Shown here: piece after piece, positions 1 to 64,000 of the stretch | How positions within the stretch are numbered: the first letter of the stretch is position 1 | Layout of the letters: every line of letters begins with the position of its first letter | Source of the DNA: Diplonema papillatum | Taxonomy: Eukaryota > Euglenozoa > Diplonemea > Diplonemida > Diplonemidae | Assembly: GCA_030068145.1 (NCBI GenBank) | Contig: JAPJBO010000072.1 | Span: forward strand, 359,001-423,000 | Direction: 5' to 3' | DNA: 64,000 bases | The notes under the pieces: model-generated | Seen by the model: only the letters and a program-made list of their open reading frames with translations | Told to the model about the DNA's origin: nothing | Database searches by the model: none | Made by a program: the position numbers and the translations under genes

Positions 1-1454
1 GTAAGGTCTTGGACGATGGACGCGTACTTGTAGTTCCGGATCAGGGCGCCGATCGACTTCGTGTCCTGGTCAGCGAGGGCACGGATCGTGCAGCGGTTGT
101 CGACGAGCTTCGCGCAGATGTTGTGGGGGAGTTCGCCGAACTGGATGATCTCGGGCTGCGTGCTCCACGCCCGCCGCTCGATCATCTTCGCGAGCTCCAG
201 GAAGATCATGATCGACCGCGGGATTTCCCGCTGGATCGCGATTTCGAGCAGCGCGCGGCAGATCCGTCCGGCGTTGTCCGCCACGTACTGCATGTCGTTC
301 GAAAGCGAAAACGACTGCGGCGAGTACCGCGCGATCCACGCTTGGATCAACGTCCGCGTCTTGATCTCCGCCCCGCTGATGTCCTGATCGTCCCCCGACA
401 GCAGCCGCGCCTTCTGCTTCAGCGACGGCGTCTCGAGCACGCAGAAGTTGGACCGGACCTCCAATAGCTCGCCTATCTCGTCCTCCCGGACCCTGATTTG
501 GTCGAACTCCGCTGCTTTCGAGATCAGGAGCAGGGCTTCCCCGTAGTCCTGGATCACCGTCCCGCGTTCGAATCCCTCCTCGTTCCACCGGTGGATGGTC
601 TCGTACTGGATGTAGTAATGGGCCGCGATCCGGCCGATGTACACGGAGCTGAAATTGTCCGCGGTCGCGGACGCTTCGTAGCGGATCATCTCCGCCTCGT
701 CGAGGTTCTTCGCCGCCGCTTCGACCATCTTCATCGCGTTGTTCCGCAGGCCAGGGTCCTTCGAGAGCGTGTTCGGCTTGAGCCCGTACGCCAGCGGGTT
801 CTTGCACATCCGGATGTAGAGGTACGTGAACTTGAACCACCGCCACGCGTCCTCCTTCGAGTTGACGGATCCGAGTACGATTTCGGCGTTCAAATGGTCG
901 GTAAGATGGTTCTGCAGCTTCGACTCGATGGGCACCGAAGCACTCATCGCGTGGATGTAGTGCGGGAGCTTGTCCATCGACGTCATGATGATGCCCTCTC
1001 CGGTCGTGTCGAACTGCGGTCGACCCGCCCGACCGAAGATCTGCATCACGTCCAGGATCGAAATATCAGTCCATCCACCCTTCGACGCGGCGTAGACTTG
1101 CGTGCCGTGGATGATGACGGTGTGCGCGGGAAGGTTGACCCCCCACGCGAGAGTGGCCGTGGTCACCAAAATCTTGATGTGCCCCTGGGAGAACAAGTCC
1201 TCGGTCACCCTCCGGGCGTTCCGCAGCAGCCCGGCGTGGTGGATGCCGATGCTCGACGGGAACAGGTCCTGCAGCTGCGGGCACTGCGAGTTGCTGACCT
1301 GCTTCCAAGCCCGGCTGGGCACGTTCTCTTGCGAAAACAGGTGCCCGTTTTCCTGCTGCGACATCTCGCGCATCGTCTTCCCGATGTTGTACGTCTTCGC
1401 GCGGCTGTGCACGAAGATCATCACCTGCTTGCCGTTCTTCAAAGCACGGCAGAC
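1..1454 (-). CDS. ASCC3: ASCC3/Slh1-like helicase, exon 3 (partial, runs off left edge)
   Basis: Third exon of a Ski2-like RNA/DNA helicase. ASCC3 (yeast Slh1) is the helicase of the complex that splits collided ribosomes and, in animals, aids alkylation repair. The exon opens just after a CGCAG acceptor with VCRALKNGKQVMIFVHSR, the start of the second RecA domain of the N-terminal cassette. It continues through TATLAWGVNLPAHTVI and DVMQIFGRAGRPQFD (motifs V and VI) and the winged helix, then enters the first Sec63-like domain (SKAAEFDQIRVREDEI). The wording of these blocks fits ASCC3 better than the spliceosomal paralogue Brr2. The frame stays open for 484 codons to the window edge, so the second helicase cassette and the C-terminus lie outside. 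The long plus-strand frames over this interval are shadows. Confidence 0.9.
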
Positions 1455-1611
1455 CTGCGAATTGTGTGTGCGTTTGGTGGTGCATCCCGAAATGCAACGC
1501 GGAGGCAACGCGATCGTATCGGCACCTCTTCGCCGAGAACTTACAAGCAACTTTTGCTCGAGCTAAAGTCCGGCCCCAATGGCGGGTGTGCACACCAGGA
1601 AACAGAGAGTG

Positions 1612-1696
1612 CACACCCTATTTCACACCCTATTTCACACCCTATTTCACACCCTATTTCACACCCTATTTCACACCCTATTTCACACCCTATTTC
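1612..1696. repeat. 12-bp minisatellite, about 7 copies
   Basis: The 12-mer CACACCCTATTT is repeated head to tail without visible change for about 85 bp. The 12-bp period keeps reading frames open as TPYF on plus and EIGC on minus, so the ORFs there are artefacts of the repeat. Confidence 0.95.
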
Positions 1697-2383
1697 CGGG
1701 TGTGGGACACCCGCTTTTGGAGAGTCTGGTTTCACTCGATTTCACCGTGTAGGCCAAAATGTTGGGCACACAACGCGTTTGCTCGACCAATCACAACGAA
1801 AAGGCTTGGAACACTCCTGCCAAATGAACAGGAGCCACTGTACCCCCGCTGACACGAGCCCGCGTTCTTTTCCAGTTGTAACTATAGGCAGACTCCTGAG
1901 GCGATGCCAAATGGGGAGAGGGGGGCGGAAAGATTTGCGGCGGGCGAGTGTCTCTCAGACTCGCGTTTTAATACACAATAAACTTTTATACACAAAAAAA
2001 AAGGCAGGCGCTTCGTTTTGCTGGTTGATCGTTTTCCACTTGCATTTACCCTGTGTCATTTTCGGATCATAAATTCTGATCGACCACCAAAACCCGCAGC
2101 CTACGTCTTTTTTAGCGTTATTTGTGGATTAGAAGGTCGGTATTTTAAAGTCTCCGGTTGACCGTAGAGGCTTGAGTATGGCGGGGTGTTGAGAAAAGTG
2201 AGAGCGTGCAGCTCGTTTCGGGTGTTGTGTCACTCCGTTGTGAAACCTTGTGAAGTCCCCTAACGCGTTTAGGGGGTGCTTGGGATTGTTTTTGTTTGTG
2301 CGTACGTGTGTAAACCCTGTTTTGAGTGATTTAACACAAGCACGCTGCCATCCGACACTTTTTGATATAGACAAGCAAGCTTG

Positions 2384-2529
2384 TTATGTTGAACGCTTAC
2401 GCCCGCCACTAAACCCAGATTCACCTGTGTTTCGTGTGGGCTACAGCACATTTACCTCCTTTGATCTTTTGCAGCTGGCAGCCTCCTCAAGTATTTCCTA
2501 CAAAGCAGGTGCTTATACAAAAAAAAAAA
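2384..2529 (+). repeat. Family A repeat, 3' part with A-tract
   Basis: This matches the last two thirds of the full copy at 60228-60455: GTTGAACGCTTACGCC, then GGCAGCCTCCTCAAGTATTT, then GCAGGTGCTTATAC and about 11 A. It sits antisense to ASCC3 with its A-tail towards the 5' splice site. Other copies or pieces lie at 21255-21502 (minus), 24564-24775, 46030-46100 and 49800-49850. Confidence 0.9.
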
Positions 2530-2553
2530 GGAACGCCGCGCAGGGATGCACAC

Positions 2554-3666
2554 CTTCTCGAAGCAAATCTTGTCGTAGAGCCACGTCTGGTCGCGCGACG
2601 GCGGCGGCTGCTTTTTGCCTTCTTTCCCGTCGGTCGCGCCGTCTTCGGCCGGGGCGCCCTGCGCGCCTCCTTTTCCCCCCTTCCCTCCCTTGTTGCTGAT
2701 GGCTTTGTCCTTCGTCCGCGCCTTTTCCTGCACGCCGATGAACACTTGCTTTAGCGGAACCGGTCGGAAGGCGGAATCGAAGACGAAGAGTCCCGTCGTT
2801 CTGTTGCACCCTAAAAAGTCGCTCACGTCGCGGTAGTTGGGGAGGGTGGCCGACAGCCCTACCAGGCGGATGCCCCGCTGCGTGAGTTCTTGCTCCCGCA
2901 GCATGCGGGCGACTAGGACTTCGATCACGGGGCCTCGGTCCTCGTTGAGGAGGTGGATTTCGTCGAAGATGACTAAGTTCGTCTTCGCGACGAGCGCCTC
3001 CGTCTTCTTCCGCGTGATGACGTCCCACTTCTCCGGGGTCGTGACGATCAAGTGCGAGTCGCTCATCTCCTTCTTGGTAAGCTGCGCGTCCCCCGTGCAC
3101 TCTTTCACGACCATGTTGAACGCGGACAGTTTCTTCGAGAAATTCGTGACCATCTCCTGCGCGAGCGCCTTCATCGGCGCGACGTATATCATCTTGAACT
3201 CCTCCTTCATCAGCGTCCCTTCGGGGGTCACGTGCTTGCCGATCTCGTGCAGCATCGTCAGCAACGCGCAGACAGTTTTACCGGCTCCGGTCGGGGCGGA
3301 GATGAGCACGTTTTCCGAGGAATAAAACGCGGTTTGGAAGACCTTCGTTTGCACCTGGTTCAGGTGCGTGATCTGGGAGCCGAAGGCCAGCTGGGCCCAT
3401 TGCGGGAGGTCTGCGACCGCGATCAGCTCGCTCTGGTGGACAACCGGTCGCTGCGCGATGGGTAGCTCGACTTCGACGTAGCCGTTGTACTCCGTGTACT
3501 TCGTGTCCCCGGAGAGCCGCGAGAGGGTTTCCTTGATGTCGGTTGAGGTGTACTTCTTGATGGTCGCCTGCTCCTCCTGCTTCCGCTTCTCCTTCTCTTC
3601 CGCGTTCGCGAGGCCCCGCAGGTACTCCTGCTGCTTCGCCATGGCCTTCGTGTCGGCGCGCGTTTT
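2554..3666 (-). CDS. ASCC3: ASCC3/Slh1-like helicase, exon 2 (first RecA domain)
   Basis: The 371-codon exon carries the ATP-binding domain of the N-terminal helicase cassette. In order: a charged helix (MAKQQEYLRGLANAEEKEKR), LPQWAQLAF and a Q-motif-like LNQVQTKVFQTAF, Walker A APTGAGKT, VAPMKALAQEM (Ia), TGDAQL, TTPEKWDVITRK (Ic), the DEIH box (IFDEIHLLNEDRGP), GLSATLPNYRDV (III) and FDSAFRPVPLKQ. A lineage-specific Gly/Lys insert (GGKGGKGGAQG) follows, before CFEKV. The exon begins at CATCAG|AAAACG, so its first residues are KTRADTKA and the ATG at 3642 is internal. It ends at AAG|GTGTGC, phase 0. Residues from WDVITRK to SATLPN match ASCC3 more closely than Brr2. Confidence 0.92.
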
Positions 3667-4308
3667 CTGATGGGAATTGCGTGTTGTGAAACGTCGGCAA
3701 AAGACGCAGCGGACCTTCTTTGTAGTGTTGATGAAAGTTCGCGTTGGAACTCCGGGATGTTAAGGCCTCCGGTTGACGTTCGGCAACGGGGATATACTTC
3801 ACACGCGGCCAGCAGAGCTCTTTTTGTGAAAAGTTGCTTGAAACTCCGGGATGTTAAGGCTCTCCAGGTGACTTTCGGCAACGGGGATTCGCAGAACTCG
3901 TTTTGTGAAAGTTCGCTTGAAACTCCGGGATGTCAAGGCCTCCGGGTCCTTCATACGCAGCCAGCAGGACTATTTTTAGCGTTTATTGTGGTTTAGAGGT
4001 TCGGTGTTTTAGGGTCTCCGGTTGACCATTGAGGCTGTGAGGCGGGTAGTATGCGGGTCGTGTAGGTATGATTATACACTTTAACTACGGTTAGCCATGT
4101 TTGTAAGTGTGGCGACCGACACCAAGAAGAAATTCGCTTTGAATTTAGTCTCATTTTTTGTGAGTTCGCTGGAAACGTTGGGTAAACTCTGGGAAGGTAA
4201 GGTCATCGGGTGACGGCAGAACTCTTTTGTAGAGAGACACTTCGTTGAAAAAGCTGGAGTTTTTCTGGAGCCCGCGCAATTGGTGTCAGTCGAAGCTGGA
4301 ACAAATAC
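3667..4308 (-). other. ASCC3 intron 1 with repeat fragments
   Basis: 642 nt, donor CAG|GTATTTG and acceptor CATCAG|AAAACG. Near the acceptor (3725-3960) are three related segments containing AACTCCGGGATGT, then a family D copy (3973-4150). Unlike most introns here it has no T-tract just inside the donor. Confidence 0.8.
3973..4150 (+). repeat. Family D repeat
   Basis: Holds GGTTTAGAGGTTCGGTGTTT, CTCCGGTTGACCATTGAGGC and GAAATTCGCTTTGAATTTAG. The same order occurs at 35942-36105 and 48445-48620, with a 5' piece at 38354-38425. There is no A-tail or obvious terminal inverted repeat, so its class is unknown. Confidence 0.85.
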
Positions 4309-4950
4309 CTGTTTCTGCAAGTCTCGCCTTGCCTTCTTATCGGAGGCGGTGGTGATGGTGAAGCCGTGGCCCAGCTGCGGCTTCATCTGCTCGTCTTGGT
4401 CGAGGGTCTGGTACTGGAACAGGTCGTCCATGAGGTCCTGTAGGATCGCCGACTTCGCGTTGAGGACCACCTGGATCAGCTCGATTTTGTCTGGCCCGAG
4501 GATCTCGAGCAGCTCCGACTGGAGTTGCACCAGGTATTCCGAGTCCTTTTTGGACCGCGTCAGGGCACCTACCACGAGCTGCACGACTTCCTCCCCCAGC
4601 ACGCGGACTGTGTTCGCTGCCTTCACGGCTTCGTCGCTGGACACGATGCCACCGCCAAGGCCGGAGGCCAAGGGGTGGTTGACGCGGTCGTTAGCCCTGG
4701 CCTCTGCCTCTCGTTCCCGTCGCTTGTCCGCGACGTACTTGAGTCTGCTCGCCCGCCGGCGCTCTTTGAACTCATCCGCGGTGAGCTGCTCGATCTTCCC
4801 GGCCGTTTCCGTGCGCCGCACGGCGTGCTGGCGGTTCACCTCATCGGGCAGGCGGAAGTCCGAAAACTGGAGCTCGCCGCCTTCGCTGATGCCCAGCAAC
4901 TCGGGAAGGTCGCTGGCGATACCGCGAAGCCATGAGTCGGCCCCCGGCAT
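4309..4950 (-). CDS. ASCC3: ASCC3/Slh1-like helicase, exon 1 (N-terminus)
   Basis: This 214-codon exon is the N-terminal regulatory region that precedes the helicase core in ASCC3/Slh1. It contains RRTETAGKIEQLTADEFKER, a basic charged helix (KYVADKRREREAEAR) and LQSELLEILGPDKIELIQVV, which resembles the helical segment upstream of the ASCC3 core. It ends RRDLQKQ at CAG|GTATTTG, phase 0 with exon 2. The ATG at 4950 is the first in the frame and I take it as the start; a further upstream exon cannot be excluded. Joined to exons 2 and 3 it gives at least 1069 codons in this window. A damaged copy of this exon and its upstream sequence lies immediately 5' at about 5101-5385. Confidence 0.82.
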
Positions 4951-5100
4951 GTGCGGGGAAGGCGGGCGGTTCCTTTCTTCTCGAGACTTTTCTTTTTTTT
5001 TTCTTCAGAAGGTTGTCTTTTTTTAGAGTAAAATGCTCGCTTGAGAACCCGGGATTTTAGAGGAAATTCTGTCTTTCTATATAAATGGCAGCTTGCAAAT

Positions 5101-5385
5101 GCATTCCCGTCGCTTATTCGCGACGTCTTTGAGTCTGCTCGCCCGCCGGCGCTCTTTTTGAACTCATCCGCAGTGAGCTGTTCGATCTTCCAGGCCGTTT
5201 CCGTGCGCCGCACGGCGTGCTTGCGGTTCACCTCATCGGGCAGGCGGAAGTCCGAAAACTGGAGCCAGCAACTCGGGAAGGTCGCTGGCGATACCACGAA
5301 GCCATGAGTCGGCCCCCGGCATGGGCAAGGCGGGCGGTTCCTTTCTTCTCGAGACGTTCTTTCTTGAAAGTTGTCTTTTTTTTCA
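5101..5385 (-). pseudogene. Broken tandem copy of ASCC3 exon 1 and its upstream sequence
   Basis: Nearly base-for-base copy of about 4710-5020: the same Arg-rich helix, the block encoding LPDEVNR, the start codon and the pyrimidine-rich upstream stretch. It has two extra T in the run before GAACTCATCC and lacks 20 bases after GGAGC, so the frame is destroyed. Divergence is low, suggesting a fairly recent duplication. An unrelated stretch of about 80 bp separates the copies. Which copy supplies the promoter cannot be told from sequence. Confidence 0.9.
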
Positions 5386-5557
5386 AAGTGGATCTTTTTG
5401 GGCGCAAAAGGCGCAATTGTTGGTACAACGTTTTAGGAGCTGGCGGCATACCCACGCCTGCAACTCTCCAAATAAAAACAGGAGTGAAAACGCGAGTGCG
5501 CACCACCCTAATGCGCTGCATTCGGGTGGTCATTTTTGAACGATCGCCAGTGTTCAA

Positions 5558-5745
5558 TTGAGCCGGTCCGTCCCTATCTCTTGAACCTGCATCGAAGTGC
5601 CTGCCGCTGTATATCACAGTGAATCACGGTCCACCACGGTCTATCAGGTCCATCCCTAGTCCCTAGAGCTGCATCGAATTGCCCGGTGCTGTATTACGGT
5701 CTATCAAGAGGGTTGAAGTATGCCTAAAGGGGATGGACCGGCTCA
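5558..5745. mobile_element. M5 inverted-repeat element (GCCGGTCC termini)
   Basis: Begins TTGAGCCGGTCC and ends GGACCGGCTCA, with no long open frame, so it is a non-autonomous MITE-like element. A second near-complete copy with the same ends is at 20984-21152, and partial copies lie near 28343-28475, 29095, 42296-42480 and 48779-48936. Internal marks are TGCCCGGTGCTGTATT and CACGGTCTATCA. Confidence 0.8.
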
Positions 5746-6312
5746 TCAATATCGTCCCAGCCAGGGCCACGCCATGCTGCGGGCAACTCGAAGGCCCCCC
5801 TATCTGTCCTGCCCCGGGGGGCGACCACGTTTTTGATTTTCCCTTCCTTCCACTGCCAGACCGTGCCTGGTGCTGGTACAACTGTTCAACTGTTACAATC
5901 GCCCCCGTCGCCCGCGCGATGCGTGTTTTACGTGCCGGGGGCAAGGATGGTTATTAGCCTGTTAGTGAGCGAACAGCATTGGGCTGACCTCCTTCCTAAC
6001 ACGTTGCCAGCGTTCTCTTTTCGAGTTTACACCTTAATTGCTAGTACGGAAAAAGCTGCGCGCAGAGAAAGCAGAAGAAAAGCGTGCACAAAATGGACAC
6101 CGTGTGCTTGAGGCTTCTTTCGGTTCATCTGCGTCGTTCCGAAGGAGACTAGGCCTTCGGAGAGGCTGCGGTCCCGTATAAATTATTTCTCCCCCCGCCC
6201 CAGTCCTTTCAAACAGCTAGAGCACCGGAAAAGCTGTAGAAGACGGAGAACAAAAGGAAACAAAACTTTGCAAAATTACACAAATGGAGAAAAATAAGGA
6301 AAAAGAAGAAAT

Positions 6313-6351
<39 letters not shown>

Positions 6352-7600
6352 CGAAAGAGACAGGTGGGCCAGAAAGCTGGCCAGGGCGTGGTACCCTGCA
6401 ACGCCCAGCCGGCGGACATGCACCCAGGTTACGGTCGTTCGATGGAACAGGTGCGTGGGATCTCCTTTTTTATAGGTTTAACACTTTAACCTCGGGAACA
6501 GGGGATGTGAAGAGTTTGGGCAGCCTGGCCCAATCTCCTGCTTTGGCACGTAATTCCGTGCATCACACTGCAGTGCAGTCTCGGCGTGCCCAGTGGTATG
6601 TATATTGAGCCAATTTACCCCCGGTGTTTACGACTGACAGTGAGATTTGCGTTTTTCTATCACTGTGGCTTTCATGATACGGATGGGTGCTAGAAAATGA
6701 TGCTCGTGACATGGACGCGAGCGCTGAAGCCGAACCAATTTTCGCGCTTCGGAGCACAATTTACCGCAACAAGCGCTGCCCAGACGCAGAAATCGTGTAC
6801 CAGATGAAGGGTTGGAGGATGGTTAAGAACGTGGCAGGTCCACTGAGTGGGTGTACACACAACCCATCATCCACTAGCAGCTAGTGGAGTATCGTAGTAA
6901 GCTGGTGGTATCCCAGCACCCACGTACCATCCACGTGGATGGTCGCTTGAGGGCCACCCACGTGATAGCCGTTGAGCACTGGGATTTTTTGTACATGGAC
7001 CACATGGATCAGCATGCCGTTGAGCAGCGGCTGTAGACCCCGCCTTCCTGTCTTCGCGTCATTCTGAGCCTTTCTTTTGTTCAAAAAAAGGCACGGCGCG
7101 CGTGGTAAGCGGGTGAGGTGGGTGGCGGGGAGTGAACGCACTCGCTTGCGCCACTGTCTGCGTGGAAACGCACGTATGTTGAAAGACGGTCTTGCGTGGC
7201 TTGTCAGGGAAACGCATTACTTGTATAAAAGTTGGCACCGCCCAGGTTGTGCCCACGCACGAGCAAGTCTGGCTACAATAATGGAGATAGTTACTCCCTT
7301 CGTTCTTGACTCTCGGGGCACTGGACAGAATGGACAAAAAGTTCGCAACAGTTCGAAGCTTGCACAGTGCATGGCAGCCGCAACATGCAACAAAGTCCAG
7401 GTCTCTCGGTGTGAGGGTGTGAGGAAAACACCTAAAACGGCAACTCGCAGCTGAAGACGTCTCCGCGCTACACGCAAACGCCATCAGCCAGCGCAGTGAA
7501 AGAGAAGGCGGCGGTGCGTTTCATCATGGCGAGCCAAGGGGTGGCTCGCCGGAAGGGCGCACGGCTTTGCATGACGGTTGGCAGGCTCAGGTAGCCCGAT
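5746..7600. other. Intergenic, no gene recognised; contains a 39-G tract
   Basis: No coding similarity seen on either strand. A run of 39 G occupies 6313-6351. About 6948-7040 matches 52570-52675 (ACATGGATCAGCATGC followed by an AGCAGCGGCTG block), marking another low-copy dispersed repeat. Confidence 0.7.
6313..6351 (+). repeat. Poly-G tract, 39 bases
   Basis: Uninterrupted G run. Other long G runs are at 35910-35932, 37569-37585, 44178-44193, 44354-44369 and 57333-57356. The length should be treated as approximate because homopolymers are error-prone. Confidence 0.9.
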
Positions 7601-7639
7601 GTGGTTACCGGTGGTTCGCCAGAGAAACCCACCACTCAC

Positions 7640-8175
7640 TCGTGGGAGTATATCCCTGCGGGTGCGTTGGCGCCTACATGCCAGTCACCCGTGAGAGAGT
7701 ATAACTGCGGGTGGGTTGGCGCCTACATGCCAGACACTCGTGAGAGTGTATCCCTGCGGGTGGGTTGGCGCCTACATGCCAGTCACTCGTGAGAGAGTAT
7801 AACTGCGGGTGGGTTGGCGCCTACATGCCAGTCACTCGTGAGAGAGTATAACTGCGGGTGGGTTGGTGCCTACATGCCAGTCACTCGTGAGAGAGTATAA
7901 CTGCGGGTGGGTTGGTGCCTACATGCCAGTCACTCGTGAGAGAGTATAACTGCGGGTGGGTTGGCGCCTACATGCCAGTCACTCGTGAGAGTGTATCCCT
8001 GCGGGTGGGTTGGCGCCTACATGCCAGTCACTCGTGAGAGAGTATAACTGCGGGTGGGTTGGTGCCTACATGCCAGTCACTCGTGAGAGAGTATCCCTGC
8101 GGGTGGGTTGGTGCCTACATGCCAGTCACTCGTGAGAGTGTATCCCTGCGGGTGCGTTGGCGCCTACATGCCAGG
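7640..8175 (+). repeat. 49-bp minisatellite, about 11 copies
   Basis: Unit contains GGGTTGGCGCCTACATGCCA and CACTCGTGAGAG. Two unit types alternate irregularly, one with GAGAGTATAACTGC and one with GTATCCCTGC. The frames crossing it (repeats of GWVGAYMP or VGWRLHA) are by-products of the repeat; I see no start context or domain supporting a protein. Confidence 0.93.
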
Positions 8176-8968
8176 CAGATCATCATCGTCCAGCTCGTCG
8201 TCGTCCTCAATCCGTTGTTTCTTCTCCTTCTCTTCTTGCAGCGCATCCTGTGGCGGAGAGGTCGGAATAATACCAGGGGCTGAACGTTAGGCTATTTCTT
8301 TGTGTACAATCACCTGCTTTAGGAAATACTCAAATTTCAGGAAGCGAGAGAACTAAGACTCCGATTCCGGATCTGACGAACTTGTCACAAGCTACACCAG
8401 CAGCAGTTGCAGCCGTCGGGTTGCACCACGATGAAGCGCGCCAAGAGTGACCCATCCGGTGTCACGTAGCGAAAGGCAGGCATCGTGTGGTACTCATCGG
8501 CATGCCGATGACTCCCCACTATCACAACAATATTCCAACTTCAAAGGAGACAAATGTGTTGTAGCCACGCGAAGCACTCTGGAAAACTTGGGTTAAGTGG
8601 CACGTCAGCATTCAAAAAGACCCACGTTGTCCGCCGAAATAAGCACCAAGGCAGTCCCTCGAGTATTTTCCCGCAGAACACTCATGCATGGTTGATGGAT
8701 GCTAGCATCAAGTGTCTTCAAAAAAAATGAGAAAGAACCCGGTTGATAGAGTCGGCAACACAAAACCACAAACGAACGACAACCGACGGTACTATCTGCT
8801 TGTCACCCCCTTTGCCTGAAATAGCTCCAAAGAAGGAAAAAGGGCCTCGCTCGGTGTTTCTAGCAACCCACCGGGTCCCTAAAAAACTAAAAACACAGAA
8901 TTCCTGTTCGTGGTCCACCCCTGTGCCTCCACACCGTCTGTTCTGTGACATAGGCGGGAAGGCGAGCC
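8176..8968. other. Intergenic downstream of IFT88, repeat fragments only
   Basis: 8300-8470 holds a family A-like tail and a stretch (CAGCAGCAGTTGCAGCCGTC) found inverted near 45960-46030. 8640-8715 holds another family A end and the palindrome-containing GATGCTAGCATCAAGT repeat also found at 9715, 45715 and 57720. No gene recognised. Confidence 0.65.
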
Positions 8969-9169
8969 TTAGAAAGAAGGGGGCGGGGTGGTAGTGACCT
9001 TGTCGCGTTCGTTGTCCATGGCTGCAACCTCGGCGGCTCGTCTGCTGTTGGTGGGCGCTTCTTGGTCCGCAGATTGGTTGTTGTCATACGGCGTCCCTTC
9101 TCCGTTCCTTCCTTCCCCTGTCGGTGAATACGAGCTGATGCCTTGCCGCTTCTCCAGCTTCGCGAGAAC
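8969..9169 (-). CDS. IFT88: IFT88, exon 2 (C-terminus)
   Basis: Short terminal exon, 66 codons plus stop. It begins after GCACAG with VLAKLEKRQGISSYSP, which continues the helix left open by exon 1 (AVAYHK), as IFT88 proteins continue past their last TPR with a Lys/Arg/Glu helix. The rest is a polar, disordered tail ending TTTPPPSF and a TAA stop. Phase 0 to phase 0. The tail lacks the acidic DDL-rich end of animal IFT88, so an alternative further 3' exon is possible but not needed. Confidence 0.8.
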   Translation of the reverse strand, partial: VLAKLEKRQGISSYSPTGEGRNGEGTPYDNNQSADQEAPTNSRRAAEVAAMDNERDKVTTTPPPSF

Positions 9170-9813
9170 CTGTGCGAGTTTTTTGGGTCGGCTTGCGAAG
9201 AAATGCTGGGTGACAGAAAGAGTAAAAGACACCGGTGGTGTCCACGGGCTGAAAATAAGAGGACTTGACAGTTTGGACCATGTATGCCTTGCGTATTCTT
9301 GGTGTGAAAGTTCGCTTAATTTTCTCTCAACTCCCTCTGACAGAAAAGGCAGGTGCCGTGGTGTCGCACTATTGCTCGACGTTAGCTGCGCTTACTACGC
9401 GTTGGGAAGTCGGCGGCCCGGGTAAGCCGCTGGCCTGGAAATCTAGCAGGCCTGTTCGGCTCGCTAGCCTTGCAGATGGAGCCAAATGTCTCGCCTTTCG
9501 ATGCGAGGGAGTTGAGCTGGTGCTCTCGTCCGGTGTCCTCGCCGAGAGTTTTCAAGTCCTCGGGGTGACCATCAAATCGGATGAGGAAACGTGAGGGACT
9601 GGCCCTACTGTGCTGTGCTCTGGTTTCGTGAACGCAGACCAATCCAAGGTTGGACTGGTCGAAAAAAGGGGCAAAGTCTTTGTGCAATGCGTAGGTAGAA
9701 AGTATTGCCCTCGCTAGCATCAAGTCTTCTTCGAAGAAAACGGTGGGTCCTTCTGGGGTCCATCTCTGGATTCCTTCTGGGGTTCTGAGTTGGCGGAAGA
9801 AACGCAGCAGTAC
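9170..9813 (-). other. IFT88 intron
   Basis: 644 nt, donor AAG|GTACTG and acceptor GCACAG|GTTCTC. The donor-proximal part (about 9590-9770) shares AGGGACTGGCCCT and GCTAGCATCAAGTCTTCTTC with 57700-57860, so this intron also carries a dispersed repeat. The frame reads past the donor for about 144 more codons, but those residues (RTPEGIQRWTPEG, then repeat sequence) do not resemble IFT88. Confidence 0.85.
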
Positions 9814-11973
9814 CTTGTGATACGCGACGGCTTCGTCGGTGAGCCCCATCTCTTTGCAGAGATGCACGAGGTACCGGGGGCACTCGGCGTTCTCCGGGTG
9901 GCGGCGGTGGATGTCTTCGTACATTTTCTTGGCCTGCGGAAACGCGCCGATGCGCCGGTAGCACGACGCCACGAGCAGCTGCCACTTGACCTCCGCCGGC
10001 TGGATCTGCGCCGCCCGTTCGAAGTACCGCATCGCCTTCTCGTAGACCTCGTTCTTCACGAAGTACGCCCCAAGCCAGTTGATGACCTCCATGTTGACCG
10101 GCAGGTATCTGTACGCTTCCAAGTGGTAGTGGAACGCCTGCGACTCGTCGTCCTCCCGCGCGAAGATGGTCCCCAGCCGCGCGAAGACAGCGGGGTCGGT
10201 CGGCGCCTTCTTGAACCACTCGACCGATATGTCGTGCCGGCCGATCAGGTCGTACAGGTTCGCCAGCTGGTACGTGACCTCGACGCAGTCGACCATCGTT
10301 TGCAACCTTTTAAACACCCGGAGCGACTCCTCGTAGTGGTGCAGCGCCTTCGTCGCGAGCCCGAGGTTGTACAAAGCCTCGATGCAATCCGCCTCCACCG
10401 ACAGCGCTTCCAGGTAGTACTCCTTCGCCTTGTCGTAGTCTTTGCGGACGTACAAAAAGTTGCCCTTGTTGACCAAGGCGCGCGCGTTGTACTTGTCCGC
10501 TTCGACGCTCATGTTGGCGTAGCTGTCGCCGTTTTCGTAGTCGCCTTCCAGGAAGTAGAGGTACGAGAGGTTGCAGGCCGCCCGCGCCTTGAGCGTCTTA
10601 TCCTTCTTCTCGAACGCCTTCAGGCACTCGATCGCGCGGTCGTACTTCTGCATCTTCAGGTACTGCAGCGCCCAGCACATTTCCATTTCGGACGTGAGCC
10701 TGGTCCTGGGCTGCTTGATGTCGCTGAACCTGGTCTGCTTGAACGAGTTCACGACGAATTCGAACCCTTTCTCCCAGTCCCCGTCGATCACCGGCGCGAT
10801 GAGTCGGCCGGCGGTGAGGATGTAGTGCGAGTGCTGCTTGCGCCGCTCTCGCAGCTCCGACAGCAGCGAGTCTTCGACGAGCTGCATGCCCGCCTTGTCG
10901 GACTCGTGTTCGTCTTCTTCCTCGTCGTCCTCGGTGACGCCTGCCAGCTTGATCGCGAGGAGCTTCAAAAACTGCCGCTTCATGCGGTCCTTGTCCCGCA
11001 GGATGTAGTAGCAAAGCAGCAAGTTGAACCCGGTCTGGATGTCGGAGCTGTCCTTCATGATCACCTCGTAGTGGTTGATCGCGTCCTGGTACTGCCCCAG
11101 GCGCACGTACGCGTTCGCAATGTTGCGCGTGATGCGGAACCTGATGTCGCGGCCGGTCCCCGGAACCTGGTCCAACGCCATTTTGTACATCTTGATGGCG
11201 TACGGGTACTTCTTCTGCTCGTAGTAGATGTTGCCCATGTTGACGCGGAGCCGCCCGCTTTGGGCGTACTGCTTGTTGCGGACGATGAGGGTGTAGGTGT
11301 TGAGCGCCTCCTGGTAGCACTGCGCGTTCTGGTACTGGACGGCCAGGTTGAAGTGCACGGAGTACGTCAGATCGATGTTGATTTGGTCGCCGAGGCCGAG
11401 CTTCTCCCGCTCTTTGCAGAGCCAGCGCTCCTTCTTCGCGGCCTCGATGGCCTTCTCCAAAGCGAGCGAATAGTCCTTTTGGACGGCAAGCATCGCGGAC
11501 TCCTCGATGAGGGTGTTGACCCTTTTTTCGAGCTCCAGGCACTGCTCCTCGGGCGAGTTGTCGGCCCGCTTCTGCAGCGGCATCGCCGGGCCGAGGCTGT
11601 GGCCTTGATGCAGCGGGTCGAAGGACGCCGCGCCGTTCTGCTTGCCTTGGAAGCCGGAAGCGCGGTTCGACGTCATCGGGCGCGTGTCCATCGTCTTCAG
11701 CATCGAACCCCCGGTCGGCAGCCCGGCGCCGCCCCCGGGCGTCTGGGCCCCCCAGCCCCAGTTCCCGCCCTGGCTCGGCGGCGGCCGCTGGATCGTACTG
11801 CCGGTGGGCATGAACCCGGCTCCGGCGCCGGTCCCCGGAGTCGTCAGCGGGTTCGCGACCGCGGCCGGCTGGCTGGTGAAGCCGCCGTACAGCGCGTCAT
11901 CCTCCTGCCCGCGCGCCGCCGGCGCACCCCATCCGCCCCCGACGGCTGCCCCAAACCCACCGAGATCCGTCAT
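9814..11973 (-). CDS. IFT88: IFT88 intraflagellar transport TPR protein, exon 1
   Basis: IFT88 is a core subunit of IFT-B, the complex that carries tubulin and other cargo up the cilium on kinesin-2. This 720-codon exon holds a Gly/Pro-rich disordered N-terminus (about 120 residues, with TMDTRPMTSNRASGFQG, a conserved IFT88 feature), then FDPLHQGHS, a charged helix (SPEEQCLELEKRVNTLIEES) and TPR units: INIDLTYSVHFNLAVQY, LRVNMGNIYYEQKKYPYAIKMYKMALDQVP, NKGNFLYVRKDYDKAKEYYLEAL, ALYNLGLATKALHHYEESL, VINWLGAYFVKNEVYEKAM and QPAEVKWQLLVASCYRR. These align along their whole length with animal IFT88. The ATG at 11973 follows non-coding repeat-like sequence. With exon 2 the protein is 786 residues, close to the usual 820-830. 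It implies a ciliated stage. Confidence 0.97.
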
Positions 11974-12680
11974 ATTCTATATATACACTCACACACGCAC
12001 ACAAACACACGCGCGCGCGCAAGGATATATAGAACTATGAACTACTCAGGTCCACTGGTTGTTGCGCGCCTTTAAAAAAAAAAGGAGACAAACTGCTATT
12101 ATCGACACCAACAACAACAACAAAGGAAAAAAAAAGAAAACAAGGAAGGTCGGGGCCAAACAAAAAAAAAAGTAGGAAAAAAAGAGGGGGGGGAAAAGCG
12201 CGGTGGGTTACGACAGATCTACTTTTTTGGGGGGGGGTGTTAAACTGTTTCTATGCGCTGAGCCCGCTGCCCCGCCTGTGCCACGCAGGGCCGGGTTGTC
12301 CTTTTTTTCTTCGACGTTTCCGCCTTCTCTCTGCTGCGCTGCTAGGGCACAGGGGGGGTGCGGGTTGTGTGTATGTGTATTTCGCCCCTTTTTCGTCGGT
12401 CGGCGGCCCGTGTGTTCCTCGGACCCTCTCCCGCCGTGCGAATCGACAGAGCCTCGTTCCTCTGCCGGATGGTTGCCTAAAAGGCAGGAGGGAAGAAGGG
12501 CGGTGTGAAAGATCCCTGGTGTATGGTGGTGAACTGTGTTTGTAAAGAAGACCGCAAACATGCACCAATCCTGCTGGTGGTGAATCCTACCGCGTACAGC
12601 AATCCTATGGCAGTATTACCGGTGAATGTCACTCCCACGACTGTCTATCAATCCTACTTCTGAAAGCCGCACACACCAAC
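11974..12680. other. IFT88 upstream region, simple-sequence rich
   Basis: Just 5' of the IFT88 start (gene strand) lie an AC/CG-rich simple repeat (11985-12020), A-rich runs (12070-12185) and a G run (12229-12237). No TATA box or other promoter element can be assigned. No gene recognised. Confidence 0.6.
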
Positions 12681-13570
12681 GCAGTGGGTGTGCCTACTAG
12701 GACGTGCCACACCGACACACTAATTCCATAAGTTTCTGACCGTTTGTAGTCGAGCCACCGGTGCAGTAGTAAAGACATGGGTGCTATGAACATATCCTTT
12801 GCGAGTCTAGAGGAACCGTGTTGCGCAGGCCGGCGATTGTGCCACCGACACTTTTTTGCTCTTTGCGAAACTCTGATGCTCAGTCCTGCGAAGTCGTCGC
12901 GGATTCTGAGGAAGTTAACGAACGCTCACACCCACCTGTGCGTCTACGAGTAGGTCTGCTGTTGACCGCTGCACAACTTGTGACGAAGGCTCGGGCCGGC
13001 GTTTGTGCCACCGAAACTTTTTTACTCTTTGCGAGAAACTCTGATGCTCAGTCCTGCGAGGTCATCGCGGATTCTGAGGAAGTTAACGAACGCTCACACC
13101 CACCTGTGCGTCTACGAGTAGGTCTGCTGATGACCGCTGCACAACTTGTGACGAAGGCTCAGGCCGGCGTTTGTGCCGGGCGAACCTTTTTGCTCTTTGC
13201 GCGAGCCCCTGATGCTCAGTCCTGCCAGCCCCCGCGGTCGTCGCGGATTCCTCAGATCAGTTAACGACTCTGGACTGAAAGCCGCACACACCAACGCAGA
13301 GGGTGTGCCTACTGGGACGTGCCACACCGACACACTAATTCCATAAGTTTTCTGACCGTTTGTAGTCGTGCCACCGGTGCAGTAGTAATGGCATGGGTGC
13401 TATGAACATATCCTTTGCGAGTCCAGTTGCTCAGGTCGGCGTTTGTGTCACCGAACCTTCTTGCTCTTTGCGCGAGCCCGTGATGCTCAGTCCTGCGAGT
13501 CTCCGCGGTCGTCGCGGATCCCTCAGATCAGTTCACGACTCACACCCACCTGTGGGTCTACCAGCAAGTC
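12680..13570 (+). repeat. Nested tandem duplication, unit about 169 bp inside a unit about 600 bp
   Basis: A block with CTGATGCTCAGTCCTGC, CACACCCACCTGTG and GACCGCTGCACAA occurs four times (about 12830, 13000, 13170, 13435). A different block with CCACACCGACACACTAATTC and GGGTGCTATGAACATATCC occurs at about 12690-12825 and again at 13285-13430. The pattern implies tandem growth of the short unit and separate duplication of the long one. Confidence 0.88.
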
Positions 13571-14494
13571 TGCTGTTGACCGCTGCACAAGTTCGAAGAC
13601 AACATCCGGCAGCTCGCCGCCAAGACCAGCTACAGTTGCTGCCAAGAACGGCTACAAGGTGCTGCCAAATCCCCACTGCTTGCAGAAGAACGAGCACCGG
13701 CAAAAAAATGGGGGGAAAGTCGGAGTGAAGGAAGGTGGCGTCGCCTACCTGACTGCCTCCGCGAATGGAACAGCATTTCTATGCTGAGACACTCCCGTAC
13801 TGCTGCCCCGCTGCGTTGTGGCCAACGCCACGCGGCCGTCGCACCCGGTGCAGGGGAAAATGAAAGAACGTGCTTGGAATGGGCCGAACGCGTACCAACG
13901 TGTCCCTTTGGTATCGTGTTTCGGCTTTTTACAGCCACGACACATTATGCGGGCAGTGCAAGAGCACGAAGGTATGGATCAGACTCGGGGAAGGCGCCTA
14001 CAATCGTGACTGAGCAATAAGTTCAGAAGTCAGATGTCTGCCCTACTTGTATCTGCGACTCGCTGGAACGTACTTGCCTTCTTTTCATCAGTGTAGTCTA
14101 CGAAGTGAACTCCGCAGAGCTCAGTTAGCATGGGGGGTACCGTGTGCAGCACCAGTTGGTTGAAGAGCCAAACGGAAAAGAGCGCAAGTCGCGCGAAGTA
14201 CCTGCTGGGTAGGGGGGTTAAGCAAGAAATTACTCGGAATGGTGAAATCTGAGTGTCTGCAGACAGGACATGGGTTTGCGTCAGAACATAAGCAAATCCG
14301 CCTCGGGGAGGTCCCCCCAACAGCCCGTGTCTGAGCGGTCAGTTAAAACTCTCGGCTCCTCGTTGGAACGTCCTGACGTGTGTTTTTTTACGGTGGTGAT
14401 CCATGATCGGTCGCCAACCACAGAAGACGGGGTATGCCGTGTCCAGGGCGGGTTGTTGAAGCAGAAGGGTCCCAGTGTTCTGGAACAGCGAAAA
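13571..14494. other. Intergenic with family E fragments
   Basis: 13860-14290 shares GAACGTGCTTGGAATGGG, the CAATAAGTTCA region and GAGTGTCTGCAGACAGGACA with family E copies at 39556, 41790 and 44205, but is broken and diverged. No gene recognised. Confidence 0.6.
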
Positions 14495-14954
14495 AAGACA
14501 GGCGCTTCGTTTTGTTTGTGCGTTCCAGCTTTCGTTGACCGCACTACCCTGAGCCCAAATCCTGGACGTGGTTTCAGGTGGCAAATTTGGCAAATGATCA
14601 TGATCAGAAGGTCCTACTTGGGCGGTTCAGGTTCCTCACACATTGCATGTGGCTAAAATACTCGACGTAGCTGCTTCGACTCCGAATGGAAGGGGGGAAA
14701 TATAGAGGTAAGGGGCAAATACAATACAAACACAATCTGATTTGTTCTTCGCTTACACCACCGTGTGTTGTTTTCTCACTCAGGACTTTTGACCTGTTGT
14801 GTTTGTGTGATTTGTCGTGTAGGGGTAGACCCGCATGACCTCACGTCCGTTCAACACGTGGTTCGGTAGTTACAGCACTTTGGATCCCTTCTGTTCTTTG
14901 TCGGGCAGCATCGTCGAGCATTTCCTTTCAAGCTGGCGCTTAGGTAAAAAAAAA
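14495..14954 (+). repeat. Chain of families C, F and B
   Basis: AAAAAAGACAGGCGCTTCG (family C end) runs straight into family F (14525-14654: CCTGAGCCCAAATCCTGG, AGGTCCTACTTGGGCGG, CATTGCATGTGGCT), which joins a full family B copy (14655-14954). B opens AAAATACTCGACGTAGCTGC, has GACCTCACGTCCGTTCAACA, and ends CAAGCTGGCGCTTAGGT plus nine A. Confidence 0.88.
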
Positions 14955-16284
14955 TTGATTGGTTTTGAATGTCAACCCGGTCTGTAAAGGGTTAATGCTG
15001 CCAGCGCTTCTCAAGCTGCCCGTACTGAATCAGTTCCGTGCTCAAGCCTGCGCGACAGCAACCTCCCACAGCAGATACAAAGTCAATCGTTTCTGCAAAC
15101 TTCCACTGGCCAAACATTGGGAGCATTGGCCGCTGGCAAAGAAGATCAAGCGGATTGGGACAAGCAAAAAATTCGGACAGATAAATTGGGTCGCATCTCT
15201 GGGCGAATATAGCTTCGGCGCTTTTTCTCACGAAGGGGGGTAGTGTCGATCCTGCTTCGGGTATACGCCACGTTTCCGCCCGAGCAATCGTGAGCAGCGC
15301 AAACTCAAGGTCGTAGAATGAAACAAATACAGCTGAAATGGGGTATTTTTATCACTTTTTTTGCTGCCCGCCCATGATGATTCTCATAGGGGGTTCCAAG
15401 CTCTTGAATACGTTGTTTCGCGTGTGGGTGTATGCACATCCTCCACCAGGCCTTCGCCAGTGGGTAACCAAAAGACCCCCGTATGCATGCTTTCAAGAGC
15501 GCCATGAAGAAGTGTTTTTGCAGCCGAAAAAAGAGGGTGCTGGCCCGAAACATCTTCGAAGGAAAGACTCTGCCCTTGGTCTATGGCACCTGGTGGTGCA
15601 CAACTACAAGCATTGGAAACTGGTTCACCCACCCCGGCCCTAACCGCCGGGCCCTAATAGTATGTTGATGATCACTTGTTTGCATCCAGCCTGCAGGTCC
15701 TCATGGCGACGCACTACAGAATAAGTTCGTTTCGCAAGGTTCGCGGGGGAGTTTGAAGGGCGTTTCGGAGAGGAAATATGTTTTGGGTACGAAGAGCGCG
15801 TGGTGCTTGCACCACTGAGGCCAGGTTGTTTAACCGCAGATTTATTGAAGGGCTGTTCAGGAAACGGTCGTAAGCGAAGCCCCGACCACGTAACGACAAT
15901 GTATCTGTCTTCATTGGTTTGTGGTGCGAACATCCTCGAGGGGGGAAGGTTTTCCTTTTCGGTCTGTTCGCTTCGAACCGTTTGACTTTGTGATTGCGGT
16001 GTGAACAGTGCCCTTCCGTGAGCTCCAGTCTTGCTGGGCGCACCGCGGCCACAACTAAATGGGTGGGTGTCTGCGTGCGTGGGAGAAGATAGAGACAGAC
16101 GTGCAAGAACGCAGGCATCTTTCCGGAAGGCTTCCGGTCTCCTCTCTCTACACAGACAGAACCCATGTTTGATTGCCTTCACCAGTGTCCAAGAAGGCTT
16201 GACAAACTTGTCTCGTTATGCACGAAGCGTGCTCCGCCCGTAGTCGTGCAGTAGTCGCGCTGTATCTACCACGCATGGTGCGAA
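14955..16284. other. Intergenic downstream of the polycystin, nothing recognised
   Basis: Short frames only. Codon use and predicted residues show no family resemblance on either strand. Confidence 0.6.
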
Positions 16285-16805
16285 CAAGGCCCCGCGTCCG
16301 CGTGGTTCGGCGACAAATGCGGCGTATCAGACCCCATTGTTGACCCTGGGCCTCATCCCGCACCAGCGCGGTGAGACGCACCCAGCTGAGACTCCAGCTG
16401 CAAGAGGGCGCGAGAGATCTGTGCCTGACATCCTCAAGAATGCACGCACAGGTGGCCGTGGCAGGGGCCGGGCGCGCTTGTTGGCGTCTGCCCGGAGCGG
16501 GTTGGCCTCGCACACCGCGCAAAGCGCCTGCCTTCGGGCCCCAGCACATCCCGCAGAGGTGCTCGCTGCAGTACTCGTGCGGCTCCCCGTGGAAGTCACA
16601 CGCCACCGGTCGCACGCACGCTTGGTGCGAAGAAAGCCCTGCGGCCGCATGGTTCGGAGACAAAAGCGGCGCATCAGGCTGGGCCGCATCCCGCTCCACT
16701 AGGAAGACTCCCAGCTGCACGAGGGCACGAGAGGTCTGTGCTTAAGAGATCTGTGCTTAACATCCACCGGTACAACATCCCGCACACACAGGCGGCCTTG
16801 GCAGG
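16285..16805 (-). pseudogene. Two degraded duplicates of the polycystin 3' end
   Basis: 16450-16805 repeats the part of the downstream gene that encodes its Cys/His module (17030-17275): HQACVRPVACDFHGEPHEYCSEHLCGMCWGPKAG can be read on minus, then the frame is lost where bases are deleted. A further piece at about 16285-16449 repeats the next segment (GAGATCTGTGC, CATCCCGC blocks). The order shows stepwise tandem duplication at the gene's 3' side. Confidence 0.88.
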
Positions 16806-16832
16806 AAAACAGTAGCTGTACCTGAGCTACGA

Positions 16833-19800
16833 TTATCGATGGAGCGGATTTGGCAAAGTCGGGGGCATGGGGTCAAGGAGCGCCTTGGTCGAGGCGTCGA
16901 GGGAATGCAGCCTCTTGAACCGGTTCACCGGCGACGAAGGCCTGGAGTCAACCCCGTGGCGCTGGGGGACCAGCCCGTCGATGGGCACGAAGGACGTCGA
17001 CCCCCAGTTGCGGCTCCTCGGCCGCGCCGCCGCGCGGCCGGGCGCGCGCTTGTTGACGTCGGCCCGGAGCGGGTTGGCCTCGCACACCGCGCACAGCACT
17101 TGATGCTGCCCGCCAGCCTTCGGGCCCCAGCAGATCCCGCAGAGGTGCTCGCTGCAGTACTCGTGCGGCTCCCCGTGGAAGTCACACTCCACCGGTCGCA
17201 CGCACGCTTGGTGCGCACAAAGCCCCGCGGCGGCACGGCTCGGAGACAAAAGCGGCGCGTCGGATCCACCCGGAGCAGGAGAGTCGTACCTGCCCGAGCC
17301 ATCCGACCCGCTTGAAACCGACCGCTTCCTCTGGAAAGACGGCACTTCGTTCACGCTGCTCACCGACCCCCGCCGCGGCGAGTGCAGCGGGTGGCTGGTG
17401 ATCACCGGCGCCGGGCCCTTGCTGTCCTTGAAGAACGACGACGCGTTGAGGTTGTTGCCGCGCGTGCGCGGCGGCGACACCACGGCCCGCTTGCAGCTGC
17501 TGCTGAACGACGGGCACTCGGGCGCCGCCGCGGCTTGAGCCGGTCTGGGCGCGGCGCCGAGGCTCGGCGGGTTCGTCGGCGAGCGGGGGCGGGGCGACGT
17601 GGACGACCCCCCATTCCGGTGGCCCCGGGCCTGTTTCAACGGGCTAGGGGGCAGGCTGTTGCTCGACGGGTGCTGCTGCTGTTGCTGTTGCTGCTGTTGA
17701 TGTTGTTGCTGGTGGGGTTGTTGTTGGGAGTCGGGGGTTGGTTGGAGGGCGTCGAGTTTGCCGCTGATGGCGGAGAGTGTGCGCTTGAGCTCTTTGACGT
17801 CCTCGACGAGGGTGTTCACGAGCTTTTTCTCGCTCAGCGACCGGCGCCGGGTCGGGAGCATCGTCTTCGCTTTGTGGAAGATCTTCAACGCTTGGTGCAC
17901 CGTGAGGCTGTGCCGAGCAAGGTTCAGCCAGCCGGACAAGGAGATCGCCGGATCCTTCACCTCCTTCCCGTCTTCGTCGCTCTCCGCAGCCGCGCGCAGG
18001 ATCCCGCCCATGTTGAAGAGGGACCGCACGAGCTCGGTCCGAACCGTACAGAACCCCGGCAACCCCACGCCTTTCGCTCGCCTCCCGTAGCGAATCCGCG
18101 CGTACTGCTTCCGGGCTTCCTTCGCCAAGCTGGCGAGCGAGAGCTCCTCGTGGATGACTTTGTTCTGCTCCTGCACCGCGACGAAGGCGCCGGTGATGAT
18201 CGCGAGGATCATGTTCAGGAGGATGACCCACGTGATCACCATGTACGACGCGAAGAAAAACCCAGTCCAGTCGGGGTGGATCTTCCGCAGCTCGCCGAAG
18301 TACATGTCGACCTCCGCGGAGATCAGCAGCCGCAGCAGGTAGCTCATCGAATTCCACGTCGACGAGAAGTTCTCGTGGTCCACCCCGTACAGCGCGGAGC
18401 CCCCGATCCCGTATCCGATGAGCACGATCAGGAAGATCGCGAACATCGCAATGAGGTCCCCCTTCGCGTGGTTGACCGTGTCGGAAAGGACGCCGAGCCT
18501 CGAGTTGTACTGCAGGAAGCGGAACAGCCGGATCCACGCGAGGAAGACGGTTATGCCGACGAACGTGTTCGACCGCTCGAAGTGGTACCCGTAGTCGAAA
18601 AGCGAGCTGAACATCGCGGCCCGGCCCTTCGACCCCCCGTCGTGCAGCCCAGGGCCGTTGGCCCACAGGAACATGCGGTAGTACGCGCAGTGCCCGACGA
18701 AGACGACGAACACAACGTCGTACGCATCCCACAGCGCCAGGGGAAGCCCGCAGAGCAACTGCCTCCGGTGGAGCACCGCGCAGCAGATGTTCACGATGAG
18801 GTACACAGCCCCGACGACTAACACGACGTCCGCGGCGAAGGCAAACCGCAGAGACCGCGTGCTGAAGTGCAAGAGGTCAAACGGGTACGCCTTCCAGCCG
18901 GCGACCGTGGATCCCGTCGCGAAGAACTCGATGAAGAAGTGGTTCAGCGCAAACGCGTCGATCGACGGGTTGAAGGTCAGGACGTCGATGATGACGACCC
19001 TCGTACTCTGATCGAGCCATTTGTGCTCTTCGAGGTACGATACGTTGACGAGCGCCGCGGGGAGCGTTTCGTCCAACGAAAACGCCACCACGTACGCTTC
19101 AGACTCATCGTCGTAGTCGTGGAACATTGTGTCGACGGCCATGACCGATATAGCCGATCCCGGGGTCCATTCGCCGTTGGGACCGAACGCGGCGGACTCC
19201 GGAGGCGCGTCGCCCCACTCCCTGTGGCACCTCGCCGGGATCTTCCCGCCCATGGACTCCTTCAGCACGGCGGGCACCGCGCACGCATCGTGCTTCACCC
19301 GGTACTGCCGGAGCAAGAGGTATCCGACAGGAAAATTCGCGGACTGGCGGAGCCTGCCGGTCTGATTCCCGAGATCGTACGTATGCTCGACCAGGTTCCG
19401 GTACCATGACCAAAACGTATCGACATCGTCGACCTCCATGAAGCTCTCCATCCCAAGCTCAACCTGATTCGCCCGCTCCAAGTGGTACAGTTCGTTGTAC
19501 CTCGAATTGGACAACCTGGACATCCAAGGGATGGCCGTAATAGTCGCGAGCAGGAAGAGATAGACGGGCAGCGCCCTGTACGCCCGCACCTTTAAGACCT
19601 CCCTGCGTAGGTACTCGATGAGGCACTGGATGCTTCCCTCCTCGGACAGAGTGAGGGTCCATTCGTCCAGCTCCTGCGAGGTCACGAAACTCTCAAGGCT
19701 GTCGGGCTCTGTTGGGGAGCCGCAGACCTCGTGCGCCGGCACGGGGGGTATCTGCAGGCCGGCGCCATGCAGCCCGTCGTACTGCTCCGGCTTCGTCACG

Positions 19801-19856
19801 GAGGGGAAATCCGGCACGGTATCTGCATCCTTGTAGTAGGGGTCGCCCCCTTGCAT
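16833..19856 (-). CDS. Polycystin-2-like (TRPP) cation channel with C-terminal Cys/His module
   Basis: Single-exon gene, 1007 residues. A TAA directly before the ATG at 19856 fixes the start. Predicted membrane spans: TM1 94-112, a large extracellular polycystin domain (about 120-330, with NQTGRLRQSANFPVGYLLLR and TFNPSIDAFALNHFFIEFFATG), TM2 337-361, TM3 377-398, TM4 431-449, TM5 467-490, a re-entrant pore (500-520) and TM6 532-560. This is the TRPP layout; family members pass Ca2+ and other cations, often at cilia. The pore reads RLLISAEVDMYF where human PKD2 has its LGD filter. The tail is disordered with a poly-Q tract, then C-x4-C-x5-C and CSEHLCGIC-type clusters (880-925), probably zinc-binding, then about 80 basic residues. 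I see no EF-hand. With IFT88 nearby a ciliary role is a reasonable inference. Confidence 0.93.
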   Translation of the reverse strand: MQGGDPYYKDADTVPDFPSVTKPEQYDGLHGAGLQIPPVPAHEVCGSPTEPDSLESFVTSQELDEWTLTLSEEGSIQCLIEYLRREVLKVRAYRALPVYLFLLATITAIPWMSRLSNSRYNELYHLERANQVELGMESFMEVDDVDTFWSWYRNLVEHTYDLGNQTGRLRQSANFPVGYLLLRQYRVKHDACAVPAVLKESMGGKIPARCHREWGDAPPESAAFGPNGEWTPGSAISVMAVDTMFHDYDDESEAYVVAFSLDETLPAALVNVSYLEEHKWLDQSTRVVIIDVLTFNPSIDAFALNHFFIEFFATGSTVAGWKAYPFDLLHFSTRSLRFAFAADVVLVVGAVYLIVNICCAVLHRRQLLCGLPLALWDAYDVVFVVFVGHCAYYRMFLWANGPGLHDGGSKGRAAMFSSLFDYGYHFERSNTFVGITVFLAWIRLFRFLQYNSRLGVLSDTVNHAKGDLIAMFAIFLIVLIGYGIGGSALYGVDHENFSSTWNSMSYLLRLLISAEVDMYFGELRKIHPDWTGFFFASYMVITWVILLNMILAIITGAFVAVQEQNKVIHEELSLASLAKEARKQYARIRYGRRAKGVGLPGFCTVRTELVRSLFNMGGILRAAAESDEDGKEVKDPAISLSGWLNLARHSLTVHQALKIFHKAKTMLPTRRRSLSEKKLVNTLVEDVKELKRTLSAISGKLDALQPTPDSQQQPHQQQHQQQQQQQQQHPSSNSLPPSPLKQARGHRNGGSSTSPRPRSPTNPPSLGAAPRPAQAAAAPECPSFSSSCKRAVVSPPRTRGNNLNASSFFKDSKGPAPVITSHPLHSPRRGSVSSVNEVPSFQRKRSVSSGSDGSGRYDSPAPGGSDAPLLSPSRAAAGLCAHQACVRPVECDFHGEPHEYCSEHLCGICWGPKAGGQHQVLCAVCEANPLRADVNKRAPGRAAARPRSRNWGSTSFVPIDGLVPQRHGVDSRPSSPVNRFKRLHSLDASTKALLDPMPPTLPNPLHR

Positions 19857-20983
19857 TTACTAACCGGCTGCCGACTTCCTCACAATTGTGCTCGCGGTTG
19901 CCCCCCGAGCCCTTGTACCCCCAGGCCAACCAGCGTGACGACTACTATGCAAGAGGTCGGCGTTGAGCTCCTCGGGTACAGTGTTTTTGTTTCCGTGTTT
20001 CCCTTGTGTTCTCTACTTTGCCCTGCCCTTAGTTAAGTTGCATGCACAAAAGGTGAAAGTTTCAGTAGTCGACCCGCGATCACTCAACGAGGCTGTTTCG
20101 GACCCGACGGCGGACATGCGTCCCCCTCCTTCTCTTGGTCGCCTGATCTTGCGTCTTGCTGGTCCGTCCGGGCTGGTCGCTTCGCGCTTCCCCTTCGCCT
20201 TGCATCACCTCGTCTCCACTCCCTGCCGCACGGGCTTCCTCCGTTTGTGCCACCTGCGGCGCGGGCCGCTTCACTGCTCTGTGCTCTTTCCGCGATTGCC
20301 GCTTCTCGTACAGATCGCGCCTGCCTTTCCTGTTCTGCCTTTCGCCTCTGTGGTCCGTCGGCCGCCCCGGCTCGGGCGTCCTGCTGTGCCATCTGAATCC
20401 CCTCGTCTTCCTTCTTACTGCGATGCTAATGCGAGGCAACCACAACGTCTTCGTGCGATTGCCGCCAACAGGGAAGGGAAAAGACGTGTCGGTCCTATTA
20501 TTTCCGAGCAAGAGTTTTACCAGCAAGATACAGCAGGGCGCTAGGGCATGGGAGAAACGCAAGAAGAAGTAAACACGAGCGACACAGCGAGTGGGCGTAG
20601 GCTGCGCCCTACGGAAAAGTTTGTCGGAAGAAGGAATACTCGGAGAAGTCGGCATTCCTCATTTATGTATGGAGGCGGCTACGAGGGAGAAACAACCGAT
20701 AGGAGCAGAAACGGGTCGTTTTCTTTGTTGCCTTTGTTGTTGGACGGCTTCAGGATCGTATGCAACCACTTTTTAGCGACTTTTTTTTTGGGCGAGAAAA
20801 TAAAATGAGAGAGCAGGCCTGGTAGTTTGGACAATAAAACCATCTCACAAAAAGCTCGCTGCGCTCGGTTTTTGCTATCTCAGAAACTACTGGGGGTGTG
20901 GCTTTATTCCGCGACCCCGTACCGCGCGCGTTAAAACTCAAGAGGTCGGTTCAGCCTCGCAGCAGTTTCGAAAAGCAAAGAAA
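19857..20983. other. Polycystin upstream region with a low-copy repeat
   Basis: 20085-20330 is related to the inverse of 43715-43960. On minus both keep a similar frame (EEARAAGSGDEVMQGEGEAR at this copy), suggesting remnants of one element's coding sequence, but no domain is recognisable. No separate host gene seen. Confidence 0.6.
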
Positions 20984-21152
20984 TTGAGCCGGTCCACCCC
21001 CTCTTGATAGACCGTGATAGACCGAAGAATACAGCACCGGGCAATGCGATGCAGCTAGAGATGGACCTGATAGACGTGGTGGACCGTGATTCACCGTGAT
21101 AAACAGCGCGGCACTTCGATGCAGTTTCAAGAGATAGGGACGGACCGGCTCA
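20984..21152. mobile_element. M5 inverted-repeat element, second copy
   Basis: Starts TTGAGCCGGTCC and ends GGACCGGCTCA, with the same internal motifs as 5558-5745 but opposite internal order, so it is inserted in the other orientation. Confidence 0.82.
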
Positions 21153-21254
21153 GAAATGCGAAAACGGGGGTTTGCCATGAGACTTTTTCGTGGTTTTCTG
21201 CAGATGATTCTAAACTAGCTATGAATGTCCTCTGCAGATTTTAGAAGCTGGTGA

Positions 21255-21502
21255 AGCCTCCTTCGAAATGAGCACAAGGCAGTCCCTCGAGTATTTTTGT
21301 ACAAGCACCTGCTTTGCAGGAAATGCTTGAGGAGGCTGCCAGCTGCAAAAGATAAATATGCCGTAGCCCACACAAACACAGGTGAATCTGGTATCAGTGG
21401 CGGGCGCAGGCGTTCAACAAAACTCACTTTGTGGTTGTGTTGTTTCTCCTCTAGCCTCCTCTAGTCTCCTTCGAAGTAAGCACAAGGCCCTTCGAGTGTT
21501 TT
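21255..21502 (-). repeat. Two head-to-tail family A pieces, antisense
   Basis: A 5' fragment (CCTCGAGTATTTT, 21255-21298) abuts a longer copy whose tail reads GTACAAGCACCTGCTTTG on plus. The junction is an A/T run, as in the tandem A copies at 24530-24775. Confidence 0.85.
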
Positions 21503-21590
21503 GTGTTTCCGATGATCCCGAATTATGCGTACAGATCGGTGTCTTTCGACCTTCCTTTCGGGAAATTGGTAATTTTGGTCACTCAGCTCG

Positions 21591-21880
21591 AAAATCTCGA
21601 CGTAGCTGCTTCGACTCCGAATGGAAGGGAGGAAATATAGAGGTAATGGGCAAATACAACACAAACACAACCTGATTTGTTCTTCGTTTACACCACCGTG
21701 TGTTGCTTTCTCACTCAGGACTTTGGCCTGTTGTGTTCGTGTGATTTGTCGTGTAGGGGTAGACCCGCATGACCTCACGTCCGTTCAAGACGTGGTTCGG
21801 TAGTTACAGCACTTGGGATCCCTTCTGTTCTTTGTCGGGCAGCATCGTCGAGCATTTCCTTTCAAGCTGGCGCTTATGTG
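21591..21880 (+). repeat. Family B repeat, tail lost
   Basis: AAAATCTCGACGTAGCTGC to GCTGGCGCTTATGT, about 290 bp, very similar to the copies at 14655, 25026 and 60650. The A-tail is replaced by GAAACG. Confidence 0.9.
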
Positions 21881-23798
21881 AAACGATTGGGGCGGAACAC
21901 GCCTCTCGTCACCGTTGTCTCGGAACAAGAGAAAGGAACGCGTTTTGGTTTGACAGTGAGAGATAATGCGGAAAAGAAAAACACACACAAAGGAAGCGAG
22001 TCGCAGAAACAAAGTGCGCTTTCGGCGGTTTGGAAATCCTTTCGTTGACCGGTTGCTGGAACGGGTAGTCACAGAGTGTCTTGAGAGTGAAAGTTCGCTT
22101 GAGAATCCGGGATTCCAAAGTCTCCGGGTGACCTTCGTAGAATGGGTTCGTTTGTAGTACACGGAATTAGAGCGTTTTTTTTTTTTTTTGAGTTAAAACA
22201 ACTGGGGTTTTTGTGAAGTCTCCCGGTTGCCCGTTGGGGCTGGAGGCGCGGTGAAGAGGGGGAAGAAGAAGGGCCCTGCAAATCTTGCGGGTCACCCCTA
22301 CAGAGCGCTAAAAGGACGCAGGCGCAGCGTGTTTTTGTAGAGTGAAAGTTCGCTTGAAACTCCGGGGTTTTATAGTCTCCGGGTGACCTTCGTCGTTAAG
22401 GGATTTTGTGGTGGATGATCTCAACCTCCAAACCCGCGTCGGAAACAGGGTTGAAAAACACAAGTGGGAACTCGATCAACCGGCACGCGCGAACAAAGCA
22501 AAGGTCTCTGCCTGCTGGATTAGCTCGGATACAGCGAAGACAACAGCGAAAACCAGGCGAGCGAGTTTCACCGTTTCTTGGCCCATCGGATTACGACCTG
22601 CGTGGGTTTCGGGTCATGTTATCGTCTTATCGACTTTCAACATAAACTCGCAGACTTAAGAGCTTTTGAATCAGAGCCAAAAGCAATTTCGCGTTCGCGC
22701 CAACAGGTGGTAGAGTACTGATTTGAACTTGATACGCGGCAACAATGTGCAACGATAGACTGCATAAGTCGCTACTGACTGACTGGCTGGCTGGCAACCT
22801 TTTAACACGCGTCGTGTTGTGTTTCGGTCGCTTCTTGCCCAGCGTACCATTTTGTCTCCGGTGCGCATTTCACGTCGGCTGCAGGCTGAGGATCCCATTC
22901 CAACCCGGCGAACTTCGTTTTCCCCCTTCCGGGCTGTGCTTCACTGCGGTTCTTGCTGAGCTTGCCTTCGGACACCGTTAACAGAGCAACAGACGTACTG
23001 CCCGGGCCCCCGAACCTCGCCGCCAACCGAAGGGGGAAACCCCTTTGGACGATGCTAGCGACGCTGTGCCGCCTGTGTCGGGAACTGCAGCTGCCGTCGC
23101 CGCTACCGGCCGAACGGAAGGAACGGGTGGGCTCGATGAGGACGCTGGGGGCGCCGATGCTGTGGGGTGGTCTGACACCGCGGCCGCATTTCGCTGGGGG
23201 GAGGGAGACGTTCGAAGTCTTGGAGGAACTTCCCACGCGCGGCGCTCGGGGAGGAGTCGCAGGCAGACCCCCAGCCAAACTCTCCAATCCAAAATTCACG
23301 TGGGGATACAGCTGCCCACCAAACAAGACGGGAAGGCAACGCATCGTCAGTAGTCCGGACACGTGCGCTGTGTGCAGGACGCGTGCCCTTGTCACTGCTG
23401 CCGCTCAGGGATACAGAGTCGGCTGCTCTCACGCACGTGTCTTCAAATGAGGATTCGCGAGCCGAAGCCCGTTTGTCCTGCATCGGATAAGTGAAGCGGC
23501 AACAAGAAGATCGGTGCTTCTCATTGTTGCGGCCTCCCCGCCTATTCCACACTTCTCGTGCCACTGCACAAAGTCAGACGAGAGTCAAATACCTCGCACT
23601 ACACTTCGCTCGCCACCAGCTGTGACGAAGCGAAACGTTGCTGTGCTAATCAACCGGGTGCGGGCATTTCTTCTTTTTGCTTGGGTGCGCTGGCGGAACT
23701 CACCTGCTTTTGGCAAGCTGCATGTAGTACGCAGCCAGCCACAGAGGTTTTAGTACGAGCAATGCAAAATTGTTAACACAAAGGCAATGGGCACGTAC
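21881..23798. other. Repeats plus a GC-rich open stretch; possible further exons of the unknown gene
   Basis: 22080-22400 holds two copies of a segment with GTGAAAGTTCGCTTGA and CTCCGGGTGACCTTCG. 22430-22520 is an antisense family C piece. 22800-23450 is GC-rich and open in several frames on both strands, so it could hold a downstream exon of the unknown minus-strand gene, but I cannot choose a frame. 23465-23610 matches the inverse of 54525-54660. 23645-23790 is family G, ending next to the donor at 23798. Confidence 0.5.
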
Positions 23799-24107
23799 CG
23801 GAGGGGGCTCATCGGTCAGCTTCGTTGGGACGATCATCTTGTCGTTGTCCGGGATTGTGTACAGAAACCCGTCGTCCATCGGTAGCGGCCCAGGCATCTC
23901 TACTTCCGGCTTCTTCTCTGCCAAGCGCATGCGCAGTTGTTCGTCCTTCAACCGCTGGATCTCGTCCTGCAATCGTCGTTTTTGCTCGCGCTCCTTCTCT
24001 TCGCGTGCGTAGTACGCTGCTTCCTCGTCTCTTCGTAGTCGCTCTTCTTCCTCGAGCTTGTCAAATGACGTCTCTGACGGTGTTCGGCTCACCCACGAAG
24101 GTAATGC
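23799..24107 (-). CDS. Unknown coiled-coil protein, exon 2
   Basis: 103 codons, phase 0 at both ends. It begins after GACCAG| with ALPSWVSRTPSETSFDKLEEEERL, then a long charged helix rich in Glu, Arg and Lys (about 45 residues, EEAAYYAREEKEREQKRRLQ), then MPGPLPMDDGFLYTIPDNDK and MIVPTKLTDEPPP. The donor is CCG|GTACGTG. An alternative acceptor 39 nt upstream (GGTCAG|CTG) is also in phase and would add 13 residues. No family recognised. The next exon downstream was not found. Confidence 0.62.
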
Positions 24108-25332
24108 CTGGTCGTGTGTTTTGAGTTTCGCGAGCGTTTGAGACAGCTGACCGTGCACGCGTCCTCTATATAGAGGAACGGGACGTGTTACCTTGTTTCG
24201 TTTCCAGGCTTGAAAATATGAACAACCACCATTACACGCAATCTCGGTAGCTAAAGGTTCGTGTCCTGCAGGGAACAAGTTTTTCCCAAGCCGCCGTATG
24301 AACAACTAGGCTACAACACGCTGCGGCCTTGCTGGGGTTGCGCCCCCGCGCCCCCACCCAGCCATCTGGGGCTTCCTTTCCAACAGAAAAAGGATGTCCT
24401 TGTATCCCTCTCAAATCAGAACTTGTGCCCTTATAGCCCACTTTCACACAAGATTGTGCTCTTGTTACACACACTTTCAAAGTGAAATTTGCATGCCGAT
24501 GAGTACCACACTATATATCCCTTTGAGATTTCGCAACTGGCAGTCTCCTCAAGTTCAAGTCAACAAAAAATACTCGAGGGGCTGCCTTGTGCTTACTTCG
24601 AAGGAGGCTAAAGGGGGAGAAACAATACAACTACAAAGTGGGTCTTTTTTGTTGAACGCTTACGCCCGCCACTGAACCCAGATTCACCTGAGTTTCGTGT
24701 GGGCTACAGCACATTTACCTCCTTTGATCTTTTGCAGCTGGCAGCCTCCCAAGTCTTTCCTACAAAGCAGCTGCGTTTTCCGGGAAGGCACTCAGCTTGA
24801 CCTCCTCCCAGTCAACGGCATCCGGGACGCAGTCGTCTTTCGACTTGAGCAGCTCAGCCATTTCTAAGATTATTTCTGTGTTTGTGCGTGCCGGTTGATC
24901 GTTTTCCCACTGGTTGTATTTACCCTGTGTGTATTCAGGCTAGGAATTCTGATCAACCACCAAAACACGCTGCCTACGTCTTTTTAGCCTGCACAATACA
25001 TTGAAGGGCAACCCACAAGATTGTGAAAAATACTCGACGTAGCTGCTTCGACTCCGAATGGAAGGGAGGAAATAGAGAGGTAAGGGGCAAATACAATACA
25101 AACACAATCTGATTTGTTCTTCGCTTACACCACCGTGTGTTGTTTTCTCACTCAGGACTTTTGACCTGTTGTGTTTGTGTGATTTGTCGTGTAGGGGTAG
25201 ACCCGCATGACCTCACGTCCGTTCAACACGTGGTTCGGTAGTTACAGCACTTTGGATCCCTTCTGTTCTTTGTCGGGCAGCATCGTCGAGCATTTCCTTT
25301 CAAGCTGGCGCTATGTAAAAAAAAGTTCGCAC
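24108..25332 (-). other. Intron 1 of the unknown gene, filled with repeats
   Basis: Donor CCAG|GTGCGAAC, acceptor GACCAG|GCATTA. From acceptor to donor it holds a family A end and a near-complete A copy (24564-24775), a 100-bp open segment shared with 56762-56866, family C (about 24877-25018) and a full family B copy (25026-25324). The B tail lies 8 nt inside the donor. About 24540-25324 is repeat with almost no unique sequence. Confidence 0.75.
25026..25324 (+). repeat. Family B repeat, full length, abutting a 5' splice site
   Basis: AAAAATACTCGACGTAGC through CAAGCTGGCGCTATGT and eight A. It is antisense to the host gene, and only GTTCGCAC separates the A-tail from the last exon base. Confidence 0.93.
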
Positions 25333-27771
25333 CTGGTCCTGCCCATGCAGATCCCTCATCCGCTCCCGCTCCCACAGCTCGCGCTCGGTCAGCGCCGACC
25401 CGGACTCGGTCAGCTCGATGTTCTCGTCCACGTACACCCTCCTGGCCGCGAACGGCGCCCGGAGCAGGTCGTTGACCGTGTCGACGATGGAAAGGACCAG
25501 CTCCTGGTCGTCGTCCGGCGGCAGCGGCCGCGGCCCGGCCGGCCGCTTGTACGCCAACGCGGGGCGTCCGCCCGCGTTGCCGACGTCCCGCAGCGCCCTC
25601 GGCCGCGGGCTGCGGTGGCGCACGCTCCGCTTCGCGTCGGCCGCTCGGGCCTGCTGCTGTGGCGGCTGTTTCTGGTCCTTTTCGCTGGCCTTTCTCGAGG
25701 AGGACAGTGAAGTAGTCGACTGGTTGTACGGCCCGTCGCTGTCGTCGTTCGAGGACTGCGGGTTGCTGGGGTCGGCCGACTTCGTCCGCGTGTGGTCAGA
25801 CGACGCACTTCGCACTTTCCTCCCACGATCTCGTGCCGCGGCAGGCTCCGGCGTCGGCGTGCGCTCTCCGGCTTTTTCCAACGCGTACTGCTTCCTCTTC
25901 CCCTTCCGCTTCTCCCTCGGCGGCGGCGCGATGTACGGCTTGTCCTCCGTGTCGATGACGACCGGGTTGTTCACCAAGTCCTCTGGTTCACACGGGCACA
26001 CAATGCACTTCTCCAGCTCGTCGACGGCCTCCGTCTCCTTCCCCGGCCGGTCTACGGCCCACCCGACGATCGGCTCGAACGACTCGAAAACCAGCCCGTT
26101 CCCCAGGTTGTTCTGCTGCCTCGCCGACACCTTCCGGCCCGCCCTGCTGCCGCCCAGGCCGGGCCCCTGCTGCTTTTTCGCGGCACCCCCGGGATTCGGG
26201 TGCGGGGCGCCCTGCGCCGGGGGGACCGGCTGCTGGACGGCGGCGGTGGTGGACGGTTGGGGTGCGGGTTCGGGGCACTGCGTGCCCTGCATGAGGGACA
26301 TGCACTGTCGGGATTTGTGGCCGGCGCCGGCGTTCCACGGGATGGAGCCGAGGGGTTTTGAGGGCGATGCGGCAGGAGGAGCAGATTCCGGGTCGGTGCG
26401 CGGAGGGGGGGGTGGGGACGCCGACGGGGGGGATCCCGCTCGCGGGTTTTCGTGCGACTTCGACCGAGAAGATGCGCCCTGCGGATTCCCCCCGGCGGCG
26501 GCCGGCCGGTTCAACTGCACGAGGCGCGGCTGGTAAGACGCCGCGGGGGTCGTGATCACGCAGTCGCCGCCGTCCGCCAGGCAGACCTCCCGCGCGAACG
26601 ATTCGGGGCCACCGGTGCGGGCAAGAAACGACTGCCCCCCACGGTGCTCGTTCGAGACTCTGAGCCGCCCTCCACCCGTAGGCTCGCCTTCCCGAGTGTC
26701 CCGAGTGAAGCTATTCAGCCCTCCCCCCAGCCGGGCTCCCCCGGTGCCGCTCGTCGGCGGTGGGTCGCGGGCGAACACATTTTGGCTGCTGGCGGATCTC
26801 CCACTCGCCACGTCCCGAGGGAAAGTAGTTGTCTGCCCGCTGCCCAACCGGATCATCCCCCCGGCGGCGGACCCGGCGGGGCCCGGGAGGATGGGTGGAT
26901 CGCGCAGGAACGCGTTGCTTTGCCCGCTCGCCGGGCGGCCGCCCGCAAACCCGCCGGGCAATGCTGGCGGGTCCGCGGGAGACCGGGCGAATGCAGTCTG
27001 GCTGGCGGATCGGCTCCGCACGGCGGCGGCGGCGGCCGCCGCCTGCTCTCCGCCGCCGAATGGTTGCGGCTTTCCCCGGGTGCTCGCCGCCTGTTGCTGG
27101 CCATTGATCCCGCCGCCGCCGCCGCCCCGGGCGCTCTGCTGCTGCTGCTGTTGCTGCTGGCCATTGATCCCGCCGCCGCCGCCGCCTAGTTGCGGCTTTT
27201 CCCGGGCGCTCGCCGCCAGCTGCTGCTGCTGCTGCTGCTGCTGCGGCTGGTCGCACGCCCCCTCCGCCGCGGCGCGCTGCTGCTGCTGCTGCGCGGCGGG
27301 CCTCGTGAAGGACAGCGCCGACGGCTCCGGGTCGCCCCTGCACACCGCCGGCCCCGCCGCCGCCACGGCCGCCGACGGAGAGTTTCCCCCGGCTGCGCCG
27401 CCCTGCGCCTTCCTCTGCAGCAGGCTGCGGAGGAACGTGTTGTTCTCCAGATTGGGCGCGGATCGCGCGGTGCGGTCAAGGCCGAAGGTCTCCTTCACGC
27501 CCCCTGCCGTCGACCGATGGGCCGCGGGAGATGGTGGGTTCGCGTCCGGCGTGGCTGAGCGGGCCACGGAGGAGGACGCAAGGTGCTTGTCCTCTTCCAT
27601 TAACGGCCCGCCCTCGGGAGAAGTCTGGGGCTGCTTTTTCTGGGGTCCCTGCGGCTGCCTCGTCCCGTCCACGTCCGTCGACGCACCCGCGCGCCGGCCC
27701 TCACCCGCGAAGCCCACACCCAGCGCCGCCTCGCCTCCCCCGGGGCGGCCGTCCTCCTCCCCCCACGTCAT
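25333..27771 (-). CDS. Unknown Q/P/S-rich protein, exon 1
   Basis: 813 codons from the ATG at 27771 to CAG|GTGCGA, phase 0 with exon 2. I recognise no family. The first 550 residues are low complexity: several poly-Q runs (CAG codons) and two or three repeats of GGGGGINGQQQ separated by KPQ-type linkers. A more ordered part follows: NLGNGLVFESFEPIVGWAVD, a short Cys pair region (CIVCPCEPEDLVNNPVVIDT), a basic cluster (PPPREKRKGKRKQYALEK), a Ser-rich stretch, then DDDQELVLSIVDTVNDLLRA and RRVYVDENIELTESGSALTE leading into the exon 2 coiled coil. Plus-strand frames are also open because of GC bias; the in-phase splice and the ordered C-terminal part favour minus. It may be a scaffold or cytoskeletal protein, but this is a guess. 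Confidence 0.7.
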
Positions 27772-27786
27772 CGGACACAGCCCTCT

Positions 27787-27949
27787 CCCCCCGCCCAGTC
27801 CCGCTTCGTGTGCCCTCTCACTCTCACGGTCGCTGCTTGCTGAACGCGGCGTTCTTCTTCTTCGTTCCCCCCGCCCAGTCCCGCTTCGTGTGCCCTCTCA
27901 CTCTCACGGTCGCTGCTTGCTTAACGCGGCGTTCTTCTTCTTCGTTCCC
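27787..27949. repeat. 80-bp tandem duplication just upstream of the unknown gene's start
   Basis: Two almost identical 80-bp units (CCGCCCAGTCCCGCTTCGTG at 27791 and 27871), GA-rich on the gene strand, beginning about 16 bp 5' of the ATG. They lie in the 5' UTR or core promoter. Confidence 0.92.
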
Positions 27950-28484
27950 CCCGCGCTCCCTTTCAAACGGCTGTCTGCCGCTCCCCACCGTCCGCTACGC
28001 CCTTTTATTTTCTGCCTGTCCAGGTTTTATATTCGGGTTGAAGCTCTCGGCAATCGGATGTGCTTTCATTCGCAACGCGTTTGTCAAAAAAAATAAGTCG
28101 GGTACGCGGATAGATTATATATCGGACAGACGTGCACGGAAGGCCGTGTTCCACCTAACCAGTTTGGGTTAGAATGCAAAGAGTCTGTGGCGATAATCTG
28201 CATCGCCGGCATCGCGGGTAACTCTTCGCATGTGATGTCATATGTTCGTCTCTTTAGCTCGTCCCCTGTTCTACCTAACTAGAGCAGCAGCTGGTTTGAG
28301 CTGTTGTGATGAAGCGAGATACTGTGGTGCCATCCGCAGAACAGAGCCAGTATAAGCCGCTCCACACCCTATCTCCTGGAACTGCATCAAAGTGCATGCG
28401 ATCACGATGCACCACGGTGAGTCACGGTCCATCAGGCCCATCCCTATCCCCTGGAGCTGCATAGGATTTTGCGGGCACCCCGTA
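27950..28484. other. Upstream of the unknown gene; M5 fragment
   Basis: 28343-28475 resembles the middle of M5 (CACCACGGTGAGTCACGGTC, ATCCCTATCCCCTGGAGCTG). Nothing else recognised. Confidence 0.6.
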
Positions 28485-28710
28485 TCATGCAGGGTCAAAA
28501 CCTTGTGTCTTTTTGGAAATGGCCTAATAAAAAAATTCTGGAAAAAAAAAAAAAAACGGGTTTTTTGAATTTTAAAATTTTGGAACAAACTCTGCAGTAT
28601 TTTTTGAGGAAGTTGAGCTAATTTTTTTTTTTTTTTCCGAAATTTTTTTTTGGGGTCCATCGGCCCCGCGGGAGCGTTTTAAAAAGACACTAGGTTTTGA
28701 CCCTGCATGG
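28485..28710. mobile_element. M1 MITE, copy 1, with TA duplication
   Basis: Ends are inverted repeats of about 28 bp: TCATGCAGGGTCAAAACC at the left and GGTTTTGACCCTGCATGG at the right, next to GTGTCTTTTT and AAAAAGACAC. It is flanked by TA on both sides (28483-28484, 28711-28712). The interior is A/T homopolymer-rich and non-coding. A second copy is at 51221-51576. Confidence 0.9.
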
Positions 28711-31700
28711 TATGCGTCCTCAGAACCCGAGGGCAGCAACGCGGTCAGACTGAACAAGGTCCGAGGCGCTTCTTTGCCTCTCGGGACTACAGCTAGAAAG
28801 ATAGTCGGACAGGAAAGGCGAGTACGGTGTGTGAGCATTAGTGTGCGCGAAGGCGGATTGAACAAAACGCAAGGGGTAAAGAAGAACGAACGAAAGAGAG
28901 AAAAAGAAAAGAAAACGAAGATAAAAACCGCAGAAAAGAAGAGCGTAAACAATGAAAAATGGGTGCGAGAGGCGGGCCTCTCAGGTTAAGAAGAGTTAAG
29001 AAGCCGAAAAGTCGCAACTTTCGGTTGGAGGGGGTGTTGTGGGGGGGTTGGTGGTGGCAGTTCTAAGACCGAACATCGCACTCGTCGTTGGCATTAAGCC
29101 GGTCCATCCCTGTCCCCGGCGGGACGTCGAACTTCTCGCGCGAAAACGGGCGCGCTTCCTCTTTGCAAGGAGAAAGTCGCTCAGGGGGTGACACCTTTGT
29201 ATAGTTAGTTTAGGCAGGCCATTGCATCGCGTGGATGTTTGCAAGAACGAGCTTGGAATCAGCACCGCACTGGTCATGTGCACCGTGGTTCGGTTCTTTA
29301 AGCCACGGGCACATAGGGGGATCTGAGCGCTAGAGACAGACAGGACAGCGACGTGAGTCTCGGTGGCGCATGAGCACCTCAGGGTGTCTGCTTCAGACTG
29401 CACGGTACTGTCTTGCTTACCCGACATCGGTCCCCGGATCCTGACGGTAAGGGGGTGGAGCTTCGATAGTATGTCTCGTTCTAATTCGGGAGCAAGCCTT
29501 GAAGAAGGACAATCCTCCTGCGTTCTTATCGAATTTGCCCTGTCTGTCAGATCCATCCCTATCCGCCCTTACACCAAGGCCACACAGGAGGGTCGGTGCA
29601 GTGCCCGGAATGTTTTCGAGTGAAAACTCGCTGGAAACTCCGGGGCTTCTTTTCAACATCAACGCGGGTGCCTCAGACTTGACCGTTTTGCAGCCCCTTT
29701 GCACCCACGACGGTTACCTCTGATTCGCTTCGGCTGGAGGAGCGAAAGATATTGCGGGGAGGAGGCGAGGTTGGGCTCTCTCGTCCCCTCTTCTTTTCCC
29801 TGCAGTTAACCTGAGGGCCCATCCCTATCCCCTGGAGCGCTGCACGGAATTGCCTGGTGCTGTTGTTTGAGGGAACGCCGCGGTCGAACACGAGGGAATG
29901 AACCGGCCCACGGTTCTTCTTCTTCTCGACAGGTGCTCGATCTGCTGTGATGCTACGACTGGATGGAGCCCAAAGGAACCCATTTTCTCGGTGGAAACGC
30001 TCAGTGACGTCCTCGAGGAGCTAGACTTTGGACGAGTTCCCGGAGTGGACGCGCCCTGCGATCATTTCAGAGTGCCGACAATCACCGAGGCTGTTGGACA
30101 GTCTGGTGTCTTTCGACTTCTCTGTGGTCTGCCTATCCTATCCCTTGTGGTTTGCCGTCTGTACAGTCGTGCAGCAGGTTCCCGCCGACTTCTTTGCAGT
30201 TGAGAGGCTCGGCGCGTCTCTTTTCACAGGAGAAATATATAAAATAAGAGGGCGCCTACTAGGCTCCGCACACTTTTGCAAGGCAGATAGAAGAAACGGG
30301 AAGGCGCGATGCCTCCGGGCTACGGTGGTAAAACGAATCGCTGTTCGGAACGCGGGCATTATTTCTCAAGTGGTTGAAGGCATGACTCCTTTCATCGGGT
30401 GGGGGGGTTGGGGTCGTAGTTTGTTGGTACACGGCGGAGTTCGGCCTCAGAAGCTGGAGTAAAAGAGTGCCCGAAAACGCGGGTGCCACAACCAAAACGC
30501 GAGGAAATGCACACCCGAATAGCGTGTGCGACACCGCTGTTTAGCAGAAGCGGGAGCGTGTGAGCGAGCCAGCACATGCCTTGCGTTAACTCCGTTTAAG
30601 GGCGGAAAGCGGCGTGGGAAAGCCAAGAGGGGGGTAAGAAAAAAAATACAGTTCAACGTCTAAACCCCACGAGGCGCTGAAGCAGGCTAGAATAAGTTTG
30701 AAGCGCTCGCCTCCCACCCCTCCTCCCATGCTCCGGCCCCTCCCCCGCTTTGCTCACATGGTGAACCCAGGCCTCAGAAGCTGGAGCTAATTGTTGGCGA
30801 AAAAAGTGCAACAAAAAATAATAATAAAAACGCACGCCCTGCCTTTTTTTTAGAGCGCGACGACGAATGTCTGCTTTCACTCCACTACTCTTCTGTGTGC
30901 TTGGTGTTCACACCAAGGGATGGGGGATATTTGCCAAGGCGACAGAGTGTAGAAAGAACGAAGGCGGTTGCAAGTGGGTGGGGAACCTGCAACAGTGGGT
31001 GCTTGTTCCAAAAAGCTCATCCGGGACCTGGTGAAATTAGACTGGTGGTTCGCGTCCCTCTCTGCACCCGACAACACCAGGCATTGCTTCACCGGCGGAT
31101 CTCGGTTTTTTTCGCAGCAGAAATTACCATGCGTCCTCTAGCAACTTGCTCGCCTGGCTGCCAGTGCTGCGGTAGATTGCTCGGTTAGCTCAGGCCACGT
31201 CTTCTGGCTGCCCTGCGTTCCATATATCTCCGCCCGAGCAGAACTGTTAACAGTGGGCAATTTGCGCGCCTCCTGCCATCTTCAGATGCGGTGGCAGGCT
31301 CTGCGTCTTGCTCGGTTTGCCCACGCCACGGTTTCTGGCTGCCCCGCGTCCCATTTCTCTCCGCCGCCACAACAGCAGTGATGCTGGTTAGGCTAATTGG
31401 GCACCTGCCGCTGCCCACCTTCTAGATGCGGCTTCTGCAGACTTCGCTCCCGCCGGTTTTCGGCTGAAAACGCCAGAAATGAAAAACGCGCGGGGGGATG
31501 AACCTGGCGCAGCGCGCATCCGCTGACTTGAGGTGTCCGAGTGATCGCTCATCAGATCCCACAAAGGGTGTCGGTTCATCTTGACAGCAGGACGGTGGCC
31601 ACGGAAGTCGGGCATCCGATAATGAGTGTGTAACAACTCACCTGCCGAATGCACAGCTCCCGAAAATGGATGATGCGCAAGCGATCCATCCATAGTTGGC

Positions 31701-31865
31701 CGCGTACTGGTATCACAAAGCCAGGCGTGCGTAGGAGTGCGTGGTCCACGCCGCGACGTCGTTGGCGTGGTGGCGGACACATCAGGAGGACGGCAGCCCC
31801 TTGGTGTATATTGGTTTTCTAATGGCGTTCGGGGTGGGATGGTGTGTGGTGGTCCGCCCAGCCGT
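28711..31865. other. Intergenic between RPT3 and the unknown gene: repeats only
   Basis: 29245-29420 is family E. 30420-30560 and 30765-30790 carry half copies of M4 (CCTCAGAAGCTGGAG). 31170-31440 holds two diverged copies of a segment of about 140 bp (TTCTGGCTGCCC, ATCTCCGCC). No gene recognised; frames of 60-190 codons show no family resemblance. Confidence 0.6.
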
Positions 31866-32084
31866 CTAGTGGTAGAACTCGAATTCGTCGGTGCGCTTCT
31901 TGACGTGGCGCTGGTAGGCTTTCTCGAAGTCGCGCGGGAGGATGACGTAGCGATTCTTCCGGACCGCCTGCATGCCGGCTTCCTGACAAATCGCGTGGAT
32001 CATAGCCCCCGCCATCTTGTCGGGCCGGGTGACGTAGTCTTCCAAGTCGACATCATCGGCCAGTGACATTTTGCCCGTGCAGAC
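31866..32084 (-). CDS. RPT3: 26S proteasome ATPase RPT3, exon 2 (C-terminus)
   Basis: 72 codons plus TAG. It starts after CATCAG| with [20 protein letters not shown], continues [19 protein letters not shown] (the AAA C-terminal helical domain) and ends [14 protein letters not shown]3 proteins end in an HbYX motif that docks into the 20S alpha ring and helps open the gate; here it is FYH, close to the usual FYK. Joined to exon 1 the alignment with RPT3 is gap-free at LIFQ-VCTGKM. Confidence 0.95.
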
Positions 32085-32114
32085 CTGATGAAGTGTGTGA
32101 GTGTGTTTAAGTTC

Positions 32115-32234
32115 ATCCTTAGATGTGGTAGCTGTTTCTCAGGCTCCCTCTCCGGAATCGAACCCTAATTCCCCGTTACCCGTTACAGCCACGGTAGTCC
32201 ACTACACTACCGTCAAAAGCTGATAGGGCAGAAG
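32115..32234 (-). rRNA. 18S rRNA fragment (pseudogene) inside the RPT3 intron
   Basis: About 120 bp of the conserved 5' domain of 18S rRNA, on the same strand as RPT3. It holds TGCCCTATCAGCTTTTGACG, GGACTACCGTGGC, GGGTAACGGGGAATTAGGG, TTCGATTCCGGAGAGGGAGC, CTGAGAAACAGCTACC and ACATCTAAGGA in the correct order. It stops abruptly on both sides, so it is an isolated insertion, not a gene. The GACGGTAGTG and ACATCTAAGG wording resembles apicomplexan and other alveolate 18S, as far as memory allows. Confidence 0.93.
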
Positions 32235-32582
32235 CTCTTGCGGGCTTGCACCGACTTGAAGTCGTGTGCCATCACTCAATTGACCTGTTTCATCCACACA
32301 CCGCTGCTATTGCTAGCGTTGGTTCTTATCTCGGTCAATTGTATCCACCTCGGCCCCGCGGTTTTGCCACGGAGTTGAATCGAGTTGGAGGGCTTTGAGT
32401 GGGTAACGGCTGAACCGAAGTATAGCCCACTCGTCACTTTCACCAGTCGGCTTTGAGTTTCCGACATGCTGCTTTTGGGTCCTGTGACTCCTCTCCGAAG
32501 GATGGGTGGGGCGGGATCCTTCCGGGGACGGATAGAGCGTGGGAGAAGTGTGTGAGTGTGTGGGTGTCACGCATGGGCATTA

Positions 32583-32855
32583 GCGGAACTCAACCTACCT
32601 TGGTAAGTTTCACGTAGTACGCTGCCAACTGCTAGTTCGTTCTTGGTACCGAAAGGTGTGATCCGCGCACTGTGCAATCGCGGAACTCAACCTACCTTGG
32701 TAAGCTTCATGTACGCTGTCAACAACTAGTTAGTTCTTGGTACCGAATGGTGTGATCCGCGCACTGTGCAATCGCGGAACTCAATCTACCTTGGTAAGCT
32801 TCATCAACAACTAGTTAGTTCTTGGTATCGAATGGTGTGATCCGCGCCCTTTCAT
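32583..32855 (+). repeat. Three-copy tandem repeat, about 100 bp unit, in the RPT3 intron
   Basis: Units contain GCGGAACTCAACCTACCTTG, ACAACTAGTTAGTTCTTGGT and GGTGTGATCCGCGC and shrink by small deletions. The unit resembles family G (GGAACTCACCTGCTTTGG), so it may derive from a G element. Confidence 0.88.
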
Positions 32856-32929
32856 GAACCCTGTAAGAACCCAGCACAAAGCCGGCAAAACTTGAGCCTC
32901 ATCACACCACTAAACAATGCCTTGATACC

Positions 32930-33085
32930 ACAAAGTAGTACGCCGCTTTCTTTTGTTCGTGCGCGCTAGCGAGACTCACCGGCTTTGGTACATGTCATGA
33001 AGTATGATGCCACACCCCTACTATTGTGTTAGAGTGAAAGTTTTTGGTACCACCACTGCACTGCCAACACAATGAATGTACGGGC
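32930..33085 (+). repeat. Family G repeat
   Basis: Shows TTTTGTTCGTGCGCGC, GAGACTCACCGGCTTTGG and an ending near GCCAACACAATG. Related copies at 23645-23790 and 62470-62580 have GGAACTCACCTGCTTT and end TTGTTAACACAAAG. Two of the three end close to a minus-strand 5' splice site. Confidence 0.65.
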
Positions 33086-33133
33086 ACGATGTTTGTTTGC
33101 ACGCGCCGCGACACAAAAGAAAAAGCAGCATGC

Positions 33134-34108
33134 CTGGAAGATGAGACGCTTCGACCGGCGGTCGGGCAGCGGGAACTCGATTTTACGGTCGAGACGACCA
33201 GGCCGCATGAGGGCCGGGTCGAGCGTGTCCCAACGGTTGGTGGCCATGATCACTTTGACGTCTTCGCTCTGGTCGAACCCGTCCATCTGGTTCAAGAGCT
33301 CGAGGAGCACTCGCTGCACCTCTCTGTCCGCGCCCGTTTGCGCGTCGAACCGCTTCGTCGCGATCGAGTCGACCTCGTCGATGAAGACGATGGACGGCGC
33401 GTTCTCCTTCGCCAAGCGGAACACGTCCCTCACCATCCTCGGGCCCTCTCCCAGGTACTTCTGCACAAACTCCGATCCGACGACTCGCACGAACGCCGCT
33501 TTGGTGTGGTGCGCCACCGCTTTCGCGAGCATCGTCTTCCCGGTTCCGGGGGGGCCGTACATCAGCACTCCGCGGGGCGGGTCAATTCCGATTTGGCGGT
33601 ACAGCTCGCCGTGCGTCAGAGGGAGTTCGACAGCCTCCCGCATCTCTTGCTTCTGGATGTCGAGCCCTCCGATGTCGCTGTAGGTGACGTCCGGCTTGTC
33701 GTCGGCGGCCAGAAGGGAGATCGAGGCGTCGGTTTCGCTCGGGAGGATTGCCACGCAGGCGTTGCTCTGCTTGTGCAGGCCGACGGACGCGTTCGGCTTC
33801 AGCTGCTCCCTGTCGAGCGTCGAGAGGACTCGGACGTAGCAGTTCGGCCCGCTGCTGGACCCAACGATCCCGCGCTGCTGGTCGATCATCTCGACGAACT
33901 GCCCGACGATGAGGGGCACGGCTTGGATCTTCTTCACTTCCTGCTTCGCCGCGAGCTCCTCTTTGATCAGCTGCTTCGTCTCGATTTTGCAGATGAGCGT
34001 CTTGAGGTCGATCGTCGACTGGTTCTTGACCAGCTGCATGTAGTTCCCGAAGCCCGACTCCCGGTTCAGCAGCGACAGCGCCGGCACCTTGTCAGCTTCT
34101 TCCGCCAT
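33134..34108 (-). CDS. RPT3: 26S proteasome regulatory ATPase RPT3, exon 1
   Basis: RPT3 (PSMC4) is one of six AAA ATPases in the base of the 19S particle; the ring unfolds ubiquitinated substrates and threads them into the 20S core. The exon holds the N-terminal helix ([20 protein letters not shown]), the OB domain (IPxxVGQF-type: [20 protein letters not shown]), [35 protein letters not shown], Walker A GPPGTGKT, pore loop [10 protein letters not shown], Walker [17 protein letters not shown] and the arginine-finger region [20 protein letters not shown], ending LIFQ. I prefer the ATG at 34108 ([11 protein letters not shown]); one at 34135 would add nine residues. Total with exon 2 is 397 residues; human PSMC4 has 418. 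Confidence 0.97.
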
Positions 34109-34135
34109 TGTGGACGCCTGCGTCTCGCTCCACAC

Positions 34136-35329
34136 TCTGTTCGCTTTCCTTTCTACTCGCTTGTCAGAACCCAGCCCCCTCCCTTAGACTGTTTTTCGAC
34201 GGGTTCTGTCTAGGATGGCACTGAGGTTGGTGTGATCCACAGTAGAAAACTTAACTTCCCATGAACTTACTAAGAACTTCCCGTCTTCCCAAAAATGGGA
34301 GAATGGCGATTTTTTGGCGATTTTTGCATTTAGTACTTCCGTGAACTCCCCAAGTACTTCCCTAGTACACCCCTTCTACACCCAAGCAAGGCCACCGGAT
34401 CACTGTCGCTTGTCAGTGTCGCCTTTTTGCCTGAAAACGCGAGGCGACACTAACACGGGAAGACGGTTCTCAATAGGGTTCCCTGTATTTGCATGAAGAA
34501 TGTCTCATCCTCACCAACGGCTTCCCGTGTTAGTGTCGCCTTTTAGGAAAAGGTGTCTTTAGGTAGGCGGGGGGGGGAGTAGGTAAGTAAAGTGGAGTTT
34601 CGACGGCTCCCGTCTTCAAAACTCGCAGAGCAGCTTTTCGACTGGTTCTCGTCGACAAATCCTTTCTTTTTTTTTTTTCGGACGGGGTCCGTCGGGGAGT
34701 TGGGCTAGTTTCGTTTGCAAACCCCCTCCTTTTCAGACTGGAGTTCGGACTGCTTATGTATGACCTCATACACCAGTAGAGTAAAGTTTTCAGGCCGGGG
34801 GAAACGAAAGGTTTCGGTAGGTTCCGCACTCACGAGTCTTTTTCTTACTGGCAATCTTGCGGGTTGCTCTTTCATGTATTGTGCCGGCTTTTATTTCCCT
34901 TCTCTGGGATGGCTGCCGTGACGAACCTAGCTTCTTCGTATCACATGCGCAGAGAGAGAGGGAGAGTGTGTGTGTGGAGAGAAACGACAGTGAGGGTTTG
35001 GAGGAGGACGCGGCGCGCGTCGGGGCCCGTGAGGAAGCACCGGCCACCTTGCTAGATAAACCCTGCCTTGGAAGAGGCACCTTATTACTCGCGGGGGTAG
35101 GCACCCCCTGCGGAGGCCCTCTTCCGTGTGCCTTCACGCGGAAGGAACACTTTTCAAAGACCGCAGAGGTCAGCGGACCGGTAGCTCCCGGAGAGGGTGC
35201 GTGTGTGCGTTGTGTGGTAACCTGATACGTGTGCGCTGGCTGTTACACGAGCTCGATGCTCCGCATGGATACTTGGTGGTGTACCGTGGGCCCCGCCCGC
35301 TGCACACGGGGATTCGTTTGCGACAATAA
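34136..35329. other. RPT3 upstream region; triple-arm inverted repeat
   Basis: 34443-34462 and 34521-34540 are a perfect 20-bp inverted repeat (GGCGACACTAACACGGGAAG and its complement), and a third arm AGTGTCGCC sits at 34415-34423, so two alternative hairpins can form. A GA-rich stretch follows at 34947-34985. No gene recognised. Confidence 0.75.
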
Positions 35330-35480
35330 AACCTCGGAGGGGAAAAGACTGCGTGGTTATCCCACTCAATAGAAAAGACGTAGGCAGGCGTGTTTTGGTG
35401 GTCGACCAAAATTCCTCACCTGCTAATGACACATGGTAAATGCAAGTGGGAAAACGATCAACCGACACCGAAGACTAGGA
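35330..35480 (-). repeat. Family C repeat, antisense
   Basis: Shows GTAGGCAGGCGTGTTTTGGT, GGTAAATGCAAGTGGGAAAA and CGATCAACCG in reverse order to the plus copies at 24877-25018, 40572-40735 and 58088-58275. Confidence 0.85.
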
Positions 35481-35739
35481 AGCCCCCGGAATAGTAATTT
35501 AGTCGAATGTTTCCCTTCATTCGGACTGACGTACTCATTTTTTCAGCCTGCGGGTGTGTGTGGCCTTAAAACCACGGATTACTAAAACTCGAAACAGTCG
35601 ATATGTCGACGGTCGACAGTAAGGCGGGTTGGGGGTCTTCCCTTGGGTGTGGGTATGGCTGGTACCTGTTAGTTCGTCTGTTGGGTCGTCTTTTCAGCTG
35701 TGTTTTTTAGAGTTATAGTTCGCTTGAGAATCCTTTTTT

Positions 35740-36105
35740 GTAGCGTTATTTGTGGATTAGAAGGTCGGTATTTTAAAGTCTCCGGTTGACCGTAGAGGCT
35801 TGGGTATGGCGGGGGGTTGAGAAAAGTAAAAGAGTGCGACTCGTTTCGGGTGTTGTGTCACTCCGTTGTGAAACCTTGTGAAGTCCCCTAACGCGTTTAG
35901 AGGGTGCTTGGGGGGGGGGGGGGGGGGGGGGGTTGGTGTCTTCAGCGTTTACTGCGGTTTAGAGGTTCGGTGTTTTAGGATCTCGGAGGACCGTTGAGGC
36001 TGTGTGGCAGGGATGTAGGTATAATATGATTATGATCATACGGCTAACCAAGTTTGTAAGTGTTGTGACCGACACCAGAGAAATTCGCTTTGAATTTAGT
36101 CTTGG
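35740..36105 (+). repeat. Two family D relatives separated by a 23-G tract
   Basis: 35740-35909 is almost identical to 2113-2285 in ASCC3 intron 2, up to GGGTGCTTGGG. There the short G run has grown to 23 G (35910-35932). A standard family D copy follows at 35942-36105. Confidence 0.9.
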
Positions 36106-36895
36106 GCACCCCACTGTACTCACAATACACACAATTTCGTTCTTTGTTCGCTAGCAGAGTTTTGAACGCAGGTGTCCGACACTTTTAGATTATCTCTGCG
36201 CTCGGACTGCTTGAAGCGTAAGGGGGCCGAGGCCGCTGCGTGGACAAGAAATGAGCATGGAACGAGTTGACTCTTTAGGTTTGCGAATTCTTTTTCCTTT
36301 TGCGGAGAGGCGGGCATAGATCATCAGCCTACGCCCGAAGAAAGAAGAAGAAGAAGAAAAAGGCCGCTCCTGGTCCAGGAACGTGACGGTCAACCACAGC
36401 TTGCAAAGCTTGAGTCGGAGGCAGCACAGTGCTACAACCCCGTCCGCTCTGCCCTGCGGCTGACCGTCTCGACGAGCTTGTGTTCGGCGCGAGCGCCAAG
36501 CCCCAAGGTGCGCCACGCCTTGATGCTTTAGTTTGGTAAAACGGTAGCCACTTGACCCGTAGGCCCGTGGCTCTGCAGTACCGCCGAACACGTGAAGCTG
36601 GGCTCCCGTGTAGCAGGCTTTCCCTGGTACCTACGCCGAAGAAACATAGAAAAAAGGATACACGGCGGTACGTCTTTTGATCGATAGTCGCTCGTGGGCA
36701 CGGGCCCTGCAGGAACGATCCTCCGCAACATCGCGAGAGGAGGGGGAGTGGTGGGGAGTCGCACCGCTTCGCCTTTACCTTCCTCGTGGAGCAGCAATTC
36801 TAACTGAAACACTCCAGTACTGCTGCCCCCGGTCGGTGGGTGCGAACTCATTATGAGAAGATAACAGGGGGCGGCGGCTATTTGACTCCTACGGG
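36106..36895. other. Intergenic, nothing recognised
   Basis: Open frames on minus (about 36190-36590) have no family resemblance and no neighbouring coding signal. Confidence 0.55.
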
Positions 36896-37372
36896 CAGGG
36901 CTTACGCTCCGTTTTCGGTCTCAGAGAAATACGTGTGGTCCACATGTGGACGATCAAGGTTAGAGGGGGGAAAAAACCTTTCCCCCTATGGGCGGCGGGT
37001 TTCGTTGACCGCACTACCCTGAGCCCAAATCCTGGACGTGGATTCAGGTGGCAAATTTGGCAAATGAACATGATCAGAAGGTCCTACTTGGGCGGTTCAG
37101 TTTCCTCACACATTGCATGTGGCTAAAAAAAAAATAGCGTCACTACTGGACTTGGCGACACGTGGCTGTGCGGCCTTGGCGACTTGTGGGCCTAGACACC
37201 CCTGCATGTGGACCAACCTGTGGCAAGCACATGTGGGGGGGAGGGAATAAAGTAATATCAACATGCGGTACCTGTGGATCCACACATGGAAGCACACGTG
37301 GGGGAAAAAGAATCCAAAAAAAAAAAGACCGTGTGGAAATCCACACGTTCCACACGTGGAGCGTAAGCCCTG
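36896..37372. mobile_element. Inverted-repeat element (CAGGGCTTACGCTCC termini) containing family F
   Basis: The left end CAGGGCTTACGCTCC is matched by GGAGCGTAAGCCCTG at the right end. Inside are CACACGTTCCACACGTGG and a family F block (37005-37127) followed by A. I found no clear target-site duplication. A second, eroded copy starts at 53358 with the same left end and has CACACGTTCCACACGTGG at 53712. CAGGG ends recall hAT elements, but this is only suggestive. Confidence 0.7.
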
Positions 37373-37864
37373 ACGGACTAGACAAAATAGTGCGGTTCGA
37401 TGCCACATCATGAGAGGGTGGGGCCGTTAATTTCATTTTCATTTTGTTTTGCTTATTATTTTGCGCGCATGAGCTTTGCCCGTTCAGCATTTGGTGGCAG
37501 TGCAAGACGAACACTCTCGAACGCCCTGTGTGAGACCCTACACAGAATCCCATTGGCAGGGATTTTCTGGGGGGGGGGGGGGGGGAGGTTGAAAGTTGTG
37601 GCTTTCGGAAAGCTAGAACACGCTCTTGTGCGCCCGCCCCACATCCTATTGAATTGGTGAGAAGGACAACAGAATTGGCAGCACTTGTGTCACACTAGCC
37701 CAGGGCGGGTCCTTCTGGGTAGGGTCTCTATCCGTTCGGGTTTGAAAAATGGTAGACTTTCGTTTTTTTTTTTTTTTTAGCGTTCATTGTCAGGACCTTA
37801 TGCAGCCCATTTTCTCCTTCAGACTAGACACCAAGCCCATTTTCTCTGGTGAGTCTTAATGCAG

Positions 37865-38062
37865 GGGGGGTCCGGGGGGCACCGCCCCCCGGGAGACGGT
37901 ACGGTACATGGCACTTCAGATTCTGTCTTGTTCGGAACCTGTAACAGAAACTGATGCCTGGTAACAGGCGAAAGTTCGATATCTTGTAGATAGTTTATGG
38001 GGGGTCCAGGGGGCACCGCCCCCTGGGTGACGGTATGGTACATGGTGCCTCAGAATCTGATG
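37865..38062 (+). repeat. Direct repeat with a covarying GC-rich hairpin
   Basis: Two copies of about 64 bp, 134 bp apart. Each has a 9-bp stem with loop ACC: CCGGGGGGC/GCCCCCCGG at 37872-37892 and CCAGGGGGC/GCCCCCTGG at 38006-38026. The single stem difference (G-C to A-T) is compensated on both arms. Both are followed by GACGGTAYGGTACATGG. Confidence 0.9.
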
Positions 38063-39555
38063 TCCTGGCTAAGGCAGGACCCTCTGCAGCGTGTCCTCCA
38101 GAAGACACCTAGCCTACTGATGATTGTTCTGATGAAAGGTCTCGCCCCTCTTCAGTAGCACAGCCAAAATAGGAGAAATAATTCCCACTACAGACACCCA
38201 AAACCTCTGCCCAACCCAAGATTACAGACACCAAACTCCTGCCCAACCCAATCCGAGGTAGTGTAAATCAACCCAACCTCCCACCTGATTTTCGATTTTT
38301 TTTTTTTTTTGGGTGAGTTACCTCACCCAACCGCTGCAGTGCATAACCCCCTGTTCATTGTGGTTTAGAGGTTCGGTGTTTAGGGTCTCCGGTTGACCAT
38401 TGAGGCTGTGAGGCGGGTGGTGATCCTTTTGTTGTTGTTTCTTCTTTTTTTTTCAGGGCATTAGCTTGGTCTCCGGCCCATTTTCCAAATTTGGACCGCT
38501 AACGGCTTGTTGCGTCCTTACTCAGATATGGGATCAACACAGCGCGACGCGACGTATCTTCACGACAACGCTGGGCCCTGAGTGCCTCGGATTGCACGTT
38601 GGCCACCTCTGCCGGGGGCCTGGGTGATGGTGCAGTGCCATTTATTTTCTTATTTTTCCCCGCCGGCTTTTCCAAATTCGGGCTGACAGTCCAAATGTGG
38701 ATATAGAAGCTATTCCCCTGATTTTTTTTCCAATGCGCGCGCCTGCGTACGGATCAGAATTGTTTAGGCGCGATGGAAAGATACTGTGGTCGAAAGTACC
38801 GAGAACAGCCGGCGTCGACACACGGCTTTAGCCTTTCGTTCTCTCTCGTGTACTTGTCACACGGATGACACTTCCCCCGCAGGGCGGTTTTTAGAGTGAA
38901 TGTTTTTCCAGCCAAATGAAGCACAACGGATTTCTTTCCATACTCCAGCACCGGGTGAAACTGTGCGGTCCATTTTGCTGGTGTGCAAATCCAGTGTGAA
39001 ATCCTGTGTGACAGGATGCCCCATGTGCCGTATGACAAGTACGCGGAGAAGCCCAGACTCAGACAAGCTGGAATTTGAAGAGGGAATGAGAGGGTGTAAC
39101 TCGGGCGCACCCCCATTTACCTCCACTCTGAGGCTGGAGTGCGTGTGCGTGGTGGCAAGCCGTTTTCATGGGCAGAGGATGGGAGGACGACGGAACAACC
39201 CCTTTGCCTCGAGCGGTGAGATTCGAATCTAAGTGAGGGACAAAAAATTGAAAGAAAGCGCCGGACAGACGCGTGTTGACTGCAGGAACCGGAAGGGGCC
39301 CAAGCTTGATACGCCTCGGCAGAACCAAGCGTAAGAAGCGCAAAGTCTTTTCAACGACCTGAACTTGATTTCCGGTCGTACTTGCATGACATTGCGCGGC
39401 CGTGCCTCTTCTGCATCCGGTTCTTGCTTGATCTAGAACCCAAAGGCCGGCCTCTCTTCGAGCGTGCCGAACGGTGTGGAGGGCAAGCGGCTTAAGAGCT
39501 AGGGAGGGGAGGAAACTTAGGTTAATGATTAGGCAGAAGGCACACGGGGGAAAGA
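38063..39555. other. Intergenic with a possible retroelement remnant on minus
   Basis: 38354-38425 is a family D piece. On minus at about 38850-39030 the reading PAKWTAQFHPVLEYGKKSVV, then LHLAGKTFTLKTAL, vaguely resembles the region after the protease in Ty3-like polyproteins. The match is weak and the frame short. Confidence 0.35.
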
Positions 39556-39870
39556 GATTGCAAGAACGTGCTTGGTCCAATGGAATGGACATGTGCTCAA
39601 CACCGCACTGGTCCCGTCTGCGCCGTGTTTCGGTCCTTCAAGCCACGGACACACAAGGCGGACCATAATCAGCGCGGAACCTGAGTGTCCGCAGACAGGA
39701 CAGCGGTGTGAGTCTGGTTTTACAGGCGAGTTCGTCACAGCCAGGACCACCCGCGCTACTAGCTCAGGCAAATCCGTCACGGGGCCCCTACAACCATTTC
39801 TGTAGCCATCAGTTAAGAGTTTCATAGCCCCCGCCCTGATTGCGACTGCGGCTCGCTAGGCCGCACTGAC
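39556..39870 (+). repeat. Family E repeat, longest copy
   Basis: TTGCAAGAACGTGCTTGG, GTGCTCAACACCGCACTGGT, CCACGGACACACAAGGCGGA, TGAGTGTCTGCAGACAGGAC, then CCGCCCTGATTGCGACTGCG. Other copies: 29245-29420, 41790-42110, 44205-44360, 62600-62750 and partial ones. No A-tail or terminal inverted repeat could be defined. Confidence 0.85.
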
Positions 39871-40149
39871 TTGACTTCTTTTTTAAGCGAGAGGAGAGAA
39901 GAGGGGAAGGGCACAACTGGTGTTGTGATGGGTCTGCCCAAAGAATGCAGACACCACCCCAACAAGAGCCACCCGCGCAACGGCCAGTGATGTTTTGACT
40001 TGCGCTGGCTGTATCAACGAACGCCGTGACACGTGGGATTAGAATATGCATCACCCCCGTACACCGAGGAGGTGAAAAGAAGAAGTGTGAAAAACGGGGT
40101 TTTGCCTAGAGGCTTTTCGTGTTATTCTGAAGAATTTTTTAGATGTTCA

Positions 40150-40735
40150 TAGGTACAGCACCCTGAACTCGAATCCTGGATGAGCTTTCAGGTGGCAATT
40201 GATCGTGATCAGAGGGACCTGCCTGGGCGGTTCGGTTTCCTCGCACATAGAAAATACTCGGCTAACCCAGATTTACCCGCGTTTCGTGCGAGCTGCGTCG
40301 AGGATTGCCCGCAATCACGCAAAACCCCACGCCCCAATGTTTTCCTCCAAGGGTTCCTGCTACTCGGATACGAACGTTGCTCAAGAACATCACTGGCGAA
40401 AGGGGAGGATGGCTTTGCTGGTCACAGTTTGCTGTTTGTGAGTAAAAGAAAAGGAAGCGAGTCGACCACACACAACCCACTGGTTCCGAAAACTACAGGG
40501 TCGGATGGTGGGCAGAAGGATTTTGGCAAAGTACGATGCCGTACACGGGTGTGCGCTGTCTGTAACCAAGAAAAAGACAGGCGCTTCGGTTTGTTTGGGC
40601 GTGCCGGTTGATCGTTTTCCCACTTGTATTTAACCTGTGTCACTTTCAGGTCAGGAATTCTGATCGACCACCAAAACACACTGTCCACGTCTGTTTTAGC
40701 CTGCACAATACAATGCGCAAGATTGTTGGTGCTAA
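40150..40735 (+). repeat. Family F and family C copies
   Basis: 40150-40245 is a diverged F copy running into AAAATACTCGG. 40572-40735 is a family C copy (AAAAAGACAGGCGCTTCGG, GCCGGTTGATCGTTTTCCCA, CTGATCGACCACCAAAACAC, ATTGTTGGTGCTAAAAA). Confidence 0.82.
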
Positions 40736-42295
40736 AAACGAGGTCTGTGCTCAGAAGAAGGCTTCCCCCGGGTGGATTTTCCTTCGGACTCAGAACACGG
40801 GTTCTGGAGGGTCACATGCACAACATCGTGATTCCCAGAATGTTTCTGCCCAAAACCCCCCCTCTCTTGTGCTACCGTAATTGGAATAATGTTGAACTGG
40901 ACTAAAGCTGGAACGGGTAAATGACTTGGACACCCGAGGGGTCTCCCAGGTAGTCACCTGCGTGACTGCACCAGTGGTGGTCCTGCAGCCTCTTATGAAG
41001 GGTCGAGTATTGAGCACCCCAAGGCGCGGGCAAGCACAAGGCAAAGTACGCAAAGTCGCAAACTCCGAAAAAAAAACTGCCGACCCGGGTAAAACCTGGG
41101 ACACCCAGTCTCAGTTTGGGGGGTATAATGGCTGCAGAATGCGAAAACAAGACCAAATCACCCCCCCAAGCCAATTACTAGGCAATTCCTGAAGGAAAAT
41201 CATCAAAACCCAAACCGCAGCCACAAAAAACAGCCCGACTCGCAAAGGGAACCCAAAAACAATCGGAAACCCCAGGAAAGTTTGATCCACAACATTAATC
41301 CAATTACGGTATGTCTTTCCACATGGTGTATACCGTGTTAAACCTCATAACAAGTGGGTCGCGCAGCTGTCGTAATGCTTCGGTTGCCCCACGGCTGCTG
41401 GCTAGGAGAGGTGGCGCGACTCACCTGCCGGGCCCACCTTGTGCCTCGAGTAGGGGGACGGGGGTGGACGGACCGGCGGCTGCTCCACAACGTTTTGGGG
41501 CAGCGGAAAATTGGCGCCAGGCTTTTTATCCTTCCTGGTTTGCTCTCGTGATTTTGGGGCGGGAGCAGTGTGCGTGCGATCAGCCGGCTTGCCGGCTGAT
41601 TAAATGTGCAAGCTTTGGCTATGCCGCCCCCGTGGAGCGGAATCAGCTCGATGCACCGGTAAGATGTTGTCGTAAACCCCTTCTGATCGGCAGACCTTCG
41701 CTGATTATCAGCCGGTCAGTTTTCCAAGATTTTTTCTCCGGCTGAAGTCAGCCGCTTTTTTCCTTAGCGCGAACACTGGGTGGGAGGCAATTGCAAGAAC
41801 CTGTCTTGGAATAGTTCTGTGCGCAACGCCACTGTCAGGTCGTGGTCACTTGAGGCGGACCATCATCAGCGCGGAACCTGAGTGTCTGCATACACAGCGG
41901 TGTGAAGCTGGTTTGTCAGGCGGCTGTTCGTAGCTCGTCACAGCCAGGACTACCCACTAGAGGCTACAACCGTGTCTTGAGCAATGAGTTCAAAACTCAG
42001 GGCCCCCGCCCTACCTAGTGACTGCGACCGACAGAACGCACCGACTCTTCTTTTTACGGTGGCGATCTGCGAATGCGAAGTAAACTCCACAGAGCACAGT
42101 GGACATGGGGTTGCCCGTGTGCAGCAGATCGCGGGGGAGAGAGGGGAGCCTGGCGCTCGCTTGGCGCTCGCTGTGAGGAGAAAGAGAGGGGAGGAAAAAC
42201 GACAGTGAACTTTTGAATGCTTTAAATCAGCTTCAACCGACGCGTCAACTCGTGTATCGGATTGGAATGACACGGCGCTACTTGCCCCAAAGCTC
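40736..42295. other. Intergenic, family E copy and a perfect palindrome
   Basis: The palindrome ATCAGCCGGCTTGCCGGCTGAT lies at about 41580-41600. 41790-42110 is family E. No gene recognised. Confidence 0.6.
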
Positions 42296-43090
42296 CGACA
42301 AGCCGGCCCCTCCCTTTCTGATAGACCGTCCGTGATGGTCTGGGTTAGTTTGGGTTAAGAATGCAAGGAATCTATGGCGATAATCTGCATCGTGCAGCGT
42401 GATGGACCGCCAAACCCCTCGAAATACAGCGCCAGGCGATTCTATGCAGCTCCACGAGATGGAGATGGTCTTGATAGACCGGGTGCAACGTGATACACCG
42501 CGATAGAGAGAGAGACGAGTAAGAGCGCAGGGACCATCTCTCCGGAGAGTATCCGGTCGCCCCACTACTGTCCCGTACTACTACGGCAGCCGTAGGCGCG
42601 GTGCGAGCCGCGGCCCTGTCAAAGAAGATGATTGCACCGATGGTGGCGCAGCCGGGGGCGTGACTTACGGGCGAGACCGCCTGGCTGGCGTGTGTTGACA
42701 CGTTGTGTCGCGGGCTCTCCTCCCCGCCCTACGGCGGCGGCTAGACAGCCGATAGACAGCGGCAGGCAATGCGATGCACCCATTCCATGGGAAAAAGGGA
42801 TGGGCCGGCCGAAGCAAGAACAGAGCTCCGCAACGTACAACCGCGGGCTACGCCACCTGTGTTACCCTCCTCGTCCTCCTTGACCGACACACTCACCAGT
42901 GCTGCTGCCCTGCAGCGCTCGATGTCCAGTGCTGTGTATCAACACCAATATCGAGCAAAACCCCCTGGTGCTACACACACCGAAGTCCTCACGACTGCGG
43001 TATTGGCGCCAGTGCTGTGTATCAACACCGAACATCGAGCAAAATCCCGCACCTGGTGACTACTCACACCGCCGTCCTCACGTCCTTACC
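42296..43090 (+). repeat. M5 fragment and a two-copy tandem repeat
   Basis: 42296-42480 keeps parts of M5 (AAGCCGGCCCCTCCC, TGATAGACCG). At 42935-43080 a unit of about 95 bp with CAGTGCTGTGTATCAACACC and CATCGAGCAAAAYCCC occurs twice. Confidence 0.75.
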
Positions 43091-44204
43091 CCCTTGATGT
43101 TATGCGTGTTGTGCTACGGCCTTCGTTGAAACCCGACCGATCAAGCAGAAGACAAGAAGATACCGTGTCGGTTCCCAGGCTGTCGCGCCACCCGCCCTGT
43201 TTCAAGTATTCTTTCTTTTCTTTCGGACGAGCGGTACCCGCGCACCGCAACAAAAAAAAAAACAAGACCATTTAAAAGAAAATCAGAAAAAAGGAAAAAG
43301 AAAAAAAGAAAACACACAAAAAAAGAAGCGTCACCGGCGGAGAACTCTACGCCGCCGGAAAACGCCCGTGTGGTCTCCCGGCGAGGCTAGGACAGAGGGA
43401 ACCGTGTGCTGTTTGACGCGCCGAACAGTCGTTTTCGAACTGAACCGGAGGCTTGACAGCGGCCCACGCCGTGCCCAGTTGCAGTCGAAAGAACGTGATC
43501 GGTTTCCTGGAGTGAGCACTGTGGGGGCACGCATGGCGAAGCCCCAGCACGCATGTTCACTTCAGTGGTCACGTAAACCGCACACACACTCACACGTGGG
43601 AGGGGAGAGCAGTCGTAGTGGTGAGGGCCCAGGAATACCGGACCGGCCCTCGGGGTGGGGCGTGGCGGGGAATGGCAAGGATGGCCGGTGGAGCTGCAGC
43701 AGCAAGAAATGCCGCACAGTGTGCGGTCGGTACGAGAAGCGGCAAACGCGGATAAGGCAACGAGTACAGAGCAGTCGACACGCAGACGAGCAGTAAAGCC
43801 GCCCGCGTCGCATGGTGGCACAAACCGAAGAAGCCCGTGCGGCACGGAGTGGAGACGAGGTGATGCAAGACGAAGGGGAAGCGCGAAGCCCCAGCCCGGA
43901 CGGATCAACAAGACGTAGGACCAGGCGACCAAGAGAAGGAGGGGGACGCGACCCAGAGACCCGGGCTAAGTAGCTTGGAACTAGTGTGATGGACCTTTCT
44001 TCGGAGGGGCTCACGCACTCAAAGATCGACTTATACGCACAGAGTGCGCAGAGAGGGTACCCCAGAACAGGCGGAAGCGGGTGTGCTTTTTGACGACTTT
44101 GATGGTGGAGCATCCCTTCTGCGACTCTGTTGACTTCTCACATCACCTCTTGCCCTTCTCCTTCCGAGATGAGAGTCGGGGGGGGGGGGGGGGCGGAGGG
44201 GGAT
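43091..44204. other. Intergenic; inverted partner of 20085-20330
   Basis: 43715-43960 encodes on plus TEEARAARSGDEVMQDEGEA, matching the minus-strand frame of the 20.1 kb copy. The other frames vary more, so the element may once have been coding. Poly-G 44178-44193 follows. Confidence 0.55.
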
Positions 44205-45060
44205 TGCAAGAACGTGCTTGGAATGGGTATGTGCTCAACACCGCACTGGTCCCGTCTGCGCCGTGTTTCGGTCCTTTAAGCCACGGACACATAAGGCGGA
44301 CCATCATCAGCGTGGAACTTGAGTGTCTGCAGACAGGACTGCGGTGTGAGTCTGGGGGGGGGGGGGGGGTGCCCCATCGCAACGGAGTCGATGAGGACGC
44401 AATGGGTACGTCGAATCTCCTTCTGCAACCCTGCAGGGGTGACAATTCGGAGCCGGTAACGGAGCCCGTGGTACCAAACATCCGGCCGCGGTCTTCATCG
44501 TTCGCAGAGCCAAGACATCCACCGATAAGTGCAATTGATGTCACCCTCGATCAACCGCAGTTGAGCCGAGGGGAACAGTTGTTTTGCCTTTCCGGTTGCT
44601 CGGGATTTTCGGTTTCCTTCATGACCATGTTTGAATCCTCGGTTTCCAATCTGTATAATTTGCAAAACCGCTTTTACTGCCTATCGAGTAAGTTCCTTAC
44701 GACTCCCCCCCCGGACCGAACCGCAGCTGAGTCACAGTTGTGTTGCCTTTCCGAATGCTCGGGGTTTTCGATCCTTCATGGCCATGGTTGAGTCCTCGGT
44801 TTCCAATCTGTATAATTTGCAAAACCGCTTGTACTTTCTATCGAGTAGGTGCCAGAAGTCCACCTTCTCTTTGCAATTCGTCTGCTCCTTACGTCTCCCC
44901 CCGGACCGAACTGCAGCTGAGTCACAGTTGGTTTGCCTTTCCGAATGCTCGAGATTTTCAATTTCCTTCATGGCCATGTTCGAACCTCGGTTTCCGGTCA
45001 GTCAACAGTGGTGCCTGCCAGATCCTCTCTTCCAGAACAGTAACTTTTGGTGATGATCCT
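44205..45060 (+). repeat. Family E copy, 16-G tract and a three-copy tandem repeat
   Basis: Family E at 44205-44360 ends in G(16). At 44570-44990 a unit of about 165-180 bp (CAGCTGAGTCACAGTTG, TTTCCAATCTGTATAATTTG, GAATGCTCGRGRTTTTC) occurs three times with indels. Confidence 0.85.
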
Positions 45061-46468
45061 GCTGGCTGGTACACCCCACACAGCACTTGCCACGAATTGT
45101 GCTTGTATTGCCCGGTCCTGATCGGAGGCCCCTGAAGGCGAAGCCGGAAGGAATCTGGCGGGGTATCCACAGATTCCACGCGGGTCGTTCCGGTTTGCCC
45201 CTGCTCGGCAGCCGCCTTTTTAGCAACAGAAGGCACACAAAACGACACTATTTTTTGCTTCCGAGCACCAGAAACAACTCCGTTGCACTGCAGAGCCCTG
45301 CCGCTGTGGGACCCACTTTGGACCTCCATTGGACCCCACTGCGGCACCCGCTTTGGACTGTGGATCCACTGTCGGCACACGGCGCAGCCAGCACACTTTT
45401 GTGCACGTTGAGTTGGCACAGGACTGTTCCCCCACCACCAGAGATCGGCCTGTGTGTCTCACAACGCGGGTTTTCGAAGAAACGAACGTGTTCGCGGTTA
45501 CACGTTCACCGAGACAAGTCGTGCACATGCGAGCTACGAGGCCTCGGCATCGCCGGAGGTGAACTGCGCGCACAAAAAACGGAAGGCGGGCAGGCACACG
45601 GCACTGCCCAGACCCATTCGCATTCCTGCTGGGAGCACGCCCTGTGGTGTGAGAAGGAAGGTGGGAGAATCTTAGTTTCGTGTTCAGGCGCTACTTGCCT
45701 TCTCATGTGTTTGATGCTAGCATCAAGTCTTCTTCGCGGAATGCAGAGTCTTGTTTTCTGTTCTTTTCTTTTTTTCGTTGTCGACGAATTCTTTTTTCTC
45801 CTTCTACTTTCTTTACCATGGTCTTTTTGGACTTTCTGGTGCCGTAGGGTGTGTGGGTGGCTTGAACAACGCGAGAGAGCGAACTGTGAACGACCAGAAC
45901 TACGAACGCCAAAATTGTAGCGCGAGTGAAGCGTAAGCGTGCAGTGAGTGTTGGGCGTAAGGATAACAACAAACAGACACCGGATGGGTCACTCTTGGCG
46001 CGCTGCGACGGCTGCAACTGCTGCTGGTAGCTTGTGACAAGCTCCTTTGAGGTTTCGCAACAGGCAGCCTCAGGTATTTCCTACAAAGCAGGTGCTTATA
46101 GTAGTAGTTAGTAGTAGTATGTGTCGTCTGCCGAAGCAGCCGGAGACAGCAGGCGCAGGGGGCAGGTCTTGCTTTACAATTCTCTTCTTCATGGAGACCC
46201 GCCCCCGGCAATCCCGACTGTCCAATCACTGTCGAGAAAGGTTTGTGCTCTATAGTGATGAGGTGGTTGACCAGGCCTCCACGAAGCCTTATACACAACA
46301 CGGAGGATGCAGCCCTGCTTAGGTATGCACTCAGCCATCACAGGGCCTCAGATCTCGCTACTTGACCTGACACAGCTGCCACCCAGAAGGCCGCAGCAGT
46401 AACCTTCGCAATGAAGGCACGCGCGGCTGAGGGGGAGGGTGCTCATACAAAAAAGAAAAAGAGCACAC
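45061..46468 (-). other. Downstream of the carrier exon: intron or intergenic, missing 3' exon not found
   Basis: The longest frame here (277 codons, plus, 45087-45920) is composite and includes repeat sequence; I see no family. 45705-45745 carries the GATGCTAGCATCAAGTCTTC repeat. 46030-46100 is a family A end (GCAGGTGCTTATAG). The intron's first bases are GTGTGCTC followed by TTTTTCTTTTTT and GTATGAGCACC, a diverged antisense family A tail. Confidence 0.55.
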
Positions 46469-47224
46469 CTTCCACAACCCGCGCGGTCCGTCGTTCTGGA
46501 AGATGTGTTGGATGGTCTGCAGCATGCCGGTGTAGACGCGGCGGGAGCCCTGATTCTGCAAGCGGGTCTTTGCGATGAAGAACGGCATCTTCGGGAACGA
46601 CGCCATGAACCCCATGCACATGCCGGTCGCGCAGTCCTGCATGAGCCCGTTGGCCGTCGACGTCGGCACGGGGAGGTACGCTTGGGCGGAGTGCACGCCG
46701 AAGAAGTAGGTCGAGTTGAAGATGATGTTCCGGGTGCTCATGGCCGCGTACCCGGTGTAGAAGACGCCGAACCCTTCGTTCCGCGCGATCGAGACGAAGC
46801 AATCGACCGTGTTCCGGTACTGGCTGGCATAGTCGGACGACATCAGCCGCACCTTCGCCACTTCGAATGGGCAGACCAGCGTCGTCTCACTCACCCCAGA
46901 CGCCATGCCGCTCGCGAAGACACCGGCATTCGACAAGTGCCCGTCCGCGTCCCTGAGCAGCTTCGCGAACTGTTTCTCCCCCGCGTACATTCCGATGGTG
47001 GCGGGGACGGCCGCCAGCACCTGCGGGCCCAGCCCGCGGTATAACGCGCGGACGCCGCCGGAGCCCCAGACCTCGCGGAACTCGCGCGCCATGCTGCTCC
47101 GCTCCCGGCCTTCCCGCAGCATGCACCGCGTCGCGACTATCTCGACGGGTTGGCACGTCGAGTACTCGGCGATCCCAGCGAGCCCTCCAGCAGCCACCTC
47201 ACCGACCACGTCCATCTTCCCCAT
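46469..47224 (-). CDS. Mitochondrial carrier (SLC25) family protein, first exon, 3' part missing
   Basis: 252 codons from the ATG at 47224 to GLWK, AAG|GTGTGC, phase 0. SLC25 proteins are six-helix inner-membrane carriers built of three repeats of about 100 residues. Repeat 1 has CQPVEIVATR (residues 24-33), repeat 2 CPFEVAKVR (118-126, a good PxExxK signature) and repeat 3 PFFIAKTR (214-221). The first motif lacks the basic residue and the third the acidic one, so the usual matrix salt-bridge network is incomplete. YRGLGPQVLAAVPATIGMY and FYTGYAAMSTRNIIF are typical second-helix segments. The substrate cannot be assigned; an oxodicarboxylate-type carrier is one possibility. About 40-60 C-terminal residues (helix 6) must lie in a further exon that I did not find. 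The next gene on this strand is RPT3, 12 kb away. Confidence 0.85.
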
Positions 47225-47303
47225 GGTTTCTCGTGTCTACCCGTCTTTCCGGGTGTGTTTCCAGGTTCGTACGACGCGTTGGCTGCCTTCTACAGACTAT
47301 ATC

Positions 47304-48444
<1,141 letters not shown>

Positions 48445-48936
48445 TTTTAGCGTTTATTGTGGTTTAGAGGTTCGGTGTTTTAGGGTCTCCGGTTGACCAT
48501 TGAGGCTGTGAGGCGGGTGGTATGTGGGTAGTAGGTATGCTTAAATACGGCTAGCCATGTTTGTAAGTGTTGCGACCGACACCAAGAAGAAATTCGCTTT
48601 GAATTTAGTCTTGGGCCCCCCACGCGCATGCATGTTTTTAGGGTGCAAGTTCACTTAGAGATCCGGGGGGTTGATCATTGTCGAAAGGGTTCTTTTGAGG
48701 TATCATATTATATCAGTGTGAGTTTCGTATCTGCGGCAGTAGCAGTCGTGTGCTGTGCGAGTGTCTTCGTTGTCTATTTGAGCCGGTCCGTCCCTATCTC
48801 TCTAAACTGCACGAATGCCTGCCGCTGTTGTATCACAGTGAAACACGGTTCACCACGGCCTAACAGGCCTATTTCTAGTCCCTAGAGCTGCATCGAATTG
48901 CCCGGTGCTGTATTCTTCGGTCTATCACGGTCGGAA
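48445..48936 (+). repeat. Family D copy followed by an M5 fragment
   Basis: 48445-48620 is a near-perfect family D (TTAGAGGTTCGGTGTTTTAG to GAATTTAGTCTTGGGC). 48779-48936 starts TTGAGCCGGTCCGTCCC and keeps M5 internal motifs but lacks the right terminus. Confidence 0.87.
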
Positions 48937-48944
48937 ATTGAATG

Positions 48945-49350
48945 TAACCTGGCAGTTGTGACGTTATGCCCTCTGGAAGTACGCGTATCCGTTGGGAACC
49001 GACTGCTTCCTAGCAGCTGCAACTTTATGCCGTTCTTCGGACTGACTGTTCATGGCAAACTGACTTTGTATACACGTTTCCTTCGGGAACCGAATGTGAT
49101 CTGGCAGCTGTGACGATATGCCCTCTGGAAGTACGCGTATCCTTTGGGAACCGACTGCTTTCCTGGCAGCTGCAACTTTTTATGGCATGCGCTTCCTTCG
49201 GGGACTGACTGTTTCCTGCCAGGTGTGGCTGTACCCTCTGGTACTTCGGGAACCGACTGCTTCCTGGCAGCTGCAACTTTATGGCATGCGCTCCCTTCAG
49301 GGACTGACTGGTACTTCGGGAACCGACTGCTTCCTGGCAGCTGCGGCGCA
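48945..49350 (+). repeat. Irregular minisatellite, about 6 units of 55-75 bp
   Basis: Units contain GGGAACCGACTGCTTCCTGG, CAGCTGCAACTTTATG and CTTCGGGGACTGACTG with variable spacers. The inverse frame (GSRFPKYQ repeats) is an artefact. Confidence 0.88.
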
Positions 49351-49799
49351 AAACTATCTGGCCCTCGTTGCCACGATTGGACCATTTCCCAGGCGAGCCG
49401 CCTGTTTCCCGGCTGCCGCGACGGCAGTAGCGATGAAGAGAAAAGCCAAAGGAAAGCGGACGAGCGGGTGTGGCCTTTTTGAGGGAACTATTCTTGACGA
49501 TTGTTTGCTACCGGCGGTGTCTCACCCCTCAACGGAGCGGGCGACGCCGAAATGGCTTAGTGGGGGCGTTTCCTTTTTTCTTCTTTTTTTCCTCTTTTCA
49601 TTTTTTTTTTTTCCATCGTCGTCGTGCATCTTTCTTTTCCAGGTCTTTCCGTGACGGTTGCTTCGTGCTTGCTGAGGCATCCGTCCGTAAGGGCGACAGT
49701 TTTTCTTCTTATACCAGGAATGTATACAGGTCTGCGGGGTATTAGCTTCACAGCGCAGTTTTGAACTGGGGTCCAAATCTGCAAACCACCGAAAGGCGG

Positions 49800-50340
49800 G
49801 AAAAAATACTCGAGGGGCTGCCTTGTGCCTATTCCGAGGAGGCTAGAGGCCCCCGAGGATGGTCAGCTGAGGAGTCGAGGCTGCACATCAACGTGCTAGA
49901 AGCCATGGCCTTTGAACGTGTGACTATGTCGGTCCCGGATGCCTTTGCCGGTGGTCGGATCGATGCAGTGGTGGATAATACCACTGTACAAGGAGTAGCG
50001 CGGAAAGGATTCAGCATGCGGGACCTGGCTGACTGCACCAAGCTGGGTCGACTGCTGCTAAACAGCGGTCCCAATCGGCAAGTCGAAGCTAATACCTCAG
50101 ACTTCGGTCTTCCCAAAAAAAAAGGACATGGGCACGCGCCGGCAGCCCGAGCTGTCGCAGCTGATCTGGAACAATTCACTCCTGAATTGAAGGCAGGCAA
50201 GCTTGTTAGACGTCGCAATGAGTGGGCAGTTCTTCTGGGATCCAAAGTGTTGACCCTTTGGAAGGGCGAAGACGGGAACTGTAGAAGCTTCTTTCCTCCC
50301 CCGAACCCAGCGGTCACGCTGACGGCCTTTCACTCGAGCT
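49800..50340 (+). mobile_element. Decayed retroelement RNase H region, DIRS-like
   Basis: Within a 201-codon frame starting at 49761, residues 33-101 read GWSAEESRLHINVLEAMAFE, then IDAVVDNTTVQGVARKGFS and DLADCTKLGRLLL. The HINxLExxA motif with a following DNTT and a Gly-containing loop is the pattern of the RNase H domain after the reverse transcriptase in DIRS-type and related YR retroelements. No reverse transcriptase or recombinase is seen around it, and AT-rich sequence follows, so it is a fragment. A family A 5' piece (49800-49850) is fused in front. Confidence 0.6.
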
Positions 50341-50439
50341 CTGCCTGCCGAATCTTCCCTTTCTGACACCTCCCAAATCGTTCCTCGGCCCCGCCCACCC
50401 GTAGAAAATCTCTGAAGTCGGTGGGGTCCACCCAAGGAA

Positions 50440-51180
50440 GAGTATTTTATTATATTGTGTTTTATTGTATTTTATTTTACTGTATTTTATTGTATTTTAT
50501 GTATTTTTCAGGCCCGAAAATTTGAAAAATAAAATACACGTGGTATGGTTCAACTTTGATGGGCTGTTCAGCACCGTCTCCCCACAGTTTAAGCAACTTC
50601 AATGGGGGAAACTTTTTTTTAAAGTGCAAGTTCACATTTTTAGGGGTAAAACCAAAAACAACCCGGTATTATTAGCCAGTCTTTACATTCCAGCAGAACA
50701 TCCAGCAGAGCACATAGGAATCATGTTAAATTCGCGCAAAGTACTTTTTGCACTGTCTGTTTGTGAGCACTGTCCTGTAGGTAAAGCAAAGCGCAAAAAG
50801 TCATAACAAGGTGTCAAGGAAAACTTGCTGGGCCCAGGTACATCAGAAATGCTGAATGCGTGCAGAGGGAGCCGGCTGAAGCTCAAATTAGCACGGAGTG
50901 GTTAGAGAAACGACACAGAGAAACGACGCCTAACTTTCCTGAGCATTTTCAATGATTTGGTATGAGTAGAATGCTGTGACACCCTAAAACCAACAGCAGC
51001 AAAGGAAATCTACAAAACGGTAACAAAATGTAGCGAGACTTTTAGCTGCCAGGCTGCAAACCTGAAGAACTGCTACTGTTACATGGTGCTTGTATTTTAT
51101 TGTATTTTATTGTATTTTATTGTATTTTTTGTATTTTATTTTATTTTATTTTATTCAGGCTGAGTCAGTGTATTTTATCT
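50440..51180 (+). other. AT-rich block with an unrecognised ORF
   Basis: Two clusters of TTTTATTGTA-type repeats (50445-50510 and 51090-51170) flank a less repetitive stretch. It carries a frame (from 50465 to 50806) reading IHVVWFNFDGLFSTVSPQFK and LASLYIPAEHPAEHIG, ending in basic residues. Base composition is clearly more AT-rich than any host exon here. I do not recognise the protein. It may be part of an element bounded by the two AT clusters. Confidence 0.4.
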
Positions 51181-51220
51181 TCCTTGGGTCCACCCCCACC
51201 GTTCAGAAGAACCCCCTGTA

Positions 51221-51576
51221 CCATGCAGGGTCAAAAGCTTGTGTCTTTTTTTGACCTCACCTGCGGGGGAAAAAACACCCACATTTTGGTGGGAAAAAAA
51301 AAGTTTGTTCATGGGGTGCAAAAAAAATTCGGGGTTTTTGGCTGGGGCTGAAGCACATTTTGCCGGGGGCCAGTCGGCAAACCTTGCTGCGAGGCCGACT
51401 GCCCCCAAGAAAAAAACTTGGAGAAAAAAAATATTGCTCAACTTCATCATCAGTTTTTGTTCCAGATTTTTTTTTTTTTTTTGAAAGAAAAACCCCATTT
51501 TCTTTTTCCGGAAAGGCCAGTTTTGTGGGTCTAAACCCCTGTTTACCAAAAGACACAAGGTTTTGACCCTGCATGG
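51221..51576. mobile_element. M1 MITE, copy 2, with TA duplication
   Basis: Begins CCATGCAGGGTCAAAAG and ends AGGTTTTGACCCTGCATGG, flanked by TA (51219-51220, 51577-51578). It has the same ends as 28485-28710 but a longer interior (356 against 226 bp), also homopolymer-rich and non-coding. Confidence 0.92.
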
Positions 51577-54500
51577 TATGTTGGAATGTACGAATCTCCT
51601 TGTTCTTTGCCCAACGAGGAGGGGCACCTGTCGGGGCAGCAATTTGGGAATCTTTGGGATGCAACGACACGTCAATGCCTCCCCGGAATATCTCATATTT
51701 CTTCTCGTCTCGCCGTCTCCTGCATTTCTGGACTGTGGATACAGCGGAAAGATGCAACTCCCCTCCCGAAAAACTGTACTGTTCGGGCGGTTTTATTTTG
51801 CAGACTCATGTTCATTATGCGGCATGGTATCGGGATTTGTATCTTTCGTGGCACAAGTAGTGCAGTTTAGTGGTCTAGCTTGGTTTGCCGTTTAGCTTTG
51901 CTAGCAAAGCACACGAGTGCGAGGTTTGAGGGCAGCAACGCGGCCGGTCCGAAATAAGCCCGAGGTAAGAAGTTCGGCGTGATAGTTCTTGATGGGGATA
52001 CAAGACGAAAATGCACGCCTTCGGCGGTACTGCAGAGCCACGGGTCTACTGTCGCGCGGCTAACCCAAAAGCATCGAAGGCGGAATGTACCTTGGGTCTT
52101 GCACTGAACACAAGCCCGTAGAAATGGTCAACCAGAGGGGCAGAGTGGACGGACGGTGCTGTGGTCCTGTGCTCACTCCCCTCCCCTCCGGCAGGAGCAT
52201 TTTTGCTTTTTTTGCGATAACCAGCCACTGCCTCCTTAGAAAGCAAACTTGCTGCAGCTAAAAAAGGAACGTTGGCAGCGGTTTACCTGAACGCGTGCAG
52301 GTCAAACAAAAAATGGGCGCTCATGCCGAAACAGATGAGATTTCAGCGACATGCCCGTGCCCTTCGGTGATGGGTTCTCGTTGGTGACAATGTCGAGTGT
52401 GTAGGTGCGCCAATTCCTAACACGCAGGCTTTGAGGCTAAGAGTCGAAGCGAGGACTGCGAAGGATTGGCCCCAGGACGGGATCGGAATGAGGGGGGGTG
52501 GGGATGAGAATGCTGAAGTATAGTTGAAGATAAAACAGTGGTGTCACCTGAGGGGGGGGGGGGGGTAATCTCAGGGCACCCACGTGATAAAGCCGCCAAG
52601 CACGGGAACTTTTAAGTACTTGGCCCACATGGATCAGCATGCACTTGCCGCTAAGCAGCGGCTGCCGGCTTGTCCCGTGACACCTTTCATAATATTATGT
52701 TAATTTTAGTTGGTTACTATGAATTAACTACTGTGTAGGAAGAGTAGTGTATTGAGATCGTCAGCACGGAACTTGAGTCTCTGCAGACAGGACAGCGGTG
52801 TGAGTCTGTTCGTCAGGCGGCTGTCTGTACGTCCCGGCAGGATCAAACAAACCCGTCTCGGGAAAAGGGCTCCTACAACCGTGCCTGTGTCGCCAGGTAA
52901 AAGAGGGAGCTGCTCAAAAAGAAGGCAGTAAAGACGTACAAAAAGAGAGAAGAAATGTGAAGAAAAAAAAAAACGAAAAAGCAAGACGGTCGACGATGAT
53001 GAGCGGAAAAGGATGGGTGTGGGCAGAGATGGTTCTGGCGCAGGAGAAGAACGGTAAATTCGTTGACGGGGCGGGTGGGGGGCGTTTGCCTATGACTTCG
53101 TATGAACTTAGCATGATGGCATTGAAGGTTTCGCTAGAAGACCTTCATTTGACTCCCGTATGGCACTGTATATGACCTTTAACCGATTTCAATTTACTAG
53201 ATGAAGTCCGCTTGTGACCCCCGATATGGCGTCCGAACTGCAATCGTTTCCTTTTCCTCATGACCTTTCCCATGCAGTCCACATCCGATGGCAATGACTC
53301 CCCTCACGAAGTTCGCATGAGAAACCTTCCACTCCCTGTGCGGCAACACCTTCCCATCAGGGCTTACGCTCCGTTTTCGGCCTCAGAGAAAACACGTGGT
53401 CCACATGTGGGCGCTTAAGGTTCGAGGGGGGGGAAAACCTATCCTGGGATGGGATAAAATAAAATCCTCGCTCCTATGCTTGTGTCTGTCACCCTCGTCC
53501 ACTGCTCCTGCTCTGCTTGCCGCGTGCCGTACGGTTGGAGCAAAAGGTGAAGCCAGAAAGCTGCTAATCTTGCTGCTGACCACATGAAGCAAGTGCAAGC
53601 TACTTTGTTTCTCTGGACGGATTGGAGCGGCAAACCTGTCGTTCGGATTATTACTAGTCTTCAAAGAAACAAGTTTCTTTTCCTACAAAAGAAAATAACG
53701 TGCGAAATCCACACGTTCCACACGTGGAGTGTGTGTATTTCCACACGTTCTTAAGCCTGCTTCCACGACAGGATCTGGCTGCTGCCCGAAAAGTTAAAGC
53801 CCTCGTGCCGGCTTCCTTTTCAAGTTTTTTTTTCAAGAAAAGAAACGAAACGGAAGCGAAAAAGAAAGACGAAGAAAGACTTTCCCCAAACGAGTTGGGA
53901 AGCCCTCTTTTTTGAGACGAAAAAAAAGAGCATGTTCGGAAAAAAAAGAATGGCGAGAGAGCTGAGCTTGTTGTCTTGGGACGGCCAGGGTTTTCCGAGG
54001 TCTGCAATATTTTTTTCAAGACACCAAGACTCCCACTCTTAGCGAACAACAAGTCTTGTCGGTTACACTAGTCGCAACCTTGGCTTGCCAAAGTAAACGT
54101 GTGCGATATGCTCCACCCCCCCTTCACTACCAGACTCCGGTCACCGTGGTCTAAAACACACCGGACTTAACCGGATGAATGCCGTAAATTACCGTGTCTG
54201 AGAATACAGTCCTTTAATAGGAGGGGTCCTCAACAGGGACCCTGATCCTTGCAGCTAGGGTGCCAACATGTCAAGGACGCTTGACATGTACGGATCATCC
54301 CAAAAAGCTGCTCGCTCAGGGCAAGCAGGGGTGCAGAGGCCTCAAAAGATTGGTAGATGGACCTTGAGGAGACAACAGGCGTTGACTAACGAAACCAGCG
54401 TGTTGCTCAGCCCCCCGAAACGCGAAATCACAATTGGGGTGGGGCACGCCACGTGTTCGCGATGAAGCTGTGAAATTTCTCAGTCTGCTTCTCTTCGGCC

Positions 54501-54888
54501 ATTCCTCTACCGCAGTCAAGGGAACGGACTTGGAACTGTCAGCGGGGAAAGAAGACCCTGTTGATTTTGACTCTAGTCTGACTTTGTGCAGTGACACGAG
54601 AGGTGCAGAATAGGTGGAGGCCGCAACAATGAAACACCACTACTCTTGTTGTCGCTTTACTTATCCAATGATGGGAAGACGGCAGCTGCTCCCTTGTGGG
54701 GTTAGGGTCTTCGGATCCGTAGCTTATCCGTTTCCAGCGCAGCGGGATTCCTGCAAAACACAGAAAAGCTGGCGGTAGTCATTCCGGAGGCTGGCGGATG
54801 GATTCAACGCGCCGCTTGCAACCTGTCACACTGCCCGCTACTACCCTTTGTTGTGTGCGAAGAATGTGTTCTTGTTTGCGGCACCCTA
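51577..54888. other. Intergenic, repeat pieces only
   Basis: 52570-52675 pairs with 6948-7040. 52760-52880 is a family E piece. 53358-53760 is an eroded CAGGGCTTACGCTCC element. 54525-54660 is the inverse of 23465-23610. No gene recognised on either strand. Confidence 0.6.
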
Positions 54889-55106
54889 GGCATAGTGGTC
54901 AAGCGATTCGCATTATCGCATATTATCGCATTTTGGGGGTTTGGCGCCAACTATCGCATTTTCATTCGCATTATCGCACGCTTAAAACATGGGCGAATAC
55001 AGTAGTATGGACTATCGCATATTATCGCACGCCGATTATATGCGATAACTTTGTGCGATAATGCGATAATTATTATCATGCATGCGAATCGTTTGACCAC
55101 TATGCC
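54889..55106. mobile_element. M2 MITE, long inverted repeats, probable TA duplication
   Basis: Left end GGCATAGTGGTCAAGCGATT, right end AATCGTTTGACCACTATGCC; one mismatch over about 25 bp. TA lies on both sides (54887-54888, 55107-55108), although the flanks also match as CCCTA/TAGGG, so the true ends may be 3-5 bp further out. The interior is full of CGCATTATCGCA in both orientations and folds almost entirely on itself. Confidence 0.9.
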
Positions 55107-55783
55107 TAGGGCTAAGCTGGCAGATAATCGTTTCCACAATTTTACGATTCAGCGCTTCCTTGGTAAGGAAACACCTGAAAGTTCGGAACCGGGAGACGTT
55201 CCCGTCTCCGTTTCCATGTTTTTTTCTTTCGGAAAGAAGGATGGAAATGCGCCACATGCCATCATCTAGCCCTAGGGGAGGTCAAATCCCCTTAAAGAAG
55301 TGTCGCTTTGGGTGGTTTTTCGACATGTAAGAAGAATGATTGGAAACTGCCATAAAAAGACTGTAACTCGACGACTCCTGCGGAAGGCAACGTGTAGAGG
55401 TGCAGTTGTTAGGACTGCACCTATGTGTCCCGCCGTTCCCCTCACCGTTGATGAAACGCGTACGTTGACAGAAAATCCAAAGAGTCGAGAGGCCGTGGCG
55501 CCGAGCAAACCGCTCAGTAAAGCGTTCCTGCTTTTTTTTGCCGAGAGCGTAGTTCGGATTCGGTTTGTTTTTCGCCTAGACAGGAAGGGAAGTGAGTAAT
55601 ACGTGCAGCAGGAGGTCATCAAAATACGATTAAGCCCAGGAGCAAACGCAACGGCAGCGCAAATGTCCACCGCCAAGCCGGCGGCGAAGCCAGCCGGAAA
55701 GCCAGCCCTGAAGCCAGCAGTTAAGCGCAAGGCAGGAGATCCGATGTGGGAGGCCGTCCCCGTGGTCACAGACGGCGGGAAAC
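55107..55783 (+). other. Intergenic with a short basic ORF
   Basis: From about 55603 on plus: an ATG frame with MSTAKPAAKPAGKPALKPAV, then KRKAGDPMWEAVPVV, running into a truncated family B. Lys-Pro-Ala repeats recall H1-like basic tails, but no domain, start context or splice partner supports a gene. Confidence 0.3.
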
Positions 55784-55978
55784 ACACCACCGTGTGTTGT
55801 TTTCTCACTCAGAACTTTGACCTGTTGTGTTAGTGTGGCTTGTCGTGTAGGGGGGAGGCCCGCATGACCTCACGTCCGTTCAACACGTGGTTCGAGCGAC
55901 AGCACTTGGGATCCCTTCGGTTCTTTGTCTGGCAGCTTTTGTCGAGCATTTCCTCCCCAAGCCGGCGCTTCTGTAAAA
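55784..55978 (+). repeat. Family B, 5'-truncated copy
   Basis: Starts within B at CACACCACCGTGTGTTGT and runs to GCCGGCGCTTCTGTAAAA. 5' truncation with a retained 3' end and A-tail is what target-primed reverse transcription produces. Confidence 0.85.
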
Positions 55979-56316
55979 CAAAGTCGTTTTCTCCATCCGT
56001 CCTCAAAAAATACCACCCGGCGACATCCTCCTCGGTGGGGGGTTGCTTGAATTCGCTCTTTTTTTTGGAGTGCAAGTTTTTGTGTTCTGGGTGATTTTCA
56101 GTCGGTTGCCGGTGACGGCGGTCTTTTTGCATGGACTTCAAAAGAATTGGGTTGGTTGGGGCACTGAGGATCCCACTGCAATACACCGCCTAGTAGCGTG
56201 TTTTCGTGTTACAGACGATCAACCGATGGGACGCTCTCTGCGGTTGCTGCTATGTTACCTGTGTCACCCCGCTCACCAGATGCATTTTGTGTTTCCAACG
56301 ATCCCGCATCGGCGTA

Positions 56317-56446
56317 CACGGTGAGGCCCAGCCTTCAGAAGCTGGAGTTCAAGATGTGTGTCCGAGCCACACCCGAAAAGCGGGTGTGACACCGGCTACT
56401 TGGACTTCAGCTTCAACTCCAGCTTCTAGGGCTGGACTCCACCGTG
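56317..56446. mobile_element. M4 MITE, copy 1, with TA duplication
   Basis: CACGGTGAGGCCCAGCCTTC at the left is inverted as CTAGGGCTGGACTCCACCGTG at the right (imperfect), followed inward by AGAAGCTGGAGTT and AACTCCAGCTTCT. Flanking TA at 56315-56316 and 56447-56448. 130 bp, non-coding. Confidence 0.9.
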
Positions 56447-56624
56447 TACAAACAAAACTCGTCTTCGTAATGAATACCCCCCTCCCCCACCCGTTCTAAT
56501 GCAAACAGGTGGATGCTCCACGAACGTAGAAACCCCCGAGCAATAGCTCCCCGTGTGGCCGCGCGCCGGGCAAGAGGGTAGACGACTCGATTGGCATCTG
56601 TTTCACCTTACTTTTTTTTAGTAC

Positions 56625-56930
56625 TAACAATCTTGTGGGTTGCCCTTCAATGTATTGTGCAGGCTAAAAAGACGTAGGCAGCGTGTTTTGGTGGTTGATC
56701 AGAATTCCTTACCTAGGGTAAATACAAGTGGGAAAACGATCAACCGGCACGCACAAACAAAGAAATAATCTTAGAAATGGCTGAGCTGCTCAAGTCGAAA
56801 GACGACTGCGTCCCGGATGCCGTTGACTGGGAGGAGGTCAAGCTGAGTGCCTTCCCGGAAAACGCGGCTACAGCGGCGAGGGATAACAACCGGCACGCAC
56901 AAACAAAACGAAGCGCCTGTCTTTTTTGCC
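56625..56930 (-). repeat. Antisense family C with a captured 100-bp open segment
   Basis: 56625-56866 is the inverse of 24773-25018 (family C plus a shared segment). The shared part, identical over about 100 bp, reads on plus from 56777 MAELLKSKDDCVPDAVDWEE and VKLSAFPEN. A further family C end (ACAAAACGAAGCGCCTGTC) follows at 56890-56930. The segment could be a captured exon, as other C copies have a different 5' end. Confidence 0.8.
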
Positions 56931-57241
56931 ACCAACGCCCCCTTCATCCCGCTCCTGCTGTTTTCCTCTGCGCAGCGGTTGGCCAAAAAAACGCCGTCGT
57001 ACGCAATTATTTTTTGCTGTTCGCGCGTAGGGGTTTATATAGCCCCCATGGGGTGACCTCTTCCCCCGATCCCCGATAGGTTCAGTATTGTTTACGCTGG
57101 GTCTGACTTCCTCCGCCCATTTGCCGGAGGACCAAATGGCAGCTTTCTCGTGTCTTGAGTTCGCCTTTTCTAGATGGCATTTTATTTCACGGCCAACTCG
57201 ATTGGCCGGTCCGAGAGCTTTGTGTCGAGTAGTAGTAGTAG

Positions 57242-57356
57242 AACAAACTTTTTCAGCGACGCCAAAATATATCGTATTGCGGGGGGATTGCAAGAACGTG
57301 CTCAACACCGCACTGGTAATATATCGTACTGCGGGGGGGGGGGGGGGGGGGGGGGG
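57242..57356 (+). repeat. Family E fragment between direct repeats, and a 24-G tract
   Basis: A 30-bp piece of family E (TTGCAAGAACGTGCTCAACA) is flanked by ATATATCGTATTGCGGGGGG and a one-base variant of it, like a long target-site duplication. The second copy ends in a run of 24 G (57333-57356). Confidence 0.75.
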
Positions 57357-57444
57357 CTAAATAAACCTCTGGTTGCAACGTATTGCTTCTGGATAGGCGG
57401 CTTCGCAAAAAGCTCAAAACCCTCCTCTATCCTTGGCAAGGGGG

Positions 57445-57515
57445 GACCTTGCCCTTTTTTTTTTTTTTTTTTTTTTTTACACATCGCCCGTCGTTGCTAC
57501 CGATTGGCTGTGGGA
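57445..57515 (+). rRNA. 18S rRNA 3'-end fragment (pseudogene), split by a T-tract
   Basis: ACACATCGCCCGTCGTTGCT followed by ACCGATTGG matches the highly conserved 18S sequence near helix 44 with few changes. In 18S the preceding bases are a GTCCCTGCCC-type block and TTTG; here GACCTTGCCC precedes a run of about 25 T. So the T-tract seems to have expanded inside the rRNA fragment. It is short and isolated, hence not functional. Confidence 0.65.
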
Positions 57516-57699
57516 TAGAGCTAGGGAGAAGGACGCTCGTTCCTGTTCTTCTATTTGTTTTTTTTTTTTTTTTCCTTTTTCCTTGTCGGAGGCCTTCTCG
57601 CCGGCGTTTCGATTATTTTTCTCGGGCTCGTCACGGAGTGTATCGTTCTTTTCGCAGGCGATATGCGGGGGAGGGGGGGATCTTAGTTTAGTGTTCAGA

Positions 57700-57860
57700 A
57701 TCTTGCCTCTCATGCATGTTTGATGCTAGCATCAAGTCTTCTTCGAAGGAAGTGAAGAAGAAAATAGAAGGTGGGTAAGGAATGAGACCACGAGGGACTG
57801 GCCCTCCTTACCCTTTTTGTTCACCATGGTACTGCGCAAACCTCGGGTTTCGCTCGGGAT
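57700..57860 (+). repeat. Repeat shared with the IFT88 intron
   Basis: Contains TGATGCTAGCATCA, a perfect palindrome, with AGTCTTCTTCGAAGG and GAGGGACTGGCCCT. The same blocks occur at 9590-9770 in the opposite order, and the palindrome block at 45711 and 8700. Confidence 0.75.
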
Positions 57861-58087
57861 CGCAGACCATTCAAAATGATAGAACCCATCAATGGGCCCG
57901 TCGGATGGGAAATTTCAGTCCTGTTTCGGTGTGAACACAAGTTCGCTTGTCTCCGTGTGGGGGTGGGAGTCATTATTTGTTTTTTGAAGAGTCAAGATGG
58001 GCAGACTAACTAATTTTTTGGTCTTCCTAGTTTTCGCGCTCGCGCGAAGAAGAAAAAGAAAACGACAGCGGAGGCAGGGAAAAAAAA

Positions 58088-58275
58088 AAACAGGCGCTTC
58101 GTTTTGTTTGCGCGTGCCGGTTGATCGTTTTCCCACTTGTATTTACCCTGTGTCGCGTTCGGGTAAGGAACTCTGGTCAACCATCAAAACACGCTGTCTA
58201 CGTCTTTTTAGAGTTAAAGTTTTTAGCCTGCACAATACATCGAAGAACAACCCGCATGATTGTTAGTACTAAAAA
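58088..58275 (+). repeat. Family C repeat, full copy
   Basis: AAAAAACAGGCGCTTCGTTT, GCCGGTTGATCGTTTTCCCA, TCAACCATCAAAACACGCTG, GCATGATTGTTAGTACTAAA. About 190 bp. Confidence 0.88.
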
Positions 58276-59479
58276 ATCAAGCGAACTTTAGCTGTGTAAA
58301 AAGTGAAGGGCCTCCCCTTTTCGGGGTTTCGCGGGACTTGCCGCGCCCACGAAACAGAAATCAAGTATTGACGCCATGAGCAGCCCAGTGAGAAATGACA
58401 CTCGAGGAGGCCGTGCAAGGAAATCTAAAAGGAGCGCTGAGCTGCATGTCCGTCTGTAACTCACACAAAACACAGGTAAGTCTGCAGTTTCGTGCCGGGT
58501 GCAAGTGTGTCGAACATGCTTCCGAGCATCTTTCAGAGTGCAAACCTTTTTTTTAGAGTCAAAGTTAAACTCTTGGCGGCCGTCTACCCCTATTCCGATA
58601 CCTTTGACAAATGCTCTTGGAATGCTGAGAGAAACTGTGGCATGACGCTGAGAGTTGCAGTTTGGTGGCTGGCGACAACGCGCTCGCCATCAGGACGGCT
58701 TCTGCATAAGACCGCCAACAGCCAATGTCGCGCGTGGGTAGCAATCAAAACAGGATAAGCTACCTCAAATGCCATTTGCAAGTACCCATGGGTGCCGACG
58801 AGTGTCGACGTGCGGATGTTCACACGCACGCTCGACGGCGGAAGAAAGTCTACGGGGGAAACCACAATGCAGACAGCCCGCGGCGGCTGTTGGACGGAAT
58901 AGGGGCAGCACTGAGTCGCTTCGTTCCTCTTTTTCCGCGTCGTGCCTTTGGTGGCGATTGGTTGATCTTTCCCCTCAACTAAGGGGGGCTGGGACCGGGC
59001 ACATATATTTTTTCGAGCGCACCCCAGATTTGATTAGTGTTGTGTTGATACGGTATCAGCCGGATACGTATCGCATACTCGCAGTACAGGTGTGTGACGC
59101 GAATCACAGGCCCGCTAGAAAATCGTGATACGCACAGAATACGCATCACGATAGTCACAGCGTGGCTGATTTATGATCGCGTCCTGGATCATAGGCAGCT
59201 GGAAAATCGTGATGATTGCGAAATCTCACAGTACACACAGCTGTGTCCTCGCATCACGGATTCCTGCTGGAAGCCCGCGATGGTTGTACGGATTACGCGA
59301 TCCGAATAAACGCACCGAACACCACTCGTTTGGGTGGGTTAGAAACACGTCCCGGTTGGACGGGGGGAAGTTTTTGACGGGGGGAGTGGGGGTACAACTG
59401 GAGAGACTAATTCTCGAAGCAATGCAACAAAACACGTTCGTACTCCGCGCCGCGTCCCTTTTTTCGGTTTTCCTATCGG
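58276..59479. other. Intergenic with interspersed ATCACG/GATACG motifs
   Basis: 59030-59310 is dense in short words and their complements (AATCGTGAT, ATCACGATA, GTATCGCAT), so it can form several imperfect hairpins, but I cannot define element ends. No gene recognised. Confidence 0.5.
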
Positions 59480-59760
59480 ACAGCCGTCCGTCGTCGAAGA
59501 TGCGCACCGACAACGCGCAGCGAGCTCCAACTTGAAGCAAGCTGCGCCTGGGCTGGTGGTGGTCAACTCCGCCAAAGGTGTCAACCCGATCCCAGAAGAC
59601 ACATTCGTCCTTTGTATCGGACAGCCGTCCGTCGTCGAAGATGCGCACCGACAGCACGCAGCGAGCTCCAACGTGAAGCAAACTGCGCCTGAACTGGTTA
59701 TGTTCAACTCCGCCAAGGGGGTCAACCCGGTTCCAGAAGACACATTCGTCCAAAGGTTTG
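59480..59760 (+). repeat. Two-copy tandem repeat of about 144 bp, open in several frames
   Basis: GACAGCCGTCCGTCGTCGAA to CAGAAGACACATTCGTCC occurs twice at about 90 percent identity. The period is a multiple of three, and frames stay open on both strands: VEDAHRQHAASSNVKQTAPE on plus, DECVFWNRVDPLGGVEHNQ on minus. I recognise no protein, so whether either is translated is undecided. Confidence 0.75.
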
Positions 59761-60227
59761 TGTCTCCGCTTTGGCCCGGGGGTTCGGTCTCCGGGTGAGA
59801 CGCGACGTCCGTGTTCTTTTGTGTTTGTAATGTCCTGTACGCTGCGGTGCCGTAGTCCTCCAACACCTATTTGTTTCGTGTTCGCAGCCTTTGGCTGCAG
59901 TTCTTTCGTTTTCTTTCGGTTTGCAAGCTCTGCTCACGTTCCGACACTCGACTGGTCGGAACTTCCCATTGCATGTCATACTGGTGATCACGATACCCTG
60001 AAACTGCGTCGCAGGCGTGGAGCATCGATGCAACTGGATCCACTTGCGAAACGGATCACAGACTACGGACCACCCCTCATACGAATTCGAAGTTTCTTTC
60101 TTAACAGTGAAGGGGGACTCTTCCGGTGCAAACGGTGCACCTGAAAAGCTAAATGAAGCCAACGAAAAGGTGCTAATGCAGGGAAACCCCCCCAGGTTTA
60201 TACCCTGCGCACGCGAAGAACAAAACA
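59761..60227. other. Intergenic, possible short coding remnant
   Basis: On plus at about 60075-60180 a frame reads YEFEVSFLTVKGDSSGANGA and PEKLNEANEKVLMQ, which looks protein-like in composition, but no flanking exon or domain was found. Confidence 0.3.
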
Positions 60228-60455
60228 AAAATACTCGAGGGACTGCCTTGTGCTCATTTCGAAGGAGGCTAGAGGGGGAGAAAACAATACAACTACAAAG
60301 TGGGTCTTTTTTTGTTGAACGCTTACGCCCGCCACTAAACCCAGATTTACCTGTGTTTCGTGTGGGCTATAGCACATTTACCTCCTTTGATCTATCGCAA
60401 CTGGCAGTCTCCTCAAGCATTTCCTACAAAGCAGGTGCTTATACAAAAAAAAAAA
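60228..60455 (+). repeat. Family A repeat, full-length reference copy
   Basis: AAAAATACTCGAGGGACTGCC at the 5' end and GGCAGTCTCCTCAAGCATTT near the 3' end are imperfect inverted repeats, followed by GCAGGTGCTTATAC and 11 A. About 228 bp. It has no box A/box B pair that I trust, so it is not clearly tRNA-derived. The A-tail joins segment U at 60456. Confidence 0.93.
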
Positions 60456-60649
60456 GGCGGGCATCGAACAGGCGAAGACCGTTCTCTGAAGGCGCGGTAC
60501 AAGGACTGTGAAAAGAGCGATAGGTGGTTTGGAATCCCTTCGCACGGTTTCCAACTGGATCCGGTGCGGGCGCGCAGAATTTTCAGCCTGTCCCCCCTCC
60601 TTCCCCCTCCCTGAATATCGCATTGAAGCGGTGTCTCCCACACCCTGAC
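60456..60649 (+). repeat. Segment U, copy 1
   Basis: GGCGGGCATCGAACAGGCGA to TGTCTCCCACACCCTGAC. A second copy is at 61152-61330. U separates family A from family B here and follows family B in the second copy. Confidence 0.9.
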
Positions 60650-61151
60650 AAAAATACTCGACGTAGCTGCTTCGACTCCGAATGGAAGGGAGGAAATATA
60701 GAGGTACCTAGCCCCCCCTGTGCATAAGATGGATAGCCAAACCCCCTTGCTTAAGATGGATAATGGGCGAGAATGCCAATCCATCTTAAACACGGGGGTG
60801 AGGTACTCCTGTGCAAAGTGACTACACGTATGGATACCCCCCTTGATTAAGATGGATACCGCCAAAACCCGAGTTTTTATCCATCTTATGCACGGGGGGG
60901 GGCTAGGTAATGGGCAAATACAATACAAACACAATCTGATTTGTTCTTCGCTTACACCACCGTGTGTTGTTTTCTCACTCAGGACTTTGACCTGCTGTGT
61001 TTGTGTGATTTGTCGTGTAGGGGTAGACCCGCATGACCTCACGTCCGTTCAACACGTGGCTCGGTGTTTACACCACTTGGGATCCCTTCTGTTCTTTGTC
61101 GGGCAGCATCGTCGAGCATTTCCTTTCAAGCTGGCGCTTATGTAAAAAAAA
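60650..61151 (+). repeat. Family B repeat interrupted by MITE M3
   Basis: Full B copy: AAAAATACTCGACGTAGC to AGCTGGCGCTTATGT and eight A. It is split at GAGGTA by M3. Without M3 and its duplicated TA it is 299 bp. Confidence 0.93.
60707..60907. mobile_element. M3 MITE nested in family B, with TA duplication
   Basis: Starts CCTAGCCCCCCCTGTGCATA and ends TGCACGGGGGGGGCTAGG; the arms continue as AGATGGATA/TATCCATCTT. TA occurs on both sides (60705-60706, 60908-60909), and removing the element plus one TA restores the family B sequence seen at 21591-21880. The interior repeats AAGATGGATA and its inverse. Confidence 0.95.
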
Positions 61152-61330
61152 GGCGGGCATCGAACAGGCGAAGACCGTTCTCTGAAGGCGCGGTACAAGG
61201 ACTGCAGAGCGATAGAATCCCTTCACACGGTATCCAACTGGATCCGGTGCGGGCACGCAGAAATTTCAGCCTGTCCGCCTCCCTCCCCTCCCTGAATATC
61301 GCATTGAAGCGGTGTCTCCCACACCCTGCC
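61152..61330 (+). repeat. Segment U, copy 2
   Basis: Same start base (GGCGGGCATCG) directly after a family B A-tail, whereas copy 1 follows a family A tail. It has small deletions near ACTGCAGAGCG. It is followed by AAAAAATCACGTCG rather than a B element. Confidence 0.9.
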
Positions 61331-61417
61331 AAAAAATCACGTCGAAAAAAGGGGTTTTGTATAGATTTAAGACTTTCGACGGTAGCTGGGGGAGGGGAAC
61401 TTTCCGCTCCATATATA

Positions 61418-61574
61418 CACGGTGAGGACCGAGCCTCAGAAGCTGGAGCTTAAGAGGATGTGCCCGAGTCACACCCGGCAAGCGGGTGTGCCACAATCAA
61501 TACGCGTGTAAATCCACACCCGAAAAAGTCCACTCCAGCTTTAACTCCAGCTTCTGAGGCTGGACTTCACCGTG
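61418..61574. mobile_element. M4 MITE, copy 2, with TA duplication
   Basis: CACGGTGAGGACCGAGCCTC, then AGAAGCTGGAG, against CTCCAGCTTCTGAGG and CTGGACTTCACCGTG. TA at 61416-61417 and 61575-61576. 157 bp. Confidence 0.92.
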
Positions 61575-63279
61575 TAGGGTCCGTTTCCTCTCGCATGAGG
61601 CTGGCCGGGGAGGGGGTTAGAGAGGCCTGGTCTTGGCGGCAGGCCCCCACCCGACCGTTTTCCCCTCGAGCAAGCGCAAGTCGGACCCTCGTTGGGCTAA
61701 AGATGGATGGGCACCGTCGTTTCCGAAGCACGTTCCCAGGAGAATGGAAACGGAGTGCGAGGGAAGGGACGGTTGTCCAACAGGAACACGTCTGGCGAAG
61801 CGAATAGCGACAGCGCCCCCCGCATCGGAACATACCGAGACGGGCAGCGGCAGAACACACGCATGTTGGCATTACAAAAAGGAGCGTCAAACTTGGTCGC
61901 TCCGGAAGTTTCGAAGAAAGTCTTTGTTTCCACGTAAGGTGGCACTTTATCGGCAGCCGAAAGATCGGAAGTGCGGGAGAGTGGAAAGTGTTCGGCAGTG
62001 AGAGTATTCACGAGGCAAGAGGAAGGCGGGCGTATCACGTTGCCAGGCGACCTCTATCGTCACATGGCTGCCATGGTGTCGGTGACTGCTTCCCACAGGC
62101 TTTCCCACCTCATGTATTCGACCTGCCCGTCTGGCGTTGGCTTGCCTCTACCCAAAGGGGATGCCGCTTCTGAGGCAATCGACGCCTGTTTGGTGGTATT
62201 GCGCGTTGGCTGGAAACAGCTTTTTGAGAGTCCGTGTGCCAGGTTGTAAAAGCTGAGAGCACCCTCGTCGTAACAGAAAGGCTGGCGCCCGGCTACACAA
62301 AAAAAAGAACAGGCATGTGTTTGTTTGTTCGTGCCGGGGGAGGATTCGCCTGCTAGTGAACGACAGTGCGTGAATATGATCGTTAAGCTAATCATCTCCC
62401 GAACACGCTGCCAGCGTTCTCTTTCGCGCTTACAAAGTATTGTTACTACGAAAAAAATTAGTATGACGCCTTCTTTTGTTTGTGCGCACGAGTGGAACTC
62501 ACCTGCTTTGGCAAGTCTCATTTAGTACGCTGCCAAGTACTAATTTTTAGTACCAACAATGCATTGTTAACACAAAGAAAAACTGGGAGTGTCGCTTTGT
62601 AGGTGCGCTTGGGGACACGTTTACAACTCTCAACACCGCCATGGTCCTTCTGCACCGTGTTGCAGGAACATTTCAGGCGGACCATCAGCAGCGCGATGGC
62701 TGCAGACAGTGGTTTGTCAGGCGGCTGTTCGTCACAGCCAGGACCCCGTCCTGTGAGAGCACATGAAAACCCGCAGACGCAGACGGCTGACTGCAAGACT
62801 GTCCGTTTCTTGAGTCCCTTCCTATTGTCACGCCGCATCCGTACTGCAGCATTTTTTTTGGTCGGGTTTATTTGTGAAAAACTGTTTGACCGCCATGCAC
62901 GGCACAGTAGACTGAAATTTAGTCGGGTTCACGACGTGTGGGCAGCTTTCATTGTCGCGATGGTGGTAACTGTTTGACCGTCATGCACAGCACACGAACT
63001 CGGCTTCGCAACGGAAGTTTGCCCAATTTCTTGTTCAAGAGTCTGAACGCCCTCGCAAAGACGGAGCCCTTCTTCGTAGAACAAGCCCTCAACTGCAGCC
63101 TGAACGTCTCCTGGTAGTAAGTGGCAGTGTCGCCTGCGAAGCCTCACCTATACGTCGCTAAGGCGTCGAGTCGTCCGTTGGGTTGCGCCTGCTTCTCATC
63201 AGCTCGCGCCGCTGCCAGGTCTCTGCGACACGCCCGACCGGAATATTGAAGCAACGGCCACAAATCGCGGACGAATGAT
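61575..63279. other. Intergenic; families G and E
   Basis: 62470-62580 is family G (GTGGAACTCACCTGCTTTGG to TTGTTAACACAAAG). 62600-62750 is a family E copy with deletions. A 92-codon frame (61971-62249, plus) has no family resemblance. No gene recognised. Confidence 0.55.
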
Positions 63280-64000
63280 CTGATTGAACGGAGGGAGAGA
63301 GTGGGGAGGGATGCACGGGGGGGGCCGCGAGTGCGCACGGACGTCTATACAATGCAAACTTGCAGCGGACGTGAAACGTCGGCGGGAGAGACTCCAGATA
63401 GCTGCGAACGATTGAACGGAGGGGAGAGACTGGAAGGGGGTGCACGGGGGGCTCCCAGCACAAAGGGACCTCAGCATATTATATACATGGCACGGCCTAG
63501 TTTGCGGCATCAGAAGTACAAGATTGTTGCGAGCTAGTAGAGGGACGACGGGTGGGGGGTACGGGGAGCCGAGGAAGGCCCGGGCTTCTTTACGATCCAC
63601 ACGACTTCAGAAAAGCAAAGAGACCTGGCGCAACAGAGGGAGCCGAATTGAAGCAGCCAAACTTGCGAATGATTGAACGGAGGGAGAGAGTAGGGAGGGA
63701 TGCACGGGAGCGCTGGTACGCCCGGACTTCTATACAGTGCGCATCGCCGTACAAGCTTGCAGAGGACTCAAAAAACGATTGAGCGGAAGGAAGGCTGCCA
63801 GCATAATTGGACGTCAGACTCTAATACGCTTCACATGACCTCGCCTAATTTGTGGTATCAGAACGTACAAGTGGTTGTTGCGAGCTAATAGAGTACGACG
63901 GGTGGGGGAGGTACGGGGAGCCGAGTAAGGCCCGGACTTCTTTACGATCCACACGGGTTCAGAAAAGCAAAGAGACCTGGCGCAACAGAGGGAGCCGAAT
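63280..64000 (+). repeat. Tandem array of about 350-bp units, continuing beyond the window
   Basis: 63527-63648 and 63875-64000 are nearly the same: GTACGGGGAGCCGAG, CTTCTTTACGATCCACACG, AAAAGCAAAGAGACCTGGCG, CAACAGAGGGAGCCGAAT. Between them GATTGAACGGAGGGAGAGAG and GGGATGCACGGG also recur (63282, 63410, 63672). The last unit is cut by the window end. Confidence 0.88.

Follow-up and report, generated by a model that had tools for sequence, protein, structure and literature searches.

Antisense T-rich tails of dispersed repeats occur beside likely 5' splice sites of Diplonema papillatum more often than expected by chance

Four introns within a 64,000-nucleotide stretch of the genome of the marine protist Diplonema papillatum (the window) carry a tract of T residues shortly after the 5' splice site, raising the question of whether such tracts are a general part of introns in this organism and whether repeats supply them. 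An initial annotation of the window had proposed that A-tailed retroposons lying antisense to the genes either create introns, become trapped at one fixed position after the donor or provide a U-rich tract through which the splice site is recognized. Genome-wide, the antisense T-rich tails of two repeat families (A and B) are commoner beside likely 5' splice sites than expected by chance, this concerning approximately 1% of the tails. The pattern resembles a U-rich splicing signal known from other eukaryotes, with some of the tracts here coming from A-tailed diplonemid repeats.

All four donors and their T-tracts were confirmed base by base, each lying on the minus strand (Table 1). Two of the introns match NCBI proteins, with the spliced carrier product showing 100% identity over 287 aa to D. 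papillatum protein P0001, and the other two were set by homology across the exon join. The joins of RPT3 and ASCC3 were found to be gapless at the junction relative to solved homologues, with their exons verified letter for letter. All 13 introns for which both ends were located have a GT or GC donor and an AG acceptor, dinucleotides that the placement itself presupposed; four of these introns are fixed by deposited proteins or cross-join homology, and that of RPT3 is of the GC-AG type.

The tracts of DIPPA_27173 and ASCC3 were identified as the tails of a family B and a family A copy respectively, as proposed, while the family A likeness suggested for the carrier tract was reduced to approximately 11 nt (GTATGAGCACC). 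The RPT3 tract, previously left without a family, by eye resembles neither A nor B. The remaining three donors of the window (ASCC3 intron 1, IFT88 and DIPPA_27173 intron 2) do indeed lack a clear tract. The resulting count of four tract-bearing donors among seven was picked post hoc and carries no evidential weight.

Table 1. Donors, T-tracts, introns and repeat copies examined in the window (donor position refers to intron base +1).
Feature	Position	Strand	Basis
DIPPA_27173 ("unknown gene") intron 1 donor GTGCGAAC with T8 at +9 to +16	25317..25332 (donor +1 = 25332)	-	Base-level check; boundaries of NCBI protein P0053
DIPPA_27173 intron 1, 1225 nt	24108..25332	-	P0053 mapped to window
Family B repeat copy, antisense to DIPPA_27173, A-tail on donor side	25027..25324	-	Repeat family D2, 98% to copy 14655-14952
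DIPPA_27173 intron 2 donor GTACGTGCCC, comparison donor, longest T-run 4	23789..23798	-	P0053 mapping
Carrier (SLC25-type) donor GTGTGCTC with T5CT6 at +9 to +20, then GTATGAGCACC	46449..46468 (donor 46468)	-	Spliced protein equals NCBI P0001
Carrier intron, 827 nt	45642..46468	-	Spliced protein compared with P0001
RPT3 GC donor GCATGCTGC with T5CT4 at +10 to +19, no assigned family	33115..33133 (donor 33133)	-	Homology across join, no gap
RPT3 GC-AG intron, 1049 nt	32085..33133	-	Join homology; exons verified letter for letter
ASCC3 intron 2 donor GTGTGC, 18 nt, then T11 at +25 to +35	2519..2553 (donor 2553)	-	Homology across join
Family A repeat copy, ~140-150 nt including T-tract, antisense to ASCC3, A-tail on donor side	2384..2529	-	
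ASCC3 intron 2, 1099 nt, several dispersed repeats inside	1455..2553	-	Join homology

Families A and B are similar dispersed repeats, whose copies possess a T-run of variable length at one end and flanks that mostly differ beyond it, as in A-tailed SINE-like retroposons. Exact tails numbered 4,179 for family A and 2,210 for family B across the genome. Within 30 nt upstream of family A tails, the donor word AGGTGYG was found 66 times (18.7 expected) and AGGTATG 15 times (3.2 expected), with AGGTGYG also preceding 25 of the family B tails (9.9 expected). Expectations were derived from how often each word occurred in a sample of 697,848 strand-bases (101 AGGTGYG and 17 AGGTATG). Counting each gap value once, which discounts duplicated loci, gave P values of 0.0003 (A, AGGTGYG), 0.0005 (A, AGGTATG) and 0.001 (B). 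The scrambled word AGTGGYG was found 15 times before family A tails, compared to 25.6 expected; as this lies below expectation (0.59), the sequence flanking A tails is not random. A sense-orientation control, in which AGGTGYG was sought before the 5' end of family A, gave 0 matches, but is a weak control because this end often has fixed composite flanks.

The excess of AGGTGYG peaks at gaps of 5-19 nt (50 versus 9.1 for A, 18 versus 4.8 for B), while AGGTATG was without preferred spacing, 7 of 15 lying at these gaps, the same as for the scrambled word. In total, 106 loci were listed (66 + 15 + 25), approximately 74 above expectation, and the donor words in excess are likely to be true donors. 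An exon-like end with a donor was found at a family A tail at locus L023, an SR-type RRM gene by reading of the sequence, and at L022, which reads as WASHC2/FAM21-like. Given this genome-wide link of antisense A-tails with donor words, the lead provided by the initial annotation had substance. It applies to a small minority of tails, and the fixed geometry that had been described gives way to gaps spread broadly from 2 to 30 nt, with long T-tracts not shown to be general.

The generality of the tracts was examined among 11 donors beyond the window that had not been selected for a tract, six of which (L018 twice, L009, L025, L030 and L031) were positioned solely from where the coding sequence ends. 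Loci with ambiguous coding ends (L010, L013, L029 and a kinase-like frame near C72:75821) were left out of this set, and C851 was not counted as an intron as it reads open in frame. The exons of a simple hidden-Markov gene finder (264 kb) were unreliable and were dropped; a kinesin search returned 132 exon matches, 48 of them ending early. A T-run of at least five at +7 to +36 was found for 1 of the 11 outside donors (null 6.7%), compared to four of seven in the window, which gives no support to generality of the tracts. At the same positions, the pyrimidine fraction of the outside donors was 0.63, compared to 0.50 for the noncoding parts of the window (p 0.0006 by resampling), and the T fraction was 0.31 compared to 0.24 (p 0.02). 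A pyrimidine run of at least eight was present in 5 of the 11, a small sample, with approximately 11% expected (P 0.006). Taken together, the few donors sampled outside the window are mildly enriched in pyrimidines from +7 to +36. Inclusion of the three tract-poor window donors gave 6 of 14 (P 0.003); as these had already been named tract-less, the 11 outside donors form the fairer set.

A T8 run within 25 nt after AGGTGTGC was found 75 times genome-wide on the forward strand, no clear excess over the approximately 66 expected, this expectation having a wide 95% range (35-98) because it is based on 17 sampled words. A backward-pattern control gave 41 on the strand where each word is counted once. 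The 1.8-fold excess that this would imply at face value was rejected, since the reversed word has its own frequency; sampled word counts, themselves loose, were therefore preferred. The reverse-strand count of 331 was discarded, as the same site was counted repeatedly.

On balance, we lean towards the T-tracts being strong cases of the known pyrimidine- or U-rich tract 3' of 5' splice sites, with repeat tails as one minor supplier. The U-rich stretch would help the U1 snRNP to hold loose GTRYGY-like (or GC) donors, presumably through an RNA-binding protein of the TIA1/Nam8 type. An antisense A-tail landing after a donor may mimic or reinforce such a tract, and would therefore tend to be kept. 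Target-primed insertion could perhaps assist, with poly(A) pairing with T-rich stretches and the element being left antisense to the T strand, while the tracts of RPT3, and perhaps of the carrier, would have a different origin. No clear homologue of TIA1/TIAR, NAM8 or PUB1 has been reported for two protozoa (PMC2766253), and the conservation of diplonemid U1-C is confined to its N-terminal ~55 residues (PMC12621601). A role for the U-tract in the splicing of these donors is thus far suggested by sequence. Counting against an enhancer, the ASCC3 homologue of another genome (P0054) appears to read through a GT donor, giving the peptide VCRIIIKIISL, which would imply an intron start that is A/T-rich and not U-rich.

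Insertion preference alone could place the tails without any role in splicing, if poly(A) priming favours T-rich stretches that already exist after donors. Target-primed reverse transcription, an established mechanism, yields the orientation and position seen when it proceeds into a T-rich stretch of the gene strand, and the mild T-richness at +7 to +36 is consistent with this. However, T-runs of at least five are no commoner after the outside donors than elsewhere (1 of 11 versus 6.7%), meaning that any such preference would need to respond to a weak richness in T. Target-site duplications, also to be weighed here, were not seen: in 27 rows of family A, taken from a set of 30 loci and including two duplicates, words shared between flanks averaged 4.6 nt, compared to 4.2 nt for mispaired copies, and a word of at least 7 nt was found in 1 of the 27, that one being T-rich. 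We consider this explanation unlikely.

Equally improbable, in our estimation, is that the elements give birth to introns. In such an introner-like process, A and B elements would insert antisense into exons. The T-tail would there switch on a cryptic exonic AG/GTRYG donor lying 5-20 nt upstream, and the new intron would be closed by an acceptor further downstream. Donor words are in excess directly upstream of both A and B tails, and the antisense consensus of family A holds an acceptor-like ACACAG/GT, but target-site duplications are lacking from the 27 family A rows, and direct repeats between donor and acceptor were not significant against mispaired controls (p 0.08-0.17, 13 introns). The best single repeat of this type was 7 nt in common for DIPPA_27173 intron 1. 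While ASCC3 intron 2 is GC-rich before its T-tract and reads like coding sequence, the element represents the first 150-300 nt only of the ~1.1-1.2 kb introns of ASCC3 (intron 2), DIPPA_27173 (intron 1) and L023 (intron 2), and none of these three was an element intron near-identical from end to end. Furthermore, the position of the carrier intron is apparently common to protein P0003 of another genome, which, judged from the protein alone, departs from the alignment at that very codon and continues as an unrelated peptide; for ASCC3, the break in homologue P0054 falls elsewhere. The proposed creation of introns by retroposons therefore found no positive support in duplications, direct repeats or the carrier position. 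More doubtful again is that A and B are retroposon-like intron makers acting in antisense only and without splice sites at their ends, with a downstream poly(U) enhancer turning exonic AG/GTRYG into a donor. If true, U1 would be recruited by mobile elements from the downstream side, and a single pre-existing site would suffice for an intron to be born.

Chance with selective listing, four tracts having been noticed among seven donors in a window rich in repeats and T-runs, is highly improbable. In its favour, T8 after AGGTGTGC is without clear genome-wide excess, neither the RPT3 nor the carrier tract is clearly an A or B tail, and the sample is tiny and chosen post hoc. The genome-wide excess before A and B tails, absent with the scrambled control, contradicts it for these tails, while the tracts of RPT3 and of the carrier, each considered by itself, may be due to chance.

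If the tails act as downstream enhancers of 5' splice sites, repeats would be shaping splicing in a group that is abundant in the sea and for which splice-site logos end at +6 (PMC12621601), and the 106 listed loci would be open to direct testing. If the elements create introns instead, this would represent an introner mechanism without target-site duplications or element-borne splice sites. Under either reading, support falls away from the wider idea that most introns share a fixed geometry.

Surveys of introns and genomes of the same organism and its relatives describe mostly GT-AG introns with few GC-AG, together with abundant dispersed repeats (PMC12621601, PMC10161547). The 5' splice site was defined as -3 to +6 in the former, and neither its Results and Discussion nor section 7 of the latter mentions a downstream tract or repeat tail at donors. 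Introners and introner-like elements are likewise repeated DNA tied to splice sites in a marine protist (PMC9860276; Amoebophrya, PMC7789003), whereas the element described here covers part of the intron only, no target-site duplication was found and approximately 99% of the counted tails are unaccounted for by the donor-word excess. The initial annotation knew of no described case, yet a close one exists in the pyrimidine tracts found 3' of 5' splice sites and in an Alu exon (PMC2766253). In the latter, a polypyrimidine tract 18 nt from the 5' splice site promotes use of that site through TIA proteins, and the polypyrimidine tract separating the Alu arms acts as a TIA-dependent enhancer of 5' splice sites (PMC2766253). 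The Alu splice sites lie within the repeat (exonisation), while the donors examined here belong to the host sequence that precedes the repeat tail. Among 22 eukaryotes, almost all are reported to have pyrimidine tracts with a centre at +15 to +25 and a length of 10-14 in 20-40% of their introns, and downstream U-rich or polypyrimidine tracts are bound by TIA1/TIAR, yeast Nam8 and plant UBP1/RBP45 (PMC2766253). The tracts of D. papillatum are alike in position, length, pyrimidine or U-richness and share of introns (5 of 11 and 6 of 14 here); they differ in that a binding protein and an enhancer function are predicted for them, and in that some of them stem from A-tailed diplonemid repeats.

The positions of the donors and T-tracts in the initial annotation were found to be correct at all four minus-strand sites upon checking the sequence of the window. 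Counting from the intron start (+1), tracts begin at +9 in DIPPA_27173 intron 1 and the SLC25-type carrier intron, at +10 in RPT3 and at +25 in ASCC3 intron 2, all as first described. The carrier gene, joined at its donor, yields 287 aa identical to the deposited D. papillatum NCBI protein, which places the window in the assembly of that species, and the intron boundaries of both the carrier and DIPPA_27173 agree with deposited proteins (two of the four introns). The RPT3 and ASCC3 joins, with exons verified against the window, were gapless at the junction when compared to solved homologues; the RPT3 intron is of the GC-AG type. Assignment of the tracts to A-tailed repeat families was upheld for DIPPA_27173 (family B tail) and ASCC3 (family A tail), while the carrier tract is A-like over only ~11 nt before diverging and that of RPT3 resembled neither family by eye. 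Other features observed are listed below. The inverted repeat holds a coding-like stretch (MAELLKSKDDCVPDAVDWEEV...) within DIPPA_27173 intron 1, which the deposited protein omits.

Coordinates of features (window positions, except where contig C72 is named)
Feature	Position	Strand	Remark
ASCC3 donor word before family A tail	C72:361509-361555	-	
MITE-like repeat	~5559-5746		Ends TGAGCCGGTCC / GGACCGGCTCA; also inside a dynein heavy-chain intron (L054)
Inverted repeat pair	24769-25024 and 56627-56869		98% identity
28S rRNA fragments	31521-31729 and 54572-54715		
18S rRNA fragment	32151-32418	-	Rfam RF01960, model 98-387; within RPT3 intron, gene strand

A catalogue of twenty donors (seven from the window, thirteen from outside) was used to examine generality. 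Six had been chosen for their tract, namely the original four together with those of L022 (apparently a WASHC2/FAM21-like locus) and intron 2 of L023 (apparently an SR-type RRM gene), these two by way of family A. The remaining fourteen consisted of three window donors that the initial annotation had reported without a clear tract, four from dynein heavy-chain genes (Pfam search) and seven in family A loci away from the tail; six of the eleven outside donors were placed from the coding-sequence end, without an acceptor. A T-run of at least 5 at +7 to +36 was identified in one of these eleven, against 6.7% of random noncoding 30-mers, and by our arithmetic one or fewer would have P ~0.001 if the true rate matched the 4/7 of the window. 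Genome-wide on the forward strand, AGGTGTGC followed by T8 within 25 nt occurs 75 times, against ~66 predicted by how often the word and the run each appear across 697,848 sampled strand-bases (range 35-98, just 17 words being sampled) and 41 for the backward-pattern control, so that a modest T8 excess is possible, though not established. A T-tract in most introns is unsupported. The pyrimidine fraction at +7 to +36 was 0.63 in the eleven outside donors versus 0.50 (p 0.0006), with a pyrimidine run of at least 8 in five (P 0.006), or six of fourteen with the window donors added.

Four introns were read on three contigs at dynein loci L052-L055, and 20 of 34 dynein AAA_6 matches cover profile positions 4-310 or more without interruption. 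Of 132 kinesin motor matches, nine stop at profile positions 263-269, which hints that this family may share an intron position.

Exact tails of family A (TTTTTGTATAAGCAC; element ~140-150 nt) and family B (~300 nt) numbered 4,179 and 2,210, respectively. The families are probably related, as 31 of the first 42 aligned consensus columns agree at the tail end. Eight family A copies (L002, L003, L010, L012, L015, L022, L025, L028) possess GTTCC directly before the T-tract (GGAAC directly after the A-tail), with differing flanks beyond it; the shared motif may mark the end of a subfamily or reflect a preferred target.

The donor word AGGTGYG was found within 30 nt upstream of 66 family A tails (18.7 expected) and 25 family B tails (9.9 expected), and AGGTATG upstream of 15 family A tails (3.2 expected). 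The scrambled word AGTGGYG occurred 15 times against 25.6 expected, showing that the flanks of A tails are not random sequence. With the gap taken as the distance from the donor word to the T5 of the tail, the AGGTGYG excess was greatest at 5-19 nt (A, 50 versus 9.1 expected; B, 18 versus 4.8), while AGGTATG, like the scrambled word, had no gap preference (7 of 15 at 5-19). AGGTGYG gaps span 5-30 nt for A and 2-27 nt for B, indicating a broad zone rather than the fixed geometry originally proposed. Duplicated contigs, which L005/L006 and L023/L024 appear to be, may inflate matches, but significance remained with each gap value counted once (P 0.0003 for A AGGTGYG, 0.0005 for A AGGTATG and 0.001 for B). 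The effect is small: of 6,389 tails, ~59 A and ~15 B loci exceed expectation (~1%). The words are candidate donors, that of ASCC3 being placed independently.

Selection, insertion bias or intron birth may be the dominant cause of this excess. No target-site duplication was identified in the flanks of 27 family A rows, and in the 13 introns for which both splice sites could be located, the similarity between the sequences around donor and acceptor did not significantly exceed that of mispaired controls (p 0.08-0.17). The element makes up the first 150-300 nt alone of the ~1.1-1.2 kb introns of ASCC3 (intron 2), DIPPA_27173 (intron 1) and L023 (intron 2). At the codon of the carrier intron, the homologue P0003, from another genome and with 59% identity, departs from the alignment and continues as an unrelated peptide (VCTVFILF...), whose back-translation would give GTNTGY and then T-rich codons. 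The intron position thereby appears to be common to both genomes; if it is, the carrier intron did not arise recently from a Diplonema repeat. Of the ASCC3 homologues, P0054 breaks at a different position and P0055 earlier. These three open-frame proteins, on other long ENA contigs that are perhaps diplonemid, apparently continue into intron sequence directly past GT donors and may be of use in comparative splice-site work.

Passages of PMC10161547 give an assembly of ~280 Mb for D. papillatum with transposable elements within long introns, and neither these nor its section 7 describe repeats at donors. The diplonemid 5’ splice site is defined as -3 to +6 in PMC12621601, whose Results and Discussion make no mention of a downstream tract, and the main text of PMC9860276 contains neither "euglen" nor "diplonem". 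Among the papers listed by literature searches, none dealt with repeat tails at diplonemid donors; a donor logo extending past +6 may exist in supplementary material.

The donors described here appear loose (GTGTGC, GTGCGA, GCATGC, GTATGC). According to PMC2766253, recognition of a weak donor is aided by proteins that bind a U-rich stretch shortly past it (TIA1/TIAR in animals, Nam8 in yeast, UBP1/RBP45 in plants); a clear TIA or Nam8 homologue was not found there in two protozoa. An antisense A-tail would supply a ready-made U-tract, such that copies inserted just past a donor would do no harm or even bring a benefit, and would be retained. An insertion bias of the same orientation could also come from poly(A) priming at T-rich stretches. 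The initial annotation knew of no described case, yet the same paper reports, for almost all of 22 eukaryotes, that 20-40% of introns carry pyrimidine tracts of 10-14 nt with centres at +15 to +25, and it describes an Alu exon whose 5’ splice site is 18 nt away from such a tract. The D. papillatum tracts match these published downstream pyrimidine tracts in both place and size.
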